Shown: piece by piece, positions 1 to 64,000 of the stretch
How the letters are laid out: every line of letters starts with the position of its first letter
Numbering within the stretch: position 1 is the first letter of the stretch
Assembly (NCBI RefSeq): GCF_004379255.2
Contig: NC_056052.1
Location: 11,587,708 to 11,651,707, forward strand
DNA length: 64,000 nucleotides
Reading direction: 5' to 3'
Source of the DNA: Salvia splendens
Lineage: Eukaryota; Streptophyta; Magnoliopsida; Lamiales; Lamiaceae
Notes under the pieces: model-generated
Told to the model about the DNA's origin: nothing
The model's database searches: none
Seen by the model: only the letters and a program-made list of their open reading frames with translations
Position numbers and translations under genes: made by a program

Positions 1-539
1 TTTTATCCCATAAATCACAACCGAGAAAAAGAGAGTGAGTAGAAGCTGTTGTGACTTTCAAGCACTATTTTAAAGTAGGAGTTTTTCCAGCTCATCAGCC
101 ACAAGGAATCAGGTAATCATACACACACCTTCCCAGTTTAGATTTCTCATTCACCATACAACACAAAAGCATCAAAATGTCTTATGCATACAGCCATAGC
201 TCAACAACTCCAGTTTAATATCCATCCATGTTTAGAACTCCAATTAGTTCACAAGTCGAGAGAAAGTAAGAAACTGACCCATAAATCGCAAGCCTAGGGA
301 CATGAAGATCAAATTAACACCAAATATATATATGCAAATGGGAATTTATTCCACTACACGAAACCCCCTTCTACAAAACTTAAGTTTTGAACCATAATGT
401 TTTTTTGCATTTAGCCAATAGCATAGATGAAAACAAAGACTCATCCCTATGAGTCTATACAAGGATAGAATCTGCCAAGCTTAATACAAGGAAGTAAAAC
501 AAGTAGAAGGTGGGCATTCTTTTATGAACTTACCTTCCT
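1..539. other. Intergenic, no gene recognised
   Basis: AT-rich sequence without a credible coding frame or RNA gene. It may be the outer part of the LTR-like remnant that follows, but I see no clear boundary. Confidence 0.4.
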
Positions 540-1239
540 AAGTATATATGTTTATGTGAAAACTATGCTATGCTATGTATGTTTAGTCATGTCATATTTG
601 TTTTATGAAATACATATTCGCTTGGCTATGCTAATTATGTTTCATCGAATTCGGGCACTGGTAGGGCCGCAAACCCTACTCGGATTAGTGTACACATATG
701 GGGATCGTGAGTTGACCGGCCCGGTGACTGTGGTTGAATGTGGCCACATTCCCGGTTCATATACGTTTCAGATATGGTATCTACTATGAACTTAGATTGC
801 AATCAAACTTTACGAATAAGATATTTTAGTGTCTCGGGCCTTTTTAAGTTAAAACTCTGTGTCTACTCAATTGTGACTGACAAAACTCTTTCACGAAAAA
901 TATATTTTCAGCATGAACCCCCTGAGTATATCAAGTACTTAACTATGCATGTCTTTTTCTAACGTGCAGATTGAACGTGAACGAGAGATGGTGGTGTTGA
1001 GCAGAGACGACAAATAAGTTAGCTTAAAGATGTCCAATGAATTGTGTCCTCGTGCATAACTCGTTGTCTTAAACTCTTATGCTGCAAATGTCGATACTCT
1101 GATTCATCATTCTATGACCACTTAAGTTCGTTTTGGAAATCATGTTAAGTTTTAATTATCATATCTATGTCTCTTTTTCCTTTTTCCCCTAATTTCATTT
1201 TAAGCCAAACTTACTATTACCAGTAAGTTCGGTCGTGAC
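540..1239 (+). repeat. Probable LTR-retrotransposon remnant (solo or truncated LTR)
   Basis: The stretch has the texture of a Ty3/gypsy LTR: a GC-richer block near 650-760, an AT-rich middle, and a right end reading GGTCGTGACA at about 1230-1239, a form common at plant gypsy LTR ends. Small open frames at 556-962 have no family resemblance. No matching second LTR or target duplication was found, so the left edge is uncertain. Confidence 0.35.
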
Positions 1240-1353
1240 ACTTAATGAGTTTGGAATATTTTCATAAAATTCAAATTAGTCAGGCAAAAGAAAATAGCTA
1301 CCACTGTTGGTAGTTGTGAATTTTTGTGCACCCGGATTATGACTTGGTGCTTA

Positions 1354-1362
1354 CCTTTATAC
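1354..1362. repeat. 9-bp target site duplication, left copy (CCTTTATAC)
   Basis: CCTTTATAC directly precedes the left terminal inverted repeat and is repeated exactly at 2103-2111, just outside the right one. A 9-bp duplication is the signature of Mutator-like insertion. Confidence 0.9.
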
Positions 1363-2102
1363 CGGAAGGGATCAGCTAATGCATAAGCTAATCCACCATA
1401 TAATACACTAATAAAAAATAGACACGTGGAATCTATTTATAAAATTAAATAAAAGACTACCTTCACATCTTCACTCATTACTCATTACTCATTACTCTCT
1501 CCCTCCCTACACTGCAACTCCTTTGTCTTTAGGAGGAAGAAACACCGATTTCCCTCTCTGTTCGTTCGCACACACCGATTCAAGCCATGTGATTTCTGAC
1601 ATATCATTCCTGTAATTCACTATTGCCTGATTTCCGATGTCTACATTTTCATAGCACTGACTCAGGCGCCAGGGAAGAGGACGAGGGGGAGGGGGAAGAG
1701 GGAGAGCTCCGCCGCGTAGTCGGATATAGGATTTGTGTGGTGCTTCTCCGGGAACGAGGAGGCGGCGCACGACAGGGGATGGGGGCGACGGCGGAGCGGT
1801 GGGGAGAGGAAACTGCGGGCGGGGTTTAATTGGGGTTTGGGGGAGATTAGGGAGGTGGAGGAGGACGGCGATGGAGATGGAGGAGAATGCAGGAGCTGAG
1901 GCAGCGCCATTTTGGGAGAGGAGAGAGAAATGGGGTTTAGGAAGGGGAAATTGATTGAGGAATTATTGAATGGCATGTGGGAATTTACGAGTGAAGATAT
2001 GAAGGTGGTCTTTTATTTAATTTTATAAATAGATTCCACTTGTCTATTTTTCATTAGTGTATTATATGGTGGAGTAGCTTATGCCTTAGCTGATCCCTTC
2101 CG
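1363..2102 (-). mobile_element. Pack-MULE: non-autonomous Mutator-like element with captured gene fragment
   Basis: A 740-bp element bounded by about 114-bp terminal inverted repeats (1363-1476 and 1989-2102) that begin CGGAAGGGATCAGCTAA and agree over roughly 90% by eye. A perfect 9-bp target duplication flanks it. It has no transposase. The GC-rich interior differs sharply from the AT-rich surroundings and encodes, on the minus strand, the beginning of a plastid LON-domain protein. Long TIRs, a 9-bp duplication and captured exon sequence together define a Pack-MULE. Confidence 0.88.
1507..1976 (-). pseudogene. Captured 5' fragment of a chloroplast LON-domain protein gene
   Basis: Read on the minus strand from the ATG at 1910, about 82 codons resemble the N-terminus of the plant LON substrate-binding-domain proteins related to Arabidopsis At1g75460. 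There is a Ser/Pro/Arg-rich plastid-transit-like leader, then AASSFPEKHHTNP, then the start of the LON domain, LFPLPLVLFPGA. The frame stops at 1662 immediately after this motif, so only the first strand of the domain is present and no LON function is possible. From 1661 down to 1507 a different frame (LSQCYENVDIGNQAI onward) continues to a stop. I do not recognise it; it may be a second captured piece. The family assignment rests on remembered motifs. Confidence 0.68.
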
Positions 2103-2111
2103 CCTTTATAC
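2103..2111. repeat. 9-bp target site duplication, right copy (CCTTTATAC)
   Basis: Exact copy of 1354-1362, abutting the right end of the Pack-MULE. Confidence 0.9.
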
Positions 2112-3239
2112 AATGACAAGTTACTTGAATTTACATATGATTATATAAATAATTCGCATTAGCGTTAATTTATATTGTATGCATTCATTTTAATTCTAAT
2201 TACTTATGAATTTATTAAATTTATTAATTTTATAAATGATATAAAAATTAAAATTTGATGCCGAAAGAGTTATGTCATGTGTGAGTGTTGCACCACCATT
2301 GAATATCATTTAATAAATTATTTTAAATATTAATTAAGATAATTTTGAGAAGATTCATGCGAGAATCAAGAAAATGAGAAGAATTATGAATCACAAGGAA
2401 TAATATATAGTACTCCATCAAATGAGAAAATAAGTTATCTTGTCATAATTCAAGATGTCATTAGTGGATTAAGTATTTACATTAAATAATGATTGAAAAA
2501 ATAATTTAATGTTAAAAAATTGTCATTTATTAACTTTATAAATGATAATTGTGTAAGAAAGTAATAATAAGATTAATAAAATTATTTATACGCCCTTCAT
2601 GGCTTTAAGGTTAAAATAGTCATTTGAATCACTTCAAATATAATTTCCATGTTCAGTTCCTTATAACATGATTTTTCCTACACTAGGGACTAAAATGTGC
2701 AAAACTTCAATTTTCCATGAACCAATTTTGAAATGAACTCAGGGTCCACTCGCCCATGAAAATATGTCTCATTTTGTTATTCGAAACGTCCGCAATTCCA
2801 AGTCCCATTTACGTTCTTTCCATTTTAGTTAAGTGAATCCTGTGAACTAAATCATTACATTGACATTCAATTATATAACCAATATATAAAACTATAAAAG
2901 TGAGACTCAAAATGCACTAACTTTTTTCTCCATTTTACTTCATAAAGTTGAACAATTTCTAAATACCCGTGGTGAGTCAAATTGGACTATGAAATGGTAG
3001 ATAAAGGGAGTAATTCAATTCCAAATCCTTTGTTCAGTTAAATATGATATAACTGATATGAAATTAAATTTGAAGAAATTACATAGTGTATGTGCAAGTG
3101 TGTTTGTAGTGTGTGTTGTGCGTAAATGTGCCCAATTTTATAACTATTTTAAATTACAATTATCTTCTTTCGATATAGAATTTAAATCAAATTGTAGAAT
3201 TGAGAAAATTTGGAATTGAAATTCGATTTTTTTAGGCAT
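2112..3239. other. Intergenic, AT-rich
   Basis: No gene is seen. Weak Stowaway-like ends (TACTCCATC near 2411 and AGGGAGTA near 3006-3013) suggest eroded MITEs, but I could not pair them with confidence. Confidence 0.4.
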
Positions 3240-3881
3240 ATTGGTCTCTAAAATCATAAACTTAGGCTAAAATTTGGTATTTCCCATGAATTTTAAAATT
3301 GGTCTAAAATATCCCAAATTTTATACTCCTTCTGTCCCATTGAAATATGTCATATTTCCTTTTTTGTCCGTCCCATACAAATAGTCCATATTCATTTATG
3401 GAAACATTTTTCTCCTTCTCATTTACTTTATCATTTATGGACTCCACCATCCACTACATAATTTCAACAACTTTTTCTTCTTCTCTCTAACTTTATCAAT
3501 TACGCATTAAAACATGTGTCAAATCCAATGACCTATATGTATGTGTCGGAGGGAGTACTTTGTTTGTTATTTCTCATGATAGGTCAATCAACATATCCAA
3601 CCAACTTCCGTACATTTTTTTTATCCTAATTGGCACTACTAAATAAACGTGATTTTCTACGTAGTTTTTTATCCTACTTGTCACGAATTTAAAAATTAAT
3701 CTAAAAATATCATAAATATTTAACAGTTGCCCAATCATTAGTAAGATTTTTGCCGAAGATGTCATATTGGCTGGGTTGAGAAATAACAAACAAAATGTAA
3801 TATTTGTGATATTTTAGACCAATTTTAATGTTCGTGGAAAATACTAAAATTTGGCGATAGTTGATGGTTTTATGGACCAAT
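3240..3881. mobile_element. MITE with long inverted repeats, split by a nested Stowaway-like MITE
   Basis: The left arm from ATTGGTCTCTAAAATC at 3240 is inverted at the right arm ending GACCAAT at 3881. The arms share an AAAATTTGG core, the block GGTCTAAAATATC and an exact 18-bp piece (3559-3576 against 3777-3794). The arms pair only if the Stowaway-like element at 3326-3555 is removed, so that element inserted later. No coding capacity. Superfamily not determined. Confidence 0.6.
3326..3555. mobile_element. Stowaway-like MITE (230 bp), nested
   Basis: Begins CTCCTTCTGTCCC, ends GTCGGAGGGAG, and is flanked by TA on both sides. These are Stowaway (Tc1/mariner-derived) termini and target site. 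Confidence 0.72.
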
Positions 3882-3897
3882 TTCCCAATTTTTTGTA

Positions 3898-4105
3898 CTC
3901 CCTCCGTCCACAAAAAATAGTCATATTTTTCCGTTTTGAGATGTCCATGAAAAATAGTATCATTTCTTAAAATAGAAAGTTTCTGTCTCTTACTTTTTCC
4001 ACTTTTTTCTCTCATCTATCATACTTAACCCACTTTTTCTCATTCTCTTTTACTTTATCAATTTTTTCTCATCCTCTCTCTTACTTTACCTTTCTGCTCC
4101 GATAA
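3898..4105. mobile_element. Stowaway-like MITE, right end eroded
   Basis: A canonical left terminus CTCCCTCCGTCC preceded by TA starts at 3898 and is followed by the usual interior (CACAAAAAATAG, CTCTTACTTT). A matching right end is not recognisable. It lies about 500-750 bp upstream of the RHM start codon. Confidence 0.5.
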
Positions 4106-4385
4106 TGTAAACAATAATTTAAATATCTATCTTTATATTGTGTATCATTAATTACAAAACAAATGATAAGGTTAAGTCTCTCCAAAATCAATCACATCAG
4201 GTGTATTTGATCACTTGATCTATAATTGGGAAGGATGAAAAGTGCAAATTTGAATAGAGGTAAATGATAGTTCCATTCTTTTCGCCGCTCCTTGTCTTAA
4301 CCATTCACTTCTCTCTCCCATTTCAATCTTCTCTCCCCCTTTTCTTCCCCTATTTCCAAGTCCGAGTCATTATCGCAGAATAAAC

Positions 4386-4642
4386 GTGAGTTTCTTTCAC
4401 CCTGCATTAATTCATTGTGGAGTCTGTATTCAATGTTATATGCGATGATCCAATTGGATCCATGAGATTGATCTAGGGTTCTATTGAGATGAATGTGATG
4501 ATTTCATGCGTCATTTAATATCCATTTAAAAGAATAAAACTTGATATGTAATGTGAATCATATTTTTGTTATGGATGTTAGCTGATTTTTCTTTAAGCAG
4601 ATGCTATCCTAGTATGAAAACATGGTTGCTTTTCTGCTGTAG
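4386..4642 (+). other. 5'-UTR intron of the RHM gene
   Basis: A donor AAAC|GTGAGT at 4386 and an acceptor TTCTGCTGTAG ending at 4642 bracket an AT-rich stretch just before the start codon. The sequence upstream (about 4270-4385) is CT-rich, as in plant 5' leaders. The intron leaves a 13-nt second leader segment before the ATG at 4656. Inferred from splice consensus only. Confidence 0.6.
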
Positions 4643-4655
4643 ATACTAAGCAACA

Positions 4656-6752
4656 ATGTCGAACTTTACACCGAAAAACATCCTCATCACTGGGGCTGCT
4701 GGATTCATCGCTTCTCATGTCGCCAACAGGCTTATACGAAACTATCCCGAATACAAGATTGTCGTGCTCGACAAGCTTGATTACTGCTCCAATCTCAAGA
4801 ACCTCCTTCCTTCCAAATCCTCTCCCAACTTCAAGTTTGTCAAGGGAGACATCAGCAGCGCTGACCTTGTCAATTACCTTCTCGTCGCTGAGAACATTGA
4901 CACAATAATGCATTTCGCTGCCCAAACCCATGTTGACAATTCCTTTGGTAACAGTTTCGAGTTCACCAAGAATAACATTTATGGAACCCATGTGCTCTTG
5001 GAGGCGTGCAAGGTAACCGGACAGATTAGAAGGTTTATCCATGTTAGCACGGATGAGGTCTATGGAGAGACCGAGGAGGATGCTATTGTTGGAAACCAAG
5101 AGGCCTCGCAGCTCCTGCCAACAAACCCTTACTCAGCAACAAAGGCTGGGGCTGAGATGCTCGTTATGGCATATGGTAGATCTTATGGATTGCCTGTTAT
5201 TACCACGAGAGGTAATAATGTTTATGGCCCCAATCAGTTTCCGGAAAAGTTGATTCCTAAGTTCATCCTCTTGGCCATGAGAGGGAAAACTCTTCCCATC
5301 CATGGTGATGGATCCAACGTTCGAAGTTACCTCTATTGTGAGGATGTTGCAGAAGCCTTTGAGATCGTTCTCCACAAGGGAGAAGTTGGTCATGTTTACA
5401 ACATTGGGACGAAGAAGGAGAGGAGGGTGATCGATGTAGCCAGCGACATGTGCAAGCTGTTCAAGATGGATCCCGACAAGGTCATTGAGTTCGTGGATAA
5501 CAGGCCTTTTAATGATCAACGGTATTTCCTGGACGACCAGAAGCTGAAGGAGTTAGGTTGGTCAGAGAGGACCCCGTGGGAGGAGGGTTTGAAGAAGACG
5601 ATTGAGTGGTACAGCAGCAATCCTGATTGGTGGGGTGATGTATCGGGTGCACTGCTTCCTCATCCTAGAATGCTGATGATGCCTGGTGGAATCGAGAGGC
5701 ATTTTGACGGAGCTGAGCAGTACGAGTCTGGGAAGGCCGAATTCACTGCTAACTCTACTCAGAAGATGGTGGTGCCGCCTTCCAAGACTGGCCAATCAAT
5801 GGAGAAGCCAGCCTTCCGGTTCTTGATATATGGCAGGACGGGGTGGATTGGTGGTTTGCTTGGAAAATTGTGTGAGAAACAGGGGATAGCATATGAGTAT
5901 GGAAAGGGGCGTCTTGAGAACCGCCTCCAGGTTTTGGCCGACATTAATGCTGTGAAGCCTACACATGTTCTGAATGCAGCTGGTTTAACCGGTAGACCCA
6001 ACGTCGATTGGTGTGAAAGCCATAAGACTGAGACGATTCGTGTCAATGTTGTTGGCACGCTGACCTTGGCCGATGCATGCAGAGAGAACGGACTCCTGAT
6101 GCTGAATTTTGCGACTGGCTGCATCTTTGAATACGATGCTGCGCACCCTGAGGGTTCTGGCATTGGATACAAGGAGGAAGACACACCCAATTTCATCGGA
6201 TCGTTCTATTCCAAGACGAAGGCGATGGTAATATTTTGTTTAGGTTGCAAATTACTTGTCATATATTTGCATGCTAACTTTTGGTGTGCACTCTATCAGG
6301 TGGAATCGCTCTTGAAAGAATACGACAACGTCTGCACGCTGAGAGTCCGGATGCCGATATCTTCAGACCTGAGCAACCCGCGCAATTTCGTTACCAAGAT
6401 CTCCAAGTACAACAAGGTGGTTAACATCCCTAACAGCATGACAATCTTGGATGAGCTTCTTCCGATTGCAATTGAGATGGCAAAACGAAACCTCAGAGGC
6501 ATCTGGAACTTCACCAACCCGGGTGTCGTCAGCCACAACGAGGTGCTGGAGATGTACAAGCAATATATTGACCCGAATTTCAAGTACGCCAATTTCACCC
6601 TCGAGGAACAAGCAAAGGTCATTGTTGCTCCCAGAAGCAACAACGAGATGGATGCGTCTAAACTGAAGAAAGAGTTCCCTGAGTTGCTCTCGATCAAGGA
6701 GTCGTTGATCAAGTACGTCTTTGAACCAAACAGGAAGACCCCACCCAAGTGA
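4656..6752 (+). CDS. RHM1: Trifunctional UDP-rhamnose synthase (RHM family), two coding exons
   Basis: Converts UDP-glucose to UDP-L-rhamnose in the cytosol, for pectin and flavonol glycosylation. Coding exons are 4656-6227 and 6300-6752, giving 674 residues, close to the ~670 of Arabidopsis RHM proteins. The N-terminal 4,6-dehydratase domain (about 1-330) has the NAD-binding GAAGFIA (13-19), the TDE of the active site (132-134) and YSATK (Y159, K163). The C-terminal epimerase/reductase domain (about 385-674) has GRTGWIGG (393-400) and a second YSKTK (Y518, K522), so all catalytic motifs are present. The 72-nt intron at 6228-6299 has GT-AG ends, is a multiple of three and contains no stop, so unspliced RNA also reads through as 698 codons; homology favours splicing. 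The paralogue number is not certain; the symbol marks the family. Confidence 0.95.
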   Translation: MSNFTPKNILITGAAGFIASHVANRLIRNYPEYKIVVLDKLDYCSNLKNLLPSKSSPNFKFVKGDISSADLVNYLLVAENIDTIMHFAAQTHVDNSFGNSFEFTKNNIYGTHVLLEACKVTGQIRRFIHVSTDEVYGETEEDAIVGNQEASQLLPTNPYSATKAGAEMLVMAYGRSYGLPVITTRGNNVYGPNQFPEKLIPKFILLAMRGKTLPIHGDGSNVRSYLYCEDVAEAFEIVLHKGEVGHVYNIGTKKERRVIDVASDMCKLFKMDPDKVIEFVDNRPFNDQRYFLDDQKLKELGWSERTPWEEGLKKTIEWYSSNPDWWGDVSGALLPHPRMLMMPGGIERHFDGAEQYESGKAEFTANSTQKMVVPPSKTGQSMEKPAFRFLIYGRTGWIGGLLGKLCEKQGIAYEYGKGRLENRLQVLADINAVKPTHVLNAAGLTGRPNVDWCESHKTETIRVNVVGTLTLADACRENGLLMLNFATGCIFEYDAAHPEGSGIGYKEEDTPNFIGSFYSKTKAMVIFCLGCKLLVIYLHANFWCALYQVESLLKEYDNVCTLRVRMPISSDLSNPRNFVTKISKYNKVVNIPNSMTILDELLPIAIEMAKRNLRGIWNFTNPGVVSHNEVLEMYKQYIDPNFKYANFTLEEQAKVIVAPRSNNEMDASKLKKEFPELLSIKESLIKYVFEPNRKTPPK
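6228..6299 (+). other. 72-nt in-frame, stop-free intron of RHM
   Basis: It starts GTAATATTTTG and ends CTCTATCAG. Removing it joins ...SKTKAM to VESLLKEYDNV, as expected for RHM. Its length is divisible by three and it has no in-frame stop, so retention would insert 24 largely hydrophobic residues directly after the second YxxxK motif. Confidence 0.85.
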
Positions 6753-6920
6753 AGCGTTGTTTCCTATGTCGACTAATTTCCATCAATTTTATTTTTAGCC
6801 GAATGCCCCAAAAACTTTGTGCTCTTGTATTTAATTCTTGTATGAACAGTGATACTCCACAGCATCTTAAGTAGATTGCAAGGAAGACAATTAAGTTTTT
6901 AGGCCAAAATATGTTCGAAT
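6753..6920 (+). other. RHM 3' untranslated region
   Basis: AT-rich sequence between the RHM stop and the Harbinger element that starts at 6924. No exact AATAAA is seen, so the poly(A) site is unassigned. The transposon sits about 170 bp after the stop codon, so a longer 3' UTR would run into it. Confidence 0.5.
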
Positions 6921-7117
6921 TTAGACCATCCGCAATGCGTCTTGTTGCTGTCTCTATCTCGTCTTGGAGAGACAAGACCGCATCGAGACAGCGTTGCGGG
7001 CTCCGTCTCGTCCCCAGCCCATCCCCATCCCGTCCGGTGTCTCGTCGCGGAGAGGCAGTCCGCAAGCTGTCTCGCCACGCGCGTTGGCCACGTGGCGAGT
7101 TGTGGTTCGTCCGTGAC

Positions 7118-7143
7118 GCCCACTCGCCTGCCCGCGAGTGGGC
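7118..7143. promoter_or_regulatory. Subterminal palindrome of Harbinger element 1
   Basis: Arms GCCCACTCGC and GCGAGTGGGC surround a 6-nt centre, 194 bp from the left end. The ORF1-only element has the same structure at 32585-32610, with the outer G-C pair replaced by T-A. Candidate binding site for an element-encoded protein; that role is inferred. Confidence 0.5.
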
Positions 7144-7417
7144 GTCGTTTATTTCCGTTGAAAATGTATTTTTTTTTAATTCGGAAAAAATAAAATATAT
7201 AAAAAAAATCCCAAAATTATACTAGCCGTATATAGCCGTTTTTTACAAATTTTTTATTTTTTTGTATTTTTTTAAGCCCCCAATCACTTCTATAAATATC
7301 AAATCATTCTAACAAATTAATCCACCAAAAAAAACTCTCTATTCTCACTCAAACACTCTCAAACACTCTACATTCTTCATCTCAAAACATTATGCTTCTC
7401 CCAAATTTAATCCATTC

Positions 7418-8546
7418 ATGGATCCATTTGAGCAAATGCGCCTCAAATTACTTCTGTGAGAACCCGGTATGAGGAGAGACCTACTTCCATCGCCGTTTCC
7501 GTATGCGGAAACGGCTATTTCTGCATATCGCAAATACATTGGCAGCCCGGGAAGAGTTCTTCCAAGAAGGGTTCGACGCCGTTGGCCGTCCCAGTCACAC
7601 GACGTTCCAGAAATGTACTGCAGCAATCCGTCAGCTTGCTACTGGACAAACGGCGGATTTGTTCGACTAATACCTGCACATTGGGGAAAGCACTGGGAGA
7701 ATGTGTTTGATGAACTTCTGCAAAGGCGTCCGGGCAGCCTTCATCGATGAATTTCTCCGAAAACCAAGCACAGCAGATTGTCAGTTTCTGTTCCGACTTC
7801 ACGAACAAGTGCAAGGATTCCCCGGGATTCTTGGCAGCATCGATTGCATACATTGGCAATGGAAGAATTGCCCTATGGCGTGGAGGGGGTCATACACGAG
7901 AGGCCACAAAAGCACCCACCCCACCGTTATACTCGAGGCCGTTGCCGACTACCGGCTATGGATTTGGCATGCGTATTTCGGGGTCCCCGGATCGAACAAC
8001 GACGTCAACGTGCTCAACCAATCCGACCTCTTCACCGAAGTTTTGAATGGTAAAGCGTCGGCCATCAACTTCATCGCTAACAACCGGCAGTATAAAATGG
8101 TGTACTATCTTGCCGACGTCATCTATCCGAAGTGGCCAACCTTCGTGAAGACGTTTAACAGGCCGATGAACGAAAAATAGGCTCTTTTAGCGCAGAAGCA
8201 AGAGGCTGCTCGCAATAATGTGGAGAGAGCGTTCGGGGTTCTCCAAACTCGCGTCAACATTATCAAAGCCACGTCTCGTACGTGGATGGAGAATATGGTC
8301 GACATCATGTATACGTGCATAATCTTGCACAACATGATTGTCGCCGGCGAAGGACCTGAGGCGGGAAATTGGTTCGACCCTGAAACCCCGGGAAGCTCTA
8401 CCGCAAGTAGTCCGCCTCGTAGTGGAGTGCATCCGTCTATGCAAGATCGGTTGTTTGTCCGGATAAGGACACGTGATTCTACCGCCCACGCCCAAGTCCA
8501 TGAGGATCTAATGGAGCACATTTGGGCAAAATTTGGCAACCAGTAG
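7418..8546 (+). pseudogene. Harbinger (DDE_Tnp_4) transposase pseudogene
   Basis: A start-like piece MDPFEQMRLKLLL at 7418 is followed by a deletion of roughly 100 N-terminal codons. From about 7510 a single frame matches the intact transposase at 25789-27075: FQKCTAAIRQLATGQTADLF, then GSIDCIHWQWKNCP (first Asp), GSNNDVNVLNQ (second Asp) and NVERAFGVLQ (Glu). Two in-frame stops interrupt it, TAA at 7668 and TAG at 8178. It then runs cleanly to the natural C-terminus HIWAKFGNQ. The catalytic residues survive, but no complete protein can be made. A TATA box (TATAAATA, 7291) lies upstream. Confidence 0.88.
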
Positions 8547-8933
8547 ACGCACATGATCGCCATTAGACAACTCTTTCTTCTGCTTCTTTGAGTTTTGAAA
8601 TTTTGAATTTAGAGAGAGTGAGCGGATGATTTTAAATTATGTAATTTTTATTTTTTTTTTAAGATTTTATTAATGTGGTTTTTTATTTTTTTAGAATTTT
8701 AAGTTGTAATTTTATTTTATTTAATGAAGTGTGTTTTTATTAATTGAATTTGTTGGAAATAAAAATAAAAAAATGAAATCGAATGAATAGTTAAGGGATG
8801 AGATGGTTAAGAGATGGAGGGTTGCAGGTGTTGTCTCTTAGTTAAGAGATGGGATGAAAAGTACAGTGGGCCCATGAATAGTGAATTGATGAAACGGTTA
8901 AGAGACGAATAAGAGACAGCGTTGCGGATGGCC

Positions 8934-9121
8934 TAACGTACTACTCTCTCGTCCGCAATTTAAAGATACATTTTTATTCGACATGAGTTTTTAAATATTG
9001 TTTGTTTTATAGAAAAAAAGAGTAAAAAATGTTAGTGGAGGTGGTCTCGTTTTTATATATTAATTTCATAATTGAATGTGAGTGTAACGGGTTTGTGAAG
9101 CATGTAATTCCCTTTTACTAA
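8934..9121. other. Short spacer between Harbinger elements
   Basis: About 190 bp with a Stowaway-like left end (CTACTCTCTCGTCCGC near 8941). No gene. Confidence 0.45.
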
Positions 9122-9257
9122 GGCCATCCGCAATGGGACGGATGATGGCACGCCCGATGGCGCGCATCGTCCGCGCCCGCCATCGTCCGCCCCATTGCGG
9201 GTGCGTGACATAGGCCGCGGACGATCGTCTCGCCCTATACTAAGGGCGCGGAGTATA

Positions 9258-9283
9258 GCGCGGACGATGTCCATCGTCCGCGC
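9258..9283. promoter_or_regulatory. Subterminal perfect palindrome of Harbinger element 2
   Basis: Arms GCGCGGACGATG and CATCGTCCGCGC are separated by two bases, 136 bp from the left end. Perfect over 24 paired positions. Candidate protein-binding site; inferred. Confidence 0.5.
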
Positions 9284-9484
9284 CATCGTCCGCCCCATTG
9301 GGGCCTACGCAGACGATGGCCGCGGACGATAGGCCATCGGCCACGCCATCGTCCGCCCCACTGTGGGCTACGCGGACGATGGCACGCATTTTTTATTTTC
9401 TATTTAAATCTCGTTTCTCATTCATTTGTACATACGAACATATCGACTATCTCTTTACATATTCTCTCTCAACATCCAACCAAA

Positions 9485-10810
9485 ATGAATCTCGGCGACG
9501 ACACCAATAGTTCTAGTTCGTCTGAGTCCGGTAGTTCGACGTCAGAAGCATTAGATGCAGCCGTTGAAGAGGCCATGGCGGCATGCTATGCGGCAATGCA
9601 GCGCGAGGAGGAGGCGGCGGCTGAGCAAGTCCATAGGCCTATTCGACATAGGACGTATGTCCGACGCGACCACCCGGAAGCTCACAGACGTCTGATTGAA
9701 AACTATTTTGCCGATCAACCACGATGGGGACCGACTGTTTTCCGCCGCCGGCTTAGAATGTCGCGGTACCTTTTTCTCAGCATTATTCGGACATTGTCTT
9801 CACGTGATGAATACTTCACGTTTCGGGAGGACGGCATCGGCAAACCCGGCCTTACACCATTGCAAAAGTGCACGACTGCTATTCGTCAGTTGGCATACGG
9901 CACCACGGCGGATCTTTTTGACGATGCCTCCACTACGGGGATTCTACAGGCCACGAGTGTCTGAAGCGCTTTTGTCATGGGATAGTAGAGGCCTATGGCG
10001 ACACATATTTGCGCAAGCCGACTGCCACTGATTGCTAGGGTCTGATGCAGATGCACGAGACGGCGCACGGGTTTCCTGGGATGCTCGGGAGCATCGACTG
10101 TATGCACTGGCAGTGGAAGAATTGTCCGACGGCGTGGAGTGGCCAATTCACAAGTGGATACAAGGGCAGCCACCCGACGATGATCCTCGAAGCCGTCGCT
10201 GACCATCGACTCTGGATCTGGCATGCTTACATCGGCGTAGCCGGGTCGAACAACGATATTAACGTCCTCAACTCGTCCACCCTCTTCACCGAGCAATGTA
10301 ACGGCAACGGCCCGGCCATCGAGTTCACTGCCACCAGACGCCAATACCATATGGGGTACTACTTGGCCGATGGCATCTACCCACGGTGGCTAGTTTTCCT
10401 AAAGACGATCAGCTGTCCAATTGGTGAGAAGAGGGTTTTATTTGCGCAAAAGTAGGAGTCGGCGCGGAAGGATGTCGAGCCGGCATTTGGTGTGCTCCAA
10501 TCACGGTGGGCGATTGTGAAAGGGCCGGCTCGTTCCTGGTACAAGGAAGTCATCGCCGATGTCATATATGCGTGCATAATCATGCACAACATGATAGTCG
10601 AGAATGAAGGCGGAAGCATCACCGATTGGAATGAAGATGATCGTGCATCTAGCTCGTCCGGCACGTCGATCGAGACACCCGATAGAGGGGTTACCGGTAG
10701 GCTTCAATGAGGTTTTATCTAGACATGCCTCAATACGCAACCAACAGGATCATGCACAGCTCATGAGCGACATGGTTGAAGAAGTGTGGGCTCGTAACCG
10801 CCGTCGCTGA
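9485..10810 (+). pseudogene. Harbinger transposase pseudogene (element 2)
   Basis: The N-terminus is well preserved: an acidic/Ser leader, then HRPIRHRTYVRRDHPEAHRR and FADQPRWGPTVFRRRLRMSR, matching the intact copy at 25789. A frameshift near 9930-9960 coincides with loss of the segment before GILCLK. The following frame has TAG at 10036 and TAG at 10453 and another shift near the C-terminus. GSIDCMHWQWKNCP, GSNNDINVLN and DVEPAFGVLQ keep the acidic catalytic residues, although the usual Arg after Glu is Pro. Not functional as written. Confidence 0.88.
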
Positions 10811-11120
10811 GTTTGGATTTTTTTTAATTCGCATTGTAATGTATTAATTTTTATTAAATGAAATGAAGTTTTTGAAATTCGTATTTTAATTTATTAGTTT
10901 TTTTAAATTCGTATGGATTTTGTAAATATTAAAAAAATGATGATGTGGCGCGCCTTAGGGCGCCCAACTGCAGGTGGGGAGGTAGGAGGATAAAACTGAT
11001 GACGTGGCGCGCCATAGGGCGCGCCCCACTGCTGATGCCCTAAAGATTGTTTGAAGCATGCCTTTAATTTGCAACACAAGGACTTCCTAGAAGTCCGAAA
11101 TTAAAAAACACACATTATTA

Positions 11121-12305
11121 GGGCATCCACTATAGGGGTGGCGCGCCGGCTGCCCCCATTCCGCCGTCGCCCCGCCGGCCTATAGTGCAGGCAGCGTCCA
11201 CCCTGAGGCGGACGCCATTTCTGGGTCGGAAGGCCATACGGCGAGAAGTGTGCGAGGACGCGCCGGTCACGCCTCGCTGCGCCTATAGTGCGCCGGCCAT
11301 CGGAGCGCCGACCGCCCTCCAGAAATTATTTTTTTATTTTTTTATTTTCGAAAATTGTATTATAAATACCTCTCCTCCACCACCCATTTTACACCATTTT
11401 CAAACACTCTCCATTAATTCACTCACTACACTTTCACTCTCAAAAAATGCACGGTGGAGACGACGAATCACCCGGCACTGACAAATCGGGATATGGCGGC
11501 TATCCTTCCAAGCCGTGGGGTTGGAGTCAAACTCCCCCTCTGTGGGGATCGAATCCAACTCTTCCTTTCCATTCCAGCCAATCTCCTTTCACCGATGCAG
11601 ATCGAGACGCACTGGAGACGATGATGGGTCTGCTCAGTCCGGGCGTACCGGATACGCCGGCAGCACTCGTGGATACGCCCGTTCCGATGAGAGTCGGCGG
11701 GTCGGGTGGGGCGGGTGGAAGTAGTGGCCGCGGGGGCGGCGGAAGAGGCGGCAGCGGCGCCTGCAGTGGCGGTGGCGGCGTCGGCAGCGGCGTCGGCAGC
11801 GGCGGTGGCGGTGAGGGCAGCGGTGCCGGCAGCTGGCGGTGGATGGGCCACGCACTATACCAAAGCGGAGTCCATTGCTGTGGCGCGGGCGTGGGATGCC
11901 GTCACATCGGACCCCATAGTGGGCACCGATCAGACCTAGGGGAGCTTTTGGAAGCGCGTCTTGTTGGCATACAACGAGTTCAAACCTCGAGGCGCCCAAC
12001 CGCGTGACAGGGAACAGCTCCGTAAAAAGTGGTATACGAGAACAACCTGCTCAATGCTGAGAGTGGCCGAAGCGAAGCCGACGTGAAGGCGTTGTCTATG
12101 ACCCAATTCAACACGAAAGGCTGGCCGAAGTTCACCTTGTGGGAGGAGTATCTTGTTATCGAGTATCTTGTTCTCGAGCATCTGTGCGCAAGAGCGGGCA
12201 GGAGCTCCTGGGGCGAAGCGTACTAGACACAACATAGTCGGGGACTACAGCAGCGGCAGCGGCTCGCAATCATTCGACCTCAACGACGAGCAAACCGAAG
12301 AGCCC
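11121..12305 (+). mobile_element. Pong-like Harbinger element A, ORF1-only, right end lost
   Basis: The left terminus GGGCATCCACTATAGGGG is preceded by TTA (11118-11120). The GC-rich left arm repeats CTATAG words (inverted CACTATAGG at 11128 against CCTATAGTG at 11178). A TATA box TATAAATA is at 11361 and an ORF1 remnant follows. The element is cut at 12306, where an LTR beginning TGATAAGG starts, so the right terminus and TSD are missing. Confidence 0.75.
11447..12305 (+). pseudogene. Harbinger ORF1 (Myb/trihelix-like) pseudogene
   Basis: The ATG at 11447 opens an MHGGDDESPGTDKSGYGG leader, followed by a long Gly/Ser/Ala-rich low-complexity tract (about 11690-11840). A change of frame near 11840 leads to THYTKAESIAVARAWDAV and DPIVGTDQ, then a stop (TAG at about 11938), then SFWKRVLLAYNEFKP. 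This is the SANT/trihelix region seen intact in the copy at 32854. It is followed by KKWYTRTTCSMLRVAEA, more frame changes, and a tail SFDLNDEQTEEP ending where the LTR begins. Databases often mislabel such proteins as glutathione S-transferase T3-like; nothing here resembles GST. Confidence 0.75.
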
Positions 12306-12956
12306 TGATAAGGCTAATTTCATGCATCGGTTATGGGGTTAAATTCAACAATTTACGGGGTCTAACACATCTTTTAAGCCAGGTGTGTGGAAGAAATCGC
12401 CAGGTCCAGGAAGGAAAGAAGATAATCACCTGGCGAAGGAAATTGGCGAGAAAGTGAACAGAATGAAGAAAAATTGCCAGACGGAGGAGATCATTAGCTG
12501 GAGGGAAGAACGGAGAATTCAAGAGAAAGCTTCTAGAAGATCGCCTCCACATCTATAAAAGAGAGAGCACGCAACATACATGGGGAATTATTTTTTAGAG
12601 GGGATTTTTGGGGGATATACTTTTGGCTCTAAGCTCACTTTCACACACTTCTACACACACTTGGGGTGATCGGGAATCTATAGGGGTTAGGTTTATTTTC
12701 AGTTGGCTATTGTGTACCACCGTCCTCGTGTAGGGCGAAGAAACAATTTATCCTCTTTCATTTCGTTTTTCTGTTCAGAATTCTACCTAGTCTTCGTTGT
12801 TCGAAGCTCGGCTTTGGTTATTTGTTGAACCTTGCTTATCTATCTATGGAATTTCTATTGTGAAGAGAAACTGGATTGTGAAGTATGCCGGACGTCCCAT
12901 TCTCTGCCCCAGTCCCGAATTATTTGACCTCGATTTCTTTGTTAGAATTCAGGTAC
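12306..12956 (+). repeat. LTR fragment, Athila-like Ty3/gypsy
   Basis: Starts TGATAAGGCTAATTTCATGC, nearly the same as the LTR start at 15044, and cuts into Harbinger element A. It has a TATAAAAG promoter-like box at about 12555 and a leader-like region after it. The two LTRs diverge after the first ~40 bases, so they probably belong to different members. The right edge is approximate. Confidence 0.5.
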
Positions 12957-13357
12957 TCGAGAAGACGCAAGGAGGGATGTTCCAATTTTATGCAGCCGGT
13001 CGGAGGGAGCAACAGAGAAGCCAACCCAAAAGGAGAACGAGGCCTGAGCAAACCTCAGCAACCCCTGCTGAAGAAGTAGAGGAAGGTACAAATTGGGTGC
13101 CCACCCCAAGGATGGAGCGTGAGGACGTTGCACGTGCTGACGACGCATGGAAGCTCCGAGTGGAGCAAATGTTGATGCAGCTGGTGGAAAATTTGACCTA
13201 TCAACTGGTCCTGCTGGCCAGGTTGCTGGGAGCCACCCACAATCAGACCTCTACCAGGCAACCACCACCTCCCTCTACAAGCTCTTCTCCAACTCGACGC
13301 CCATCATCCTCCAGGCCACCCTCAGCATCTCCCGGTCAACCCTCCAAGCAGCACTAG
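12957..13357 (+). pseudogene. Retrotransposon internal ORF remnant
   Basis: A frame ending at 13357 encodes a basic, Gln/Pro/Ser-rich stretch with PRMEREDVARADDAWKLRVEQM in its middle and a Pro/Ser-rich tail. It lies directly upstream of an Athila-like 3' noncoding region, which suggests the last ORF of such an element. I cannot assign a function and no enzymatic motif is visible. Confidence 0.4.
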
Positions 13358-15043
13358 TATACCCCCCCTCCTGAACTCATTTAAATTTCAAACAATTTTT
13401 TTTATTATTTTGGTCTGTAAAAATTTGATATGTCTGTTTGCTCTTACACTTAGACCTTTGTTCGGTCTAAGTGTGAGAAGGTTATGCATGAATCACCCGT
13501 TTCTGCCTGCCCTTGTGTTTTAGTTATGTTTTTCTGTGTTTATTGGCATGTTTTGATTGATTGGCACTATCTCCCACTTAGCCCAGTGTCTGGTCTAAGT
13601 GTGAGAAGTTTTCCTTGGTTTATTTGATTGTGCCTAACCATTTTTCCACTGCATCCAGTCTCTCAAGGACGAGTTCATATGCAGTGGGGGAGGGTTAGTT
13701 CCAGTAAAATCATACGTGTCAAGTTTTTTTGAAAAAAATACAAGTATCTGTTAGTAATAATTAGGGCTGTATGCATGAAATTGGATAAGTGGACGACTTG
13801 ATTGCTTTGGGAAGAGTTAGAAAAAGGACTCAGTATGCTTACATGAAGAGACTTGATTGCTAAAACTTGATCAGTTTGAACGACGCAAGTATGATGAAAA
13901 TGCTCAATTTTAAAATCATTTGTGAAGCCTCTCTATATGTGAGTTATAAGCCAAAGTTGAACACTTTCTACTATTTTTACAAAGAAAAATTTTACAAGAG
14001 GCTACTTTTTAATATTTAGATGAAAATTGCACAAGTAGTAAGGACTAAAGGCATTAGAACTTAACCATTTGAGCCTTTTCTTTTTTAGTTTCATGAACCC
14101 GCCTCATCAAGTAAGGCAACCCCTAGTTAACCAAGTTGAGCCATATACATTCTTACCCGTTCTTTTGAAACCAAAACCCACATCCTTATATTTTTATAAA
14201 CATGTGAGGAAAAGGGGTCAGAGAGGTGAATCAATTTCAAAGGAAAGGGGGATGATAGAAAATTGGAATAAAATGGTAGCCGGGGTTGAACAAGTTAGTC
14301 AATCAGGTTGATCAAGTCAGACATCAAAAAAAATGTTGAAAAATATATGTCGGGAAAAAGATTTGAGAAAAGTTTGAAAAAAAGAAGGGCAGGAAAAAGT
14401 TATAACCTGACCCAGTAAGTTGAAAGTTAGAGAATAAGCCAAAAGGGGTCGCGACTTGACCCAGTGAAATATCTAGAGGCAGAATTAATAATTCCGACTG
14501 ATCCATCAAAGTTTGTTCAAAATCTTTGGTCTCTTGACTCATGTGTTTTTCCTTTTACAGTTTATATTTTTAACTTAGAACCCCTAGGACCCTACCCTAA
14601 TACATTACTCCCTTAAGCCCCATTACGCCCGAAACAAAGACCTTAAGGAACTATCTTGTGCAGTCTGATTCAAGGTATTAAACTTGTGGCAATACCGAGT
14701 GAACAATCCTTATATCTCTGGTGAGAAATGAGTGATTGAGTGAATCCAACAGTTGTTTTAAATTGAGCAATCTTGACAAACTGACACCTTGATCAAGTAT
14801 ACGTGAAAGAAAAGAAACATAAGCTGATGGCAAATGGATTGACCTCGACCTCGGGTATGATTGTTGGAAGTTTATTTGGTCTAATGCATATATGTGAATA
14901 TGTGTTTTGGTTTTAAGTCTGTTTTCCCTTTTCGTCTTCTTTTACTTTCTTGAAATGAGTAAACCATGCCTGAAATTTGTCTTGGCTTTTTCTTTTCTTT
15001 TTCTTTATACTTGGGGACAAGTATGTTTTAAGTGTGAGTAGTT
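13358..15043 (+). repeat. Athila-like 3' internal noncoding region with repeated hairpins
   Basis: A long region without coding frames that ends CTTGGGGACAAGTATG...AAGTGTGAGTAGTT directly before the LTR at 15044, the usual layout at the 3' end of Athila-type elements. It contains two copies of GGTCTAAGTGTGAGAAG (13464, 13592), each preceded by an inverted ACTTAGACC-like arm. Confidence 0.55.
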
Positions 15044-16209
15044 TGATAAGGCCTATTTCATGCATCGGTTTAGGGGTAAAAAGTACGCTACTTGATCGGT
15101 TTATCACGCAAAAGCAAGTGTTAATTGTTCAGGAATGCCGCTTGACCAAGGCAACAAGGCCAAACAGATCAACCAAGTACAACAGGCAAAAAAGGCCAAA
15201 AATCGGGGAGTTGATCAAGGGGAGTAATCAAGCAGTTAAGGGGGGACCACTGGATTCTAGAAGGAGGACACGTGAGGCTAATGAGCTGGATGGTGAGCAT
15301 CATTCTGTTAGCAAGGACGACGTTCTAGAAGAGGGACACGTGCTGATACATGAGACGCAAGGACGGAGCTGTGTCATGAAACTGTTATTAAAAAGTGACG
15401 TCATTCTATAAGGAAGGCACGTAGCAATCGCTGAGTCACTCGCTCACAGCGTGAGCGAATATCCTCTGCCAAGATCGTTATCCAGCTGGAGATTGTGTGA
15501 AGTGCCTATAAATAGAGGATGTGCCACCATAATAAAAATATCCCTCATTTACTTTTTAGTTGACGCTTTAGTTTAGTTTACGTTTTAGTTTAGTTTCCCA
15601 GTTCGAGAGATAATTTAGATAGAGAAATGTTTAGTTAGAAAGGGCTACCAAAGGAAGCGCAACAGAATTCTCGATATCTGTCGGTGTTATCTCAAGTTTC
15701 CCGCCGAGGACCTCTCGGTTTTACTTGCTTTATTCTCCGAAGAGTTAGCTTAGTTTAAATCTCGCATTGTAGCTAAAGTTTCGATCTTTTTACATTCTGC
15801 ATGTTCCCTGTACTGTTCTGAGTTTTTAGTATGAAATCGAGTTGTTTTGTTTTTGTTCTCGTATTTACTGTTTTCAAGTTCAGTTCAGCTTTTTAATCTT
15901 TGACCAAGTGTTTAATCATGTTGAGTGGCAAGGTGTTTCATGTTTTCCGTGGCATGCTTAGTTAGTTGAGTTCTTATTTTCAGCCTGACGTTTACTTGAT
16001 CCAGTAGTAATCAGTGACTTGATCCAGTAGATAGTTTACTTTGTGCCTAATGTAAACTCAGTAGTTAAAACTCCCAAAATTAAAGCGTGGCAGCAACCGA
16101 ACCCTATTCACTACGCACATACTCGATACACTCGCTTCTTTGTGGGATCAACCCCGAACTTTCCGATTTACTGTTAAAGTAGTGCAAATCAGGAGTTATA
16201 TAAATTACA
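15044..16209 (+). repeat. 3' LTR, Athila-like Ty3/gypsy
   Basis: Begins TGATAAGGCCTATTTCATGC and ends about AAATTACA at 16209. It contains a TATAAATAG box near 15508 and the U5-type text TGTGGGATCAACCCC near 16140. No target duplication was found with the 12306 end, so the region 12306-16209 is a truncated or mosaic insertion. Confidence 0.55.
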
Positions 16210-17118
16210 TTGGTTGGCTGGCGAGAGCGAGATCGCCTTGATCAAGTGGCCACGACATTTGCTAATTGATCCATCCGGTTCAGTTATCTTCCATATAGCT
16301 TGATCCACTCACGCGAGAACGACAAAGCCGTCCCAACCAATCTCTATTTTATTCCCTCTCTTATTTTACTCTCTCAATTTAACACACTAAATAAAGTTGC
16401 ATAAAATTCTTTTTACCGCTCAAATCTTCCTTGGGACGGAGGGAGTACTTGTAGAGTGAAAATAGTAGAAAAATAAAAAATAAAAAATAAAGAAGAGATT
16501 GGCGATCTGACGCGCAGGGCAGGCGGGAAGGGCGTGAGATGGCAGAGGCGATTCAACCCACTATTGCGAGTGCCCTTAATCAAAACAATCTACCCTATAT
16601 TGAAATGCCGGTTGGTCACAATCTTCATCTCCCCAAGGTTTCCTTATCTGTCATTTCTGAAATGTCTCGAAAATATCAAAATTGCCCAAATGTAAAAGTC
16701 CTTGTTGGTATCAACAAATATCCAATATTTGGCAACTAATTTTGTTGAAAGTTGAGATGCACACTTTTTGTATGGTTCAAGCCCATTACGATTGTGTCAA
16801 TCCAATAATTAAAAAAATTGCGTCATCTACTTGGAGAATGAATTGAAGATCGGCGCAAGTGAGTTGGATATTCTTTGGTTTTTAGAGGCTAAAATATTCA
16901 AGAAACTGAGGCAGCAATTAAACAAAATTGCTTTTCAAGCTTTGAAGGTGTTGACGATGGAATTCTACATTGTTGCAGATGGCATGAATTGACTGGTTCA
17001 TATTAATATGATCATATCTAAAATATACACCCTTTCTTCTATGAATTGATTGAGTTCGTAATAATATGACCATAAAATATTTGTACATTTTTAATTGTTC
17101 CAGACAAATAAAATTTTG
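16210..17118. other. Intergenic, with a Stowaway right half
   Basis: A Stowaway-like right terminus (GGGACGGAGGGAG then TA) ends at 16445 without a clear left partner. A 66-codon frame at 16539-16739 has a plausible start context but no recognisable family, and the sequence after its stop looks non-coding. Confidence 0.4.
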
Positions 17119-17127
17119 ATGAAACTT

Positions 17128-17289
17128 ACCAACGGATCATAGTGCAATTGGCGGCGCGGAGCTGTGTGGGTTCAAACCCGCCACCCGCTGGGTGACTTGG
17201 CCTTAATCTTCAAACCTGGTCGAGCAGGTTTAGTCAGATTCCACTAAAGGCGGTGTTCGGTATACCTCCGGTCAAACAAAAAATATTTT
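17128..17289 (+). mobile_element. tRNA-derived SINE
   Basis: About 162 bp flanked by a perfect 9-bp duplication ATGAAACTT (17119-17127 and 17290-17298). It contains an RNA polymerase III B-box-like GGTTCAAACCC and an A-box-like TAGTGCAATTGG, and ends in an A/T-rich tail. It does not fold as a full tRNA. Just downstream of the TPS1 3' end. Confidence 0.75.
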
Positions 17290-17298
17290 ATGAAACTT

Positions 17299-17700
17299 GT
17301 CGTGACTTTTGTACTTTTCGATATTATATCTACAACTTATGATTCATTTTGACTACCCCCAACAACATATTTTTGTAATAGTAGTATTGTATAAATAGAA
17401 CTATACACACAAGATTGCAAAGTGTAAAGATGTAGTGTAATTTGGAGATTCCGAGATGTAGTATTTCTTAAAATAGGAAAGAGAATGCCTCTATTTATAA
17501 TAATTTATACCCTATGCGGTTTAACTCTACGAGAAAGAACCGACAAAGAAAACACAAAATAAAAAAATGAAAAATATAACATACTCTGATAAGAAAATTA
17601 AAGAAAGTTAATGCACACTACATGTAATCCTCCAGCAACTTGGTTCCGTACGTCTTTGGCTCCCGCGTGTGCGTATGTATCGATACCCGTATCAACTAGC
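17299..17700 (-). other. 3' flank of TPS1
   Basis: Lies downstream of the TPS1 stop on the minus strand and probably holds its 3' UTR. AT-rich, without other features that I can identify. Confidence 0.4.
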
Positions 17701-20700
17701 CTATACTTTGGTTGCATCCGCCAAACCCTTAAGGAACGATACGACGTCGTCAGAGGTGTTGAGAAGATAGCGAGCGTTGGTGCGCGGCCGCCCCACAGCT
17801 ACCGAGAAGTAGTTGTCCTTTTTGAGGTCAAGCACATTCAAGCAAGTATTTTCAGGCGACGGGCGTCTGCTGCTCGCGGATCTCTTGTCTCCGTTGGAGC
17901 TACTCTTACTATGAGCCATGGAGATGCTATTGGTGCTCGGAGGTTGCCTCTTGGCTGCCTCGCTCACCTTGCATTTTGATAGTCCCAAGTTGTCGGGTGG
18001 AAGTTCTGGCTCGAAAAATGTGTACACATCTTCGTCCTGCAAAACACCGTGTCTCAAATTTGTGCATAAATTAATACTCCCTTCGTCCGACTCTAAGTAA
18101 CACATTTTCCTCTTTGGGATGTCCTCTAAATGATACATTCTAAATATAGAATCATGACACTGCATAAAATCTCATGGCGAATTAGAAATGTTCCACTTAA
18201 AGTGGGACGGAGGGAGTAAGATTGAAGTTACCTTTCCGAAGAAATGGCCAACGCACATGACGAAGTCTATTGGAGTGGAGATGGCTTTGCTGTGTACAAT
18301 CTCTCCCAGTATACGGTCAATGGCTGCTCCCTTTGTAGTTATACAATAACAAGAATGTAATAAATATTAAGAGGATGTTTGGTATGGTAGATAAGTCATC
18401 TATATTGGAGTTGGAGTTGGAGTTGTATGACAAAAAAATGTGGTTTTATCATATTTTGTTTATTATTATTGTTAGCTAGACACACATAGCCATGATTTGT
18501 TACCAACCTTAGTCACACCAACTGATCGCACCTCCACCGAGCGGCTGCCTTGGACAACGTCCACTGACGAGTTGGATATTGGACTCGTCCACAGGTGCTG
18601 CAGCATGTCCCTAGCTTGCAGTCTTCCGAATTCAGAATCTTTCAACCACACACAAACAATCAGAATCAGAAATTGAGTATATTCTCCTTCTGTTTTTACC
18701 AATCGGAGCATTAATATTGTCATCGGTACCTGAATACTTGTAGTTCCATACAAGCGAAGTCTCCCGACGTTCAAAATGTGATCTCGGTGTTCTTTCCGTA
18801 AAGTACTCGACCACATGCTGAAAGAGGCAGGCTTAATTTTTGGCATCCTTAAGTGCATAACACGAATTTTATTCACTATAAGAGCGATTTATTTTACTAC
18901 TATAATTTACTCCGTGAAATATTCATCCTATCCCGTTGGTGTTATATATGTACCTTGACACTGTCAACCCAATCCATATTCAAGTGCTCTGGCATCGTCG
19001 TCATCCAGTTTCCCGCCGGTGATCGCAGGAACATCCCATTTTCAGCTGCCAACCACATATTCTTGAATTCACAGAAGTTCTGCACCAGCAATTTTTTTTA
19101 GAAGGTATATGGAGCAACTAAAGAGGCAAAGGAGAAGGGATGACAGGAGTACGTACTTCTTCCAGGACGGATCTGTCGCTTCCGCTAAGCACCACGATTA
19201 TAGTTTTATCGTCCTCACAAAGCTTTTCCAGAGGCTCCTTCAAGTCAGGATGCAGCTTTAGTTCCATTTCTTTGATCTGATCTCCCCTTCTCCCAGGTGT
19301 GTCGACTAGCTCGGTAAGCGTAGCATTGAAACCCTGTCATGATGAACAAAAATGACAGTAAATGTTACTTGACAAAGCTTGGGAATTCTGGGGGTGCTTG
19401 AGGCACCCGATCCGTCCCTGCTTACCAGTATGAGTAATCGATTGTTAGACTGCAAGTAACGGTCGATTGCATCGCTACATGCAAGAGGGGGAGGAACTTT
19501 TCTTATTCTCTGCTGTGCTTCAATAACAGTATCATTGAGTTCACTGCAAAGCAAAATCAGAATCTTGATTTAGGTTTTAGACTACTTACTACAGCAGCAC
19601 AGGAATGTAACAATATTGCAAGATACTATAATGTAGCACCATATATAGAAATATGTATGTTGCAAAATAAGTTTGTAAGGCTGTCTATACTATCTGAAGA
19701 TATTAGCAAAAAACTTATAGGTTAACAGATTTTCAAGAGTCTCCTGTATGCTAGTTATGTGGACATGGCCAGTATCGTCGCTAGTTGTGTAGATATTAGA
19801 CGAGAGTTTAGTGGAGGTTCGAGGTATGCAGGCTCACCTTACAAAGAATTCAGCCCACTGTTGAGCAGTATGAGTTGTGACATGCTCAAAGTTATGCCTA
19901 TGGCGCTTCTCTCGTTCTTCAGCAGGCATATCCAAAGCCTGTCCTATCGCTGCAGCGACTTCCGTAATGTTCCACGGATTCACGAGAATTGCGCCAGCAC
20001 CAAGAGACTGTGCTGCTCCAGCAAACTACAGTTCAGCAAAATTAGTACTCCAAACCACCAGAATTTTGAAAAAAAACAAGAAAACCTAATGTTACTCAAA
20101 ATCTGGAATCAGTATAAAAGTATCAAAGAGAGTATAATGAATTAAAACGTCACGCAAATTTGAATCAAAGAGTGCTATGGTTCGTTATATACTTCGCTGA
20201 GGATGAGGACGCCCCTCTTGGAATCTTGACATGCCACAAACTCATAGCTAACGAGATTCATTCCATCTCGCAAAGAAGTGACAAGTGCTACATCTGACGA
20301 GTCAAGGCCACCAGTTAACAGTTGAAGAAACATAAAATCAGATAATAACATACACATTTCTCGTTTGAATTCAGCTGGAGGAGATTTTTACCGGTGATAG
20401 CATACAATGCACACAGTGCATGAAAGTCGAGAGAACGATCCTGCAGAAAAACAAAAAGTTGCTTCAGAATCTAAAATAAATATATAATTGAAAGCATAAA
20501 TGCGTGTCTAGGAACTCAGCAATGTCAAAAGCAAGAACGAGAGAGATGACATTATCAGTCGCTCGGATATCTGATAAATTCGTGTAGAAGTATTTGACTG
20601 TAACTACATGTAGTCCTTTTATGAAATTGAAGATGGGAAATGGAAGCAAATACGAATCAAATTCGTCTAAAAAGTAAAGAAGCCAACTGATAAAGATGCT

Positions 20701-22472
20701 AACCAGATGATGAATAGGAACAGCAGTCAAACTTCCAAATCTTCCATTGATTCGTCCAACAATTTCATGAACTTGACTCATAAGTTTTTGATCTGTAAAC
20801 ACCAAGCGGAAAAACTAGATGAAACATCAGTACGCAAAAAAAAAATCGTGTCAAATGCAACTAACTACCACAAGCACATACATTCAGGAACATCAGTTCT
20901 CGTTGGCACAGCAATCTGAAGCAATACCACTTTATCATGCCAGTATTCGTTTTCCTCCAGAAATTTCTCAAATGCTAGTATCTTTTGCGGGATTCCTTTT
21001 ATCATGTCAAGACGGTCCACACCCAGCATTACCTACAGGTAACAATTTTACCAGATTGGTAACGAATACATATTTCGTACTCGAATACATTAGTATATAG
21101 ACGTCTCATTCTTCTAAAAGAAGTTAGAACAAACCTTTCTTCCAGAAAATCTCTCTTTGAATTCTTTAATGAGCTTCTGGACTTTAGGAAGCTCTACAGC
21201 CCGCATGAACCTTTCCGAATCAATCCCTATCGGAAACTATGGTTGAACCAATCCAAAATAGAGAGATCATCATAATTTGAGGTTGGTTTAAGGGCCCACT
21301 AAAATTGGGAACATGGAGACACAGGGACTTACCGCAGCTACACGAGTAAGTCTACCTTGATCCTCAACACCTTCAGGAGTACCTTCAAGTCCGAGAATAC
21401 GAGTGCAAGCACTCACAAAATGCCTTGCATAATCATATGTATGGAATCTAGAAAATAAAAATTCAAACTAATGTGAGTAAGCATATTCATTATACATCAA
21501 TAACCTCCGCGTCTTCAAATAATTTATACAAAGGGAAAGAAATTATTACCCGACTAAATCAGCCATCAGAACTGCACGTAGCAGGTCAGACCGGGATGGC
21601 AAAGTGCGGTGGATTTCAGAAGACGGAAATGGAGTGTGAAGAAACCATCCAACTTTCATCTTGTTGTTATATTCCTTGAGATATTTGGGCAGAAACATGA
21701 GGTGGTAGTCATGACACCAAACAACATCACCCTCCTCATAGTGATTGTTCACAACATCCGCAAACATCCGGTTCGCCTTCTGATACGCTTCAAACTGAGA
21801 CTGAAAACTCCTCGTGGTTGCAAGACGGTCCTCTTGTGGGAGTCCGAGATAGTGGAACAGAGGCCACAGTATATTGTTGCAGTATCCATTGTAATACTGA
21901 TTGACAATCTCTTCATCAAGAAATACAGGAATACACTTCTACAACGACACCAATAGTCCATCACAAAACACCAAACATTCAACAAACACAAGTGTCTAGC
22001 AATGCGATGATTAACTAACCTTGTGAGCAAGAGCTGCAGCGAGCGCCTTCTTGCCAACCTCGTCCGGCACATTAACACCAGCCCAACCAATCCATCTTGC
22101 CTCGAACTCCTTCACCCCTACAAAAAAACACAACATAAGCTAAAAAGCAACACTAGAATAAAATCAAATTTATTCGAAAAACAACTCTTCACCCAAAAGA
22201 GCGCTAACAAGGCCGCCTGCGCTGATCTCCAATGACCACGAATCCTCGCCCTGCCTCACTGCAGAGACAGGCAGCCTATTGGCAACCACAAGCAGCCTCT
22301 GTTTAGGCGGTTTGTCGACGAAAGAAGTGTCGTAAGACTGCTCCACATTGCCATCCGATGAATCCATCTCAGAAATGCCATCATTGTTGATCTTTTTGAG
22401 TCTCTCTCGCAAGAGCCTTCCTACTCGGGTGGTGGGAACTTGTGAGCTGCCGTTACACTTATTGCCGGACAT
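17701..22472 (-). CDS. TPS1: Class I trehalose-6-phosphate synthase, 17 coding exons
   Basis: Makes trehalose-6-phosphate from UDP-glucose and glucose-6-phosphate. Minus-strand exons: 22472-22193, 22117-22020, 21938-21550, 21447-21333, 21236-21135, 21032-20882, 20792-20704, 20440-20392, 20293-20193, 20025-19838, 19543-19426, 19333-19157, 19079-18954, 18817-18730, 18638-18508, 18330-18232, 18036-17701. All have GT-AG junctions and the frame is continuous over 2637 nt (878 residues; Arabidopsis TPS1 has 942). The N-terminal regulatory tail contains RLLRERLKK (19-27). The GT20 domain starts [13 protein letters not shown] (58-70) and keeps [25 protein letters not shown] and [10 protein letters not shown], so the synthase active site looks intact. 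The TPP-like domain from residue 561 reads GFNATLTE where active phosphatases have DxDxT, typical of catalytically dead class I TPP domains. The C-terminal Ser-rich linker is shorter than in Arabidopsis, which explains the length. Confidence 0.96.
18077..18216. mobile_element. Stowaway-like MITE in the last TPS1 intron
   Basis: A 140-bp element starting CTCCCTTCGTCC and ending GGGACGGAGGGAG, flanked by TA. It lies wholly inside the intron 18037-18231, leaving both splice sites intact, and makes up most of that intron. Confidence 0.82.
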
Positions 22473-22932
22473 ATTGCCGATTCGAGACAGCTCAACTGCG
22501 CCAGAGAGCAATTGCTCTGCATTACAAATTCAAAACCAATCATTTCACTATAATTTTGTGATTGCTTGCAGATTGCATTTGGAAATCCATGTTTTTGCTT
22601 GAATGGATGATGATTTTGCATAGTTACCCAAGCAGAGATGAAAACTAGACAATGATGGGAGGTCACAGGAAATAAGTGTGTGTAACGCTCCGAATTTATT
22701 TTTTAGATTTTCAAAAGATAGGATTTGAATTTAATGAATAAGACTCATCAACGTCAAAAAAAAAAAAGTTATGTACTCCTTAAATTAATAAACTGGAGGA
22801 GGTGATTTGTAATTTGATACTACTATGCTATTAATAGGTTAAATTACTTTTATCCAGCGCATTCAGCTTACAAACATGGATTCAGATAAGATCATGTTAA
22901 TAATCCTGGCATGTAATCAAATCCAAACTCTA
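22473..22932 (-). other. TPS1 5' leader/promoter region
   Basis: The frame stays open upstream of the chosen start (to an ATG at 22511), but MSGNK matches the family start better. A possible splice acceptor (ATGCAG near 22520) hints at a 5'-UTR intron. No TATA box was assigned. Confidence 0.4.
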
Positions 22933-23168
22933 AATATTGTACAAACTCCAAACTATGATCTGGATCCTTAAAAATTGTCAATAGATTACAAAAAAACAGC
23001 AACAGAAAATATCAACACAGTGTCAATGGTTGACATCATGTTGACATTGTGCTGATATTGTGTTGACATTTTATTGACATTGTGTTAGACATAAAAATCT
23101 TGAAATTTTACACTGTGTTGACGTTGTGTTGACACTATATTGAAAAGTTTGGAGTTTGTACAATATAT
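22933..23168. mobile_element. MITE with TGTTGACAT-rich interior
   Basis: About 236 bp with inverted ends ATATTGTACAAACTCCAAAC and its complement near 23150-23168. The interior repeats TGTTGACATTG-like words. No coding capacity; superfamily not determined. It lies about 460 bp upstream of the TPS1 start. Confidence 0.6.
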
Positions 23169-23534
23169 ACCCATCTAATAATCCTTGTATATATATTTAA
23201 TCGCCACACCTGATTTTAACAACTGTAATTGCAAATTGTAATATAATTGCCTCCAGTCAAATTAGTTACTATAACCTCCCTTAGAAAAAGCTATTGCTCT
23301 TATTTTAGTGAAGATGCGATCCTCATTCTTGATTTGAAACATAACGACGGATCAACTAACTATTGTGAAATGACATTTGATAAGTCGGATAAAATAACTC
23401 AATATATTGAAAATCTAAAAAGATAAAATTCATTATAAAATTAATATTCAAAGGTTTGTCTTTGTAGTCTACAAACATAAAAATTTTAAAATTTATAAAA
23501 AAGTAAAACTTAAAGAGATAAACTAGAAAGAAAT

Positions 23535-23859
23535 CCAAGCCTACTAGCTCAACTGGTTAAGAAGGGAGGCAAGGATACCGCCTCATCCTAGAGGTCGCGG
23601 GTTCGACCCCTGGGAGGCGCATCTAGGGGATTGTCTGACTCCAGAGCTTCGGGAGGTGAGACTCCAGAGCTTCGGAAGGTGATTAAGCCTGTACCCGTGC
23701 CTAGACCCAGGAGCTGGGGGAGGTGAAAAATCCTAGACCCGTTCCTGCGGGGCTGGTGAACCCATTGGGTCCCACCTTGACAACGAAGCGCGTCTTGGTA
23801 AGACGCTTCACCTCCGACCGTTAGGCCGGGGGTCCGAGTCACTTCGGGGGTAGGTGGTT
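23535..23859 (+). mobile_element. tRNA-derived SINE
   Basis: The left part carries a Pol III A-box (TAGCTCAACTGG) and B-box (GGTTCGACCCC) in tRNA spacing. It is followed by a GC-rich unrelated body with the duplicated phrase GACTCCAGAGCTTCGG. Short AAGAAA flanks may be the target duplication. The tRNA part cannot fold as a functional tRNA. Boundaries are approximate. Confidence 0.65.
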
Positions 23860-24608
23860 AAGAAAAATTGTATTAAGTGACTTTAAGTAAAGTAAGAATA
23901 AAATAGAAAAGAAGGAAATGACTCTATTACTATGGAACGTACCAAAATGGAAAAATAACTCCACTACTATGCAACGGATGAAGTAGTTAATAACTTTTAA
24001 TATGTTTATTTTAATTTATTAAAAATTAAATAAATATCAAAATAAAATTACTTAGTGTCCAAGTCATGTATAACACCTAACCCTATACTATATAGATATG
24101 CGCCATGATTCACCCCAACAATTATTCCCTTTCACGAGATAGAGAAAAAGGAAACAAGGGACACGAAAAAATGATGAATCGGAATAAGATTTTATCAGAG
24201 ATGACTTTTGCTTTTTTCATACTTTTATATATACCTTGAAATATTATAGGTATATGTTAAGTTCATTATTTGGTTAGAAAATAACATCCGGAATGTAAAA
24301 AAATTTTAATATTTTAGAATAATCTAAAAATTTGTGGAATATACCATAATCAGGCCAAAGTTCATAGTTCGGAACGAATATCCCTAAAATAAAAAATTGA
24401 CTACATTCAATTAATCAAAACCAACATAAAGGTTTTTTTATCATATTTTTTCAAGAAAACCACAAACATTCAAGTTTCACTATGACCAAATTCATAATGG
24501 GGAAAATCAAATCAACCAAACTTGAAATCGACTCGATATTTCAGCATGGATTTGATTGTGTTCACTCAAATATCTATATCTAGTAGGTATGTGATGTACC
24601 CTATTATA
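23860..24608. other. Intergenic, AT-rich
   Basis: No gene. Stowaway-like fragments (AAATGACTCTATTACTATGG, GGAACG) near 23900-23990 are too eroded to bound. Confidence 0.4.
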
Positions 24609-24873
24609 CTCCTTCCGTCCCGGCTAAGATGAGACATTTCTTGACCGACACAAGATTTTAGGAGTTATAAGTTAAGTGTATAATTGGAGAGAGAAAAAGT
24701 GGGTGTAAGTATTAAAGTATAGAGAGAAAGAAAGATAAATATTTTAATAGGAGTGAGAAATAGTAGTTGAGTGTATTAATTGGAGAGAGAAAGTTTTCAA
24801 AAAAGAAAATGTGTCATCTTAGTTGGGATAAACTATAAAGGAAAATGTGTTATCTTAAATGGGATGGAGGGAG
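24609..24873. mobile_element. Stowaway-like MITE (265 bp)
   Basis: Begins CTCCTTCCGTCCC, ends GGGATGGAGGGAG, flanked by TA. The arms are complementary over a long distance (GGCTAAGATGAGACA against TTATCTTAAATGGG). Confidence 0.8.
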
Positions 24874-24875
24874 TA

Positions 24876-25331
24876 CATAAAAACACAAGATTATAAAGTA
24901 TAGTTATGTGTAGCAAAAATCACTCTTCTTTAGCTTGGCATGACAAAAAAGTAACGAGTCCAACACTAGGAAACAGTTATCTAGAGGTGGAGTCTGATAT
25001 ATACATTAATGTATAATGAGGATAGATAATTGTCACAAGTGTATTCGGCGCGATTTTAAGAAACGTGAAGGAAAGTGGATAGAAAAAGATAGTGGAATAT
25101 AGTCCCTACTTTTTTATAATAAAATATGAGTAAAAATGAATTAATAGAATATATGGCCTATTAAAAAAAATTAATGACAAGATTTATAAGTGTGAATGAG
25201 AAAATATAAGAGTATATGGATATGGACATACGGTATGGTTTGAAAAAAAGGAAGAATCTTGTGTATAGAAAATCGAAATTGTACTGCTGTACTGTTTTGT
25301 CTTCCAACAGCAAGTGGGAGAAACCTATGGT
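24876..25331. other. Intergenic spacer
   Basis: AT-rich sequence between a Stowaway-like MITE and Harbinger element 3. No gene or repeat recognised. Confidence 0.4.
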
Positions 25332-25431
25332 TTAGAGCATCCGCAGTGGTGGCGAAAGTCGCCACCGCCGTCTGCGCCGTTGGCAAGGCGAAGGACCGCC
25401 GCCGCTGCAGCCGCGCCGCTGGCAAGGCGCT

Positions 25432-25447
25432 GCTCGATGTATCGAGC
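25432..25447. promoter_or_regulatory. Subterminal palindrome of Harbinger element 3
   Basis: GCTCGATGTATCGAGC, one base from a perfect 16-bp palindrome, 97 bp from the left end. The deletion derivative has the perfect form GCTCGATGCATCGAGC at 39582-39597. Confidence 0.5.
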
Positions 25448-25674
25448 ACGTCCGTGCCAGCGGACGCACACGTGGCGCGCTCCCATTCGTCAACGGCATA
25501 GCCGTTGTGTTTAAACTTTTTTTTATTTTTATTTTTTAAAAATCGGTATTTAATTATAAATAATGCTAAAAAATAAAAAAAATATTTTCCAAATCCCAAA
25601 AATATGGCCGTTTTTTTTCCCGTTTTTCTGAATTTTTTTGATTTTTTTTTATTTTTTTTTTCCCCAAAATCATC

Positions 25675-25682
25675 TATAAATA
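25675..25682 (+). promoter_or_regulatory. TATA box of the element 3 transposase gene
   Basis: TATAAATA lies 107 bp upstream of the transposase start codon. The other Harbinger elements have the same box in a similar place (7291, 11361, 32751, 41893). Confidence 0.6.
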
Positions 25683-25788
25683 CACACATTCATCATCCAT
25701 TTATCACATCAAATCATCTCTCATTCATCTCTCATTCATAATTCTCATACAAACTATCAACACATTCATCACCCACTCAAAATCTCAA

Positions 25789-27075
25789 ATGGATTTCACC
25801 CATATTATGGCGGAAGCGGAACGCGAAGAACAAGAATACTACGAACAACATCGTGCCGCTTACGAAGCATATGTCGCGGCGAATACCCCTGCTCCTCCTC
25901 CTCAACGAACCAGATCAAATCGACGGTACATCCATCGTGACCGGGAGGGAGCCCACGAAAGGCTCGTTGCCGACTACTTTGCCGACCAGCCGCGGTTTCC
26001 GGCAGATTACTTCAGGCGCCGTTTTCGCATGTCAAAGCGCTTGTTCATGCGAATTGTCAACACATTGTCCGCACGTGTTGAATACTTTCAAACAGGTGTA
26101 GATGCAGCCGGCCGGCAAAGTATCACGGCGTTGCAGAAGTGTACGTGTGCCATCCGACAACTCGCTACTGGGCAAACGGCCGACATGTTCGACGAGTATT
26201 TGCATATCGGTGAGTCCACTGGAATCCTATGTTTAAAGAATTTTTGCGAGGGCGTTCGTTCTGCTTTTGGGGATGAATTCCTTCGAGCACCCACCACTGA
26301 TGATTGCCAACGGTTGCTTCATCTTCATGAATCAGTCCATGGCTTTCCCGGAATGCTTGGCAGCATTGACTGCATGCATTGGAGGTGGAAGAATTGTCCG
26401 ACTGCTTGGAGGGGGCAACACTTGAGCGGTCACAAAGGCGGCGGCCCAACGCTTATCCTTGAGGCGGTCGCCGACTACCGCCTATGGATTTGGCATGCAT
26501 ATTTCGGCGTTGCTGGATCCAACAACGACTTGAATGTGCTATATTCGTCACCACTCTTCAATGATGTGATGAATGGTGTAGCACCGGCGATCGACTTCAC
26601 CATCAACGGAATTATATACCGCATGGGTTACTATCTCGCCGATGGTATCTACCCAAGGTGGTCGACGTTCGTGAAGACGCTCCACAACCCGCACGACCCG
26701 AGACGGGTTCTTTTTGCGCAGCGTCAAGAGTCAGCGCGGAAAGATGTCGAAAGAGCCTTCGGGGTCCTTCAAGCTCGATTCAACATTGTGAAGGCCCCGG
26801 CTCGGCTGTGGTACGTGAATAATATCGCCGACATCATGTTCACGTGTATTATATTACACAACATGATTATAGCCGACGAAGGGCCGAGGGCGGCTAGCTT
26901 CTACGACGAGGACGAAGCCGGAAGCTCAACAGCGAGGTCTCCCCTACGCCGAGGCGAGCATACGACGGTTGGCCAGAGGATCGAGACAAGACACACAATG
27001 CGCGATACTCGAATCCACAATCAACTACAAGAAGACCTAATCAACCACATGTGGGCGAAATTCGGCAACGAGTAG
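25789..27075 (+). CDS. Intact Harbinger/Pong-like transposase (DDE_Tnp_4), 428 aa
   Basis: Predicted DDE nuclease that would cut and join the element ends in the nucleus. The single uninterrupted frame has an acidic leader, a basic block QRTRSNRRYIHRDREGAHER (39-58) that may contact DNA or target the nucleus, and the conserved N-terminal part RRRFRMSKRLFMRIV. The nuclease domain follows with GSIDCMHW (D194), GSNNDLNVL (D247) and DVERAFG (E321); LADGIYP (D285) is also conserved in all three copies here. The protein ends HMWAKFGNE like the decayed copies. It resembles plant proteins annotated ALP1-like or nuclease HARBI1-like. The start at 25789 is the first ATG after the TATA box. It sits inside intact TIRs, so it is an element gene and not a domesticated host gene. 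No ORF1 partner is in the same element. Confidence 0.93.
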   Translation: MDFTHIMAEAEREEQEYYEQHRAAYEAYVAANTPAPPPQRTRSNRRYIHRDREGAHERLVADYFADQPRFPADYFRRRFRMSKRLFMRIVNTLSARVEYFQTGVDAAGRQSITALQKCTCAIRQLATGQTADMFDEYLHIGESTGILCLKNFCEGVRSAFGDEFLRAPTTDDCQRLLHLHESVHGFPGMLGSIDCMHWRWKNCPTAWRGQHLSGHKGGGPTLILEAVADYRLWIWHAYFGVAGSNNDLNVLYSSPLFNDVMNGVAPAIDFTINGIIYRMGYYLADGIYPRWSTFVKTLHNPHDPRRVLFAQRQESARKDVERAFGVLQARFNIVKAPARLWYVNNIADIMFTCIILHNMIIADEGPRAASFYDEDEAGSSTARSPLRRGEHTTVGQRIETRHTMRDTRIHNQLQEDLINHMWAKFGNE

Positions 27076-27080
27076 TGTCA

Positions 27081-27170
27081 TTTTTAATTTTTAGGATTTT
27101 AATTATGTAATTTTTAATTTTTAGGATTTTAATTATGTAATTTTTAATTTTTAGGATTTTAATTATGCAA
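27081..27170. repeat. Three tandem 30-bp units in the 3' end of element 3
   Basis: Three consecutive copies of a 30-bp AT-rich unit (TTTTTAATTTTTAGG then ATTTTAATTATGTAA), differing only near the end of the third. Similar units recur in the derivative at about 39850-39970. Confidence 0.85.
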
Positions 27171-27490
27171 TGTTTAATTTTATTTGTCATTTGTAATATT
27201 TATTGTGGGTTTTAAATGAATTTTAATATTATGGAAATGTTTTTGTGTAATTGAATTTTATATTAATTGTGCTCGTCCTTGCGGAAGAGCACAGTTGTGG
27301 GTGTTGTGCTCTTGCCAGAGAGCAGGCATGAATAGTACCGCCCGGGCCCACAACCGTGCCGCTGGCAAGAGCACGGTTGTGGATGCTCTTAAGTTTGAGT
27401 CTATGCACGACCTAGCATTGATTCTGCTTCCAATCAAATTATTCCTCACATACTTTTTTTTTCTAATTTGACTTTTTACTATAAATAATA

Positions 27491-27712
27491 CTCCATCCGT
27501 TTCATGTTAATAGAGTTATTTTTCTATTTTGGGAAGTTCCATGTTAATTGAGTCATTTCTATTTTTAACAAAAAGTAATTCTTCTTTTTTACTTTATTCT
27601 CTCTTCATCTCTCTTGCTTTACTCTCTCTTACTTTTTTGACCATCCATTTAACATATTGTTCTTAAACTCCGTGCCAAAAAGAAATGCCTCTATTAACAA
27701 GGAACGGATGAG
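27491..27712. mobile_element. Stowaway-like MITE with a second right end nearby
   Basis: Begins CTCCATCCGTTTC after TA and ends GGAACGGATGAG before TA. A further right-end-like sequence (GGGACGGAGAGAG then TA) ends at 27857, so a second, truncated copy probably abuts it. Confidence 0.6.
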
Positions 27713-27859
27713 TATCAATTTTATAATAAAATGTGAGTGAAATGATTTAGTGGAATGTATGATCCATTACCAAAAGTAGTATAAAAAATAAAGGTTCCAA
27801 TTAAGTGGGGACGTATGAAAAAAGGAAATGATATCAATTAATGAGGGACGGAGAGAGTA

Positions 27860-28205
27860 AGTAAGTTCTACATTTCATTATATATTCTACTCATATTTTA
27901 TTATATAATTAATATATAAAAATGAGACCAACAATTTACTAATTTTTTCAATTCACTTCTCTTTACAAATTTTAAAATCCGAGCTCTACACAAAGTGAAC
28001 TAAAAATAGGGCGGATGGAATAGTATTTTCATACTTATATACTAATACTCTTTTCGGCATATAGATTAAGAAGAAAGTTATAATAAAAATAAAAAATATA
28101 TGTTACTCTGAAACAGAAATAACTAACTCTATTATTATAGAATGTTTAAAATAATAAAATAATTCTATCAGTATGCAGGAGGTAATACTAAATAAATAAT
28201 CTATG
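27860..28205. other. Intergenic, AT-rich
   Basis: No gene recognised. Eroded Stowaway-like text (AACTAAAAATAGGGCGGATGG) near 28000-28020. Confidence 0.35.
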
Positions 28206-28213
28206 CATATAGT

Positions 28214-28492
28214 TAGACATGCCCACGGTTCGAAAACCGGCGGTTCCGGTTCCGAATCGCCGGTTTTCTGACGGTTTTTCACGGTTCCAAACCGTCGGTT
28301 TCCGACGATTTTTCGCGATTCCGGCTAGATTTCACGATTTTCCGACAGTTTTTCACGGTTCCAGTTTGAAACCGTTGGTTCCGGCATGGTTTCGGTTCGT
28401 AAAATTTGGAACCGAAACTAGCCCGCGCTTCAAAAAGTCACGGTTCCGGTTCCGCGGTTAACAACCGGAACCGAAAACCTTTGGCATCTCTA
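28214..28492. mobile_element. hAT-like MITE rich in CGGTTCCGG words
   Basis: A 279-bp element, ends TAGACATGCCC and GGCATCTCTA, flanked by 8-bp target sites CATATAGT and CGTATAGT (7 of 8 match). The interior is a cluster of ACCGGCGGTTCCGG-like words. Non-coding. An 8-bp duplication indicates hAT. Confidence 0.75.
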
Positions 28493-28500
28493 CGTATAGT

Positions 28501-29090
28501 CAATCTTCAACTAAAGTAATGTGGGCTCCCCACCTCTAGATTCGAGGATGATTTACCCAATTGTGAGAACTTCGACCATAAAATATCTACCCCCTTTTAA
28601 GGCCATTTTCAGCCACGTCTTCTTTTTTAACCCATTACTTTATGCTTCCTAATTTCTTTTCTTCTCTATTTCTCAATAACATTTTTTTTGCTCTTCAAAA
28701 TAAAATCTATAACAAACAATTAAACGCTACTCTACTATTTTTGACAACAACCATTGCCTCGTGTATGCCCACTCCATATCAGTTTACTAAATAAATAATG
28801 CCACAGTTGATGTGCTATATAAATTAAAAATTGATTCTGTTGTGTAAAAATGTCATGGGACAGTTAAAAAAAATACAAGAATCAACTACATATGATATAT
28901 GCATCAATAATTCAAACTCATAAAACACACAGTCGTAATTTTCGCCATAAAAATAAGCAAATGGCATCCATACAAGTGATGCGCTTCTCGAAACTAGCAA
29001 TAATTAATTTTACCTACAGTAATTTTTTGATTTTGTGGCTATCGTTAGCAAACAAAGTTTCAAGTTCCAAACATCATTCATTGACATATG
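28501..29090. other. Intergenic, AT-rich
   Basis: No coding frame, RNA gene or bounded repeat recognised. Confidence 0.4.
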
Positions 29091-29099
29091 TATATCAAA

Positions 29100-29604
29100 T
29101 AGGGGTGCTAAATTGTGCGTTTCGGGTCGTTATCGTGTCGACACGATAACGACACGAACAAGATAATAACAAACACGAACACGATCTGTTAAGAAAATCT
29201 CAAACACGAACACGAACACGACCCGCTACCCTCAGACACGAACACGACACGAACCCATTAACGACACGAATCACTTAGGGTCAACACGACACGATAACAA
29301 CACGTATTGGAAAGTGATTAAATATTTAAATGATTTAAATGAGATATGACCATATAAGACTATGAGAGTCAATTTAATAAATATTGAAAAATGAAAATAA
29401 TAAGAATTAATAATATTAAAATATTATTTATTAACGGATAACACGAACCCGACACAAACACGACACGAACACGACACGAAATTTTCGTGTCCTTAATGGG
29501 TCGACCCAATAAGGACACGAACCCAATAAGCTCTGACCCAAACCCATTAATTTCGTGCTGGTTCGTGTCGTGTTATCGTGTCGTGTCAAAAATTGGCAGC
29601 CCTA
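29100..29604. mobile_element. hAT-like MITE rich in ACACGA repeats
   Basis: A 505-bp element, ends TAGGGGTGCTAAATT and AATTGGCAGCCCTA, flanked by ATATCAAA and ATATCTAA (7 of 8 match). Both arms are filled with CACGAACACGAC and GTGTCGTGT words around an AT-rich centre. Confidence 0.8.
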
Positions 29605-29612
29605 ATATCTAA

Positions 29613-31689
29613 AAGGAAATCTAATTTTGCTTTACACCTAGTGATGATTGTGTTTGTTCACTGCACTTGGTAAAAAATTTCAAATATTCCATGTTAAATG
29701 TAGAGGTAATGTGCCCCGGCCCCTTGCACTATCTTTTACCTAATTCATTTTATTCAATCACATTAATAAAACTTTAAATCTTGTGCTCTCTACTGAAGTA
29801 GTGAGGATGCCTTTACAGTGCAGGTCAAGCTCAAGATCAAGGACATCAGTTATTGCCTCCATTCCTACATAGTTGACTGATACATTTTTTGTATTGTCCA
29901 ATTACAGTTGAGTTATTTATTTTTAAAAAATATATTTGTACATGTATTTATTATTTTATTCTTTTTTTTACTTTATTTTTTATTTACTTTATTTTTTAAA
30001 ATCATGTATCTAAAAAGATACATCTACTATTAGGGGTGGATGGAGTATAAATTTACATTAAATGTTAACAGAACTTGAAGCTTATACACACACATATATA
30101 GGATTGAATTAAACATATAATTCCTTATTTATTATTCCTTTACACTACATCTTAAATGCCGTATTCAGCGGCAGCAAAGGAAGTCCAAAAACAATAGTAC
30201 TATCTCCGGCCGCGAATAGGAGTCTCGTTTTTCTATTTTAGTCCGTTCATGAATAAAAGTTATGGTTCATTTTTACTATAAATAGTAATAGGAACCCAGA
30301 TTCCACTAACTTATTTCACTTACATTTTATTTAAAATCAATAAATACTAGTGACACTCATATTCTACTAATTTTTTCTATCCACTTTTTAAAATATTATT
30401 AAAACTCGTGCCACCAAGAAATGAGACTCGTGAGGACAGACGAAAGGGGGCGTCAAATTAAGATGAGATGAAATTGGTGAGGTAGGAGGTCTTTGCTACT
30501 AGCTAGCTAACTAAATTAGTTGAGCATGCTTGATTTTATATCACTTAGTGAATTTAATACACCTAAAAATGAATTTTCATAAAACCTTGACAAAAAAGAA
30601 AAAAAATGAATGGAAGAAAGAAAAAAGCGGATTGCGGCGCGGCCAAAGCCCAGGTAGTCGATATGCCCATGGAACGCCATCGCTGCGATCGTGGCAGACA
30701 GAGCGTCTCAAACAAACAAATTAACAGCATAGCATCTAAGAGGATAACCTATTTCGTGGAAGAAATGTAAAATGCTAAAACGAAAATAAGAAAAAAAATC
30801 ACATCACATCTGTCAAATTCTTAAATCAAACGAGGTAGCATGAAGCAATCGGTAAAATTTAATAATGCTAACCTGGAAATGGGAAGAGAAATGTTGACGT
30901 CAGGATCCATTAAAGCATTGCAATTGCTTGGAGACGAAGAGTTAAAAGGCTTGCTTTATGTAAATGGCGTATCTATGTCTTTGTGCGTGTCAGTGTGTGT
31001 CTATAGATTTTAATTTTATGATGAAATGCGACAGCTTGCTATATATATAGATATATATTCAATATCACAGCACGATTTATTATAATGGCTGTGTATTAGA
31101 TTCCCATTATTTTTCCTCTGTATCAAATTAGTCACGCGTTTTCATTTTTAAATATATGAGAGAAAATAAAATGAGTAGTTGAAAATATGAAGAAAAATAA
31201 ATTAATACTCGTAATAGAATTGAAAATAATTAATCATTTAACTGGGACACTGCAAAATATAATATAATTACATTACTTGTTTTAGAACGGGGAGTATATC
31301 GATATAAGAGTAGTTATTTTTGGATAAAGGTAATTAAATAGGAAATTTACCAAATAAAGGCAATAATATAATGTTGATATTTTCGCATTAGGAAATTCAA
31401 TGTGGATCCAGAAGTACATTTAATGTATTTATTTGTTTTTATGTGAATTCATTCGATAAGGATGAATTATTGAAAAAATTAGGCAACCTATGATACATTA
31501 ATTAAAAAAATTGTAAATATATCGAATTGGCGAATCAAGTTAGTTAAAACTATTAATTAGCTATAAAATTTAAAAAATTAATCTCTTCATTTCCACGAAA
31601 ATGATCCTTTTCTGGAATAACACACAATTTTATTTAATAGTACTATTATTTTATATGTTAAGTATGACAAAGAATAAAATAGAAAAGTA
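29613..31689. other. Intergenic with eroded MITE pieces
   Basis: No gene recognised. Stowaway-like fragments lie near 29855-30048 (CTCCATTCC to GGGTGGATGGAG), 30200-30450 and 31110-31300. A 57-codon frame at 30840-31013 has no family resemblance. Confidence 0.35.
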
Positions 31690-31979
31690 CTCTCATCGTT
31701 TCTTCATAATTGAGTCATTTTTCTATTTCAGAAAGTTTCTTTATAGTTGATTCATTTTTATATATAGACTATAGAATAATTAACTCACCTTTTCTTTCGT
31801 ACTCCATTTTCTCTCTTATGTTATTCTCTCTATTTTATTCGCTTTCCTACTTTATTCTCTCTACTTTTTCTTTCTCTTACTTTATCTACTTTGTTACCTG
31901 CTTACTTAATACACTAGACATTCATTTCTTAAGCTCAGTGTCAAAGCAAAATAATTCAACTATAAAGAAACGAAGGGAG
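31690..31979. mobile_element. Stowaway-like MITE (290 bp)
   Basis: Begins CTCTCATCGTTTC and ends GAAACGAAGGGAG, flanked by TA. The arms are complementary (CTTCATAATTGAGTCATTTT against AATAATTCAACTATAAAG). Confidence 0.75.
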
Positions 31980-31981
31980 TA

Positions 31982-32400
31982 TATAATAGAGAAAATAGTG
32001 TTTCAATATTTAGCCAACAAGTCATCTTTGTTGGAATATACCAAAAAGAAAATCGAGTCATCTTCATTAGCACAAATACAGTAATGTATTGGCGATTTAT
32101 GGATTTTCATGCGAAAATGCCAATAAACCGTTTGACCATATTCTTGCTAAGTACATTCCCAGTTTCATTCTCATTTTCAATTTGGCATTGTCTTCATTTC
32201 AAATGTGCTCTGATTTGAGTTGATGTGTTCCTTCCTTTTATTTGTCATATCATTACAGATATTTTTCTCAACCTCTATCATCGCTAGTCCAACACAACCA
32301 CCACCTTTGTCTCATAGTTGCTCTGATCTGATATGTCATCCCATTTTCCTACAAAAAAAATATGGGATTTACAAACAATTTTCTTACAGTCGATAAATCA
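31982..32400. other. Intergenic spacer
   Basis: No coding or repeat feature recognised before Harbinger element B. Confidence 0.4.
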
Positions 32401-32584
32401 TAAGAGCACCCGCAACGCGTGCCGAAACCGTTCCGCGTGCCGTTCCGCCGCGGAACGCGTTGCGGCGCTGCATTCCGCTCCCGTCTCGTTCCCATTCCGT
32501 GCCGGGTGCCGACGGCACGTAACGCGGCACGGAACAAGCCGCCACGCGCCTGGGCGACGTGGCCGATCCCCGTGCGTGCGTGCT

Positions 32585-32610
32585 TCCCACTCGCCGGCCC
32601 GCGAGTGGGA
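32585..32610. promoter_or_regulatory. Subterminal palindrome of Harbinger element B
   Basis: Arms TCCCACTCGC and GCGAGTGGGA around CGGCCC, 181 bp from the left end. Same as 7118-7143 in element 1 except that the outer pair is T-A instead of G-C. Confidence 0.5.
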
Positions 32611-32750
32611 CACGTCAGCAATGACGCAATAAATTTTTTTTTTTTATAAAAACCGAATTTTTAAAAAATTTTTTTTTTTTTAAACGGTAACATTACCGTT
32701 TTTTTAACTTTTTCTTAATTTTTTTAATTTTTATTTTTATTTTCTTATTC

Positions 32751-32758
32751 TATAAATA
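32751..32758 (+). promoter_or_regulatory. TATA box of the element B ORF1 gene
   Basis: TATAAATA lies 96 bp upstream of the ORF1 start codon and about 350 bp inside the element. Confidence 0.6.
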
Positions 32759-32853
32759 CACCTAATTCATTCATTTTATACACAACTACACATCTATTCT
32801 TCCTACATCAACATCAATTTCTCTCCAATTTTCATATTCTATCTCTTCAAAAA

Positions 32854-33990
32854 ATGTCCGGCGACGGCAATTACGGTGGTGGCGGCGCCGGAGGGTGGGA
32901 TCTCAACGCGTTCGGCGATTGGGAGACCATGTACAACACACTTGGTGGTTCTGGGTCATCGACGCCGGGCACGCAGGGGTCGGCGACGCCGGGTGGGTAC
33001 CAACCACCCACTTTCGATGTGGATGCCTACGCTCGAGGCTCCGGCTCGCGGCTTTCCCAGGGTTTGTCCCAGATTCGGGAGGATATCCCCGTTGAACCCA
33101 CTCAGGGAGGAGGCCGAGGCGGTGGAAGCTACAGGGCTGCGTCTGAGGCACCCGAGGAGGATGAGGAGGAGGAGCCGGAGGATCTGGGCCGGCATCCCTA
33201 CACCAACGAAGAAACAAAGGCGGTGTACACCGCCTGGCTCACCGTCTCATATGATCCCATCGTCGGCAACCAACAAGCCGCCAAGTGCTTCTGGGAAAAG
33301 GTCCGTGATATCTACCACGAGACTAAGCCGAAAGGGGCCCGGAAGCGCAAATATACAATGCTTCGTGCTCACTTTGGCCGAGTCGATTTACAGGTCAAAA
33401 AATTCTGCGGGATATACTCCACCGAAGCGGCGCACTACCAAAGCGGAGCTTCGGGCGCCGACATACTGAGGGCGGCTATGCGCGCCTTCCACCAGGACAC
33501 CGGTGTACAGTTCAAATATGTTGATATTTGGCAGCTCGTCAAGGACGAGGAAAGGTGGGCCGGTGGTGTCCGCTCCAGCTCGGGATCAACCTCAAAGCGG
33601 ACGAAGCACACGACGAGCGGCCAGTACTCGTCTGGTGACACCGATGCGCCCAGTGATCGTGGCACGCAGGAGGTTGGGGTTACGGCCGCCGAGTACGAGG
33701 GATCTAGCCGTGGGCGCCGTCGTCCGCAAGGGACGAAGGCGGCGAAAGCGGCTAGAGCGAGGAAGGGCCGAGGAGAATCAAGCCAGTCGGCCTCGGGATC
33801 GGGCTCACAAGGAGGCTCGAACACACTTATGGTGGCGTACATAACCGCCACAATGGCGGACACTTCCCGCTTCTCGTACGCCCAATACACGGCCTGGTGG
33901 AACGGAATTGTGCATATGGCAGGACTACTTGGTCTTCCCCCTCCCCCTAAACCTCGACCGCCTCCGGAGGATGATTCGCCGGCGGAGTAG
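32854..33990 (+). CDS. Intact Harbinger ORF1, Myb/trihelix-like DNA-binding protein, 378 aa
   Basis: Homologue of the accessory ORF1 of Pong-like elements, which in rice Ping/Pong is needed with the transposase for mobility and is thought to bind DNA and the transposase. It has a Gly/Ser/Thr-rich leader (1-100), an acidic tract EEDEEEEPED (101-110) and a SANT/trihelix-type region (about 113-185: HPYTNEETKAVYTAWL, DPIVGNQ, CFWEKVRDIYHETKP, LRAHFGRVDLQVKKFCGIY). Next comes the second conserved block (VDIWQLVKDEERW), then SKRTKHTTSGQYSS, then a basic probable nuclear localisation region (RGRRRPQGTKAAKAARARKG, 286-305). The C-terminus is proline-rich. It is uninterrupted. Such proteins are often mis-named glutathione S-transferase T3-like; no GST fold signature is present. 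Confidence 0.85.
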   Translation: MSGDGNYGGGGAGGWDLNAFGDWETMYNTLGGSGSSTPGTQGSATPGGYQPPTFDVDAYARGSGSRLSQGLSQIREDIPVEPTQGGGRGGGSYRAASEAPEEDEEEEPEDLGRHPYTNEETKAVYTAWLTVSYDPIVGNQQAAKCFWEKVRDIYHETKPKGARKRKYTMLRAHFGRVDLQVKKFCGIYSTEAAHYQSGASGADILRAAMRAFHQDTGVQFKYVDIWQLVKDEERWAGGVRSSSGSTSKRTKHTTSGQYSSGDTDAPSDRGTQEVGVTAAEYEGSSRGRRRPQGTKAAKAARARKGRGESSQSASGSGSQGGSNTLMVAYITATMADTSRFSYAQYTAWWNGIVHMAGLLGLPPPPKPRPPPEDDSPAE

Positions 33991-34312
33991 TTTTTTTATT
34001 TTCCCACGTTTAAGTTGTAATTTTTTTTAATATTGTGTGTTTTTTAATGAAGTATGTTTGTTTTTTAATAAAGTATGTTTGTTTTTTAATAAAGTGTGTT
34101 TATTTAATTTAATTTAGTTGGAAATAAAAATAAAAATTGAAATAGAATGAATAGTAATTTAAGGAACGGTTAAGGAACGGTTAAGGAACGGAGGGTTGCA
34201 GGTTCCGTTCCTTAGTTAAGGAATGGAGTAAAAAAGTACAGTGGGGCCCTCAAATAGTGGTTTAAGGAACGGTATAGGAACGGTATAGGAACAGCGTTGT
34301 GGATGGCCTAAA

Positions 34313-35440
34313 TATCTTCCTGTCAAATCATTTATCGATAGATTACCAACAGACTCAGCAAATTAACAAAAATATAATTGGTAAAAGAAAACTACAAACT
34401 GATCTTGTTCGTCAGTAATATTACCAAAGACTTCGTCCGTTAGTAAAATTATGTCCTATAATACGTTGTTTGAATTATGTTGGTAGATTACAAACAACAA
34501 AGTCTGTGCGAGAGCAATCGACGATTCTTTAGAGAATCAATTCGGTATTTCTAAACCCTAGCATTCATGTTTTAGGATTTATATTTTTTAAGCATGAATT
34601 ATTTGCGTTCTAGCATGCAATTCTGTGTTAACATGTGAATAGATTAAGTCCATAATCCGTCCACGAAAAAATAGAGCACATTTGCCATTTTTTATTGTCC
34701 ACAAAAAATAGAGCGCATTTAAAAAAGGAAAGTTTTCAACAACTTCTCTCTTACTTTTTCCTCTTCTGTCTTACTAATAATATGGACCCTACATTCTACT
34801 AATACTATTTCTCTCTTGATTTTTTCCCCTCTCTCTTACTAATAATATGGACCTCACATTCCACTAACACTACTTCTCTCTTACTTTACCAATTCCTCAT
34901 TAGAACATGTGACATTCACAATGTGTCCTATTTTTCGTGGACGGATGGAGTATCCATTTTATTCATTACTTTCTTTATTCTAAGTTGTGGATAATGCTTC
35001 ATGTTTGTTTGACACATTCTTGTGATGATTACTTGGCTTGGAAAGTATTCAAAGAAGATTTATATGTAATCTAGGATTGACGACCCTGGTGTGTGATCTA
35101 CTTTGTGCCGCATGGACAATAATTATGTGACTCGTTCTAGTAAAGCATGAACTATGCTAGGGTGTTGTAGTTGGAAGCATATCCCTAGAATTCCCTTCTC
35201 CCATATATTTTCTCCTACATGTTTAATTTACAACTGTTTATTTGATTTCTTTGTTTTTACAATCTTAGTTTAAAATCTCAACCAACCGTGTGTCCAAATA
35301 GTGAAAAGCGCCTAGTAATTGGTAGACAATCTGTGAACGTATTCCTTGTGTTCGATATCCCTGTGCTTACCCTTTGTCTATACTAAATCTACTCTGTATA
35401 CTTGCAGGTTTATTTAGTGCTAAAAAAATAGTGCATCAAT
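34313..35440 (+). repeat. LTR-retrotransposon remnant containing a Stowaway-like MITE
   Basis: The right end has typical plant LTR text (GTTCGATATCCCTGTGCTTACC, then a CTTGCAGG-type end near 35403) and stops around 35440, where a Harbinger remnant begins. The left limit is not clear. A Stowaway-like MITE lies at about 34655-34950. Confidence 0.45.
34655..34950. mobile_element. Stowaway-like MITE with internal duplication
   Basis: Left AATCCGTCCACGAAAAAATAG and right TTTTTCGTGGACGGATGGAG are complementary. The interior repeats a ~75-bp unit containing CTTACTAATAATATGGACC. The TA site is clear only on the right. Confidence 0.6.
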
Positions 35441-36286
35441 TATTTATATAATCCCTCAATCCACTTTTTTCTCTCACAATCACAATCACAATCACAATCC
35501 ACTCCTCTTCTCTTATCTTCTATCTATTAAATATGGATCCCAACAATTTGGCTAATGTTGAAAGACAAGTCGAAGTTCGACGGAGGAATAGCGCCCGCCT
35601 CATCAGTGCCAAAGCGGACGAAGAACACCACCAGTGGCAGTTACACGAGTTGCGGCGGCCAGTCGCCTATGAATCTCAACGCTGAGCCGGACGAAAATTC
35701 CGGCATGCCAACGTCTACTTTTAGGCATCCCATTGGCAACAAGACTGCCAAATTAAACACAGGCCAAAGGGAAGGCGACAGCGTCTTGATCGGCTTCCCC
35801 GCCTGCGCTCGTGGCTTCAACGCTCGCCGTGTACAATGGCTTTCGCGAGAGTTACGACATGTGGTTGCTACTTGACACGATCACCGGCCGTGACAATGCC
35901 ACCGACCCGAACACCCGTCGGATGTGTGAAAGGATGGTGAAGATTTTGAAGAAGAAGTTAGATTTAGAGTAGAGTAGTGTAGGTATTTGTTTAATTTTAG
36001 TAATGTAGTTTTTTTTTAATTAGGTAATGTAGTTTTTTTTTAAAATTAAGTAATGTAGTTGTTTTTTAAAAAAAATTAACTAATGTAGGTGTTTTTTTTA
36101 ATTTTGTAGTGTTCAATATATTATATTTTGGTATTTAGTAATTAAAAAAATATATATCAAATTTAAATATAAAATTGTATACTTGTCCGGCACTAGTCCG
36201 TACCATTGCAGGAGACTAGAACGGATTATGAAAAGGTGTTGTAGCAACCACCAGTCAGAACACTAGTCCAGATCATTGTGATCCTC
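35441..36286 (+). mobile_element. Pong-like Harbinger remnant (ORF1 type), left end lost
   Basis: The right terminus, reverse-complemented GAGGATCACAATGATC, is followed by TAA (36287-36289). The left end is missing beyond the LTR remnant. Contains an internally deleted ORF1. Confidence 0.6.
35533..35972 (+). pseudogene. Internally deleted Harbinger ORF1
   Basis: The start MDPNNLA at 35533 is joined almost directly to the C-terminal half of ORF1, in another frame: LKDKSKFDGG, PKRTKNTTSGSYTS and FRHPIGNKTAKLN. After a further frame change it ends RMCERMVKILKKKLDLE at 35972. The entire trihelix domain is missing. It is more like the NAM-associated form of ORF1 than the copy at 32854, so it represents another lineage. 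Confidence 0.65.
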
Positions 36287-36289
36287 TAA

Positions 36290-36558
36290 GTCTCAACTGA
36301 AAAATGGTCTACTCTAATATAATTAACAGAGAGAACTTAATCACGTTACAATATGCATTATAATGACGTGTGTTCTCTTATGTGGCGGAATCTTTTTCTT
36401 TCGCTCTTTAATTTGAGTTTATTTTGACGTGAGCTTTTTTCAAGCTTTTACCAAAAGCAAGATTTTTTCATATGTCATACCAACTTTCTAAGTTTTGAGA
36501 TTCCATTTTCTATCTTGTACTACAAATAATTTCTAAAGTCCTTGCAACGTAATTAATA
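36290..36558. other. Intergenic spacer
   Basis: No coding or repeat feature recognised. Confidence 0.35.
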
Positions 36559-36778
36559 TTCCCTCCATCTCAAAAGAATATGAACTTTGCGTTCGGCACG
36601 AGTTTTACTGCATTATTGATAAAGTAAGAGAGATATAGATAAAGAATGTTTTTTAAGTATTATTAGTGGAGAATAGGTCTCACCTCATTAGAGAGAAGAG
36701 AGATTCCAAAATTGGAATGTTCACTCTTTGGGGACGGATGAAAAATGAAATAATGTATACTTTCATTTACGGGGGAGT
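36559..36778. mobile_element. Stowaway-like MITE, degenerate
   Basis: Left TTCCCTCCATCTCAAAAGAA after TA; right-end-like GGGGACGGATG near 36731 and a GGGGGAG before TA at 36778. The ends do not pair cleanly. Confidence 0.4.
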
Positions 36779-36779
36779 A

Positions 36780-37408
36780 TTATTATTAATAATAACAATG
36801 ATAATAACAGTGTGTTAAAGAATTTAAACTTCGTAACAAGTGTCATCCAAGCTGGAAATTTCGTATTCCATAAGTTAAGGAAAAGATGTGGCTTCACAAG
36901 GTAATAGTTTCTTTCATTCCTTGAATTTCCGCTTAAATTCAGCACTTTGAAAGCAATGCGCGACTTTCGTAGAATGGTCATAACTCCCTCTATAGAACTC
37001 CGATTGAAATAATCAAGATACCAACGCGAAGATCTTTTAAAGACTAAGAGAATGGTGTATAGAATGCTCTGATCAGGATCAGACTTTAGAATCGCCTGAA
37101 AAATAGGTTTGAACTGGGACTGATGCGCACGAACAGGTCCAGCGGCGCTGGGAAAGTTTCTGAGCTCTCTGGATGGCTTTCAGCGACAGGTGGCATGCGC
37201 CAGTTGCCCGCTGGGTTGTGCTTCTGCTCTAGCTTCCGAATTTTGACCTTTTTATGCCCCTTTTCAGCTCTATTTTGCATATTTCTCACAAAACACATCA
37301 AAATACCATAGTAGATAAAATATGCAAATAATGGACATATAATGCAACTTTGACACTCAAAACGGGTCAAATAATGACCTTAAAACAGTACAAAATCCGA
37401 GCTTATCA
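36780..37408 (-). repeat. LTR fragment, Athila-like Ty3/gypsy, minus strand
   Basis: Read on the minus strand it starts at 37408 with TGATAAGCTCGGATTTTG and continues with LTR-like text (TGACCCGTTTTGAGTGTCAAA, AGCTGAAAAGGGGCATAAAA). No second LTR or target duplication was found. The inner limit is a guess. Confidence 0.5.
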
Positions 37409-37937
37409 ATAAACAAAAATGAAAATAATGTCTATTTTATAGGACGGAGAGAATACTTATTCTTGTTATAATAATAAAACTTAAGTGAAATAAATTAATT
37501 ATTATAAAACTTAAGTGAAATAAATTAATGAAATGTGAAGTCTATTTACTAAAACTAGTAAAATTAAAATCATACATTTAATTACAAATATCTTAAAATG
37601 ATAATTTGAGACATTTAAATATCTTAAAATGATCATTTGAGATATTTAATGATAACCGGATGATATTTCATAATGTTAATAAACTTTTATGCATAATTTC
37701 AAGGGTAGTGATTTAGACACATAATATCTTCATGCCATAATGCCCTATGTCACTTTACTAGCTATATTTTATATCATGACTAATTTACCCTAATGCTATA
37801 TTAAGTAAATTTATACCATTAGATTATGATTGTTTCTCATAATATAAAATTCTTAATACACATTAATATAGAGTACTTCTTTGGATATATACATACCGAC
37901 AAGATTAGAATATTAAAAAGAAATTAGTTATTTAATA
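37409..37937. other. Intergenic, AT-rich
   Basis: Contains a short tandem duplication near 37483-37530 (ATAAAACTTAAGTGAAATAA twice). No gene. Confidence 0.4.
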
Positions 37938-38059
37938 TTAAGGACTTTTCATCAAACTTGCACTTTAGATTAGTATAGATGCGTTATCAATTTTTGAAAG
38001 CAAAACGTTTTCTTTCATTGAAAAGTTTTCTGTCAAAAAATTTAATAGTATTAAATTTA
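37938..38059 (+). repeat. 122-bp direct repeat, copy 1
   Basis: Nearly identical to 38956-39077 (two differences counted by eye). Starts ATTAAGGACTTTTCATC. No coding content. Confidence 0.85.
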
Positions 38060-38955
38060 CTACTCCCCAGTGAATAAAACATTTATGCAATTTTAATTTA
38101 TAATCTAAGTGAAGTAAAAATAATAAAATTAATGACAAAAATAAGATGTGTGACTAATGATAAAAAAGTATTAATTAATTAATTAGAATAAGATATACAA
38201 ATAAAGAAAATATGTGTGAGTAGAGATGTTTATTGAAAGTGCTATGCAAGTCATTAATCCCAATAAAAGGTAAATTAATATATAAATTTAATAGCTTAAT
38301 TTATAAAAAATTAATTTGAAAAAATATATGGAATATTAAACATATCCACATTAAATATATGAATAATTTAAATCATATAAATTTAAAACTTCTTTGAGAA
38401 GTCAAGTAAGAAAATTTGTATTATCCAGTAATCATATTTTAGTTGACTATTTATGTTTTTCTTTTAATTTCAGATCATAGCATATAACTTGATATACATT
38501 TCCAAATACTAAATGAATTTTTTATATTGGAAAGAATAAATTTCTTACTTCCCGCCACATATACGTATAAAAAGTAAATTACTACTATCACTTAAAATAA
38601 CGATAATATTTTATGCATCTTGTTTGTTTTGAATAATGTGAGAATTTACACTACTCTTTATATTAAAAAGTATTGTAATTAATGATTAAATCTCAATTTT
38701 AACCTAAATAAATGGAAGGCAAACTAAACTCTCTAGCACAATTCCAATTTAACTCAAATATAAGGCTAATTAATATATAAATTTAATAACTTAATTATAA
38801 AAAAATTTAATGGTAGTGCAATATTTAAATGTGTTTTAACACTTCTTCAAGAAGTTAGCATTTTATTGGGCTATTATTTGTTCAATTATTTTTGTCTTAA
38901 AAAATTATTTTTGAATAGAAGACACCTCATCTTTCCATTTTCCCTCCAAAAAGGG
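38060..38955. other. AT-rich spacer between the 122-bp repeats
   Basis: Also contains a second related pair, TAAATTAATATATAAATTTAATAGC near 38270 and a similar copy near 38765. No gene recognised. Confidence 0.4.
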
Positions 38956-39077
38956 CATTAAGGATTTTTCATCAAACTTGCACTTTAGATTAGTATAGAT
39001 GCGTTATCAATTTTTGAAAGCAAAACGTTTTCTTTCATTGAAAAGTTTTCTGTCAAAAAATTTAATAGTACTAAATT
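38956..39077 (+). repeat. 122-bp direct repeat, copy 2
   Basis: Second copy of 37938-38059, 1018 bp downstream in the same orientation. It may mark a local duplication or a very short LTR pair; no TG...CA ends or PBS were found. Confidence 0.85.
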
Positions 39078-39493
39078 TAAATTTTATTTAGGAATACCGA
39101 ATTTATAACATAATTTTCAATAAACAAATATGAAAAAGTTTTAATTCTCCATAGAGTTTCTTTTTATAATTTTCTTATTAATCATAATCTATAATATATT
39201 ATTACAACTTTTCTTCCTGTTAAATTCACATAAACTTACTAATTCTATCTTTTTGGCATTTTCAAACCTTTTATATTCCTTTTAATTCAACATTGCCAAA
39301 ACTTGGTAAATTTTTTGCAATTCTTAATATTTTAGTTTATTATTATGAGAAATTGAAATTATGAATGTGCAAAAACACATTATGCATTGGAGTTATAGTC
39401 TGATTTATATCGGTTTTGTGATTTAGTCTAAAATGATTGAGTTTGTCTTTTAAATTTGAGTTTAAGATATTGGAGTGATTAGATTTAAGAATG
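39078..39493. other. Intergenic, AT-rich
   Basis: No feature recognised. Confidence 0.35.
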
Positions 39494-39496
39494 TTA

Positions 39497-40180
39497 GAGC
39501 ATCCGCAGTGGTGACGTCCGTCCGTGCCGCTGGCAAGGACACCCCTGTCCACTGCTGCGCTCTTGCCGCTGGCACGGCGCTGCTCGATGCATCGAGCACG
39601 TCCGTGCCGCTGAGCAGGGCGACGTGGCGCGTTTCTAATTGGCATTGGCATTTTCTTTTTTTCTTTTTTTCTTTTTTTTAAAAAATCGAAAATAATACCA
39701 AAAATTAAAAAAAAAAATAGGATTCCCAAAAATATAGTCGTTTTATTACCGTTTTTTTAAATTTTTTTGAAATTAAAAAAAAATAATCACAAAATCATCT
39801 ATAAATACACACATTCATCATCCATTTGGACGAAATTCGGTCACCTATGAATTTAATTATGTAATTTTTAATTTTTAGGATTTAAATTATGTAATTTTTA
39901 ATTTTTAAGACTTTAATTATGAAAATTTTAATTTTTAGGCTTTTAATTATGTAATTTTTAATTTTTAGTAATTAGTAATGGTATTTTGGGTATTTTTAAT
40001 GCATTTTAATATTGTGGAAATATTTTTATTTAAATTGAATAATATAATGGTGGGACCTTTGAGCATGTCTTTGCGGAAGAGCACGGATGTGGGTGTTGTG
40101 CTCTTGCCTAAGAGCAGGGAGTAAAAGTGGGTCCGGGCCCACATCCGTGCTAGTTGGCAAGAGCACGGATGGGGATGCTC
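39497..40180 (+). mobile_element. Harbinger deletion derivative of the element 3 family (684 bp)
   Basis: Perfect TTA target duplications (39494-39496, 40181-40183); ends GAGCATCCGCAGTGG and, reverse-complemented, GAGCATCCCCATCCG. The left part matches element 3 up to ACACATTCATCATCCATTT, in its leader, and then jumps at about 39829 to CGAAATTCGGTCACC, the last codons of the transposase, followed by the same 3' tail with the 30-bp units. The whole coding region is therefore deleted. It keeps the 16-bp palindrome at 39582-39597. Confidence 0.9.
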
Positions 40181-40218
40181 TTAAAAAACCACACTATGCA
40201 TTGGAAATCGATTGTAAC

Positions 40219-41350
40219 TTTAAAATTAAAAATTTTAAAAGTAAAAGTTTTAAAATTAATCTTATGATATTCTTAAAATAAAATAGTAAACTTAATTAGT
40301 ATTAATATGTCATATATCAAATTTTAATTTATTCAATGAAATAGTGAATCAAGCTAAGAATTCTAATATTTTAGAAAAAAAAGGAGAAAATATTAATTAT
40401 ATGAATTTAAAATGTTAAATACATGAGTTAAGAATATGTAACTTTTTGTCAAGGTTTGGTGCAACGTTCCAAAACCAAAGGATTTAATTGTATTACAATT
40501 TTGAAAAGTAATTAATTAAAGAGTTAGGAAGAAAATAGTAAAATAGTTTTAAAATTTTAACAACATATGGTTATATGATCTGAGTAGTAACATTAAAAAA
40601 ATTAAGAATTTTAAAGAAATTAAAATTTTTGAATGTAAAAATAAATTAATATTATGAAAATTTAAAATCAAAACCGCAAACTCAACAAGTATTAATACTC
40701 CATATCATATATTATCAATTTTAATTTGTTAGCATGATATAGCAAACTGTAATATTTATACTAAAAAAAAGAGAAAGTATTAACTATATAACTTTAAAAA
40801 TACTTATTAAATAGACTTTTAAGAACATGTGATTATTTTTTTATCGATGTTCGATTGTAGCATTCCAAAAATTAAGAATTTAAATAAATTAAAATTTTAG
40901 AACATGAAGAATTAGAATCTAATCCTCAAACTCAATCAGTATGATTATAAAATTTTATTTTTTTACATAATATAGTGTATGAGACATAACTCTAATATTT
41001 TGTAAAGAAAAAGAGAAAACTCTAAGTATATATCTTTTGAATATTAAATAGATGAGTTAAGAATATGCAATTATTTTTTATTGAGGTTCGATGTAATGTT
41101 TCAAAAATTAAGATTTTAAAAGAAATTAAAATTTTTGAAAGTAAACAATTAAAATCATAAAATCCTTAAAATAAAAGCACTAAACTTAATTAGTAATATT
41201 ATATATCAAATTTTAATTTGTTGCATAGTGAGTGGAGTGGAGCCAAGAAGTCTAATAGTACTATTTTATATAAAAATAATAGACGAGTTAAAAACATATG
41301 ATTATTTTTTTATCGAGGTTCAATTGTAGCGTTTTAGAAATTAAGAATAT
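40219..41350 (+). repeat. Degenerate tandem array of ~230-275-bp AT-rich units
   Basis: At least four diverged copies start near 40219, 40601, 40872 and 41107, with a partial one at 40475-40600. Each has TTAAGAATTTTAAA-like then AAATTAAAATTTTT, CAAATTTTAATTTGTT, AGAGAAA and ATTTTTTTATCGAGGTTC words in the same order. No coding content. Confidence 0.6.
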
Positions 41351-41644
41351 ATAGAGATTAATTTTTGGAAAGAACAATTATTAATTATGTAGACTTAGTA
41401 ATTTATTTAAATTAAAATTATAAAACAAATTTGATAAGAAATCTATTATAAATTATTTTCTAATAAATATATCATTACTTTATTAGATAGATAAATGAAC
41501 ACTAAATATATAGAATCAATGGAATTACACTATTTTAATACTTTAAATATGTGTCTTTAAATAAATGAATAGAAATATGAGATAAAAAAAGATTGTCAAT
41601 CATAAATATAAAGGTTGTATGTAAAGAAAATAATTGAATACGCA
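41351..41644. other. AT-rich spacer
   Basis: No feature recognised. Confidence 0.35.
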
Positions 41645-41647
41645 TAA

Positions 41648-43769
41648 CAGCATCCGCAATGGCGCCCGTCCCGGCGGACGTCCGACCGGCGTCCGGGACG
41701 TTCGTGCGGGACGTCCGCTATTGTGCAAAGGTGACGCGGATACGGACGTCCGCTGCGGATACGGACGCCTGCTGCGGACACCGGAGTTCCGCGGCGTTCC
41801 CGGGACGTCTGTGGCGACGTCCTTGCGGACGTCCGCCATTGCGTTGACCCCACGAATGTCCTGATTATTTTATTATTTTTTTTCAAAAATTCTATAAATA
41901 CGGCTCGTTAAATTTCATTTCATTCACCCCACTTGTATTAACGAGTATCTCTCTCTCTAAATACTTTTCTTTCGAAGATAAATGGAGCACCACGATAGTG
42001 ATTCCCTTGCCACGAGCGAGTCACATGAACCGATCTTTCCCGTTGGCAGAAGTACCCTAATGTCCGCCACGATGTCCGGAATGGCGGGATGATGCCCCAA
42101 CCCCAAATGACGGCGGGGATGATGCCCGAGTACTACAACATGTACCCGCCTTGGTATGAGATGATGCCCCAAATGCCTCAAATGCCCGGGGTGAGTGGCG
42201 GAATGACCCCAATGCCGGGGATGATGCCGCCCCAGATGCCCGAGATGATGATGCCGGGGATGATGCAGGGCTCGCCTGTCGCTGCGGGGGGAGTATCTAG
42301 AGGGTCCCCCAATCACCGGTGGACAATGTCTATCGCCCCTATATGGATTTACTGTCGACGGAAAACCCACCGAGTACTCCTCTCGATACTCAGTTCACTG
42401 GCATCGAGACATTCTTGATGGAGGAGTTGGGGCTATCTCCGATCCGGGATTCTCCCACAGATGCACCAACGGCGACAGGGAGGAGGGGGAGGACAGGGAG
42501 AGGGAGGGGTAGGGGACGGGGCACTACCTCGCCTGCGGCGGGGTACGATGGTGAGGCGGTGGCCGCTGAGGTGGGGGGGGGATCTTGCGGGAAAAAGAGG
42601 ACCTTCTGGAGCACAGAGGAGTGCATCGCGCTTGCGAAGGCGTGGATCAGTATAGTGGAGGATCCATATATCGGGGCTAACCAGGATATCGACAGGATGT
42701 GGTGGCGCATTAGCCAAAGCTACCTCCAATTCAAACCGCCAGGGGGAAGCCTCACAACGGAGAGCAATGCCGGAAACAGTGGGAGCGGCTGAAGAGGCAG
42801 CTCAGCCGATTCGCCGGCATTTACAAAAACAACCTCCGCTCGGCAACCAGCGGCATGTCTGCCAAGGATGTGAAGCTTCTGTCTCACCATCAGTTCATAG
42901 ACGCTGCGGGGGGCTTCGGGGAACTCAAATATTGGGAGGTGTATCTTGTGGTGCAATCTTCGGCCAAGTTTACTGCGGGTGTTGAATCTGGCTGGCCGAA
43001 GCGAACGAAGATCAGCGCCTCCGGGGAGTACAGTAGCAGTGCTGGTTCCCACGAACTCCCCCCCGCCGAGGCAGAGTTCCCGACACCTTCATCGTCGGCC
43101 CGCCGCCGTCGCCCGGTGAGGCAAAAGTCCACGGCGCGGATGGCGAGTGGAAGCGCAAGTGTGTCCGCTGAGGCCCAATCGGTAGCTCCTACCCAAAACG
43201 ATCCCGAGCTCTCCTCACTGGCCCGCGTCGTGCAACATGAAACCCTGTTACGTGCAATGGTTGAATGGCGAACATCAACCGATCGCCATTACAGGTCGTT
43301 GCTGAAGGATATCATCAATAGTATGCGACGCGATTTGGGGTTGGGAGACATGGCGGAGAGTGGCGACGAGGGGACTACCGGCGAGGACGACAAGGGTACT
43401 GGCGGCGGGGAATTCGAGGAGTGAGACAGCGGTTTTTTTTAACTATGTAATTTTTTTTAATAATTATGTATGTTTTTTTGTACTATGTATGTTTTTTTTA
43501 AAATATAGTGGTTGCAATTTCTCCGTATTTGTGTCACAATTTTAATTCCGTGAATTGTTTAATTTCGTAAATTGTTTAATTTGGTGAATTTGTGAATTTT
43601 TATTATTGTGGGAAGTCCGTCGGGATGTCCTTGGGGATGTCCACCACTGTGCAGTAGGATGTCCTTATGACGTGGCAGTGCAGTGGGAAGTCCTTATAAC
43701 GTGGCAGTAGGTGTTTTTGGGATGTCCGCGGGGATGTCCGTCGGGACATCCGCACCACTGAGGATGCTC
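41648..43769 (+). mobile_element. Pong-like Harbinger element D, ORF1-only, decayed
   Basis: A 2122-bp element with perfect TAA target duplications (41645-41647, 43770-43772). The left end is CAGCATCCGCAATGG and the right end reverse-complemented is GAGCATCCTCAGTGG. Both arms repeat GGACGTCC/GGGATGTCC words, including the palindrome GCGGACGTCCGC at 41825-41836. TATA box at 41893. The only gene is a frame-disrupted ORF1. The MITE at 56064-56333 shares its ends. Confidence 0.88.
41982..43424 (+). pseudogene. Harbinger ORF1 pseudogene with Met/Pro-rich leader
   Basis: The ATG at 41982 begins MEHHDSDSLATSESHEP. A shift near 42090 leads into an unusual Met/Pro-rich tract (MMPQMPQMPG, MMPPQMPEMMMPGMM), and another near 42310 into MDNVYRPYMDLL. 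The trihelix region follows (KKRTFWSTEECIALAKAW, DPYIGANQDIDRMWW, SQSYLQFKP). A third shift near 42740 gives NGEQCRKQWERLKRQLSRFAGIY, then DAAGGFGELKYWEVYLV, WPKRTKISASGEYSSS and a C-terminus ending GTGGGEFEE at 43424. Apart from the frame breaks all parts of ORF1 are present. I see no splice sites that would restore the frame. Confidence 0.8.
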
Positions 43770-43772
43770 TAA

Positions 43773-46099
43773 TTAGAGCAATGTCCTTAATTAAGTACAT
43801 TAATGAACAATTTAATGTAAAGGGTAATAAAGTATATAAACCTAACATCATTTTAAATACAAATAATAATATAATGCACAATTACTATTTTAACCTCATT
43901 ATGGCATTGTCATTGTGTCTCTAAAACATTTCTCAAATGACGGTTTTAATTATTTTGTTTTTTTTTCTTTGCTCTTATTATTTTAACAAATTAACATCAT
44001 TTTAAACTTTATTAAAAGAAGACACTTTACGTGTATATACATGGATGTATAAGATAATTGAGAAAAGCTGAAATCTTGAGATTTAATATTCTAATTTTAA
44101 ATCAATAAACAGATGTTACACAAATTTCATGATTTAATAGGTTATTAATTCTTAAATTTATTGATAAACTATGTAATATTGTTGACTATTTTCTATGATG
44201 TCTAACGATAGTCAGGATGACACACAATTTAGACTTTCTGAGAATAAGTTAAATAATTTCATCATACTTATAAATTAACATATTGCCTTCTCGCAAAGAA
44301 GGACGCTTGAAAATTATCTTTGGGGACTAAAGAAATAAAAAACTTCAGACTTTCAATTAGGAACGCTAATCGTTGTTTCTTCACAAAACAGTTGTTAATA
44401 GAGCCAAAATATTAAACCTATGATTTTTTCCATGCGAAAAAATAAGTTTTATAGCAATCTCTCTCAGCCTAAGCGAGATGTTTCATTTTCCCATATGTTT
44501 TGGAAAAATGATACTCTTTTCTGTCCCCTAAAAATAGAAACTTTTGAAACTGCACGAATTTAAATGTAAAATAGGTAAAATAAGAGAGATAGAAAGAAAA
44601 GTGTGTTAGTGGAAAATGGGTCACCTTATTAGTGAGAAAGAAATTTTCTAATATAGAATGTTTTTATTTTTAGGGGATGAATAAAAAAGAAAAGAGTTCC
44701 TATATTTAGAGGGCGAATGGAGTAATAAATAGTTAAGTGTAGAGAAAGTAAAATATTAGAAGTTAGAGTTTAAAATTTTGTGATTATAATTGACTAATAA
44801 TTGATATGCCTATTAAAAGTTATAAATTCAATAAATTCTAAAAATTTAAATTATTAGACTAAATCAATAGCCGTCCATGAGACACTAAAAATAATGATAT
44901 TTCAGTTCTCTCGCAGGCTCTATTTTTAAAGAAAAGAAAAAGTAAAGTACGATAGAGTATACTCATAAGTCATATATGGTGGTTGAGGCATGCAATATTG
45001 TATTTTGAATAATATCTGTTAGCCCTTCAAGCACGTTCTTTGATAATTTAGCACAATTTATTTGCCCATCTTTGGCGACAAAATCATTGCATTAATCTCG
45101 TCTTATATTGACTGGAGAAATCTTGTCCGCAATTTTGTTTTGCACTCGACATACTTTTACGATTAAAGAAAAGGACATGGATAAGATTCAAATAAGAATG
45201 CATCCGAATTTGATTCAAATAAGAATGCATCTAAATTCGGATGTATAGTCTAAATCTTGACCCTAAGATTAGATGATTTAATAATAGTTAATAATTAACC
45301 AAAAATACGGAAGATCATAATTAATCAGTTTTAGGTCATTTTATAAAATTTAGGTTTGATGTCATTTTTAGATCATTTTAGGCCATCCTTAATTAAAATG
45401 ATGCGTCTTTAGATAAAATAATAATAATAATAAGTTATAATAAAGTTTATTTGTAGTTAAATTAGTCATTAGGATGACTGTGAGATAAATAATTATGAGA
45501 TACAATGTAATCTTAATATTATTATGGAGACGAGTCAAGATATATTATGATGGCTTTTAAGAAAAATTTGGCCGAACAAGAGATGAGATTAGACATGAGC
45601 AGGGATGGACGCACCATTGGCTGCACTCCGCTTCAACGCCCTGGAAACTAAAGCCGAAATCTTCACAGACGCCGCCCAAAATATTGAAGAACATAAATTG
45701 TCAAATGGGCGAATTTATTACTTTTTTGCTGGGCCTTTAATTACTTTAGTTGGGACATTTTATCTTTTAATTGTTGTGGGAGTAAAAGAGCACTATAAAG
45801 CCCAAACTTAAAACCCTATTCATTCTAATTTTAAGGCACAATCAATAAAGTAAAAGAAGTAAAAGAGAGAGAAAGAAAAAATGATTAAAGTATTGTTAGT
45901 TAAGAATGAGTCTCACCTCGTCTTAGAGAAAAAAAATTTCCTAAACTGAAAAGTTCATAATATTAAGAGATGTATTTTGAGGGAATAGAGGTAATACTTT
46001 TTTCTTTTCTTCAAGAACTAATCGGCCTTGAGAAACTAATTTTTCTTACAATAATAAAAACCCAAAACCAATTAAGAACTGTAAATAGTAGTTATAGAT
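43773..46099. other. Intergenic, AT-rich, with MITE
   Basis: Apart from the Stowaway-like MITE at 44514-44722 I see no gene. A 68-codon frame at 45605-45811 (MDAPLAALRFNALETKAE..., with a hydrophobic stretch near its end) has no recognised family; it could be a fragment of a captured gene. A 27-bp tandem duplication (TTCAAATAAGAATGCATC) lies near 45187-45235. Confidence 0.4.
44514..44722. mobile_element. Stowaway-like MITE (209 bp)
   Basis: Left CTCTTTTCTGTCCCC after TA, right GAGGGCGAATGGAG before TA. The arms pair (CTAAAAATAGAAAC against ATTTTTAGGGGATG). Confidence 0.55.
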
Positions 46100-47639
46100 A
46101 TGACTTCATGATACTTAAATGAAATCTAGCACTCTTAGTTTGTATGGATATGAATAAGATACTGTTATTACTAGCCCTATACTCTTGCAGGTATAGTTTA
46201 TGCTAAAATAATGTCAGTCTAGTTTTTGGCGTCGTTATCGGGGACTAGTTGTGTTTAGGAATTAATATTTGAGAAGATTTAATTGCTAGTATAAAAGCTA
46301 TTGATTTATTTTATTTGTGTTTCATAGCCCATATCTCACGTGAACCTATTGCTCTCATGGTTTACTACAAGAGGCGCTTGACTTGGAGCTTGAAGTAACC
46401 ACTAGGCAAAGAAGAGGACAAGGCAAAGTTAGAAGGAATCTATTTTTTTTTTCAAATCTGCTCACAGCGATGGAGAACAATGGTCACAATCCATAACCAT
46501 CTGCCTCTGCCTGTAGACCAGAATCAATTCATTTTACAACTCAAACAACAGCTGTGGTTAATGAGGAAGCAGATGGAGATTCAGTTAAGATAAGAGATCC
46601 CATTTACACAATGTTTGTGAATTTCCAGACCCACCTGTTGGCACGAACACATTTGAACTAGGGGTGGGTAAACGGTTTTCGGTTAACCGAGAATTGAACC
46701 GGAATCAGTCGGTTATTTGTACCGGTTTGCATTTTTTTTCGAAGTCGGTTATCATTATAACCGATAATCGAAAATTAAATTCAACCAAAGATTAAATTCA
46801 ATTTTAATTCAATCATATTTTTAATGAATGAACTTCGATAATGTTTTTATACTTTTAAAATTTCATATCTATATTACATTGATTTTGCACTTCTTTATGT
46901 AGCATCACAATAGAAAAAAAATGTAATTTACTTCCAAATTTTGTCAAAGTCTATTTTGTGTCACTTTCTTTTATAATATCTAGTCAATAAATTGCCTAAA
47001 CATTATTTTAAAAATAGGATATCCCGTAGAAAAGTTTTTAGATCATTTAAAGTTTAAACTTATGAAGTGCCTAAACAAATTTATGTATTACTAGGAAATA
47101 GAATAATAATAATAATGATAATAATAATAGATGAAAATTGAAAATTTAAAGTTGAAGTGTTGGACTTTGGTTATGTACGGTTCTAACTGAGATGGTTAGT
47201 TAAGTAACCGTACTACAGATCGTGTCGATTTCGGTTAGTTTTTTTTTTTACCATTTTTAAGGTTGGTTAACCGACCGTTTACCCACTCCTAATTTGAACA
47301 GACTTTTGGAATTTATGAAATGACCTGACAAAGTCTGTTAATCGGAATAGCCCCAAGCGTCACTTAAGTATACCACTTATCCAACTGAGTTCGTTCGCCG
47401 AGAATCTAAACAATGCATTACAACCACCACCGGGATTCCTAGGCACCAACGGAGTTGTTGACGAACCGAAGAAGGATACCACAGATGACCTTCTCAGAGT
47501 ATCCAGCTCGAAGTCGTGCACATGAGAATGCTTCACACTAAAAATAAATCGGTATAGTTATGACAGTCCTTCAATGGCCAAGAGGAATCCAAGTGACTGA
47601 TGAGGAATTTGATGTCGGAAGTATTGTAGCCTTTTACAC
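46100..47639 (+). repeat. 5' fragment of an LTR retrotransposon, split by a hAT-like MITE
   Basis: An LTR end near 46190-46218 (CTATACTCTTGCAGG) is followed by the PBS-adjacent text TTTTTGGCGTCGTTATCGGG, a form of the TTTGGCGCCGTTGCCGGGGA found in gypsy elements. After it come gag-like remnants (RRGQGKVRRN near 46420) without an open frame. The hAT-like MITE at 46659-47291 is inserted in it. Confidence 0.55.
46659..47291. mobile_element. hAT-like MITE (633 bp)
   Basis: Perfect 8-bp target duplication ATTTGAAC (46651-46658 and 47292-47299). Ends TAGGGGTGGGTAAACGG and CCGTTTACCCACTCCTA. Subterminal CGGTTAACCG words on both sides; the interior is AT-rich and non-coding. Confidence 0.9.
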
Positions 47640-48480
47640 GGGCAAACTCTTGCTATTACAAAAGAACAAAAACTAGAAGGTAAATAAAACAAAGTAAATA
47701 CAATAAAAGGAACAAGATGCAAACTATAGTCTTCTTTAAGTCAAGTCGAGGTATCCCTCTCTCCGCAAGATGAGATACGCCCCGGCTAGTGCTCACGGAT
47801 TGGCGCAACGTCCCCAAAGATGAAACGACTTTCCTCCTACCGAGTTGAAGCACCTCAAACTCGTAGGCACCGGCGAACTTGAATTGGAGGCGAGAACCGA
47901 GCAATGCAGTGCTTCTAATGTGCACACTAGAATGCTTGAGCTAGAGAGAAGAGAGAATGATTTGTTGGTGTGTTTTTCATCTCTCAAATCCACACCTATT
48001 TATAGGATATGAGTAACCATATGAGAGATCTTGGCATTAAGGAACCTCATAAATATTTTAGAGATTACCCTAAAAGTGAAAAGCCAAAATACTTAAAAAA
48101 TGAAAAGCTTAAACCTCTTCAAATTTCTCACGTTTTCAATGGGAAGTCTTCTTATTTGATTAAGAGTTTTAATTGATAATTATTACTTGGAATAACTGAA
48201 TAACACCGAGATATTAATTACTCCTATTTGTTAACGGAATTGGGATCGCTAATTTATAATACGAGGGAATAGGAACAAGTTACTTCTCTAAATCCTTTAG
48301 ACTTTCAAAAGTAACTATAATTAAAATGGAATACGGACTACCCAAATATATAAAGTCCATGTCAAATTAAATAAAATACAAGTGTTGGACTCGTTTTATT
48401 TCACTATCTAAATACGTTGTTGGCTCAACGTTAATTAATTTCTTTTGTGCCCAATGGAATTAATTCAAGGAAAAAAAAGA
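47640..48480 (-). repeat. Probable Copia-type LTR, minus strand
   Basis: On the minus strand a TATAAATAGG box near 48000 is followed by text typical of Copia LTR R/U5 regions (TCGCCTCCAATTCAAGTTCG, CCGGGGCGTATCTCATC). Overlapping small frames at 47656-47993 are by-products of this GC-richer part. Ends not bounded. Confidence 0.45.
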
Positions 48481-48984
48481 AGATTCATTTCCGAAAAAAA
48501 GAAGATTCATTTACTCCTCCTCCTTCTTATGTCAAGTTTCATTGAATTTTCATCTTGATTTCTTACCTTAAAGTTTATTTTTGATTCTAAATATATATGA
48601 CTATTTTACAATTTTGGTCAAAAATAAGTGTTTGAATCCCGAACATATGAAAATGGTCCGGAAATAGTCATTCTTTATGCCTCTGTCTAAAACTTAATTA
48701 GCGTTGACAACCAGTACTTTTAGACGGAGTCGTAAAAAAAAAACCATTTCTGGACCGTTTTCATTTGTTCGATTCAAAGATCCACAAATTATTGTTCTTG
48801 ACCAAAATCGTAATACGACCATATGTTTAGAACCAAAAACAAACTTCAGTCTTTAAAGAATTAATCAATAAAACTAGTTTACTCTAGCACAAGCCAAAAA
48901 ACATATCGTTTCAGAATTGATTCTTACGTTTACATGCATTGCATCATTACCAACTTAATTTTTAGGATAAAAATATATCTTATA
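48481..48984. other. Intergenic with a degenerate inverted repeat
   Basis: TTGATTCTAAATATATATGACTATTTTACAATTTTGGTCAA near 48580 is complementary to GACCAAAATCGTAATACGACC near 48801 and the sequence after it, which suggests an eroded MITE spanning about 48555-48860. No gene. Confidence 0.4.
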
Positions 48985-49170
48985 CTCCATCGTCTCATTC
49001 ATATGTCCACTTTCTATATTTGGAATTAAATCATTCTCTCCTCTCTCCTCTCTCTTCTATCCTCACTAAAATATTCAATCAATTTTTTCACTCTACTTTA
49101 TTACAAATAAATATTCACCTAAAACTCCGTGCCACTCAAATTGTGGTCATGTTTAGTGGGACGGAAGGAG
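48985..49170. mobile_element. Stowaway-like MITE (186 bp)
   Basis: Begins CTCCATCGTCTCATT after TA and ends GTGGGACGGAAGGAG before TA. Confidence 0.7.
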
Positions 49171-49182
49171 TACATTTTATTC

Positions 49183-49262
49183 ATTCCAAACCACTTACTG
49201 GTGAAGCAAGTGACAAGAATTTATTCCAAACCACATGCCGGTGACGCAAGTGTCAAGAATTT
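49183..49262 (+). repeat. Tandem duplication, 2 x 40 bp
   Basis: Two adjacent 40-bp copies beginning ATTCCAAACCAC and ending CAAGAATTT, differing at five positions. Confidence 0.85.
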
Positions 49263-49298
49263 TGGATTCATAAGAATACAACATACTTTAGAAACATA

Positions 49299-49991
49299 CT
49301 CTCTTTGTCCGTTATAATTTGTCACCATTTGATCCGGTACGGATTTTAAGAAATATAATAAAAAGTGGGTCGAAAAAATTAGTGATATGTGAATCCTACT
49401 TTTATATAGTTTTATAATAAAATGTGAGTGGGAATAAGTTATTAGAATGTGAAGTTTACTACCAAAAATAGTAAAAGTGAAAGATGACAAATTTTTAGGA
49501 ACGGATAAAAATGGAAATAAGCGACAAATTTTCAGGGATAAGAGAATAATTTATATGTAAGTGTGCGGAATTAATTAAAGGGAAAATTGCCATAATTAAC
49601 ATGAAGTGTGAATTAATTAAAGGGCAAATCGCTGCAAAAATTATAAATTCTCTTGCTATACTTTTTTAGATTTTTCATGAAATTCAAACGTAACACAAAA
49701 CTATACTGAGCAAATCATAGTTTCATATCAGTTACAAATTCCACCGCTCCAACACAACTCCCTCGATGTTGATGGTTTCAACTTTCAATTTTGTTTACTT
49801 ATATTCAATACTCCGTATATTTTTTTTAAAATTTTGTTTATCTAGTACTCCATCCGTCCACCATTATGAGTCCCAATTTATCATTTTACTTTGTTCGCTA
49901 TTAGTAGTCTTGATTCACTTTTAGTATAAATGGTTGGTAGACTCAAGTTTCCACTAACTCATTCCACTCATATTTTATTATAAAACTAATA
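49299..49991. other. Intergenic with eroded Stowaway-like halves
   Basis: Left ends at 49299 (CTCTCTTTGTCCG) and 49858 (CTCCATCCGTCCACC), and a right-end-like AGGAACGGATAAAAATGG near 49498-49515. No gene recognised. Confidence 0.4.
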
Positions 49992-50219
49992 CTTCATCCA
50001 TCAATAATTAATAGACAAGTTTTACCATTTTTGGTCGTCCACCAAAATTAGACTAACTCTAAAAATTGAAAATTTAAACCAATACTAATCATACACAGTA
50101 TTCTAAATATAGATCCTACAATCCACTAAAACTGCTTTCATTCCTTCTCTTACTTTACGAATTATGCATTAAAACTCGTGTCATCTACAACTTTGTCTAT
50201 TTTTTGTGGACAGAGGGAG
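49992..50219. mobile_element. Stowaway-like MITE (228 bp)
   Basis: Begins CTTCATCCATCAATAATTAA after TA and ends TGTGGACAGAGGGAG before TA. The inner arms pair through AATAGAC/GTCTATT. It sits inside or beside an older copy starting at 49858 and ends 72 bp before the gypsy element's target site. Confidence 0.6.
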
Positions 50220-50291
50220 TATATAAAAATGAGTCCTACATTTCACTATCTTTTTCTACACATATTCATTTATATTTCTTAAGACTCGTGC

Positions 50292-50296
50292 TAGAT
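50292..50296. repeat. 5-bp target duplication of the gypsy element, left copy
   Basis: TAGAT, repeated exactly at 55056-55060. Five-base duplications are normal for Ty3/gypsy integrase. Confidence 0.85.
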
Positions 50297-50879
50297 TGTT
50301 ACAGACGTACTCCGTAACGAACCTAGTTAATGATCGTCTCGTGGAAGTTGAACGAAATAATCCGGCAGCCACGAAGGCTTGGCGGAAGAATACCCGACGA
50401 CTGGCGCGGAACTAGGGTTCCGTCGGAAGCTATTTGATTGTTGCGTGAATTGCAAGACAAATTGTTTAGGGAAAATATTTCATTAAAAAATATGGTCAAT
50501 GAAATACCCTATTTATAGACTAAGGAACATAGGGCGGTTCGACTTAACCTAGACGTTCGGGAAAGAACCACAAAGAAAACCCGAACGGGGCTTATATTTT
50601 TGGCCCGACACAACAGAATCAAAATAACATCTCAAAATATAATATTCTAAATAATCAAAAATAAAAGGCAACAACTAACTAAGGAAACTCTCGCTCCCTC
50701 AATTCTTGTACCTGTCTGGTGGCTTCAAACCTTCTCTCGGCCTTAATGATTGCGTGGCAGTGGCGTTGCTCATGTTGGGTTCGTCCGCTGCCTCGCTCGT
50801 ATCTGGTATCTCCTCCGAACTGCTGTCATTCCCCTTCTCATCCTCCTTGCTATTGGTTGAGACAGTAGAGCTCGTATCA
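50297..50879 (-). repeat. 3' LTR of the gypsy element
   Basis: 583 bp, plus-strand ends TGTTACAGACG and GCTCGTATCA. Contains a TATTTATAG stretch near 50510 that on the minus strand gives CTATAAATA, a probable promoter box. Confidence 0.88.
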
Positions 50880-50978
50880 ACTCCCTCTGTTAAGCACCAC
50901 CTTGTCCTCAAGGTGCACATCTGGGTATCGAACAGAAATGGAGTCCCATGGCTCCCACGAAGGTGTGTCCCCGTCCGA

Positions 50979-53900
50979 TCAGTAGATCAACACTTGTTTC
51001 TCCGGCTTCCTGTCGCGCCAAATGATCTTAGAATCAACAACAACTTCTGGTTTCATAATTGGACGGTCTCCCATAAACTCTTCCGGTAACTTTACGCCAT
51101 CCACATCACCTTTACCTGCGACGAACTCCCAAAGAAGACTGACATGAAAAACATTGTGAATGCAGCTCCCTTCCGGCAGGTGCAAGCGATATGCCACAGG
51201 ACCTACAGGCTACATGATCTCGAAGGGCCCATAATAACGCTTTGCTAACTTGGCAGATTGGGGTCTTGCTACAGAGTGCTGACGATAAGGTTGAAGCTTT
51301 AACCAAACTAAGTCGCCAACTTCAAACTCGACATGGCGGCGGTGCCTGTTGGCTGCTGCTGTGATCCGCTGTTGTGCACGTTCAATATTTCTTCGAAGCA
51401 CAACCAATAACTCGCTCCGTTGGCGAATAAGATCAGCGACAAGAGGATGAGTTTTCACCGACGGCGGGGCCGCCACCAACGGTGGGGGTTCTCGCCCGTA
51501 GAGCGCCTTGTACGATGACATTCCCAAACCCGAATGACGAAAACAATTAAAGGAAAATTCCACCCATGGAAGAAAATTCGACCACTTCGACGGTTTATCC
51601 GCAGTGAAGGTCCGCAAATACTGTTCAAGGCCCCTATTCCGAACCTCCGTTCGACCATCAGATTGGGGATGATAGGCGGTCGTGAAATGAAGTTTAGTGC
51701 CACTCAACCGCATAATCTCCTCCCATACTGCATTCAAGAAGACCGAGTCTCTGTCCGAAACCAACGTCTTAGGAAATCCATGATGACGAACTACCACATT
51801 CACAAATAACCGAGCCACTCACATAGTGTTGAAACGAGTAGGTAGTGGGGAAAATGTGCATATTTGGATAACCGGTCCACCACCACCATAATAGTAGTAT
51901 ACCCTCGAGACTGTGGCAGCCCAGTGATGAAATCCATCGAAACATCCTCCCATACCTGCGATGGCACTGGTAATGACTGTAATAGCCCCGCCGGCTTTTG
52001 GGTCGAATATTTAGTGGATTGACACACAATGCACTCATCAACAAATTTCTTAACATCCTTACGCATCCCCGGCCAAAAAAACCTGCTGCCAAAAGGAGAA
52101 ATGTTCGTTCATGACCCGGGTGACCCGCCGAAGGTGAGCAATGGTGTTCCTCTAAGAGCTGTCTCCTCGTCGTTGACTGTGGACTAACTAATACCCTTCG
52201 ATCGTAGTATATGAGACCATCCACCACTGTCAGATGTGGCGATGCCTCCCCCGCTGTAATTTTCGCGTGGAGCTCGATCAAGTCCGGGAGAGTAGCTACC
52301 TCCTCACGTAATCGATGCAGCACCAGCGCCATTGGTCGCACCACAGTGATAAATGCCTGCGCGTCCCTGCTGTCGAGCTCGACATGCTTATCTTCCTGCA
52401 CCGGAACAGCCGCTGCCCCTACGGTCGGCGGTTCATCGTTAGGCTCCTCCCTCCGGGATAAAGCATATGCCGCTTTATTCATAATGCCCTTCTTATACTC
52501 AATTTTAAATTTGTATCCCATCAACTTTATGATGTAAAGTTGTTGGTCCGGTGTCTGCACAACCTACTGCAGGAGCTCCTTCAAACTCTTCTGATCACTG
52601 CGAATAATGAATTCCCTACCCAATAAATACTGTCTCCACTTTTGAACTGCTTCAACTATTGCATACAACTCCTTATCATAGGTCGAGGCCACACGCCGAC
52701 AAGGCCCAAGCTTCTTGCTGAAAAAAGCAATGGGGTGATTATCCTCTACAGCATAACGCCAATCCCCACGTCAGATGCGTCCGTTTCCACACAAAACTGA
52801 AGCTTAAAATTGGGCAGACGTAGTACCGGAGCCGAAGTCATTGCTATCTTTAAAGCCGCAAAGGCTGACTCTGTCGCTGAATTCCACACAAAGGCCTCCT
52901 TCTTTAAAAGATCAGTCAACGGGGCAGCGATCATGGCATAATGTTCAACAAACCTGCGGTAATATCCCGTGGGCCCCAAAAACCCACGCAGCTATTTTAC
53001 CGTCTTGGGAATGGGCCAGGCTGTCATGGCGTCGATTTTCGACGGGTCCGCCTTCAATAGGCCATCCGAGGGGAGGTGACCCAAATACTCCACCATTGAA
53101 CTACAAAAAGTGCATTTAGAGAGCTTCACGAAAAATTGGTTGGTTGTGAGTATAGTGAGGACAACCGCCAAGTGCTCCGAGTGGGTCTCCAAAGTTGGGC
53201 TGTACAGGAGTATATCATCGGAGAATACAATCACACACTTCCCCAGTAATGGTTGAAAAATAGCATTAATAGTGGCCTGAAAAGTGGAAGGTGCATTTGT
53301 AAGCCCAAACGGCATCACCAGGAATTCAAGGTGCCCGTCATGCGTCCTGAAAGTTGTCTTAAATATATCCTCTTCATGCATCCGTAACTGTTGATAACCC
53401 TGACCGAAGATCCAGCTTAGTGAAGAATTTGGCACTGCCCAATTCATCAAATAATTCATCCGCTGTGGGAATGGGGAAGTGATCTGGGACTGTTGCTGCA
53501 TTAAGAGCATGATATTGATACAAAACTGAAATGTACCATCCTTATTACGAATGAGAAACACTGGGGAAGAAAAAGGACTCTGACTGCGCTGTATGATCCC
53601 CTGCTCCAACATGTCTCTCACCTGTTTCTCAATCTCGGCCTTATGAAAATATGGGTAGTGATACGGCCGCACATTAATCGGCTTTGTATTGGGCAAAAGG
53701 TGTATCCGATGATCGAAAAGGCGCTGCGGTGGCATGCCCCGGGGCTGACTGAAAACTGACCTGTACTGTTCCAAAACACCAATAATGATATCCGACAGAT
53801 TAGCCGTGAACCTCTCCTCTGAATCCCCTGTCACAATCCACGAGTCTTCATCAATAGGTAAAATTTCATAAAACTCATTGTCAGCTGCGTGCGCTGTCAA

Positions 53901-54411
53901 CTTTGACAGCAATTGAAGAGAAATCTGTCTCGGAGATGGTGGTACCGTCTCTGTTGAACTCCAAAGTCTTTTCAACAAAATCAGCGGATATCTTTCCCAA
54001 TGAGTCCAGCCACTTCATCCCAAAGATCACATCCGGGTCGTAGTGAGCAAGGATATGTAAATCAACCAAAAACAACGTACCTTGGATGGCCAGCTTCTCC
54101 TGACGGGCGATGTGAGTGCATGATAAGGAGGCTCTGTTCCCCACAAAGACCCGAAACGGTCGAATAGGCGAAAGTTCCAACTGCAACGATTCTGCTATCC
54201 ACGGATGTATGAAATCCAAAGTGGCGCCTGTGTCGTTAATCATTGGTAGCTCCAGTTTATCCACTCTCCGGTCCGACCTATCCATCCTAGATTCTAGTTG
54301 ATCAAAACGCTCCATCATTCTCTCAATACCCTGTGCGATCGGGTCAACGATCGCTTTACCGGTGTTACGCGACGGGCCTATCGGCGTTGCGTTCGCGCCG
54401 GTCGGTCTCAC
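50979..54411 (-). pseudogene. gypsy polyprotein pseudogene (gag remnant-PR-RT-RH-INT-chromodomain-like)
   Basis: A gag start MATHNNTNTEPAS at about 54450 runs into a stop. A frame from 54411 has GIERMMERFDQLESRMD and then passes directly to the protease INDTGATLDF (catalytic Asp near 54234), so the capsid and zinc knuckle are deleted. Reverse transcriptase (53978-52992) has KAEIEKQVRDMLEQGII, MPFGLTNAPSTFQ and VIVFSDDILLYS, so the DD pair is kept. RNase H starts near FCVETDASDVGIGVML (52760) and continues in another frame to KLMGYKFKIEYKKGIMN. Integrase has [23 protein letters not shown] and YHPQSDGRTEV. A chromodomain-like end (PIMKPEVVVDSKIIWRDRKP) finishes at 50979. Several frameshifts separate these parts, so no functional polyprotein is made. 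A chromovirus lineage is likely from the C-terminal region. Confidence 0.88.
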
Positions 54412-54472
54412 GAGGCGGGTTCGGTGTTGGTGTTGTTGTGTGTAGCCATGAGTACGGGATGAAAGCCCCAGA

Positions 54473-55055
54473 TATTACAGACATACTTCGTAACGAACCC
54501 AGTTAACGATCGTCTCCTGAAAGATGGATGAAATAATCTGGCAGCAGCGACGGCTTGGAGGAAGAATACCCAACGGCTGGCGTGGAACTAGGGTTCCGTC
54601 GGCAGCTATTTGATTGTTGCGTGAATTGCAAGACAAATTGTGTAGGGAAAATATTTCATTAAAAAATATGGTCAATGAAATACCCTATTTATAGACTAAG
54701 GACCCTAGGGCAGTTCGACTTAACCTAGACGTTCGAGAAAGAACCACAAAGAAAACCCGAACGTGACTTATATTTTTGGCCTGACACAACAGAATTAAAA
54801 TAACATCTCAAAATATAATATTCTAAATAAACAAAAATAAAAGGCAACAACTAACTAAGGAAACTCTTGCTCCCTCAATTCTCGTATCGGTCTGGTGGCT
54901 TCAAACCTTATCTCGGCCTTAATGATCGCGTGGCAGTGGCATTGCTCACGTTGGGTTCGTCCGCTGCCTCACTCGTATCTGGTATCTCCTCCGAACTGCT
55001 GTCATTCCCCTTCTCATCCTCCTTGCTATAGGTTGAGCCAGTAGAGCTCGTGTCA
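54473..55055 (-). repeat. 5' LTR of the gypsy element
   Basis: 583 bp, same length as the 3' LTR. The inner end reads TATTACAG where the other LTR has TGTTACAG, a mutation of the terminal dinucleotide. The outer end GCTCGTGTCA is intact. Confidence 0.88.
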
Positions 55056-55060
55056 TAGAT
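55056..55060. repeat. 5-bp target duplication of the gypsy element, right copy
   Basis: TAGAT, identical to 50292-50296. Confidence 0.85.
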
Positions 55061-56060
55061 TCATATGAGACTCCTAATGTCGGACAGAGGAGGCACTATA
55101 TCAATAAAAATCTAACATATACGTATATTAAATACAAAATTGAAGATTTTTTTAGTAGTCATTTATGCATAAAAATATTAATGAAATGTCGAATTATGTG
55201 TCAAACATGAAGAAATAATAATAATAGTTGTACTTAATTCCAACCCATCGGGTCAGCCATCGGATTTCGGGTCTGGCCCACTCGCGTTGCAGACTAATCG
55301 GGTAGAAAATTTTGAAATCTAACCCTCTAAATTTTGCGAGCTATTCGGGTCATCCCACAAGTTGCAGAGTGCACTAACATTCATACATATAAGCAAGTAC
55401 AAATCTCACTATGTATTTCCATGTCAAAATTGAAATTAATACACATTCTGGCCTTTTTATTCAAAAATGCCAAAAAAAAACAAAAAATTCACTAGTTGAC
55501 ATTATAGGTTAACTTAAAAGAAATGAGTATTAGTAGTGATTCAATTATAAAAATTAAATAAAATTAGAATGAAAAAGAACAAAAAATATATAGATCAAAC
55601 GCCAAAAATGGGATATAGAATCCTAATATAGTAAAATTGTTAGTACAAATTTTTGCCTTCAAGATTTGAATTACCGAGTATGATTAATGTGTATAAGTTT
55701 GCCAAATAATAAATGGATAGCATCACCATCAACAACAACAAACCATAGTAAGCTGGCATAAAAACTGATGCTCAGGATTGGTGTTGCAAATCTGTCCCTC
55801 CGTAAATAACATCGATGCTCAAGGATTAGTGTTTTCATCTAAAGCGGAATACTCAATATTTAGTGATATTGATTCCTAAATTATAAATTTTAGTTGAATT
55901 CAATATTAGAGTATCTATCTAAAAATAACCTAAAATGTGCTATCATACTATTTATCTTTTTATCAAACGTGCCTGTATAATATTCACAAATCACAATTAA
56001 TACTAATGGCTTTAATTTATGTAGCTACCAAACAAGTACTACATATAATTAATTCATCAT
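55061..56060. other. Intergenic, with a hAT-like MITE fragment
   Basis: At about 55240-55370 clustered CGGGTC words (CCATCGGGTCAGCCATCGG, CGGGTCTGGCCC) resemble the interior of hAT-like MITEs, but no ends or 8-bp sites were found. No gene otherwise. Confidence 0.4.
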
Positions 56061-56063
56061 TAA

Positions 56064-56333
56064 GAGCATCTCCAATGCACGGATGTCAACGTCAACCCTT
56101 TCGCGTTCAACGAGCCGTATATATACAGTTTAAAAAAAAATTAATATCGGACGTCCGACCCGGACGTCCGTCCCACGCCACAATGGCGGACGTTCGCCCG
56201 CCCGTCGCCCGGACGTCTGAGGACATCCGACGTCCTTACGGGACGTCCGTATCCGAGTTGCTTCGTTACAATGGCGGACGTCCCGGTCGCCCGTCGCGGA
56301 TGTCCGACCGGACGTCCGCCATTGGAGATGCTC
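56064..56333. mobile_element. Harbinger MITE of the element D family (270 bp)
   Basis: Ends GAGCATCTCCAATGC and GCCATTGGAGATGCTC within TTAA flanks. Filled with GGACGTCCG words like those in the arms of element D. Non-coding. Confidence 0.8.
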
Positions 56334-56336
56334 TTA

Positions 56337-57176
56337 ATTTCAACTTCCCGAGCGAACTGCTTTAAAATTGCTTACTATAAAGTATAAACCCGACCAACTA
56401 CTAATCTTATGAACTATAATTAATTTATATGTATTTTATGCACTATCTATTAAGTACGTTACGTAGAAGATTATACAAACCAACTCATATTTTGAATATG
56501 ATGGAGTATCTCTTAATTTATACTAGGATAAATTTAAAATTACTTATGGTTAAATATTTTTGTTTAGACTGAGACTAATAACTATATAGTAATGCGTACA
56601 AAGTATTTAATAACCATATATGGTATTCGGTTGTCATGACTAATATCATGAGACTATCCATCCATATAGGATTAAGTTGTGAGATTATTTTAGTTGGAGG
56701 GGAAGCTATGACTAATTATCATGAGACTATCCATTTAGGATTAAGTTGAAGGGTTCAATCTTATGAATCAAATATGATACATATTTAATCATGAGATTTA
56801 ATCTTGCTAACGGAACATCTCCCTAGTAGACGGAACATAACTTATAACATTAGTGATGAATCTTATAAAAGTTTTTACGGACACAATTACTTCGACAACC
56901 ACTCATTATTTCGTGGGAATAATTTATTTTCGTTGTCTTGAAAGCAACTCTTATTCCGTATATTATTTTTATTCTGCTTGGTTCATTCTACGTATCTCGC
57001 TACCAATATATATTCGTTTTGGGCACGTTTTTTCGACTTTTTATTTCTGCTATTTCTTTTATAAATAAGGTAACTCGAAATTTGTTGACCACGTCTACAA
57101 ACTTATGATATGAACGAACTTCTTTCAAATTTACTCAATAACTAAATATTTCCCCACTTCTTTAAAAATAAACTAC
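56337..57176. other. Intergenic, AT-rich
   Basis: A phrase CATGAGACTATCCAT occurs twice (near 56647 and 56719) in a short local duplication. No gene recognised. Confidence 0.4.
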
Positions 57177-57178
57177 TA

Positions 57179-57402
57179 CTCCCTCCTTTGCACAAAAATA
57201 TACACTCTTTCCTTTTTAGTCCGTTCCACAAGAATATACACTTTCTAATTTTAAAAACTTGTTTATCTCTATTGAGGTGAGACCATGTCTCCACTAACAA
57301 TACTTTAATTACTTTTTTCTCTCTACCTCTCTTTTACTTTACCAATTTTATATTAAAATCTGTGCTGAATCCAAAGTGCATATTCTTTTGGGACGGAGGA
57401 AG
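57179..57402. mobile_element. Stowaway-like MITE (224 bp)
   Basis: Begins CTCCCTCCTTTGC after TA and ends GGGACGGAGGAAG before TA. The arms pair (CACAAAAATATACACT against AGTGCATATTCTTTTG). Confidence 0.78.
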
Positions 57403-59299
57403 TATCATTTTATCATTTTAAATCGTCTTTTAATTAGATCAATTTTAAGGAATAAATTTTTTTTGAGTTTCATTTTCAGCTAACAATACTCCAATCATTT
57501 TTTTCTTTCTATCTCTATCTATCTTTACTAATTACATATTAAAACCTGTGTCGTTTCAAAATTAGTCTATTTTTAGGGGACGGATCGAGTATCTCATTGA
57601 AGTAATAAGCATTTATACATCAAAATTATTCGCATATTAATTTATAAAACCTTTCCTATCACTTTTTTATATCTCTCATAATTTGTGTCTATCTACAAAT
57701 AAAACTATTTTACAGAGAATACCATGCGATGTTATAAGATTAAAACAAGTTTTATATATCAACCATATTATTATTGGGGTTTGCCGTGGAAGATTTTGTA
57801 AATTAAACAAATCAAACGCACGATCTACTTGGTTGATTATTTAGATTTAATCTACTCGTGCAAATTAACCTGTTGTATGCAAAGAATTTGAATTAAATCA
57901 TGTTTTAGGTGTAATTAAAACTCTAAACATAAATTCCCACTTAGAAAAATCGATATATTAATGATTCTCCAAATAATTAAAGTGGCTTGCTTCTTCTCAA
58001 CGTGATGGATCTTCAGGACTCGACCTGAGATCTGACTATTTCCCAAATTTGTATTTTAATCTTAAAGTAGGTAAGCTTATAAAAATATATAGGTCACGAA
58101 TAGAGAAGAGACGGAATTCACATTCTAAATAGGTGTAAAAATTTCGATCCCTATTTGGGGGTCGAACTTTGGGTATAGAGACTTATGTCTTTGTCTTTCA
58201 TCTATTCAACGTTGATAAACTTATGTTTGGGCCACATATATTTTTAATTTAATTAATTAAATTGAGCTCCACTTAATTCAAGCAAAAATAGAATATTATT
58301 ATCAGCCACGACAACAAAATAGTATTTGACTGTTAATCCAAATATGAAATTATTGGCTCCCTCTTTAATTTAGTTATTTCCTACGCTTAAATACAAATAT
58401 TTATTAATTAGTTAAAGTCTGATATTGACTTAATTAACAATCCTAGCACCATTAGACGCTGATTACCAATATCCAAAATATCACGATTCATGAAATATAA
58501 AAAAATTGTACCTTTTGAAAAATCAAAGTAATCCATAATCAATATTGTATACCCAGAATTAAATATATGAATTAAGAAATAAGAATCACCGAGACTTCAT
58601 TTTTCAGTAAATAACAATAAAGACAACACTTGTTTCACTGTTATATCCGTCGATGCTATACCACACTAGTGTAATTTATTTCCATAAGGCTAGAAATATG
58701 CAGACTAACACTGTAATCTTCTGCGACTAGGTAGTCAAAGTCTATTTAGGTTGTGAAATATCATTTCTCTTTTGCGAAAAAAGATTGCATTACTTTACTG
58801 TGGAACTACACTCATAGCCAGTCAACACAATAAAAAAAGTTTGACTTGTTTGTATCTTATACATTTAAATGTTATAAAACATCTTATAATAAAACACATT
58901 GGGACAAAATAATCCATTTTATTGATTGAAAAATAAATGAAGAATATTTACACCATACACAACACTCGCAAAGATCATTTAAAGTATACAAATCAGTTCC
59001 TTAATGTTTAGCAATTCTTATGTCCTTTTTGGTATAATAAAATGGAATAAAGCAATAGTTGTAATATAGAGCATAGATATATTTTTCAGATTTGAATATT
59101 TACAAAATCATATACCTTGAATAACTATACCTACTAATAACTATTAATCAAAACTGTAACTAAATTCTAAAACAGTTATTTTTCATATAATATTCAATTT
59201 CTATATATTTTGAGGTTACCAGATACAAAAGTGAAACTATTTAAGGAAAAACAGTTCCATTCTTTTTATATTCTTCACAGTTATCAAGATTTAAGAAAT
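57403..59299. other. Intergenic, AT-rich, transposon relics
   Basis: An eroded Stowaway-like right end (GGGGACGGATCGAG) lies near 57578-57591. Text near 57780-58260 resembles a decayed LTR but has no clear boundary. No coding frame or RNA gene seen. Confidence 0.4.
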
Positions 59300-59318
59300 T
59301 TAAAAACAGCCCCCCCCA

Positions 59319-59324
59319 CACGTG
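59319..59324. promoter_or_regulatory. G-box (CACGTG) 1 upstream of the BBX gene
   Basis: CACGTG in the context CACACGTGAGTCAG, about 600 bp before the start codon. G-boxes bind bZIP and bHLH factors such as HY5 and PIFs. Confidence 0.55.
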
Positions 59325-59349
59325 AGTCAGAATGAACTCCGAACTTCCA

Positions 59350-59355
59350 CACGTG
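59350..59355. promoter_or_regulatory. G-box (CACGTG) 2 upstream of the BBX gene
   Basis: CACGTG in CCACACGTGGGTTAG, 31 bp after the first. The flanks CCACACGTGG are nearly palindromic beyond the core. Confidence 0.55.
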
Positions 59356-59468
59356 GGTTAGCCACTGACTTGGTCCCATTTTTTTTATAAAAGATATCAA
59401 ATTTTTTTAGCAAAAATTAAATATATTTTCTCTCTATACTTAATAAATAAAATAACAATTCAAAACCT

Positions 59469-59474
59469 CACGTG
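59469..59474. promoter_or_regulatory. G-box (CACGTG) 3 upstream of the BBX gene
   Basis: CACGTG in CCTCACGTGTCAC, about 445 bp before the start codon; ACGTGTC also fits an ABRE-type core. Confidence 0.55.
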
Positions 59475-59917
59475 TCACATTTAAGTGAGGTGGAGGGAGA
59501 GAGGATGCAAATTTCTTGTTAATATAAATTAAATACTTCTTTATTGGATCTTGTATCATTTGAAAATGACACGAATTGTAATGATATATTAGAAATATAA
59601 TATAAAAAGGGAAAGAGAAAGTAAAAAAATGAGTAAAATATGAAATAAAAATTCAATATTATCCAAAACAGAATTATTTTGGGTAGATGAAGAGAATATG
59701 ATATAGTTGGGCCAAAAGCAATGCCCAAATAATTTATGTAAGGCCCAGTGTTAAATCCAAATTAATACTGTCAAAATACAATAGAATCTGTGCAGTGCGA
59801 GTTGCAATCAATGCTAGAGAGAGAGAGAGAAGTATCTTCTTCCACACAGCTATCACGATTTATAGGAATTTCGCAAGTGGATTTCCATCGTCCATAGCTT
59901 AATCTCGTCCAAACAAT

Positions 59918-62900
59918 ATGAAGATTCAGTGCAACGTCTGCGAGAAGGCGGAGGCCAACGTCCTCTGCTGCGCCGACGAGGCGGCGCTCTGCTTGCCCTG
60001 TGATCAGAAGGTTCACGCCGCCAATAAGCTCGCCGGTAAACACCAGAGGGTCCCGCTCTCCACCGCCTCTACGCAGATGCCAAAGTGCGATATTTGCCAG
60101 GTTGGATCCTTTACCTCTCTCTCTCTCTCTAGCAAAATCTCTTCGACTAATTTTCAATTGAGTTGCTCAAATGTTATTGGAGCTAGGTTAAACTATTATA
60201 AAATTTTTAGATTTCATTATTCATATATTAATGTACAAAATTAACATGTGCAAATGCAATACTTGATAATTGTATTGTAAATTAATTTGTTATGTGTATC
60301 TCTTATAGGATTGGATAAATACTGTTGATTTTATGCTTTGTGTGTTTGACTTGTATAGATAAAATATCTGTCCAATGATTACACTTATTTGTGTGAAGTT
60401 GAGAGCTTGTTTTTGTGTTGATATATTATTGGTGAGGGGTGTGTGGTTTTGATTATCATATTGCTTATCCAACTCATATTTCGGGTCAAAAGAGACGGAG
60501 AAAGGGAGGAAATATGAGAGGAAAGAAAATTTCTTATTTTGGGAATCGGATGAAGTTTTAGACTTACGAATTGCACATTAGATTGTGATCTATCATCCTT
60601 GTTTGATTGTCTTGATGAACTTCCCATTAAAGATGTGCTATGAGTTTAATATATCGGCGTCTATCGGTAACAGCTCCTGCTGCTCAATCTGAAACATGTA
60701 CGGAATCTCAGTCTGAGATGGTGGTTGGGTTTTATTTGTCTCTAGATGAAGTATTTCATAGTTGTTTGAGGGCATGACATATCTCTTCGGTCTTGACCCA
60801 GCAAGCAGGGTACTGAGGGCTGTTAATGTTGGATGCTGAAGCATATATCATGTATCTGCGACCGACTGTTGTTTTTATCGAGATATTGACGAAACTTGTT
60901 ATCCATTTGTAATGGGGGTCATAAATCTTGATCATTCTACGCTAAAATGTCAATAACTCTCCTTATCATACCATCACTTATTATATTCTCAATCTGAAAC
61001 ATGTAGCTCTCTGCTAAACGTATGTTAAAGGCGCAATGTGCCAAGTTCGAAATGGTTCCGATCTCTCATTTAGGACCTCCTCATATTAGCTAGTTGAAAT
61101 CTCTCTTCACATCCTTGTTAATGGTTTTCTCAGTGGCTCCCTTATTCTTGAAACATGAGAAAGGCAAGGATAAAATAGAAAGAGCATATTTGTATCAACA
61201 CGTCAGTTTTAACAAACATTGGTCTACCTGACTTCATAGGATAGCATGGAAATATAGCCAAGTTTATAAAAGCACAATTATTTATTTTCTTATAAACGAA
61301 ATTTTAATTTTTCTTAATTGTCCAACTCATCCTAATTTTAGTGAAATCGAAATTGAGTTGGCAGATAGAAAATCCTAAGTGGACGAAAACGAAGAAAATT
61401 AGTGATTTCTCCACAGTCTGCCAAATCTGTTGATGAACTCCATCTCCATCTCCATCTCCATCTCCCTTTCATTCTTGTGCCTACAATGTGAGCTTCCTTT
61501 GGTTTGTAATTTCATTTTCATTATAATATATTATTTTGCCATAGGCAACAAAGTCATGGACAAGTCTGTTGGGTACACCAGTTTATTCAATTGTTCTGTT
61601 ACCCCTTTGTTTTTCCTTTATCTGTTTCCCTTTTGTGACACCACGGCTTTTGCAGAAAATTTACTCTTCTCTGAATTGGTGAAATATCTATTAAGTTAGT
61701 TGTTGTTGTGCTATTCCCATTGTCCTGTTACTCATGTCATTCCAGAATTCTACTGTTTATATTCTAATTATGGATCTTCTCCATGCCTCTAAATGTGCTT
61801 CCATTTGTGCCATTTTTTTGCATGAGCGGCAGGTTGAGTCAATTGATGGAGTTAGAGACAGGAAAGTGTTAGCGAAAATACAATGTAATTTTTGAGAAAA
61901 TAAGTAAATATATTCCAACAAGATGACGGCATTTGATGCCTAAACACACCTAATAGTCTGGTCAGTCTATGATTGATATCGTGCTAGATTGCTAATGTTA
62001 CACCCCTGCATCTGTTTTTCTCCCTCTCTAAGGGTGTTCTTGAAATTATGCTGATCCAAAAAACCAATTATTATGCCAATGTCTTCCAAATTGCTCTCTC
62101 ATACTGTTGGCTAATTTAATTCCCTATTCAGATATTGTTCCCCTTATCTTCTGTCCTAAGTTGGTAGTTATGTTTTAAGACATATAAATTGATTTATGTG
62201 CTCTTGCTCCCATACTATTGGCTATTTAAATTTGCATTCCAGTTTATCGTTCCTCTCACTCTGTCAGCTTCTATCATAACTTGGTACTGCATTTGAGAGA
62301 GAGAGAGAGAGAAATAGATTTATGTACTTTTTTTCTTTATTGTGATATAATGGTATGGAAGTGCTTTAGATGTGATTTAGCAATTTAGCACATGACTTCC
62401 ATTTTTCAGGAGGTCTGTATGTAATCTTCATCAAAGGTAGTTGTCCTTGCTACTGAAACTAACCGTGATTATCATACTAAATGCTTTACTATGCAGGAAA
62501 CTGTTGGCTATTTCTTTTGCTTAGAGGACCGAGCCCTACTTTGCAGAAAATGTGATGTTGCTATACACTCAGCAAATTCCTTAGTATCAGGGCATCAAAG
62601 GTTTTTACTCACAGGAGTTAAGGTAGGCCTTGAGGCTACTGAAGCTCATGCCGAACCATCTCTAGGAAAGGCAAATAATGCTGAGAAAATTTCAGAACCA
62701 GAACCTCATTCTCTTCCGAAGAAGGCCTCCCCAGCATCATCACCTGCTCAATATGGTAAAGGCATGCCTGTTCAAGCTAGCGGATGTGGTGATTTTCCAT
62801 TATCAAAGCTGTCCTTCTCTGGAGGTTCCGCTGGAAGTATTTCGCAGTGGCAGTTTGATGAATTTCTTGGATATGGTGATTTCACTCAGAGCTACAATTT

Positions 62901-63340
62901 CATGGATAAGGAGTCATCTAAGGTATATAACACATAGAGCCTCATATCTTCAGAACACATTTGTATTCACTTTACCAGCTTCAAATTTACATAGAGATTC
63001 TGCATCATGTTCAACTTATTTATCGGATAACCTACACAATCATAACCCTTTTATGAACGTATTTTACCAGGCAGACAGTGGGAAGCTTGGAAGTTCAGAT
63101 AGCTCCCAAATTCTACTAACTGCTGATGGTGAGTTAGAGGGTGATGATTGCCTGGGTCAGGTGCCAGACACATATTGGGCAGTGCCACAGATCACTTCTC
63201 CGCCCACATCATCCGGGCTTTACTGGCCTAAAAGTTTTCAGAATCCACCGGAATCTTCTGCGTTTGTGCCTGACATAAGTTCCCCACCCCTGCATAATCT
63301 CCGTCATGCTACCAACTCAAAGCGGAGGAGACACTCTTGA
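59918..63340 (+). CDS. BBX22: Double B-box zinc-finger protein, BBX22-like, three coding exons
   Basis: Nuclear transcription co-regulator of the BBX group IV type, which acts with HY5 in light signalling and pigment control. Exons 59918-60100, 62497-62922 and 63071-63340 give 292 residues; Arabidopsis BBX22 has about 300. B-box 1 (residues 5-45) has CNVCEKAEANVLCCADEAAL and HAANKLAGKHQRVPLS. B-box 2 (57-98) has CDICQETVGYFFCLEDRALL and HSANSLVSGHQRFLLTGVKV. The wording of both boxes, WQFDEFLGYGDF in the middle and the C-terminal WAVPQITSPPTSSGLYWPK with a basic tail KRRRH are closest to BBX22 among the Arabidopsis members I remember. Intron 1 (2396 bp) separates the two boxes. All junctions are GT-AG and in phase. 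There is no CCT domain, as expected for this group. Upstream lie three G-boxes. BBX20/21 remain possible orthologues. Confidence 0.93.
60101..62496 (+). other. Intron 1 of the BBX gene
   Basis: 2396 bp, donor CAG|GTTGG and acceptor ACTATGCAG. It begins with a (CT)n run at 60115-60132, has a CCATCT repeat near 61441-61465 and a (GA)n run near 62296-62312. I see no nested gene. Unspliced RNA would add 47 codons and stop at 60242, leaving a one-B-box protein. Confidence 0.85.
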
Positions 63341-63555
63341 TGTATCCTATGCTGTTCACAGTCAGAGTCTTGGACGACATAGCTCGTCAGGATTAGGATA
63401 GATGGCGTTACACGTTTTATATTTGTTGTGTGATTTGTATTTTATGCGGTTCAGCTGTCGGATGATTAGATACCCTAGAATGTTGTCGATGGCTCAAGGC
63501 AGAGATGATAGAATTTGTATCTTGGATTTATGATTAGCTGAATCAAAGAGTGTAT

Positions 63556-63561
63556 AATAAA
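63556..63561 (+). terminator. Poly(A) signal (AATAAA) of the BBX gene
   Basis: Exact AATAAA about 215 bp after the stop codon, in an AT-rich context with TTGTAATTGTTT downstream. Confidence 0.6.
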
Positions 63562-64000
63562 GTAGAATAGTAATCTTGTAATTGTTTATGCGAATTTAGA
63601 AAAATGATGGGTTTTGTGCAAATGGAATACTGGCCAGTTTTCTCTCCTGTTCTGTTTTGGAGGAGATTGAATGATATCAGAGTTTTTATGAGGTCAGGTT
63701 TGTGAGCAAGACAATTCGTTTGGAATTAAATAGAGTTTACCTCGCCAAAACTAACCCATTTAAATCCTTTTTTCTCTTTCTCTTAGGGTGTGTTCAGTTT
63801 TTCAGTTATAGCAATTATTTCTTGCAAAGCCCTAGAAATTAACAAGGCCCGCACTGTTTTCTTTAGAAAACCTCAAAAACAATTCTTCCAAAATAGGTGG
63901 TTTTCAATTCTGGACCACTTGCTTGCACCAAGAAATAGAAGCCTAGTTACTCATTTACCCTCCAAACTCCTCCTCTCCTCATCCCTCAAACTCCTCACAT
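63562..64000. other. 3' flank, no gene recognised
   Basis: After the BBX terminator the sequence is unremarkable. GGGTGTGTTCAGTTTTTCAG at 63786 resembles the start of plant MITEs (GGGTGTGTTTGG type), but the window ends before any matching right end could be seen. Confidence 0.35.

What the first reader, a model, noticed from the sequence alone, without database searches (positions are those of the whole stretch)
6924..43769. A split Pong/Harbinger system: transposase and ORF1 carried by separate elements
Seen directly: three elements (6924-8933, 9122-11040, 25335-27388) hold only a DDE transposase. Two bounded elements (32404-34308, 41648-43769) hold only the Myb/trihelix ORF1, a third (11121-12305) is ORF1-type but truncated, and a fourth relic lies at 35441-36286. 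The five bounded elements are 1.9-2.1 kb with Pong-like ends (compare GGCCATCCGCAATGG with the mPing end GGCCAGTCACAATGG) and 3-bp TWA target sites. Known: in Ping/Pong both genes lie in one element and both proteins are needed. Inference: here the two genes have separated into one-gene transposons that depend on each other in trans. Repeated occurrence in different end-lineages argues against simple internal deletion of a two-gene element, because each carries its own TATA box, leader and 3' tail.
Basis: partly seen in the sequence, partly recalled or inferred. Interest (0 to 1): 0.86.

Follow-up and report, generated by a model that had tools for sequence, protein, structure and literature searches.

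The report
One-gene jumping genes in matched pairs
In what is most likely scarlet sage, a jumping-gene family that normally carries two genes in one unit appears as separate one-gene units, one with the cutting enzyme and one with its DNA-binding helper, and units with the same kind of ends come in both sorts, as if they were two halves of one system.

Summary
Largely confirmed and extended. The window is Salvia splendens (inferred; G000, 806 Mb). Five bounded Pong-type Harbinger elements (1.9-2.1 kb) carry one gene each: transposase (T1-T3) or ORF1 (O1, O2); O3 and O4 are remnants. Only T3 and O1 are open; T1's target duplication is imperfect. Transposase-only T3 is young: of 98 copies scored, 95 lack internal stops; 22 of 22 fetched are full-length, one-gene, with exact TWA duplications. 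Window plus random 200 kb: 8 transposase and 11 ORF1 elements, no shared one shown (7 and 6 bounded; L039 cannot be excluded). Ends carry repeated words: GTCTC (T1), GTTCC (O1), AGAGCA (T3), GACGTCC (O2). Each word was found on both sorts (AGAGCA on ORF1 at 3' ends only; GACGTCC on transposase at one 5' end), and 3' ends group by word, not gene. Best reading: one-gene partners acting in trans. Solo-ORF Harbingers exist in sea kraits and sea urchin (PMC8437027), so this is a new variant. The genome-wide search for two-gene parents did not complete.

The parts
6924..8933 (+). T1: transposase-only element, end word GTCTC/GAGAC; transposase broken
   Evidence: flanks TTA/TAA, not an exact duplication
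9122..11040 (+). T2: transposase-only element; 5' word GATGGC, 3' word GGCGCG; transposase broken
   Evidence: TAA/TAA
11121..12305 (+). O3: left part of an ORF1-type element, right end not found
   Evidence: left end preceded by TTA, TATA 11361
25335..27388 (+). T3: transposase-only element, open 428-codon frame, word AGAGCA/GGCAAG; member of a young high-copy family
   Evidence: TTA/TTA
25789..27075 (+). T3 transposase gene
   Evidence: PF04827 E 2.7e-94
32404..34308 (+). O1: ORF1-only element, word GTTCC/GGAAC
   Evidence: TAA/TAA
32854..33990 (+). O1 ORF1 gene, open 378 codons
35441..36286 (+). O4: ORF1 relic without recognisable ends
   Evidence: weak tblastn matches 35546-35752; no end pair
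39497..40180 (+). M1: internally deleted T3-type element, keeps the last transposase codons
   Evidence: 81% to T3 3' end, 69% to T3 5' end; TTA/TTA
41648..43769 (+). O2: ORF1-only element, word GACGTCC (5') / GATGTCC (3'); ORF1 frame broken
   Evidence: TAA/TAA
56064..56333 (.). 270-bp element without transposase or ORF1, with O2-type GACGTCC words
   Evidence: 77.5% over 80 nt to O2 5' end, inverted; boundaries read by eye

Best explanation
Salvia splendens carries Pong-type Harbinger transposons whose two genes sit in separate elements. For at least three end types, probably four, one element carries only transposase sequence and another only ORF1 sequence inside the same non-coding frame (end repeats, promoter, leader, 3' tail). 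Shown: gene content, boundaries, target duplications, shared ends, and the young burst of the transposase-only family T3. Inferred: ORF1 protein binds the repeated word near the ends, brings transposase to them, and the pair cuts and pastes both elements and their short derivatives in trans; ORF1 and word change together, while transposase is shared across related words. Likely origin: complementary loss of one gene each from a two-gene ancestor, followed by exchange of ends between partners or by repeated separation; the data do not choose between these.
For: Transposase-only units move well: 98 scored copies at 99-100% protein identity, 95 of 98 without internal stop; 22 of 22 fetched copies are 2050-2055 bp with exact TTA or TAA duplications; mean pairwise divergence 0.47% among 20. 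Random 20 x 10 kb plus window: 8 transposase and 11 ORF1 elements; 7 of 8 and 6 of 11 are bounded on both sides and hold one kind of gene. Last 240 nt: T1 transposase-L022 ORF1 90%, O1 ORF1-L030 transposase 93%, O1-L035 transposase 88%, against 76-78% for the same gene with the other word. Tree of eleven 3' ends: T1+L022_ORF1 joined 99/100; the gene label needs 4 changes (shuffled mean 3.5), at least 3 forced by starred branches. Word counts differ sharply between types. T3-type 3' ends on ORF1: L035_ORm 82-90% to T3, M1 and the L022 transposase element. L039 transposase has a 5' end with 5 GACGTCC, as O2. ORF1 differs more across words (71-72% identical) than transposase (87%). T1, T2 and T3 lie on one side of a 100/100 branch with Salvia and unnamed sequences only. 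ORF1-only elements with open frames: O1 and L038, 2007 bp, TTA/TTA, 441 codons. Both proteins are needed in Ping/Pong (passages of PMC2836001).
Against: No expression, binding or excision data. A two-gene parent was not searched genome-wide. In L039 an ORF1 (4421-4975) and a transposase (8455-9534) lie on the same strand 3.5 kb apart; the transposase's 3' end and both ends of that ORF1 were not found, so a decayed two-gene element is not excluded there. O3, O4, L025 and L027 are also not fully bounded. The 22 T3 copies come from a list ranked by transposase similarity; 0 of 29 bounded transposase elements (7 plus 22) still allows about 10% two-gene ones at 95%, if independent. L030 (transposase) and L022 (ORF1) are themselves internally deleted. 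For T3 the ORF1 seen (L035, two copies head to head) is broken and matches only at 3' ends; no full open ORF1 element with T3 ends was found. In the GTCTC type only broken genes were seen; in GTTCC only ORF1 is open. At the 5' side T1-L022 (65%) is no closer than T1-L030 (65%) or O1-L022 (66%).
Confidence: 0.58

Rival explanations
1. Ordinary solo-ORF deletion derivatives: intact two-gene elements of each end type still exist elsewhere in the genome and supply both proteins; the one-gene elements are shorter passengers that outnumber them.
For: A shared frame with little but the coding part differing is what complementary deletions leave. Sea krait Harbinger-Snek has 269 intact two-gene, 2263 intact transposase-only and 452 intact DNA-binding-only copies in L. 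colubrina, the solo forms ascribed to deletions (passages of PMC8437027). Smaller elements move more often (passages of PMC10288884). ORF1 and transposase lie in one gene model in Arachis, and probably in Spinacia, where the ORF1 match is weak. L039 is not excluded as two-gene.
Against: No two-gene element among 7 fully bounded transposase elements of the window and random sample and 22 T3 copies. At the sea-krait share of intact transposase elements (269 of 2532) 0 of 29 would have a chance of about 0.04, if independent.
Confidence: 0.28
2. The transposase-only elements move without ORF1, as Spy-type single-ORF Harbingers are thought to, and ORF1-only elements are passengers.
For: The transposase-only T3 family, the only one searched genome-wide, shows a large recent burst. 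Medicago MtPH-E elements have transposase and no orf1, and MtPH-E has an empty-site match (passages of PMC2213677).
Against: T3 transposase is an ordinary 428-aa plant Harbinger transposase without an extra Pfam domain. ORF1-only elements keep open frames (O1, L038) and ORF1 tracks the word.
Confidence: 0.09
3. ORF1 function is supplied by a host gene domesticated from ORF1; ORF1-only elements are dead relics.
For: Domestication of both Harbinger proteins is recurrent in insects (passages of PMC9710019); most ORF1 copies examined here are broken.
Against: Several ORF1-only elements are bounded with exact duplications, two have open frames (O1, L038), and they differ by end word, which one host protein would not explain.
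Confidence: 0.04

Closest known systems
Rice Ping/Pong with mPing (Pong-like PIF/Harbinger)
   Same: Plant Harbinger transposase (PF04827/PF13359), an ORF1 partner, inverted ends, TWA target duplications, short derivatives
   Different: Ping and Pong carry both genes in one element of about 5 kb; here each bounded element has one gene and the full-length ones are 1.9-2.1 kb
Harbinger-Snek solo-ORF variants of sea kraits, and related elements of sea urchins (PMC8437027, passages)
   Same: Multi-copy Harbinger elements with only the transposase or only the DNA-binding protein; in S. purpuratus none of at most 10 copies encoded both
   Different: There, one family of which L. colubrina keeps 269 intact two-gene copies; here several end types, each with its own repeated word, and no two-gene copy shown in the sample
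Medicago MtPH-E and other orf1-less MtPH elements (PMC2213677, passages); PePIF1 remnants of orchid (PMC6327408, passages)
   Same: Transposase-carrying elements without orf1; in PePIF1 copies missing either gene
   Different: Explained there as deletions or remnants or left open; no matching ORF1-only set with the same ends in the passages read
Spy single-ORF Harbingers of invertebrates (named in PMC9179366, passages)
   Same: Element with transposase only
   Different: Spy is credited with its own DNA-binding HTH; here ORF1 elements with the same ends exist
Tourist-type MITEs
   Same: Short relatives (M1, 56064-56333) share ends with coding elements
   Different: MITEs carry no gene; the main elements here do

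Membership tests
PIF/Harbinger superfamily, Pong-like | DDE transposase of the plant Harbinger type | tested here: met
   PF04827 E 2.7e-94 and PF13359 E 4.3e-12 for T3; PF04827 also in parts of T1 and T2
PIF/Harbinger superfamily, Pong-like | 3-bp TWA target duplication and inverted ends | tested here: met
   4 of 5 bounded window elements exact, 22 of 22 fetched T3 copies
PIF/Harbinger superfamily, Pong-like | ORF1 with Myb/SANT-type DNA-binding domain | tested here: inconclusive
   Homology to the ORF1 half of an Arachis two-gene model, E 1e-17; Pfam PF14303 below cut-off, Myb marginal in a relative; model mean pLDDT 52.9
Autonomous two-gene Ping/Pong element | Both genes within one pair of ends | tested here: not met
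   Not met by 7 of 7 transposase and 6 of 6 ORF1 elements bounded on both sides in window plus random 200 kb, nor by 22 of 22 T3 copies; 1 transposase (L039) and 5 ORF1 elements not fully bounded
Solo-ORF deletion variants (Harbinger-Snek type) | Two-gene parent with the same ends present in the genome | tested here: inconclusive
   None shown in the sample; L039 not excluded; the genome-wide ORF1 search did not complete
Solo-ORF deletion variants (Harbinger-Snek type) | Both solo sorts share ends | tested here: met
   3' ends shared by word between transposase and ORF1 elements; no parent to compare
Trans-complementing two-part transposon | Neither element moves without the protein of the other | not testable with these tools
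   Needs an excision assay

The most novel reading that the evidence does not exclude
A segmented (two-part) DNA transposon system: Harbinger elements of this Salvia lineage have lost the two-gene form altogether and persist as mutually dependent one-gene elements, in parallel lineages that each use their own ORF1-read end word, with ends passing between partners so that the pair stays matched.
Probability: 0.38. Interest if true: 0.86.

Novelty: new variant of a known kind. Interest (0 to 1): 0.67.

Why it matters
It would be a DNA-transposon counterpart of multipartite viruses: selection on two parts that must co-occur in a genome but are inherited and copied apart. It offers a natural matrix, several end words against their ORF1 proteins, with which to find how Harbinger ORF1 reads its ends, a poorly known step of Ping/Pong transposition and of tools built on it. 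It also bears on why small elements win, since smaller Ping/Pong-type elements excise and insert more often in yeast (passages of PMC10288884).

Tried and rejected
Considered and rejected: (1) one two-gene element T2+O3 (transposase then ORF1, about 0.6 kb apart, same strand): rejected, T2 has its own right end and TAA/TAA, and O3 its own left end and TATA box. (2) Window-only oddity: rejected by the random sample. (3) Low-complexity sequence as the cause of end similarity: rejected for T1-O1 (z 12.4 at the 5' and 12.7 at the 3' side against dinucleotide shuffles) and by the word counts; the other T-O similarities in the window (z 3.4-7.2) may be AT-rich leader sequence and are not used. (4) Purifying selection on T3: 17 silent against 17 replacement changes (neutral expectation 28% silent), but the copies were chosen by protein similarity, so not used.

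Led nowhere: viral-contig scans with T3 and O1 found no relatives. Pfam and solved-structure searches gave no firm DNA-binding domain for ORF1. The O1 model is poor. L025 and L027 ORF1 elements could not be bounded; for L039 only the transposase's 5' end was found.

Full report
WHERE. The genome holding the window, G000, has 805,914,871 bases in 1162 contigs, and the window lies at C21:11587708-11651707. G000 itself is unnamed; Salvia splendens is therefore inferred.

THE OBSERVATION. Three elements hold a plant Harbinger transposase and no ORF1, two hold ORF1 and no transposase, one is the left part of an ORF1-type element and one is a relic. Ends and duplications are as described except at T1, where TTA stands on the left and TAA on the right. 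Only the T3 transposase and the O1 ORF1 are open. An eighth element, M1 (39497-40180), has T3-type ends and the last codons of the transposase: an internal deletion of a transposase element.

ONE-GENE ELEMENTS ARE REAL MOBILE UNITS. A whole-genome search with the T3 transposase scored 98 of 19,500 first-look candidates; all 98 (the window's copy included) match over the full 428 residues at 99-100%, and 95 of 98 have no internal stop. I fetched 20 of the other 97 and later two more. All 22 are complete at 2050-2055 bp, hold transposase only, and have identical TTA or TAA on both sides; ORF1 matches in these stretches lie outside the element. Twenty of them differ by 0.47% on average. This is a recent burst of a transposase-only element. 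The 98 are the best-scoring ones, so the true family size is unknown, and no other family was searched genome-wide.

UNSELECTED SAMPLE. Twenty random 10-kb stretches (places drawn from the 19 contigs whose length I had) hold five transposase elements (L022, L030, L034, L035, L039) and seven ORF1 elements (L022, L025, L027, two in L035, L038, L039). With the window's three and four this makes 8 transposase and 11 ORF1 elements. Seven of the 8 (T1, T2, T3, L022, L030, L034, L035) and 6 of the 11 (O1, O2, L022, two in one L035 unit, L038) are bounded on both sides and hold one kind of gene only; T1 (TTA/TAA) and the L022 transposase element (CTA/TTA) have imperfect duplications, the others exact ones. 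O3, O4, L025, L027 and both L039 elements are not fully bounded. In L039 ORF1 and transposase lie on the same strand 3.5 kb apart; the ORF1 part resembles L038 from its leader on and the transposase has its own 5' end with the O2 word, but because the transposase's 3' end was not found, a decayed two-gene element is not excluded. L034 is one of the 98 T3 copies. L038 is a complete ORF1-only element of 2007 bp, TTA on both sides, with a 441-codon open frame.

END WORDS. The outer 240 nt hold many copies of one short word: T1 has GTCTC 3+6 times (3' + 5') and GTTCC 0; O1 has GTTCC 8+5 times and GTCTC 0+1; T3 has AGAGCA 4 times at the 3' end and none at the 5' end; O2 has GACGTCC 10 times at the 5' end and GATGTCC 6 times at the 3' end. 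The other stretches supply the other gene for each word. GTCTC on ORF1: L022 (2634-3954, TAA/TAA, internally deleted; words 5+7) and, beside a T3 copy, the join of L002 and L041 (6 at the 5' end; 3' end lost). GTTCC on transposase: L030 (5423-6634, TAA/TAA, internally deleted; 8+9) and the join of L035 and L042 (7768-11231, TTA/TTA, with a nested insert; 8 at the 3' end, 3 at the 5' end). AGAGCA on ORF1: two broken ORF1 copies in L035 (4635-7183, TTA/TTA), 3' ends only, with 4 and 2 words. GACGTCC on transposase: L039, 5' end only, 5 copies in 400 nt. T2, O3 and L038 have no counterpart in the sample.

3' ENDS FOLLOW THE WORD, NOT THE GENE. Over the last 240 nt, T1 (transposase) and L022 (ORF1) are 90% alike, and O1 (ORF1) and L030 (transposase) 93%, whereas the two transposase elements T1 and L030 are 76% and the two ORF1 elements O1 and L022 78%. 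In a tree of eleven 3' ends (last 260 nt) T1 and L022_ORF1 join at 99/100, the T3-type ends separate at 100/100, and the gene label needs four changes, no fewer than shuffled labels (mean 3.5), at least three of them forced by well-supported branches. The first 250 nt do not resolve this: O1-L030 70%, but T1-L022 65%, T1-L030 65%, O1-L022 66%, T1-O1 63%. Meanwhile ORF1 coding sequence differs by 28-29% between GTTCC and GTCTC elements, transposase by about 13%. A subterminal motif is bound by ORF1 in zebrafish Harbinger3 (as cited in a passage of PMC9710019).

ORIGIN. O1 and L030 match from the end to position 426 of O1, 25 nt before the ORF1 start codon, and again from 3 nt after its stop. 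So the promoter, leader and tail are shared and little but the coding part differs. This is what complementary deletions of a two-gene parent would leave, and also what replacement of one coding part by the other would leave. In a tree of 37 transposases (34 that I picked from the 120 listed of 5271 hits, plus T1-T3) T1, T2 and T3 fall on one side of a 100/100 branch with 13 others, all Salvia or unnamed; the four S. miltiorrhiza rows and the Arachis and Spinacia rows lie on the other side. The Arachis gene model joins ORF1 and transposase in that order; the Spinacia one probably does, its ORF1 match being weak. One early separation in this clade is the simplest reading but is not shown; the gene content of the other members' elements is unknown.

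MECHANISM. By analogy with Ping/Pong and zebrafish Harbinger3, where both proteins are needed and, in Harbinger3, ORF1 binds the ends and is required to bring transposase to the nucleus (passages of PMC2836001), each pair should move in trans, and short derivatives such as M1 with them. None of this was tested here.

PRIOR WORK. Solo-ORF Harbingers are known: in Laticauda colubrina 2263 intact transposase-only and 452 intact DNA-binding-only copies against 269 intact two-gene ones, and in two sea urchin assemblies, with at most 10 copies each, none with both genes (passages of PMC8437027). Transposase elements without orf1 are known in Medicago and orchid (passages of PMC2213677 and PMC6327408), and single-ORF Spy elements in invertebrates (passage of PMC9179366). 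In the listings of nine searches of the held library and the passages of eight papers I saw no report of matched one-gene Harbinger pairs with shared end words; most subscription papers are not held.

LIMITS. The decisive genome-wide test was not possible: the ORF1 search did not complete. With 0 of 29 bounded transposase elements two-gene (7 from window and random sample, 22 from one family), up to about 10% could be, if the elements are taken as independent; with the 7 alone, about 35%.

Noticed in passing
window 56064-56333: A 270-bp element without transposase or ORF1, rich in GACGTCC, with O2-type ends (flanks TAA/TTA, read by eye): probably a short derivative of the O2 type.
   Followed up: partly
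window 9122-11040: T2 has different main words at its two ends (GATGGC at the 5' end, GGCGCG at the 3' end); it may be a recombinant.
   Followed up: no
L035 4635-7183: Two broken ORF1 genes on opposite strands inside one TTA-flanked unit, both ends of which are T3-type 3' ends.
   Followed up: partly
L002 with L041 (C18): A young T3 copy (1185-3238 of the join) lies directly beside the cut 3' side of a GTCTC-type ORF1 element.
   Followed up: partly
L039 4421-4975 and 8455-9534: ORF1 and transposase on the same strand 3.5 kb apart, not fully bounded: the one place in the sample where a decayed two-gene element cannot be excluded.
   Followed up: partly
window 50299-54774: Retrotransposon-like stretch with a 300-nt direct repeat pair 92% alike and polyprotein-like frames between (by eye).
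   Followed up: no
window 4656-6752 and 59918-63340: Host genes: an intact frame that looks like a rhamnose synthase and frames that look like a B-box zinc-finger gene (by eye, no family search).
   Followed up: no
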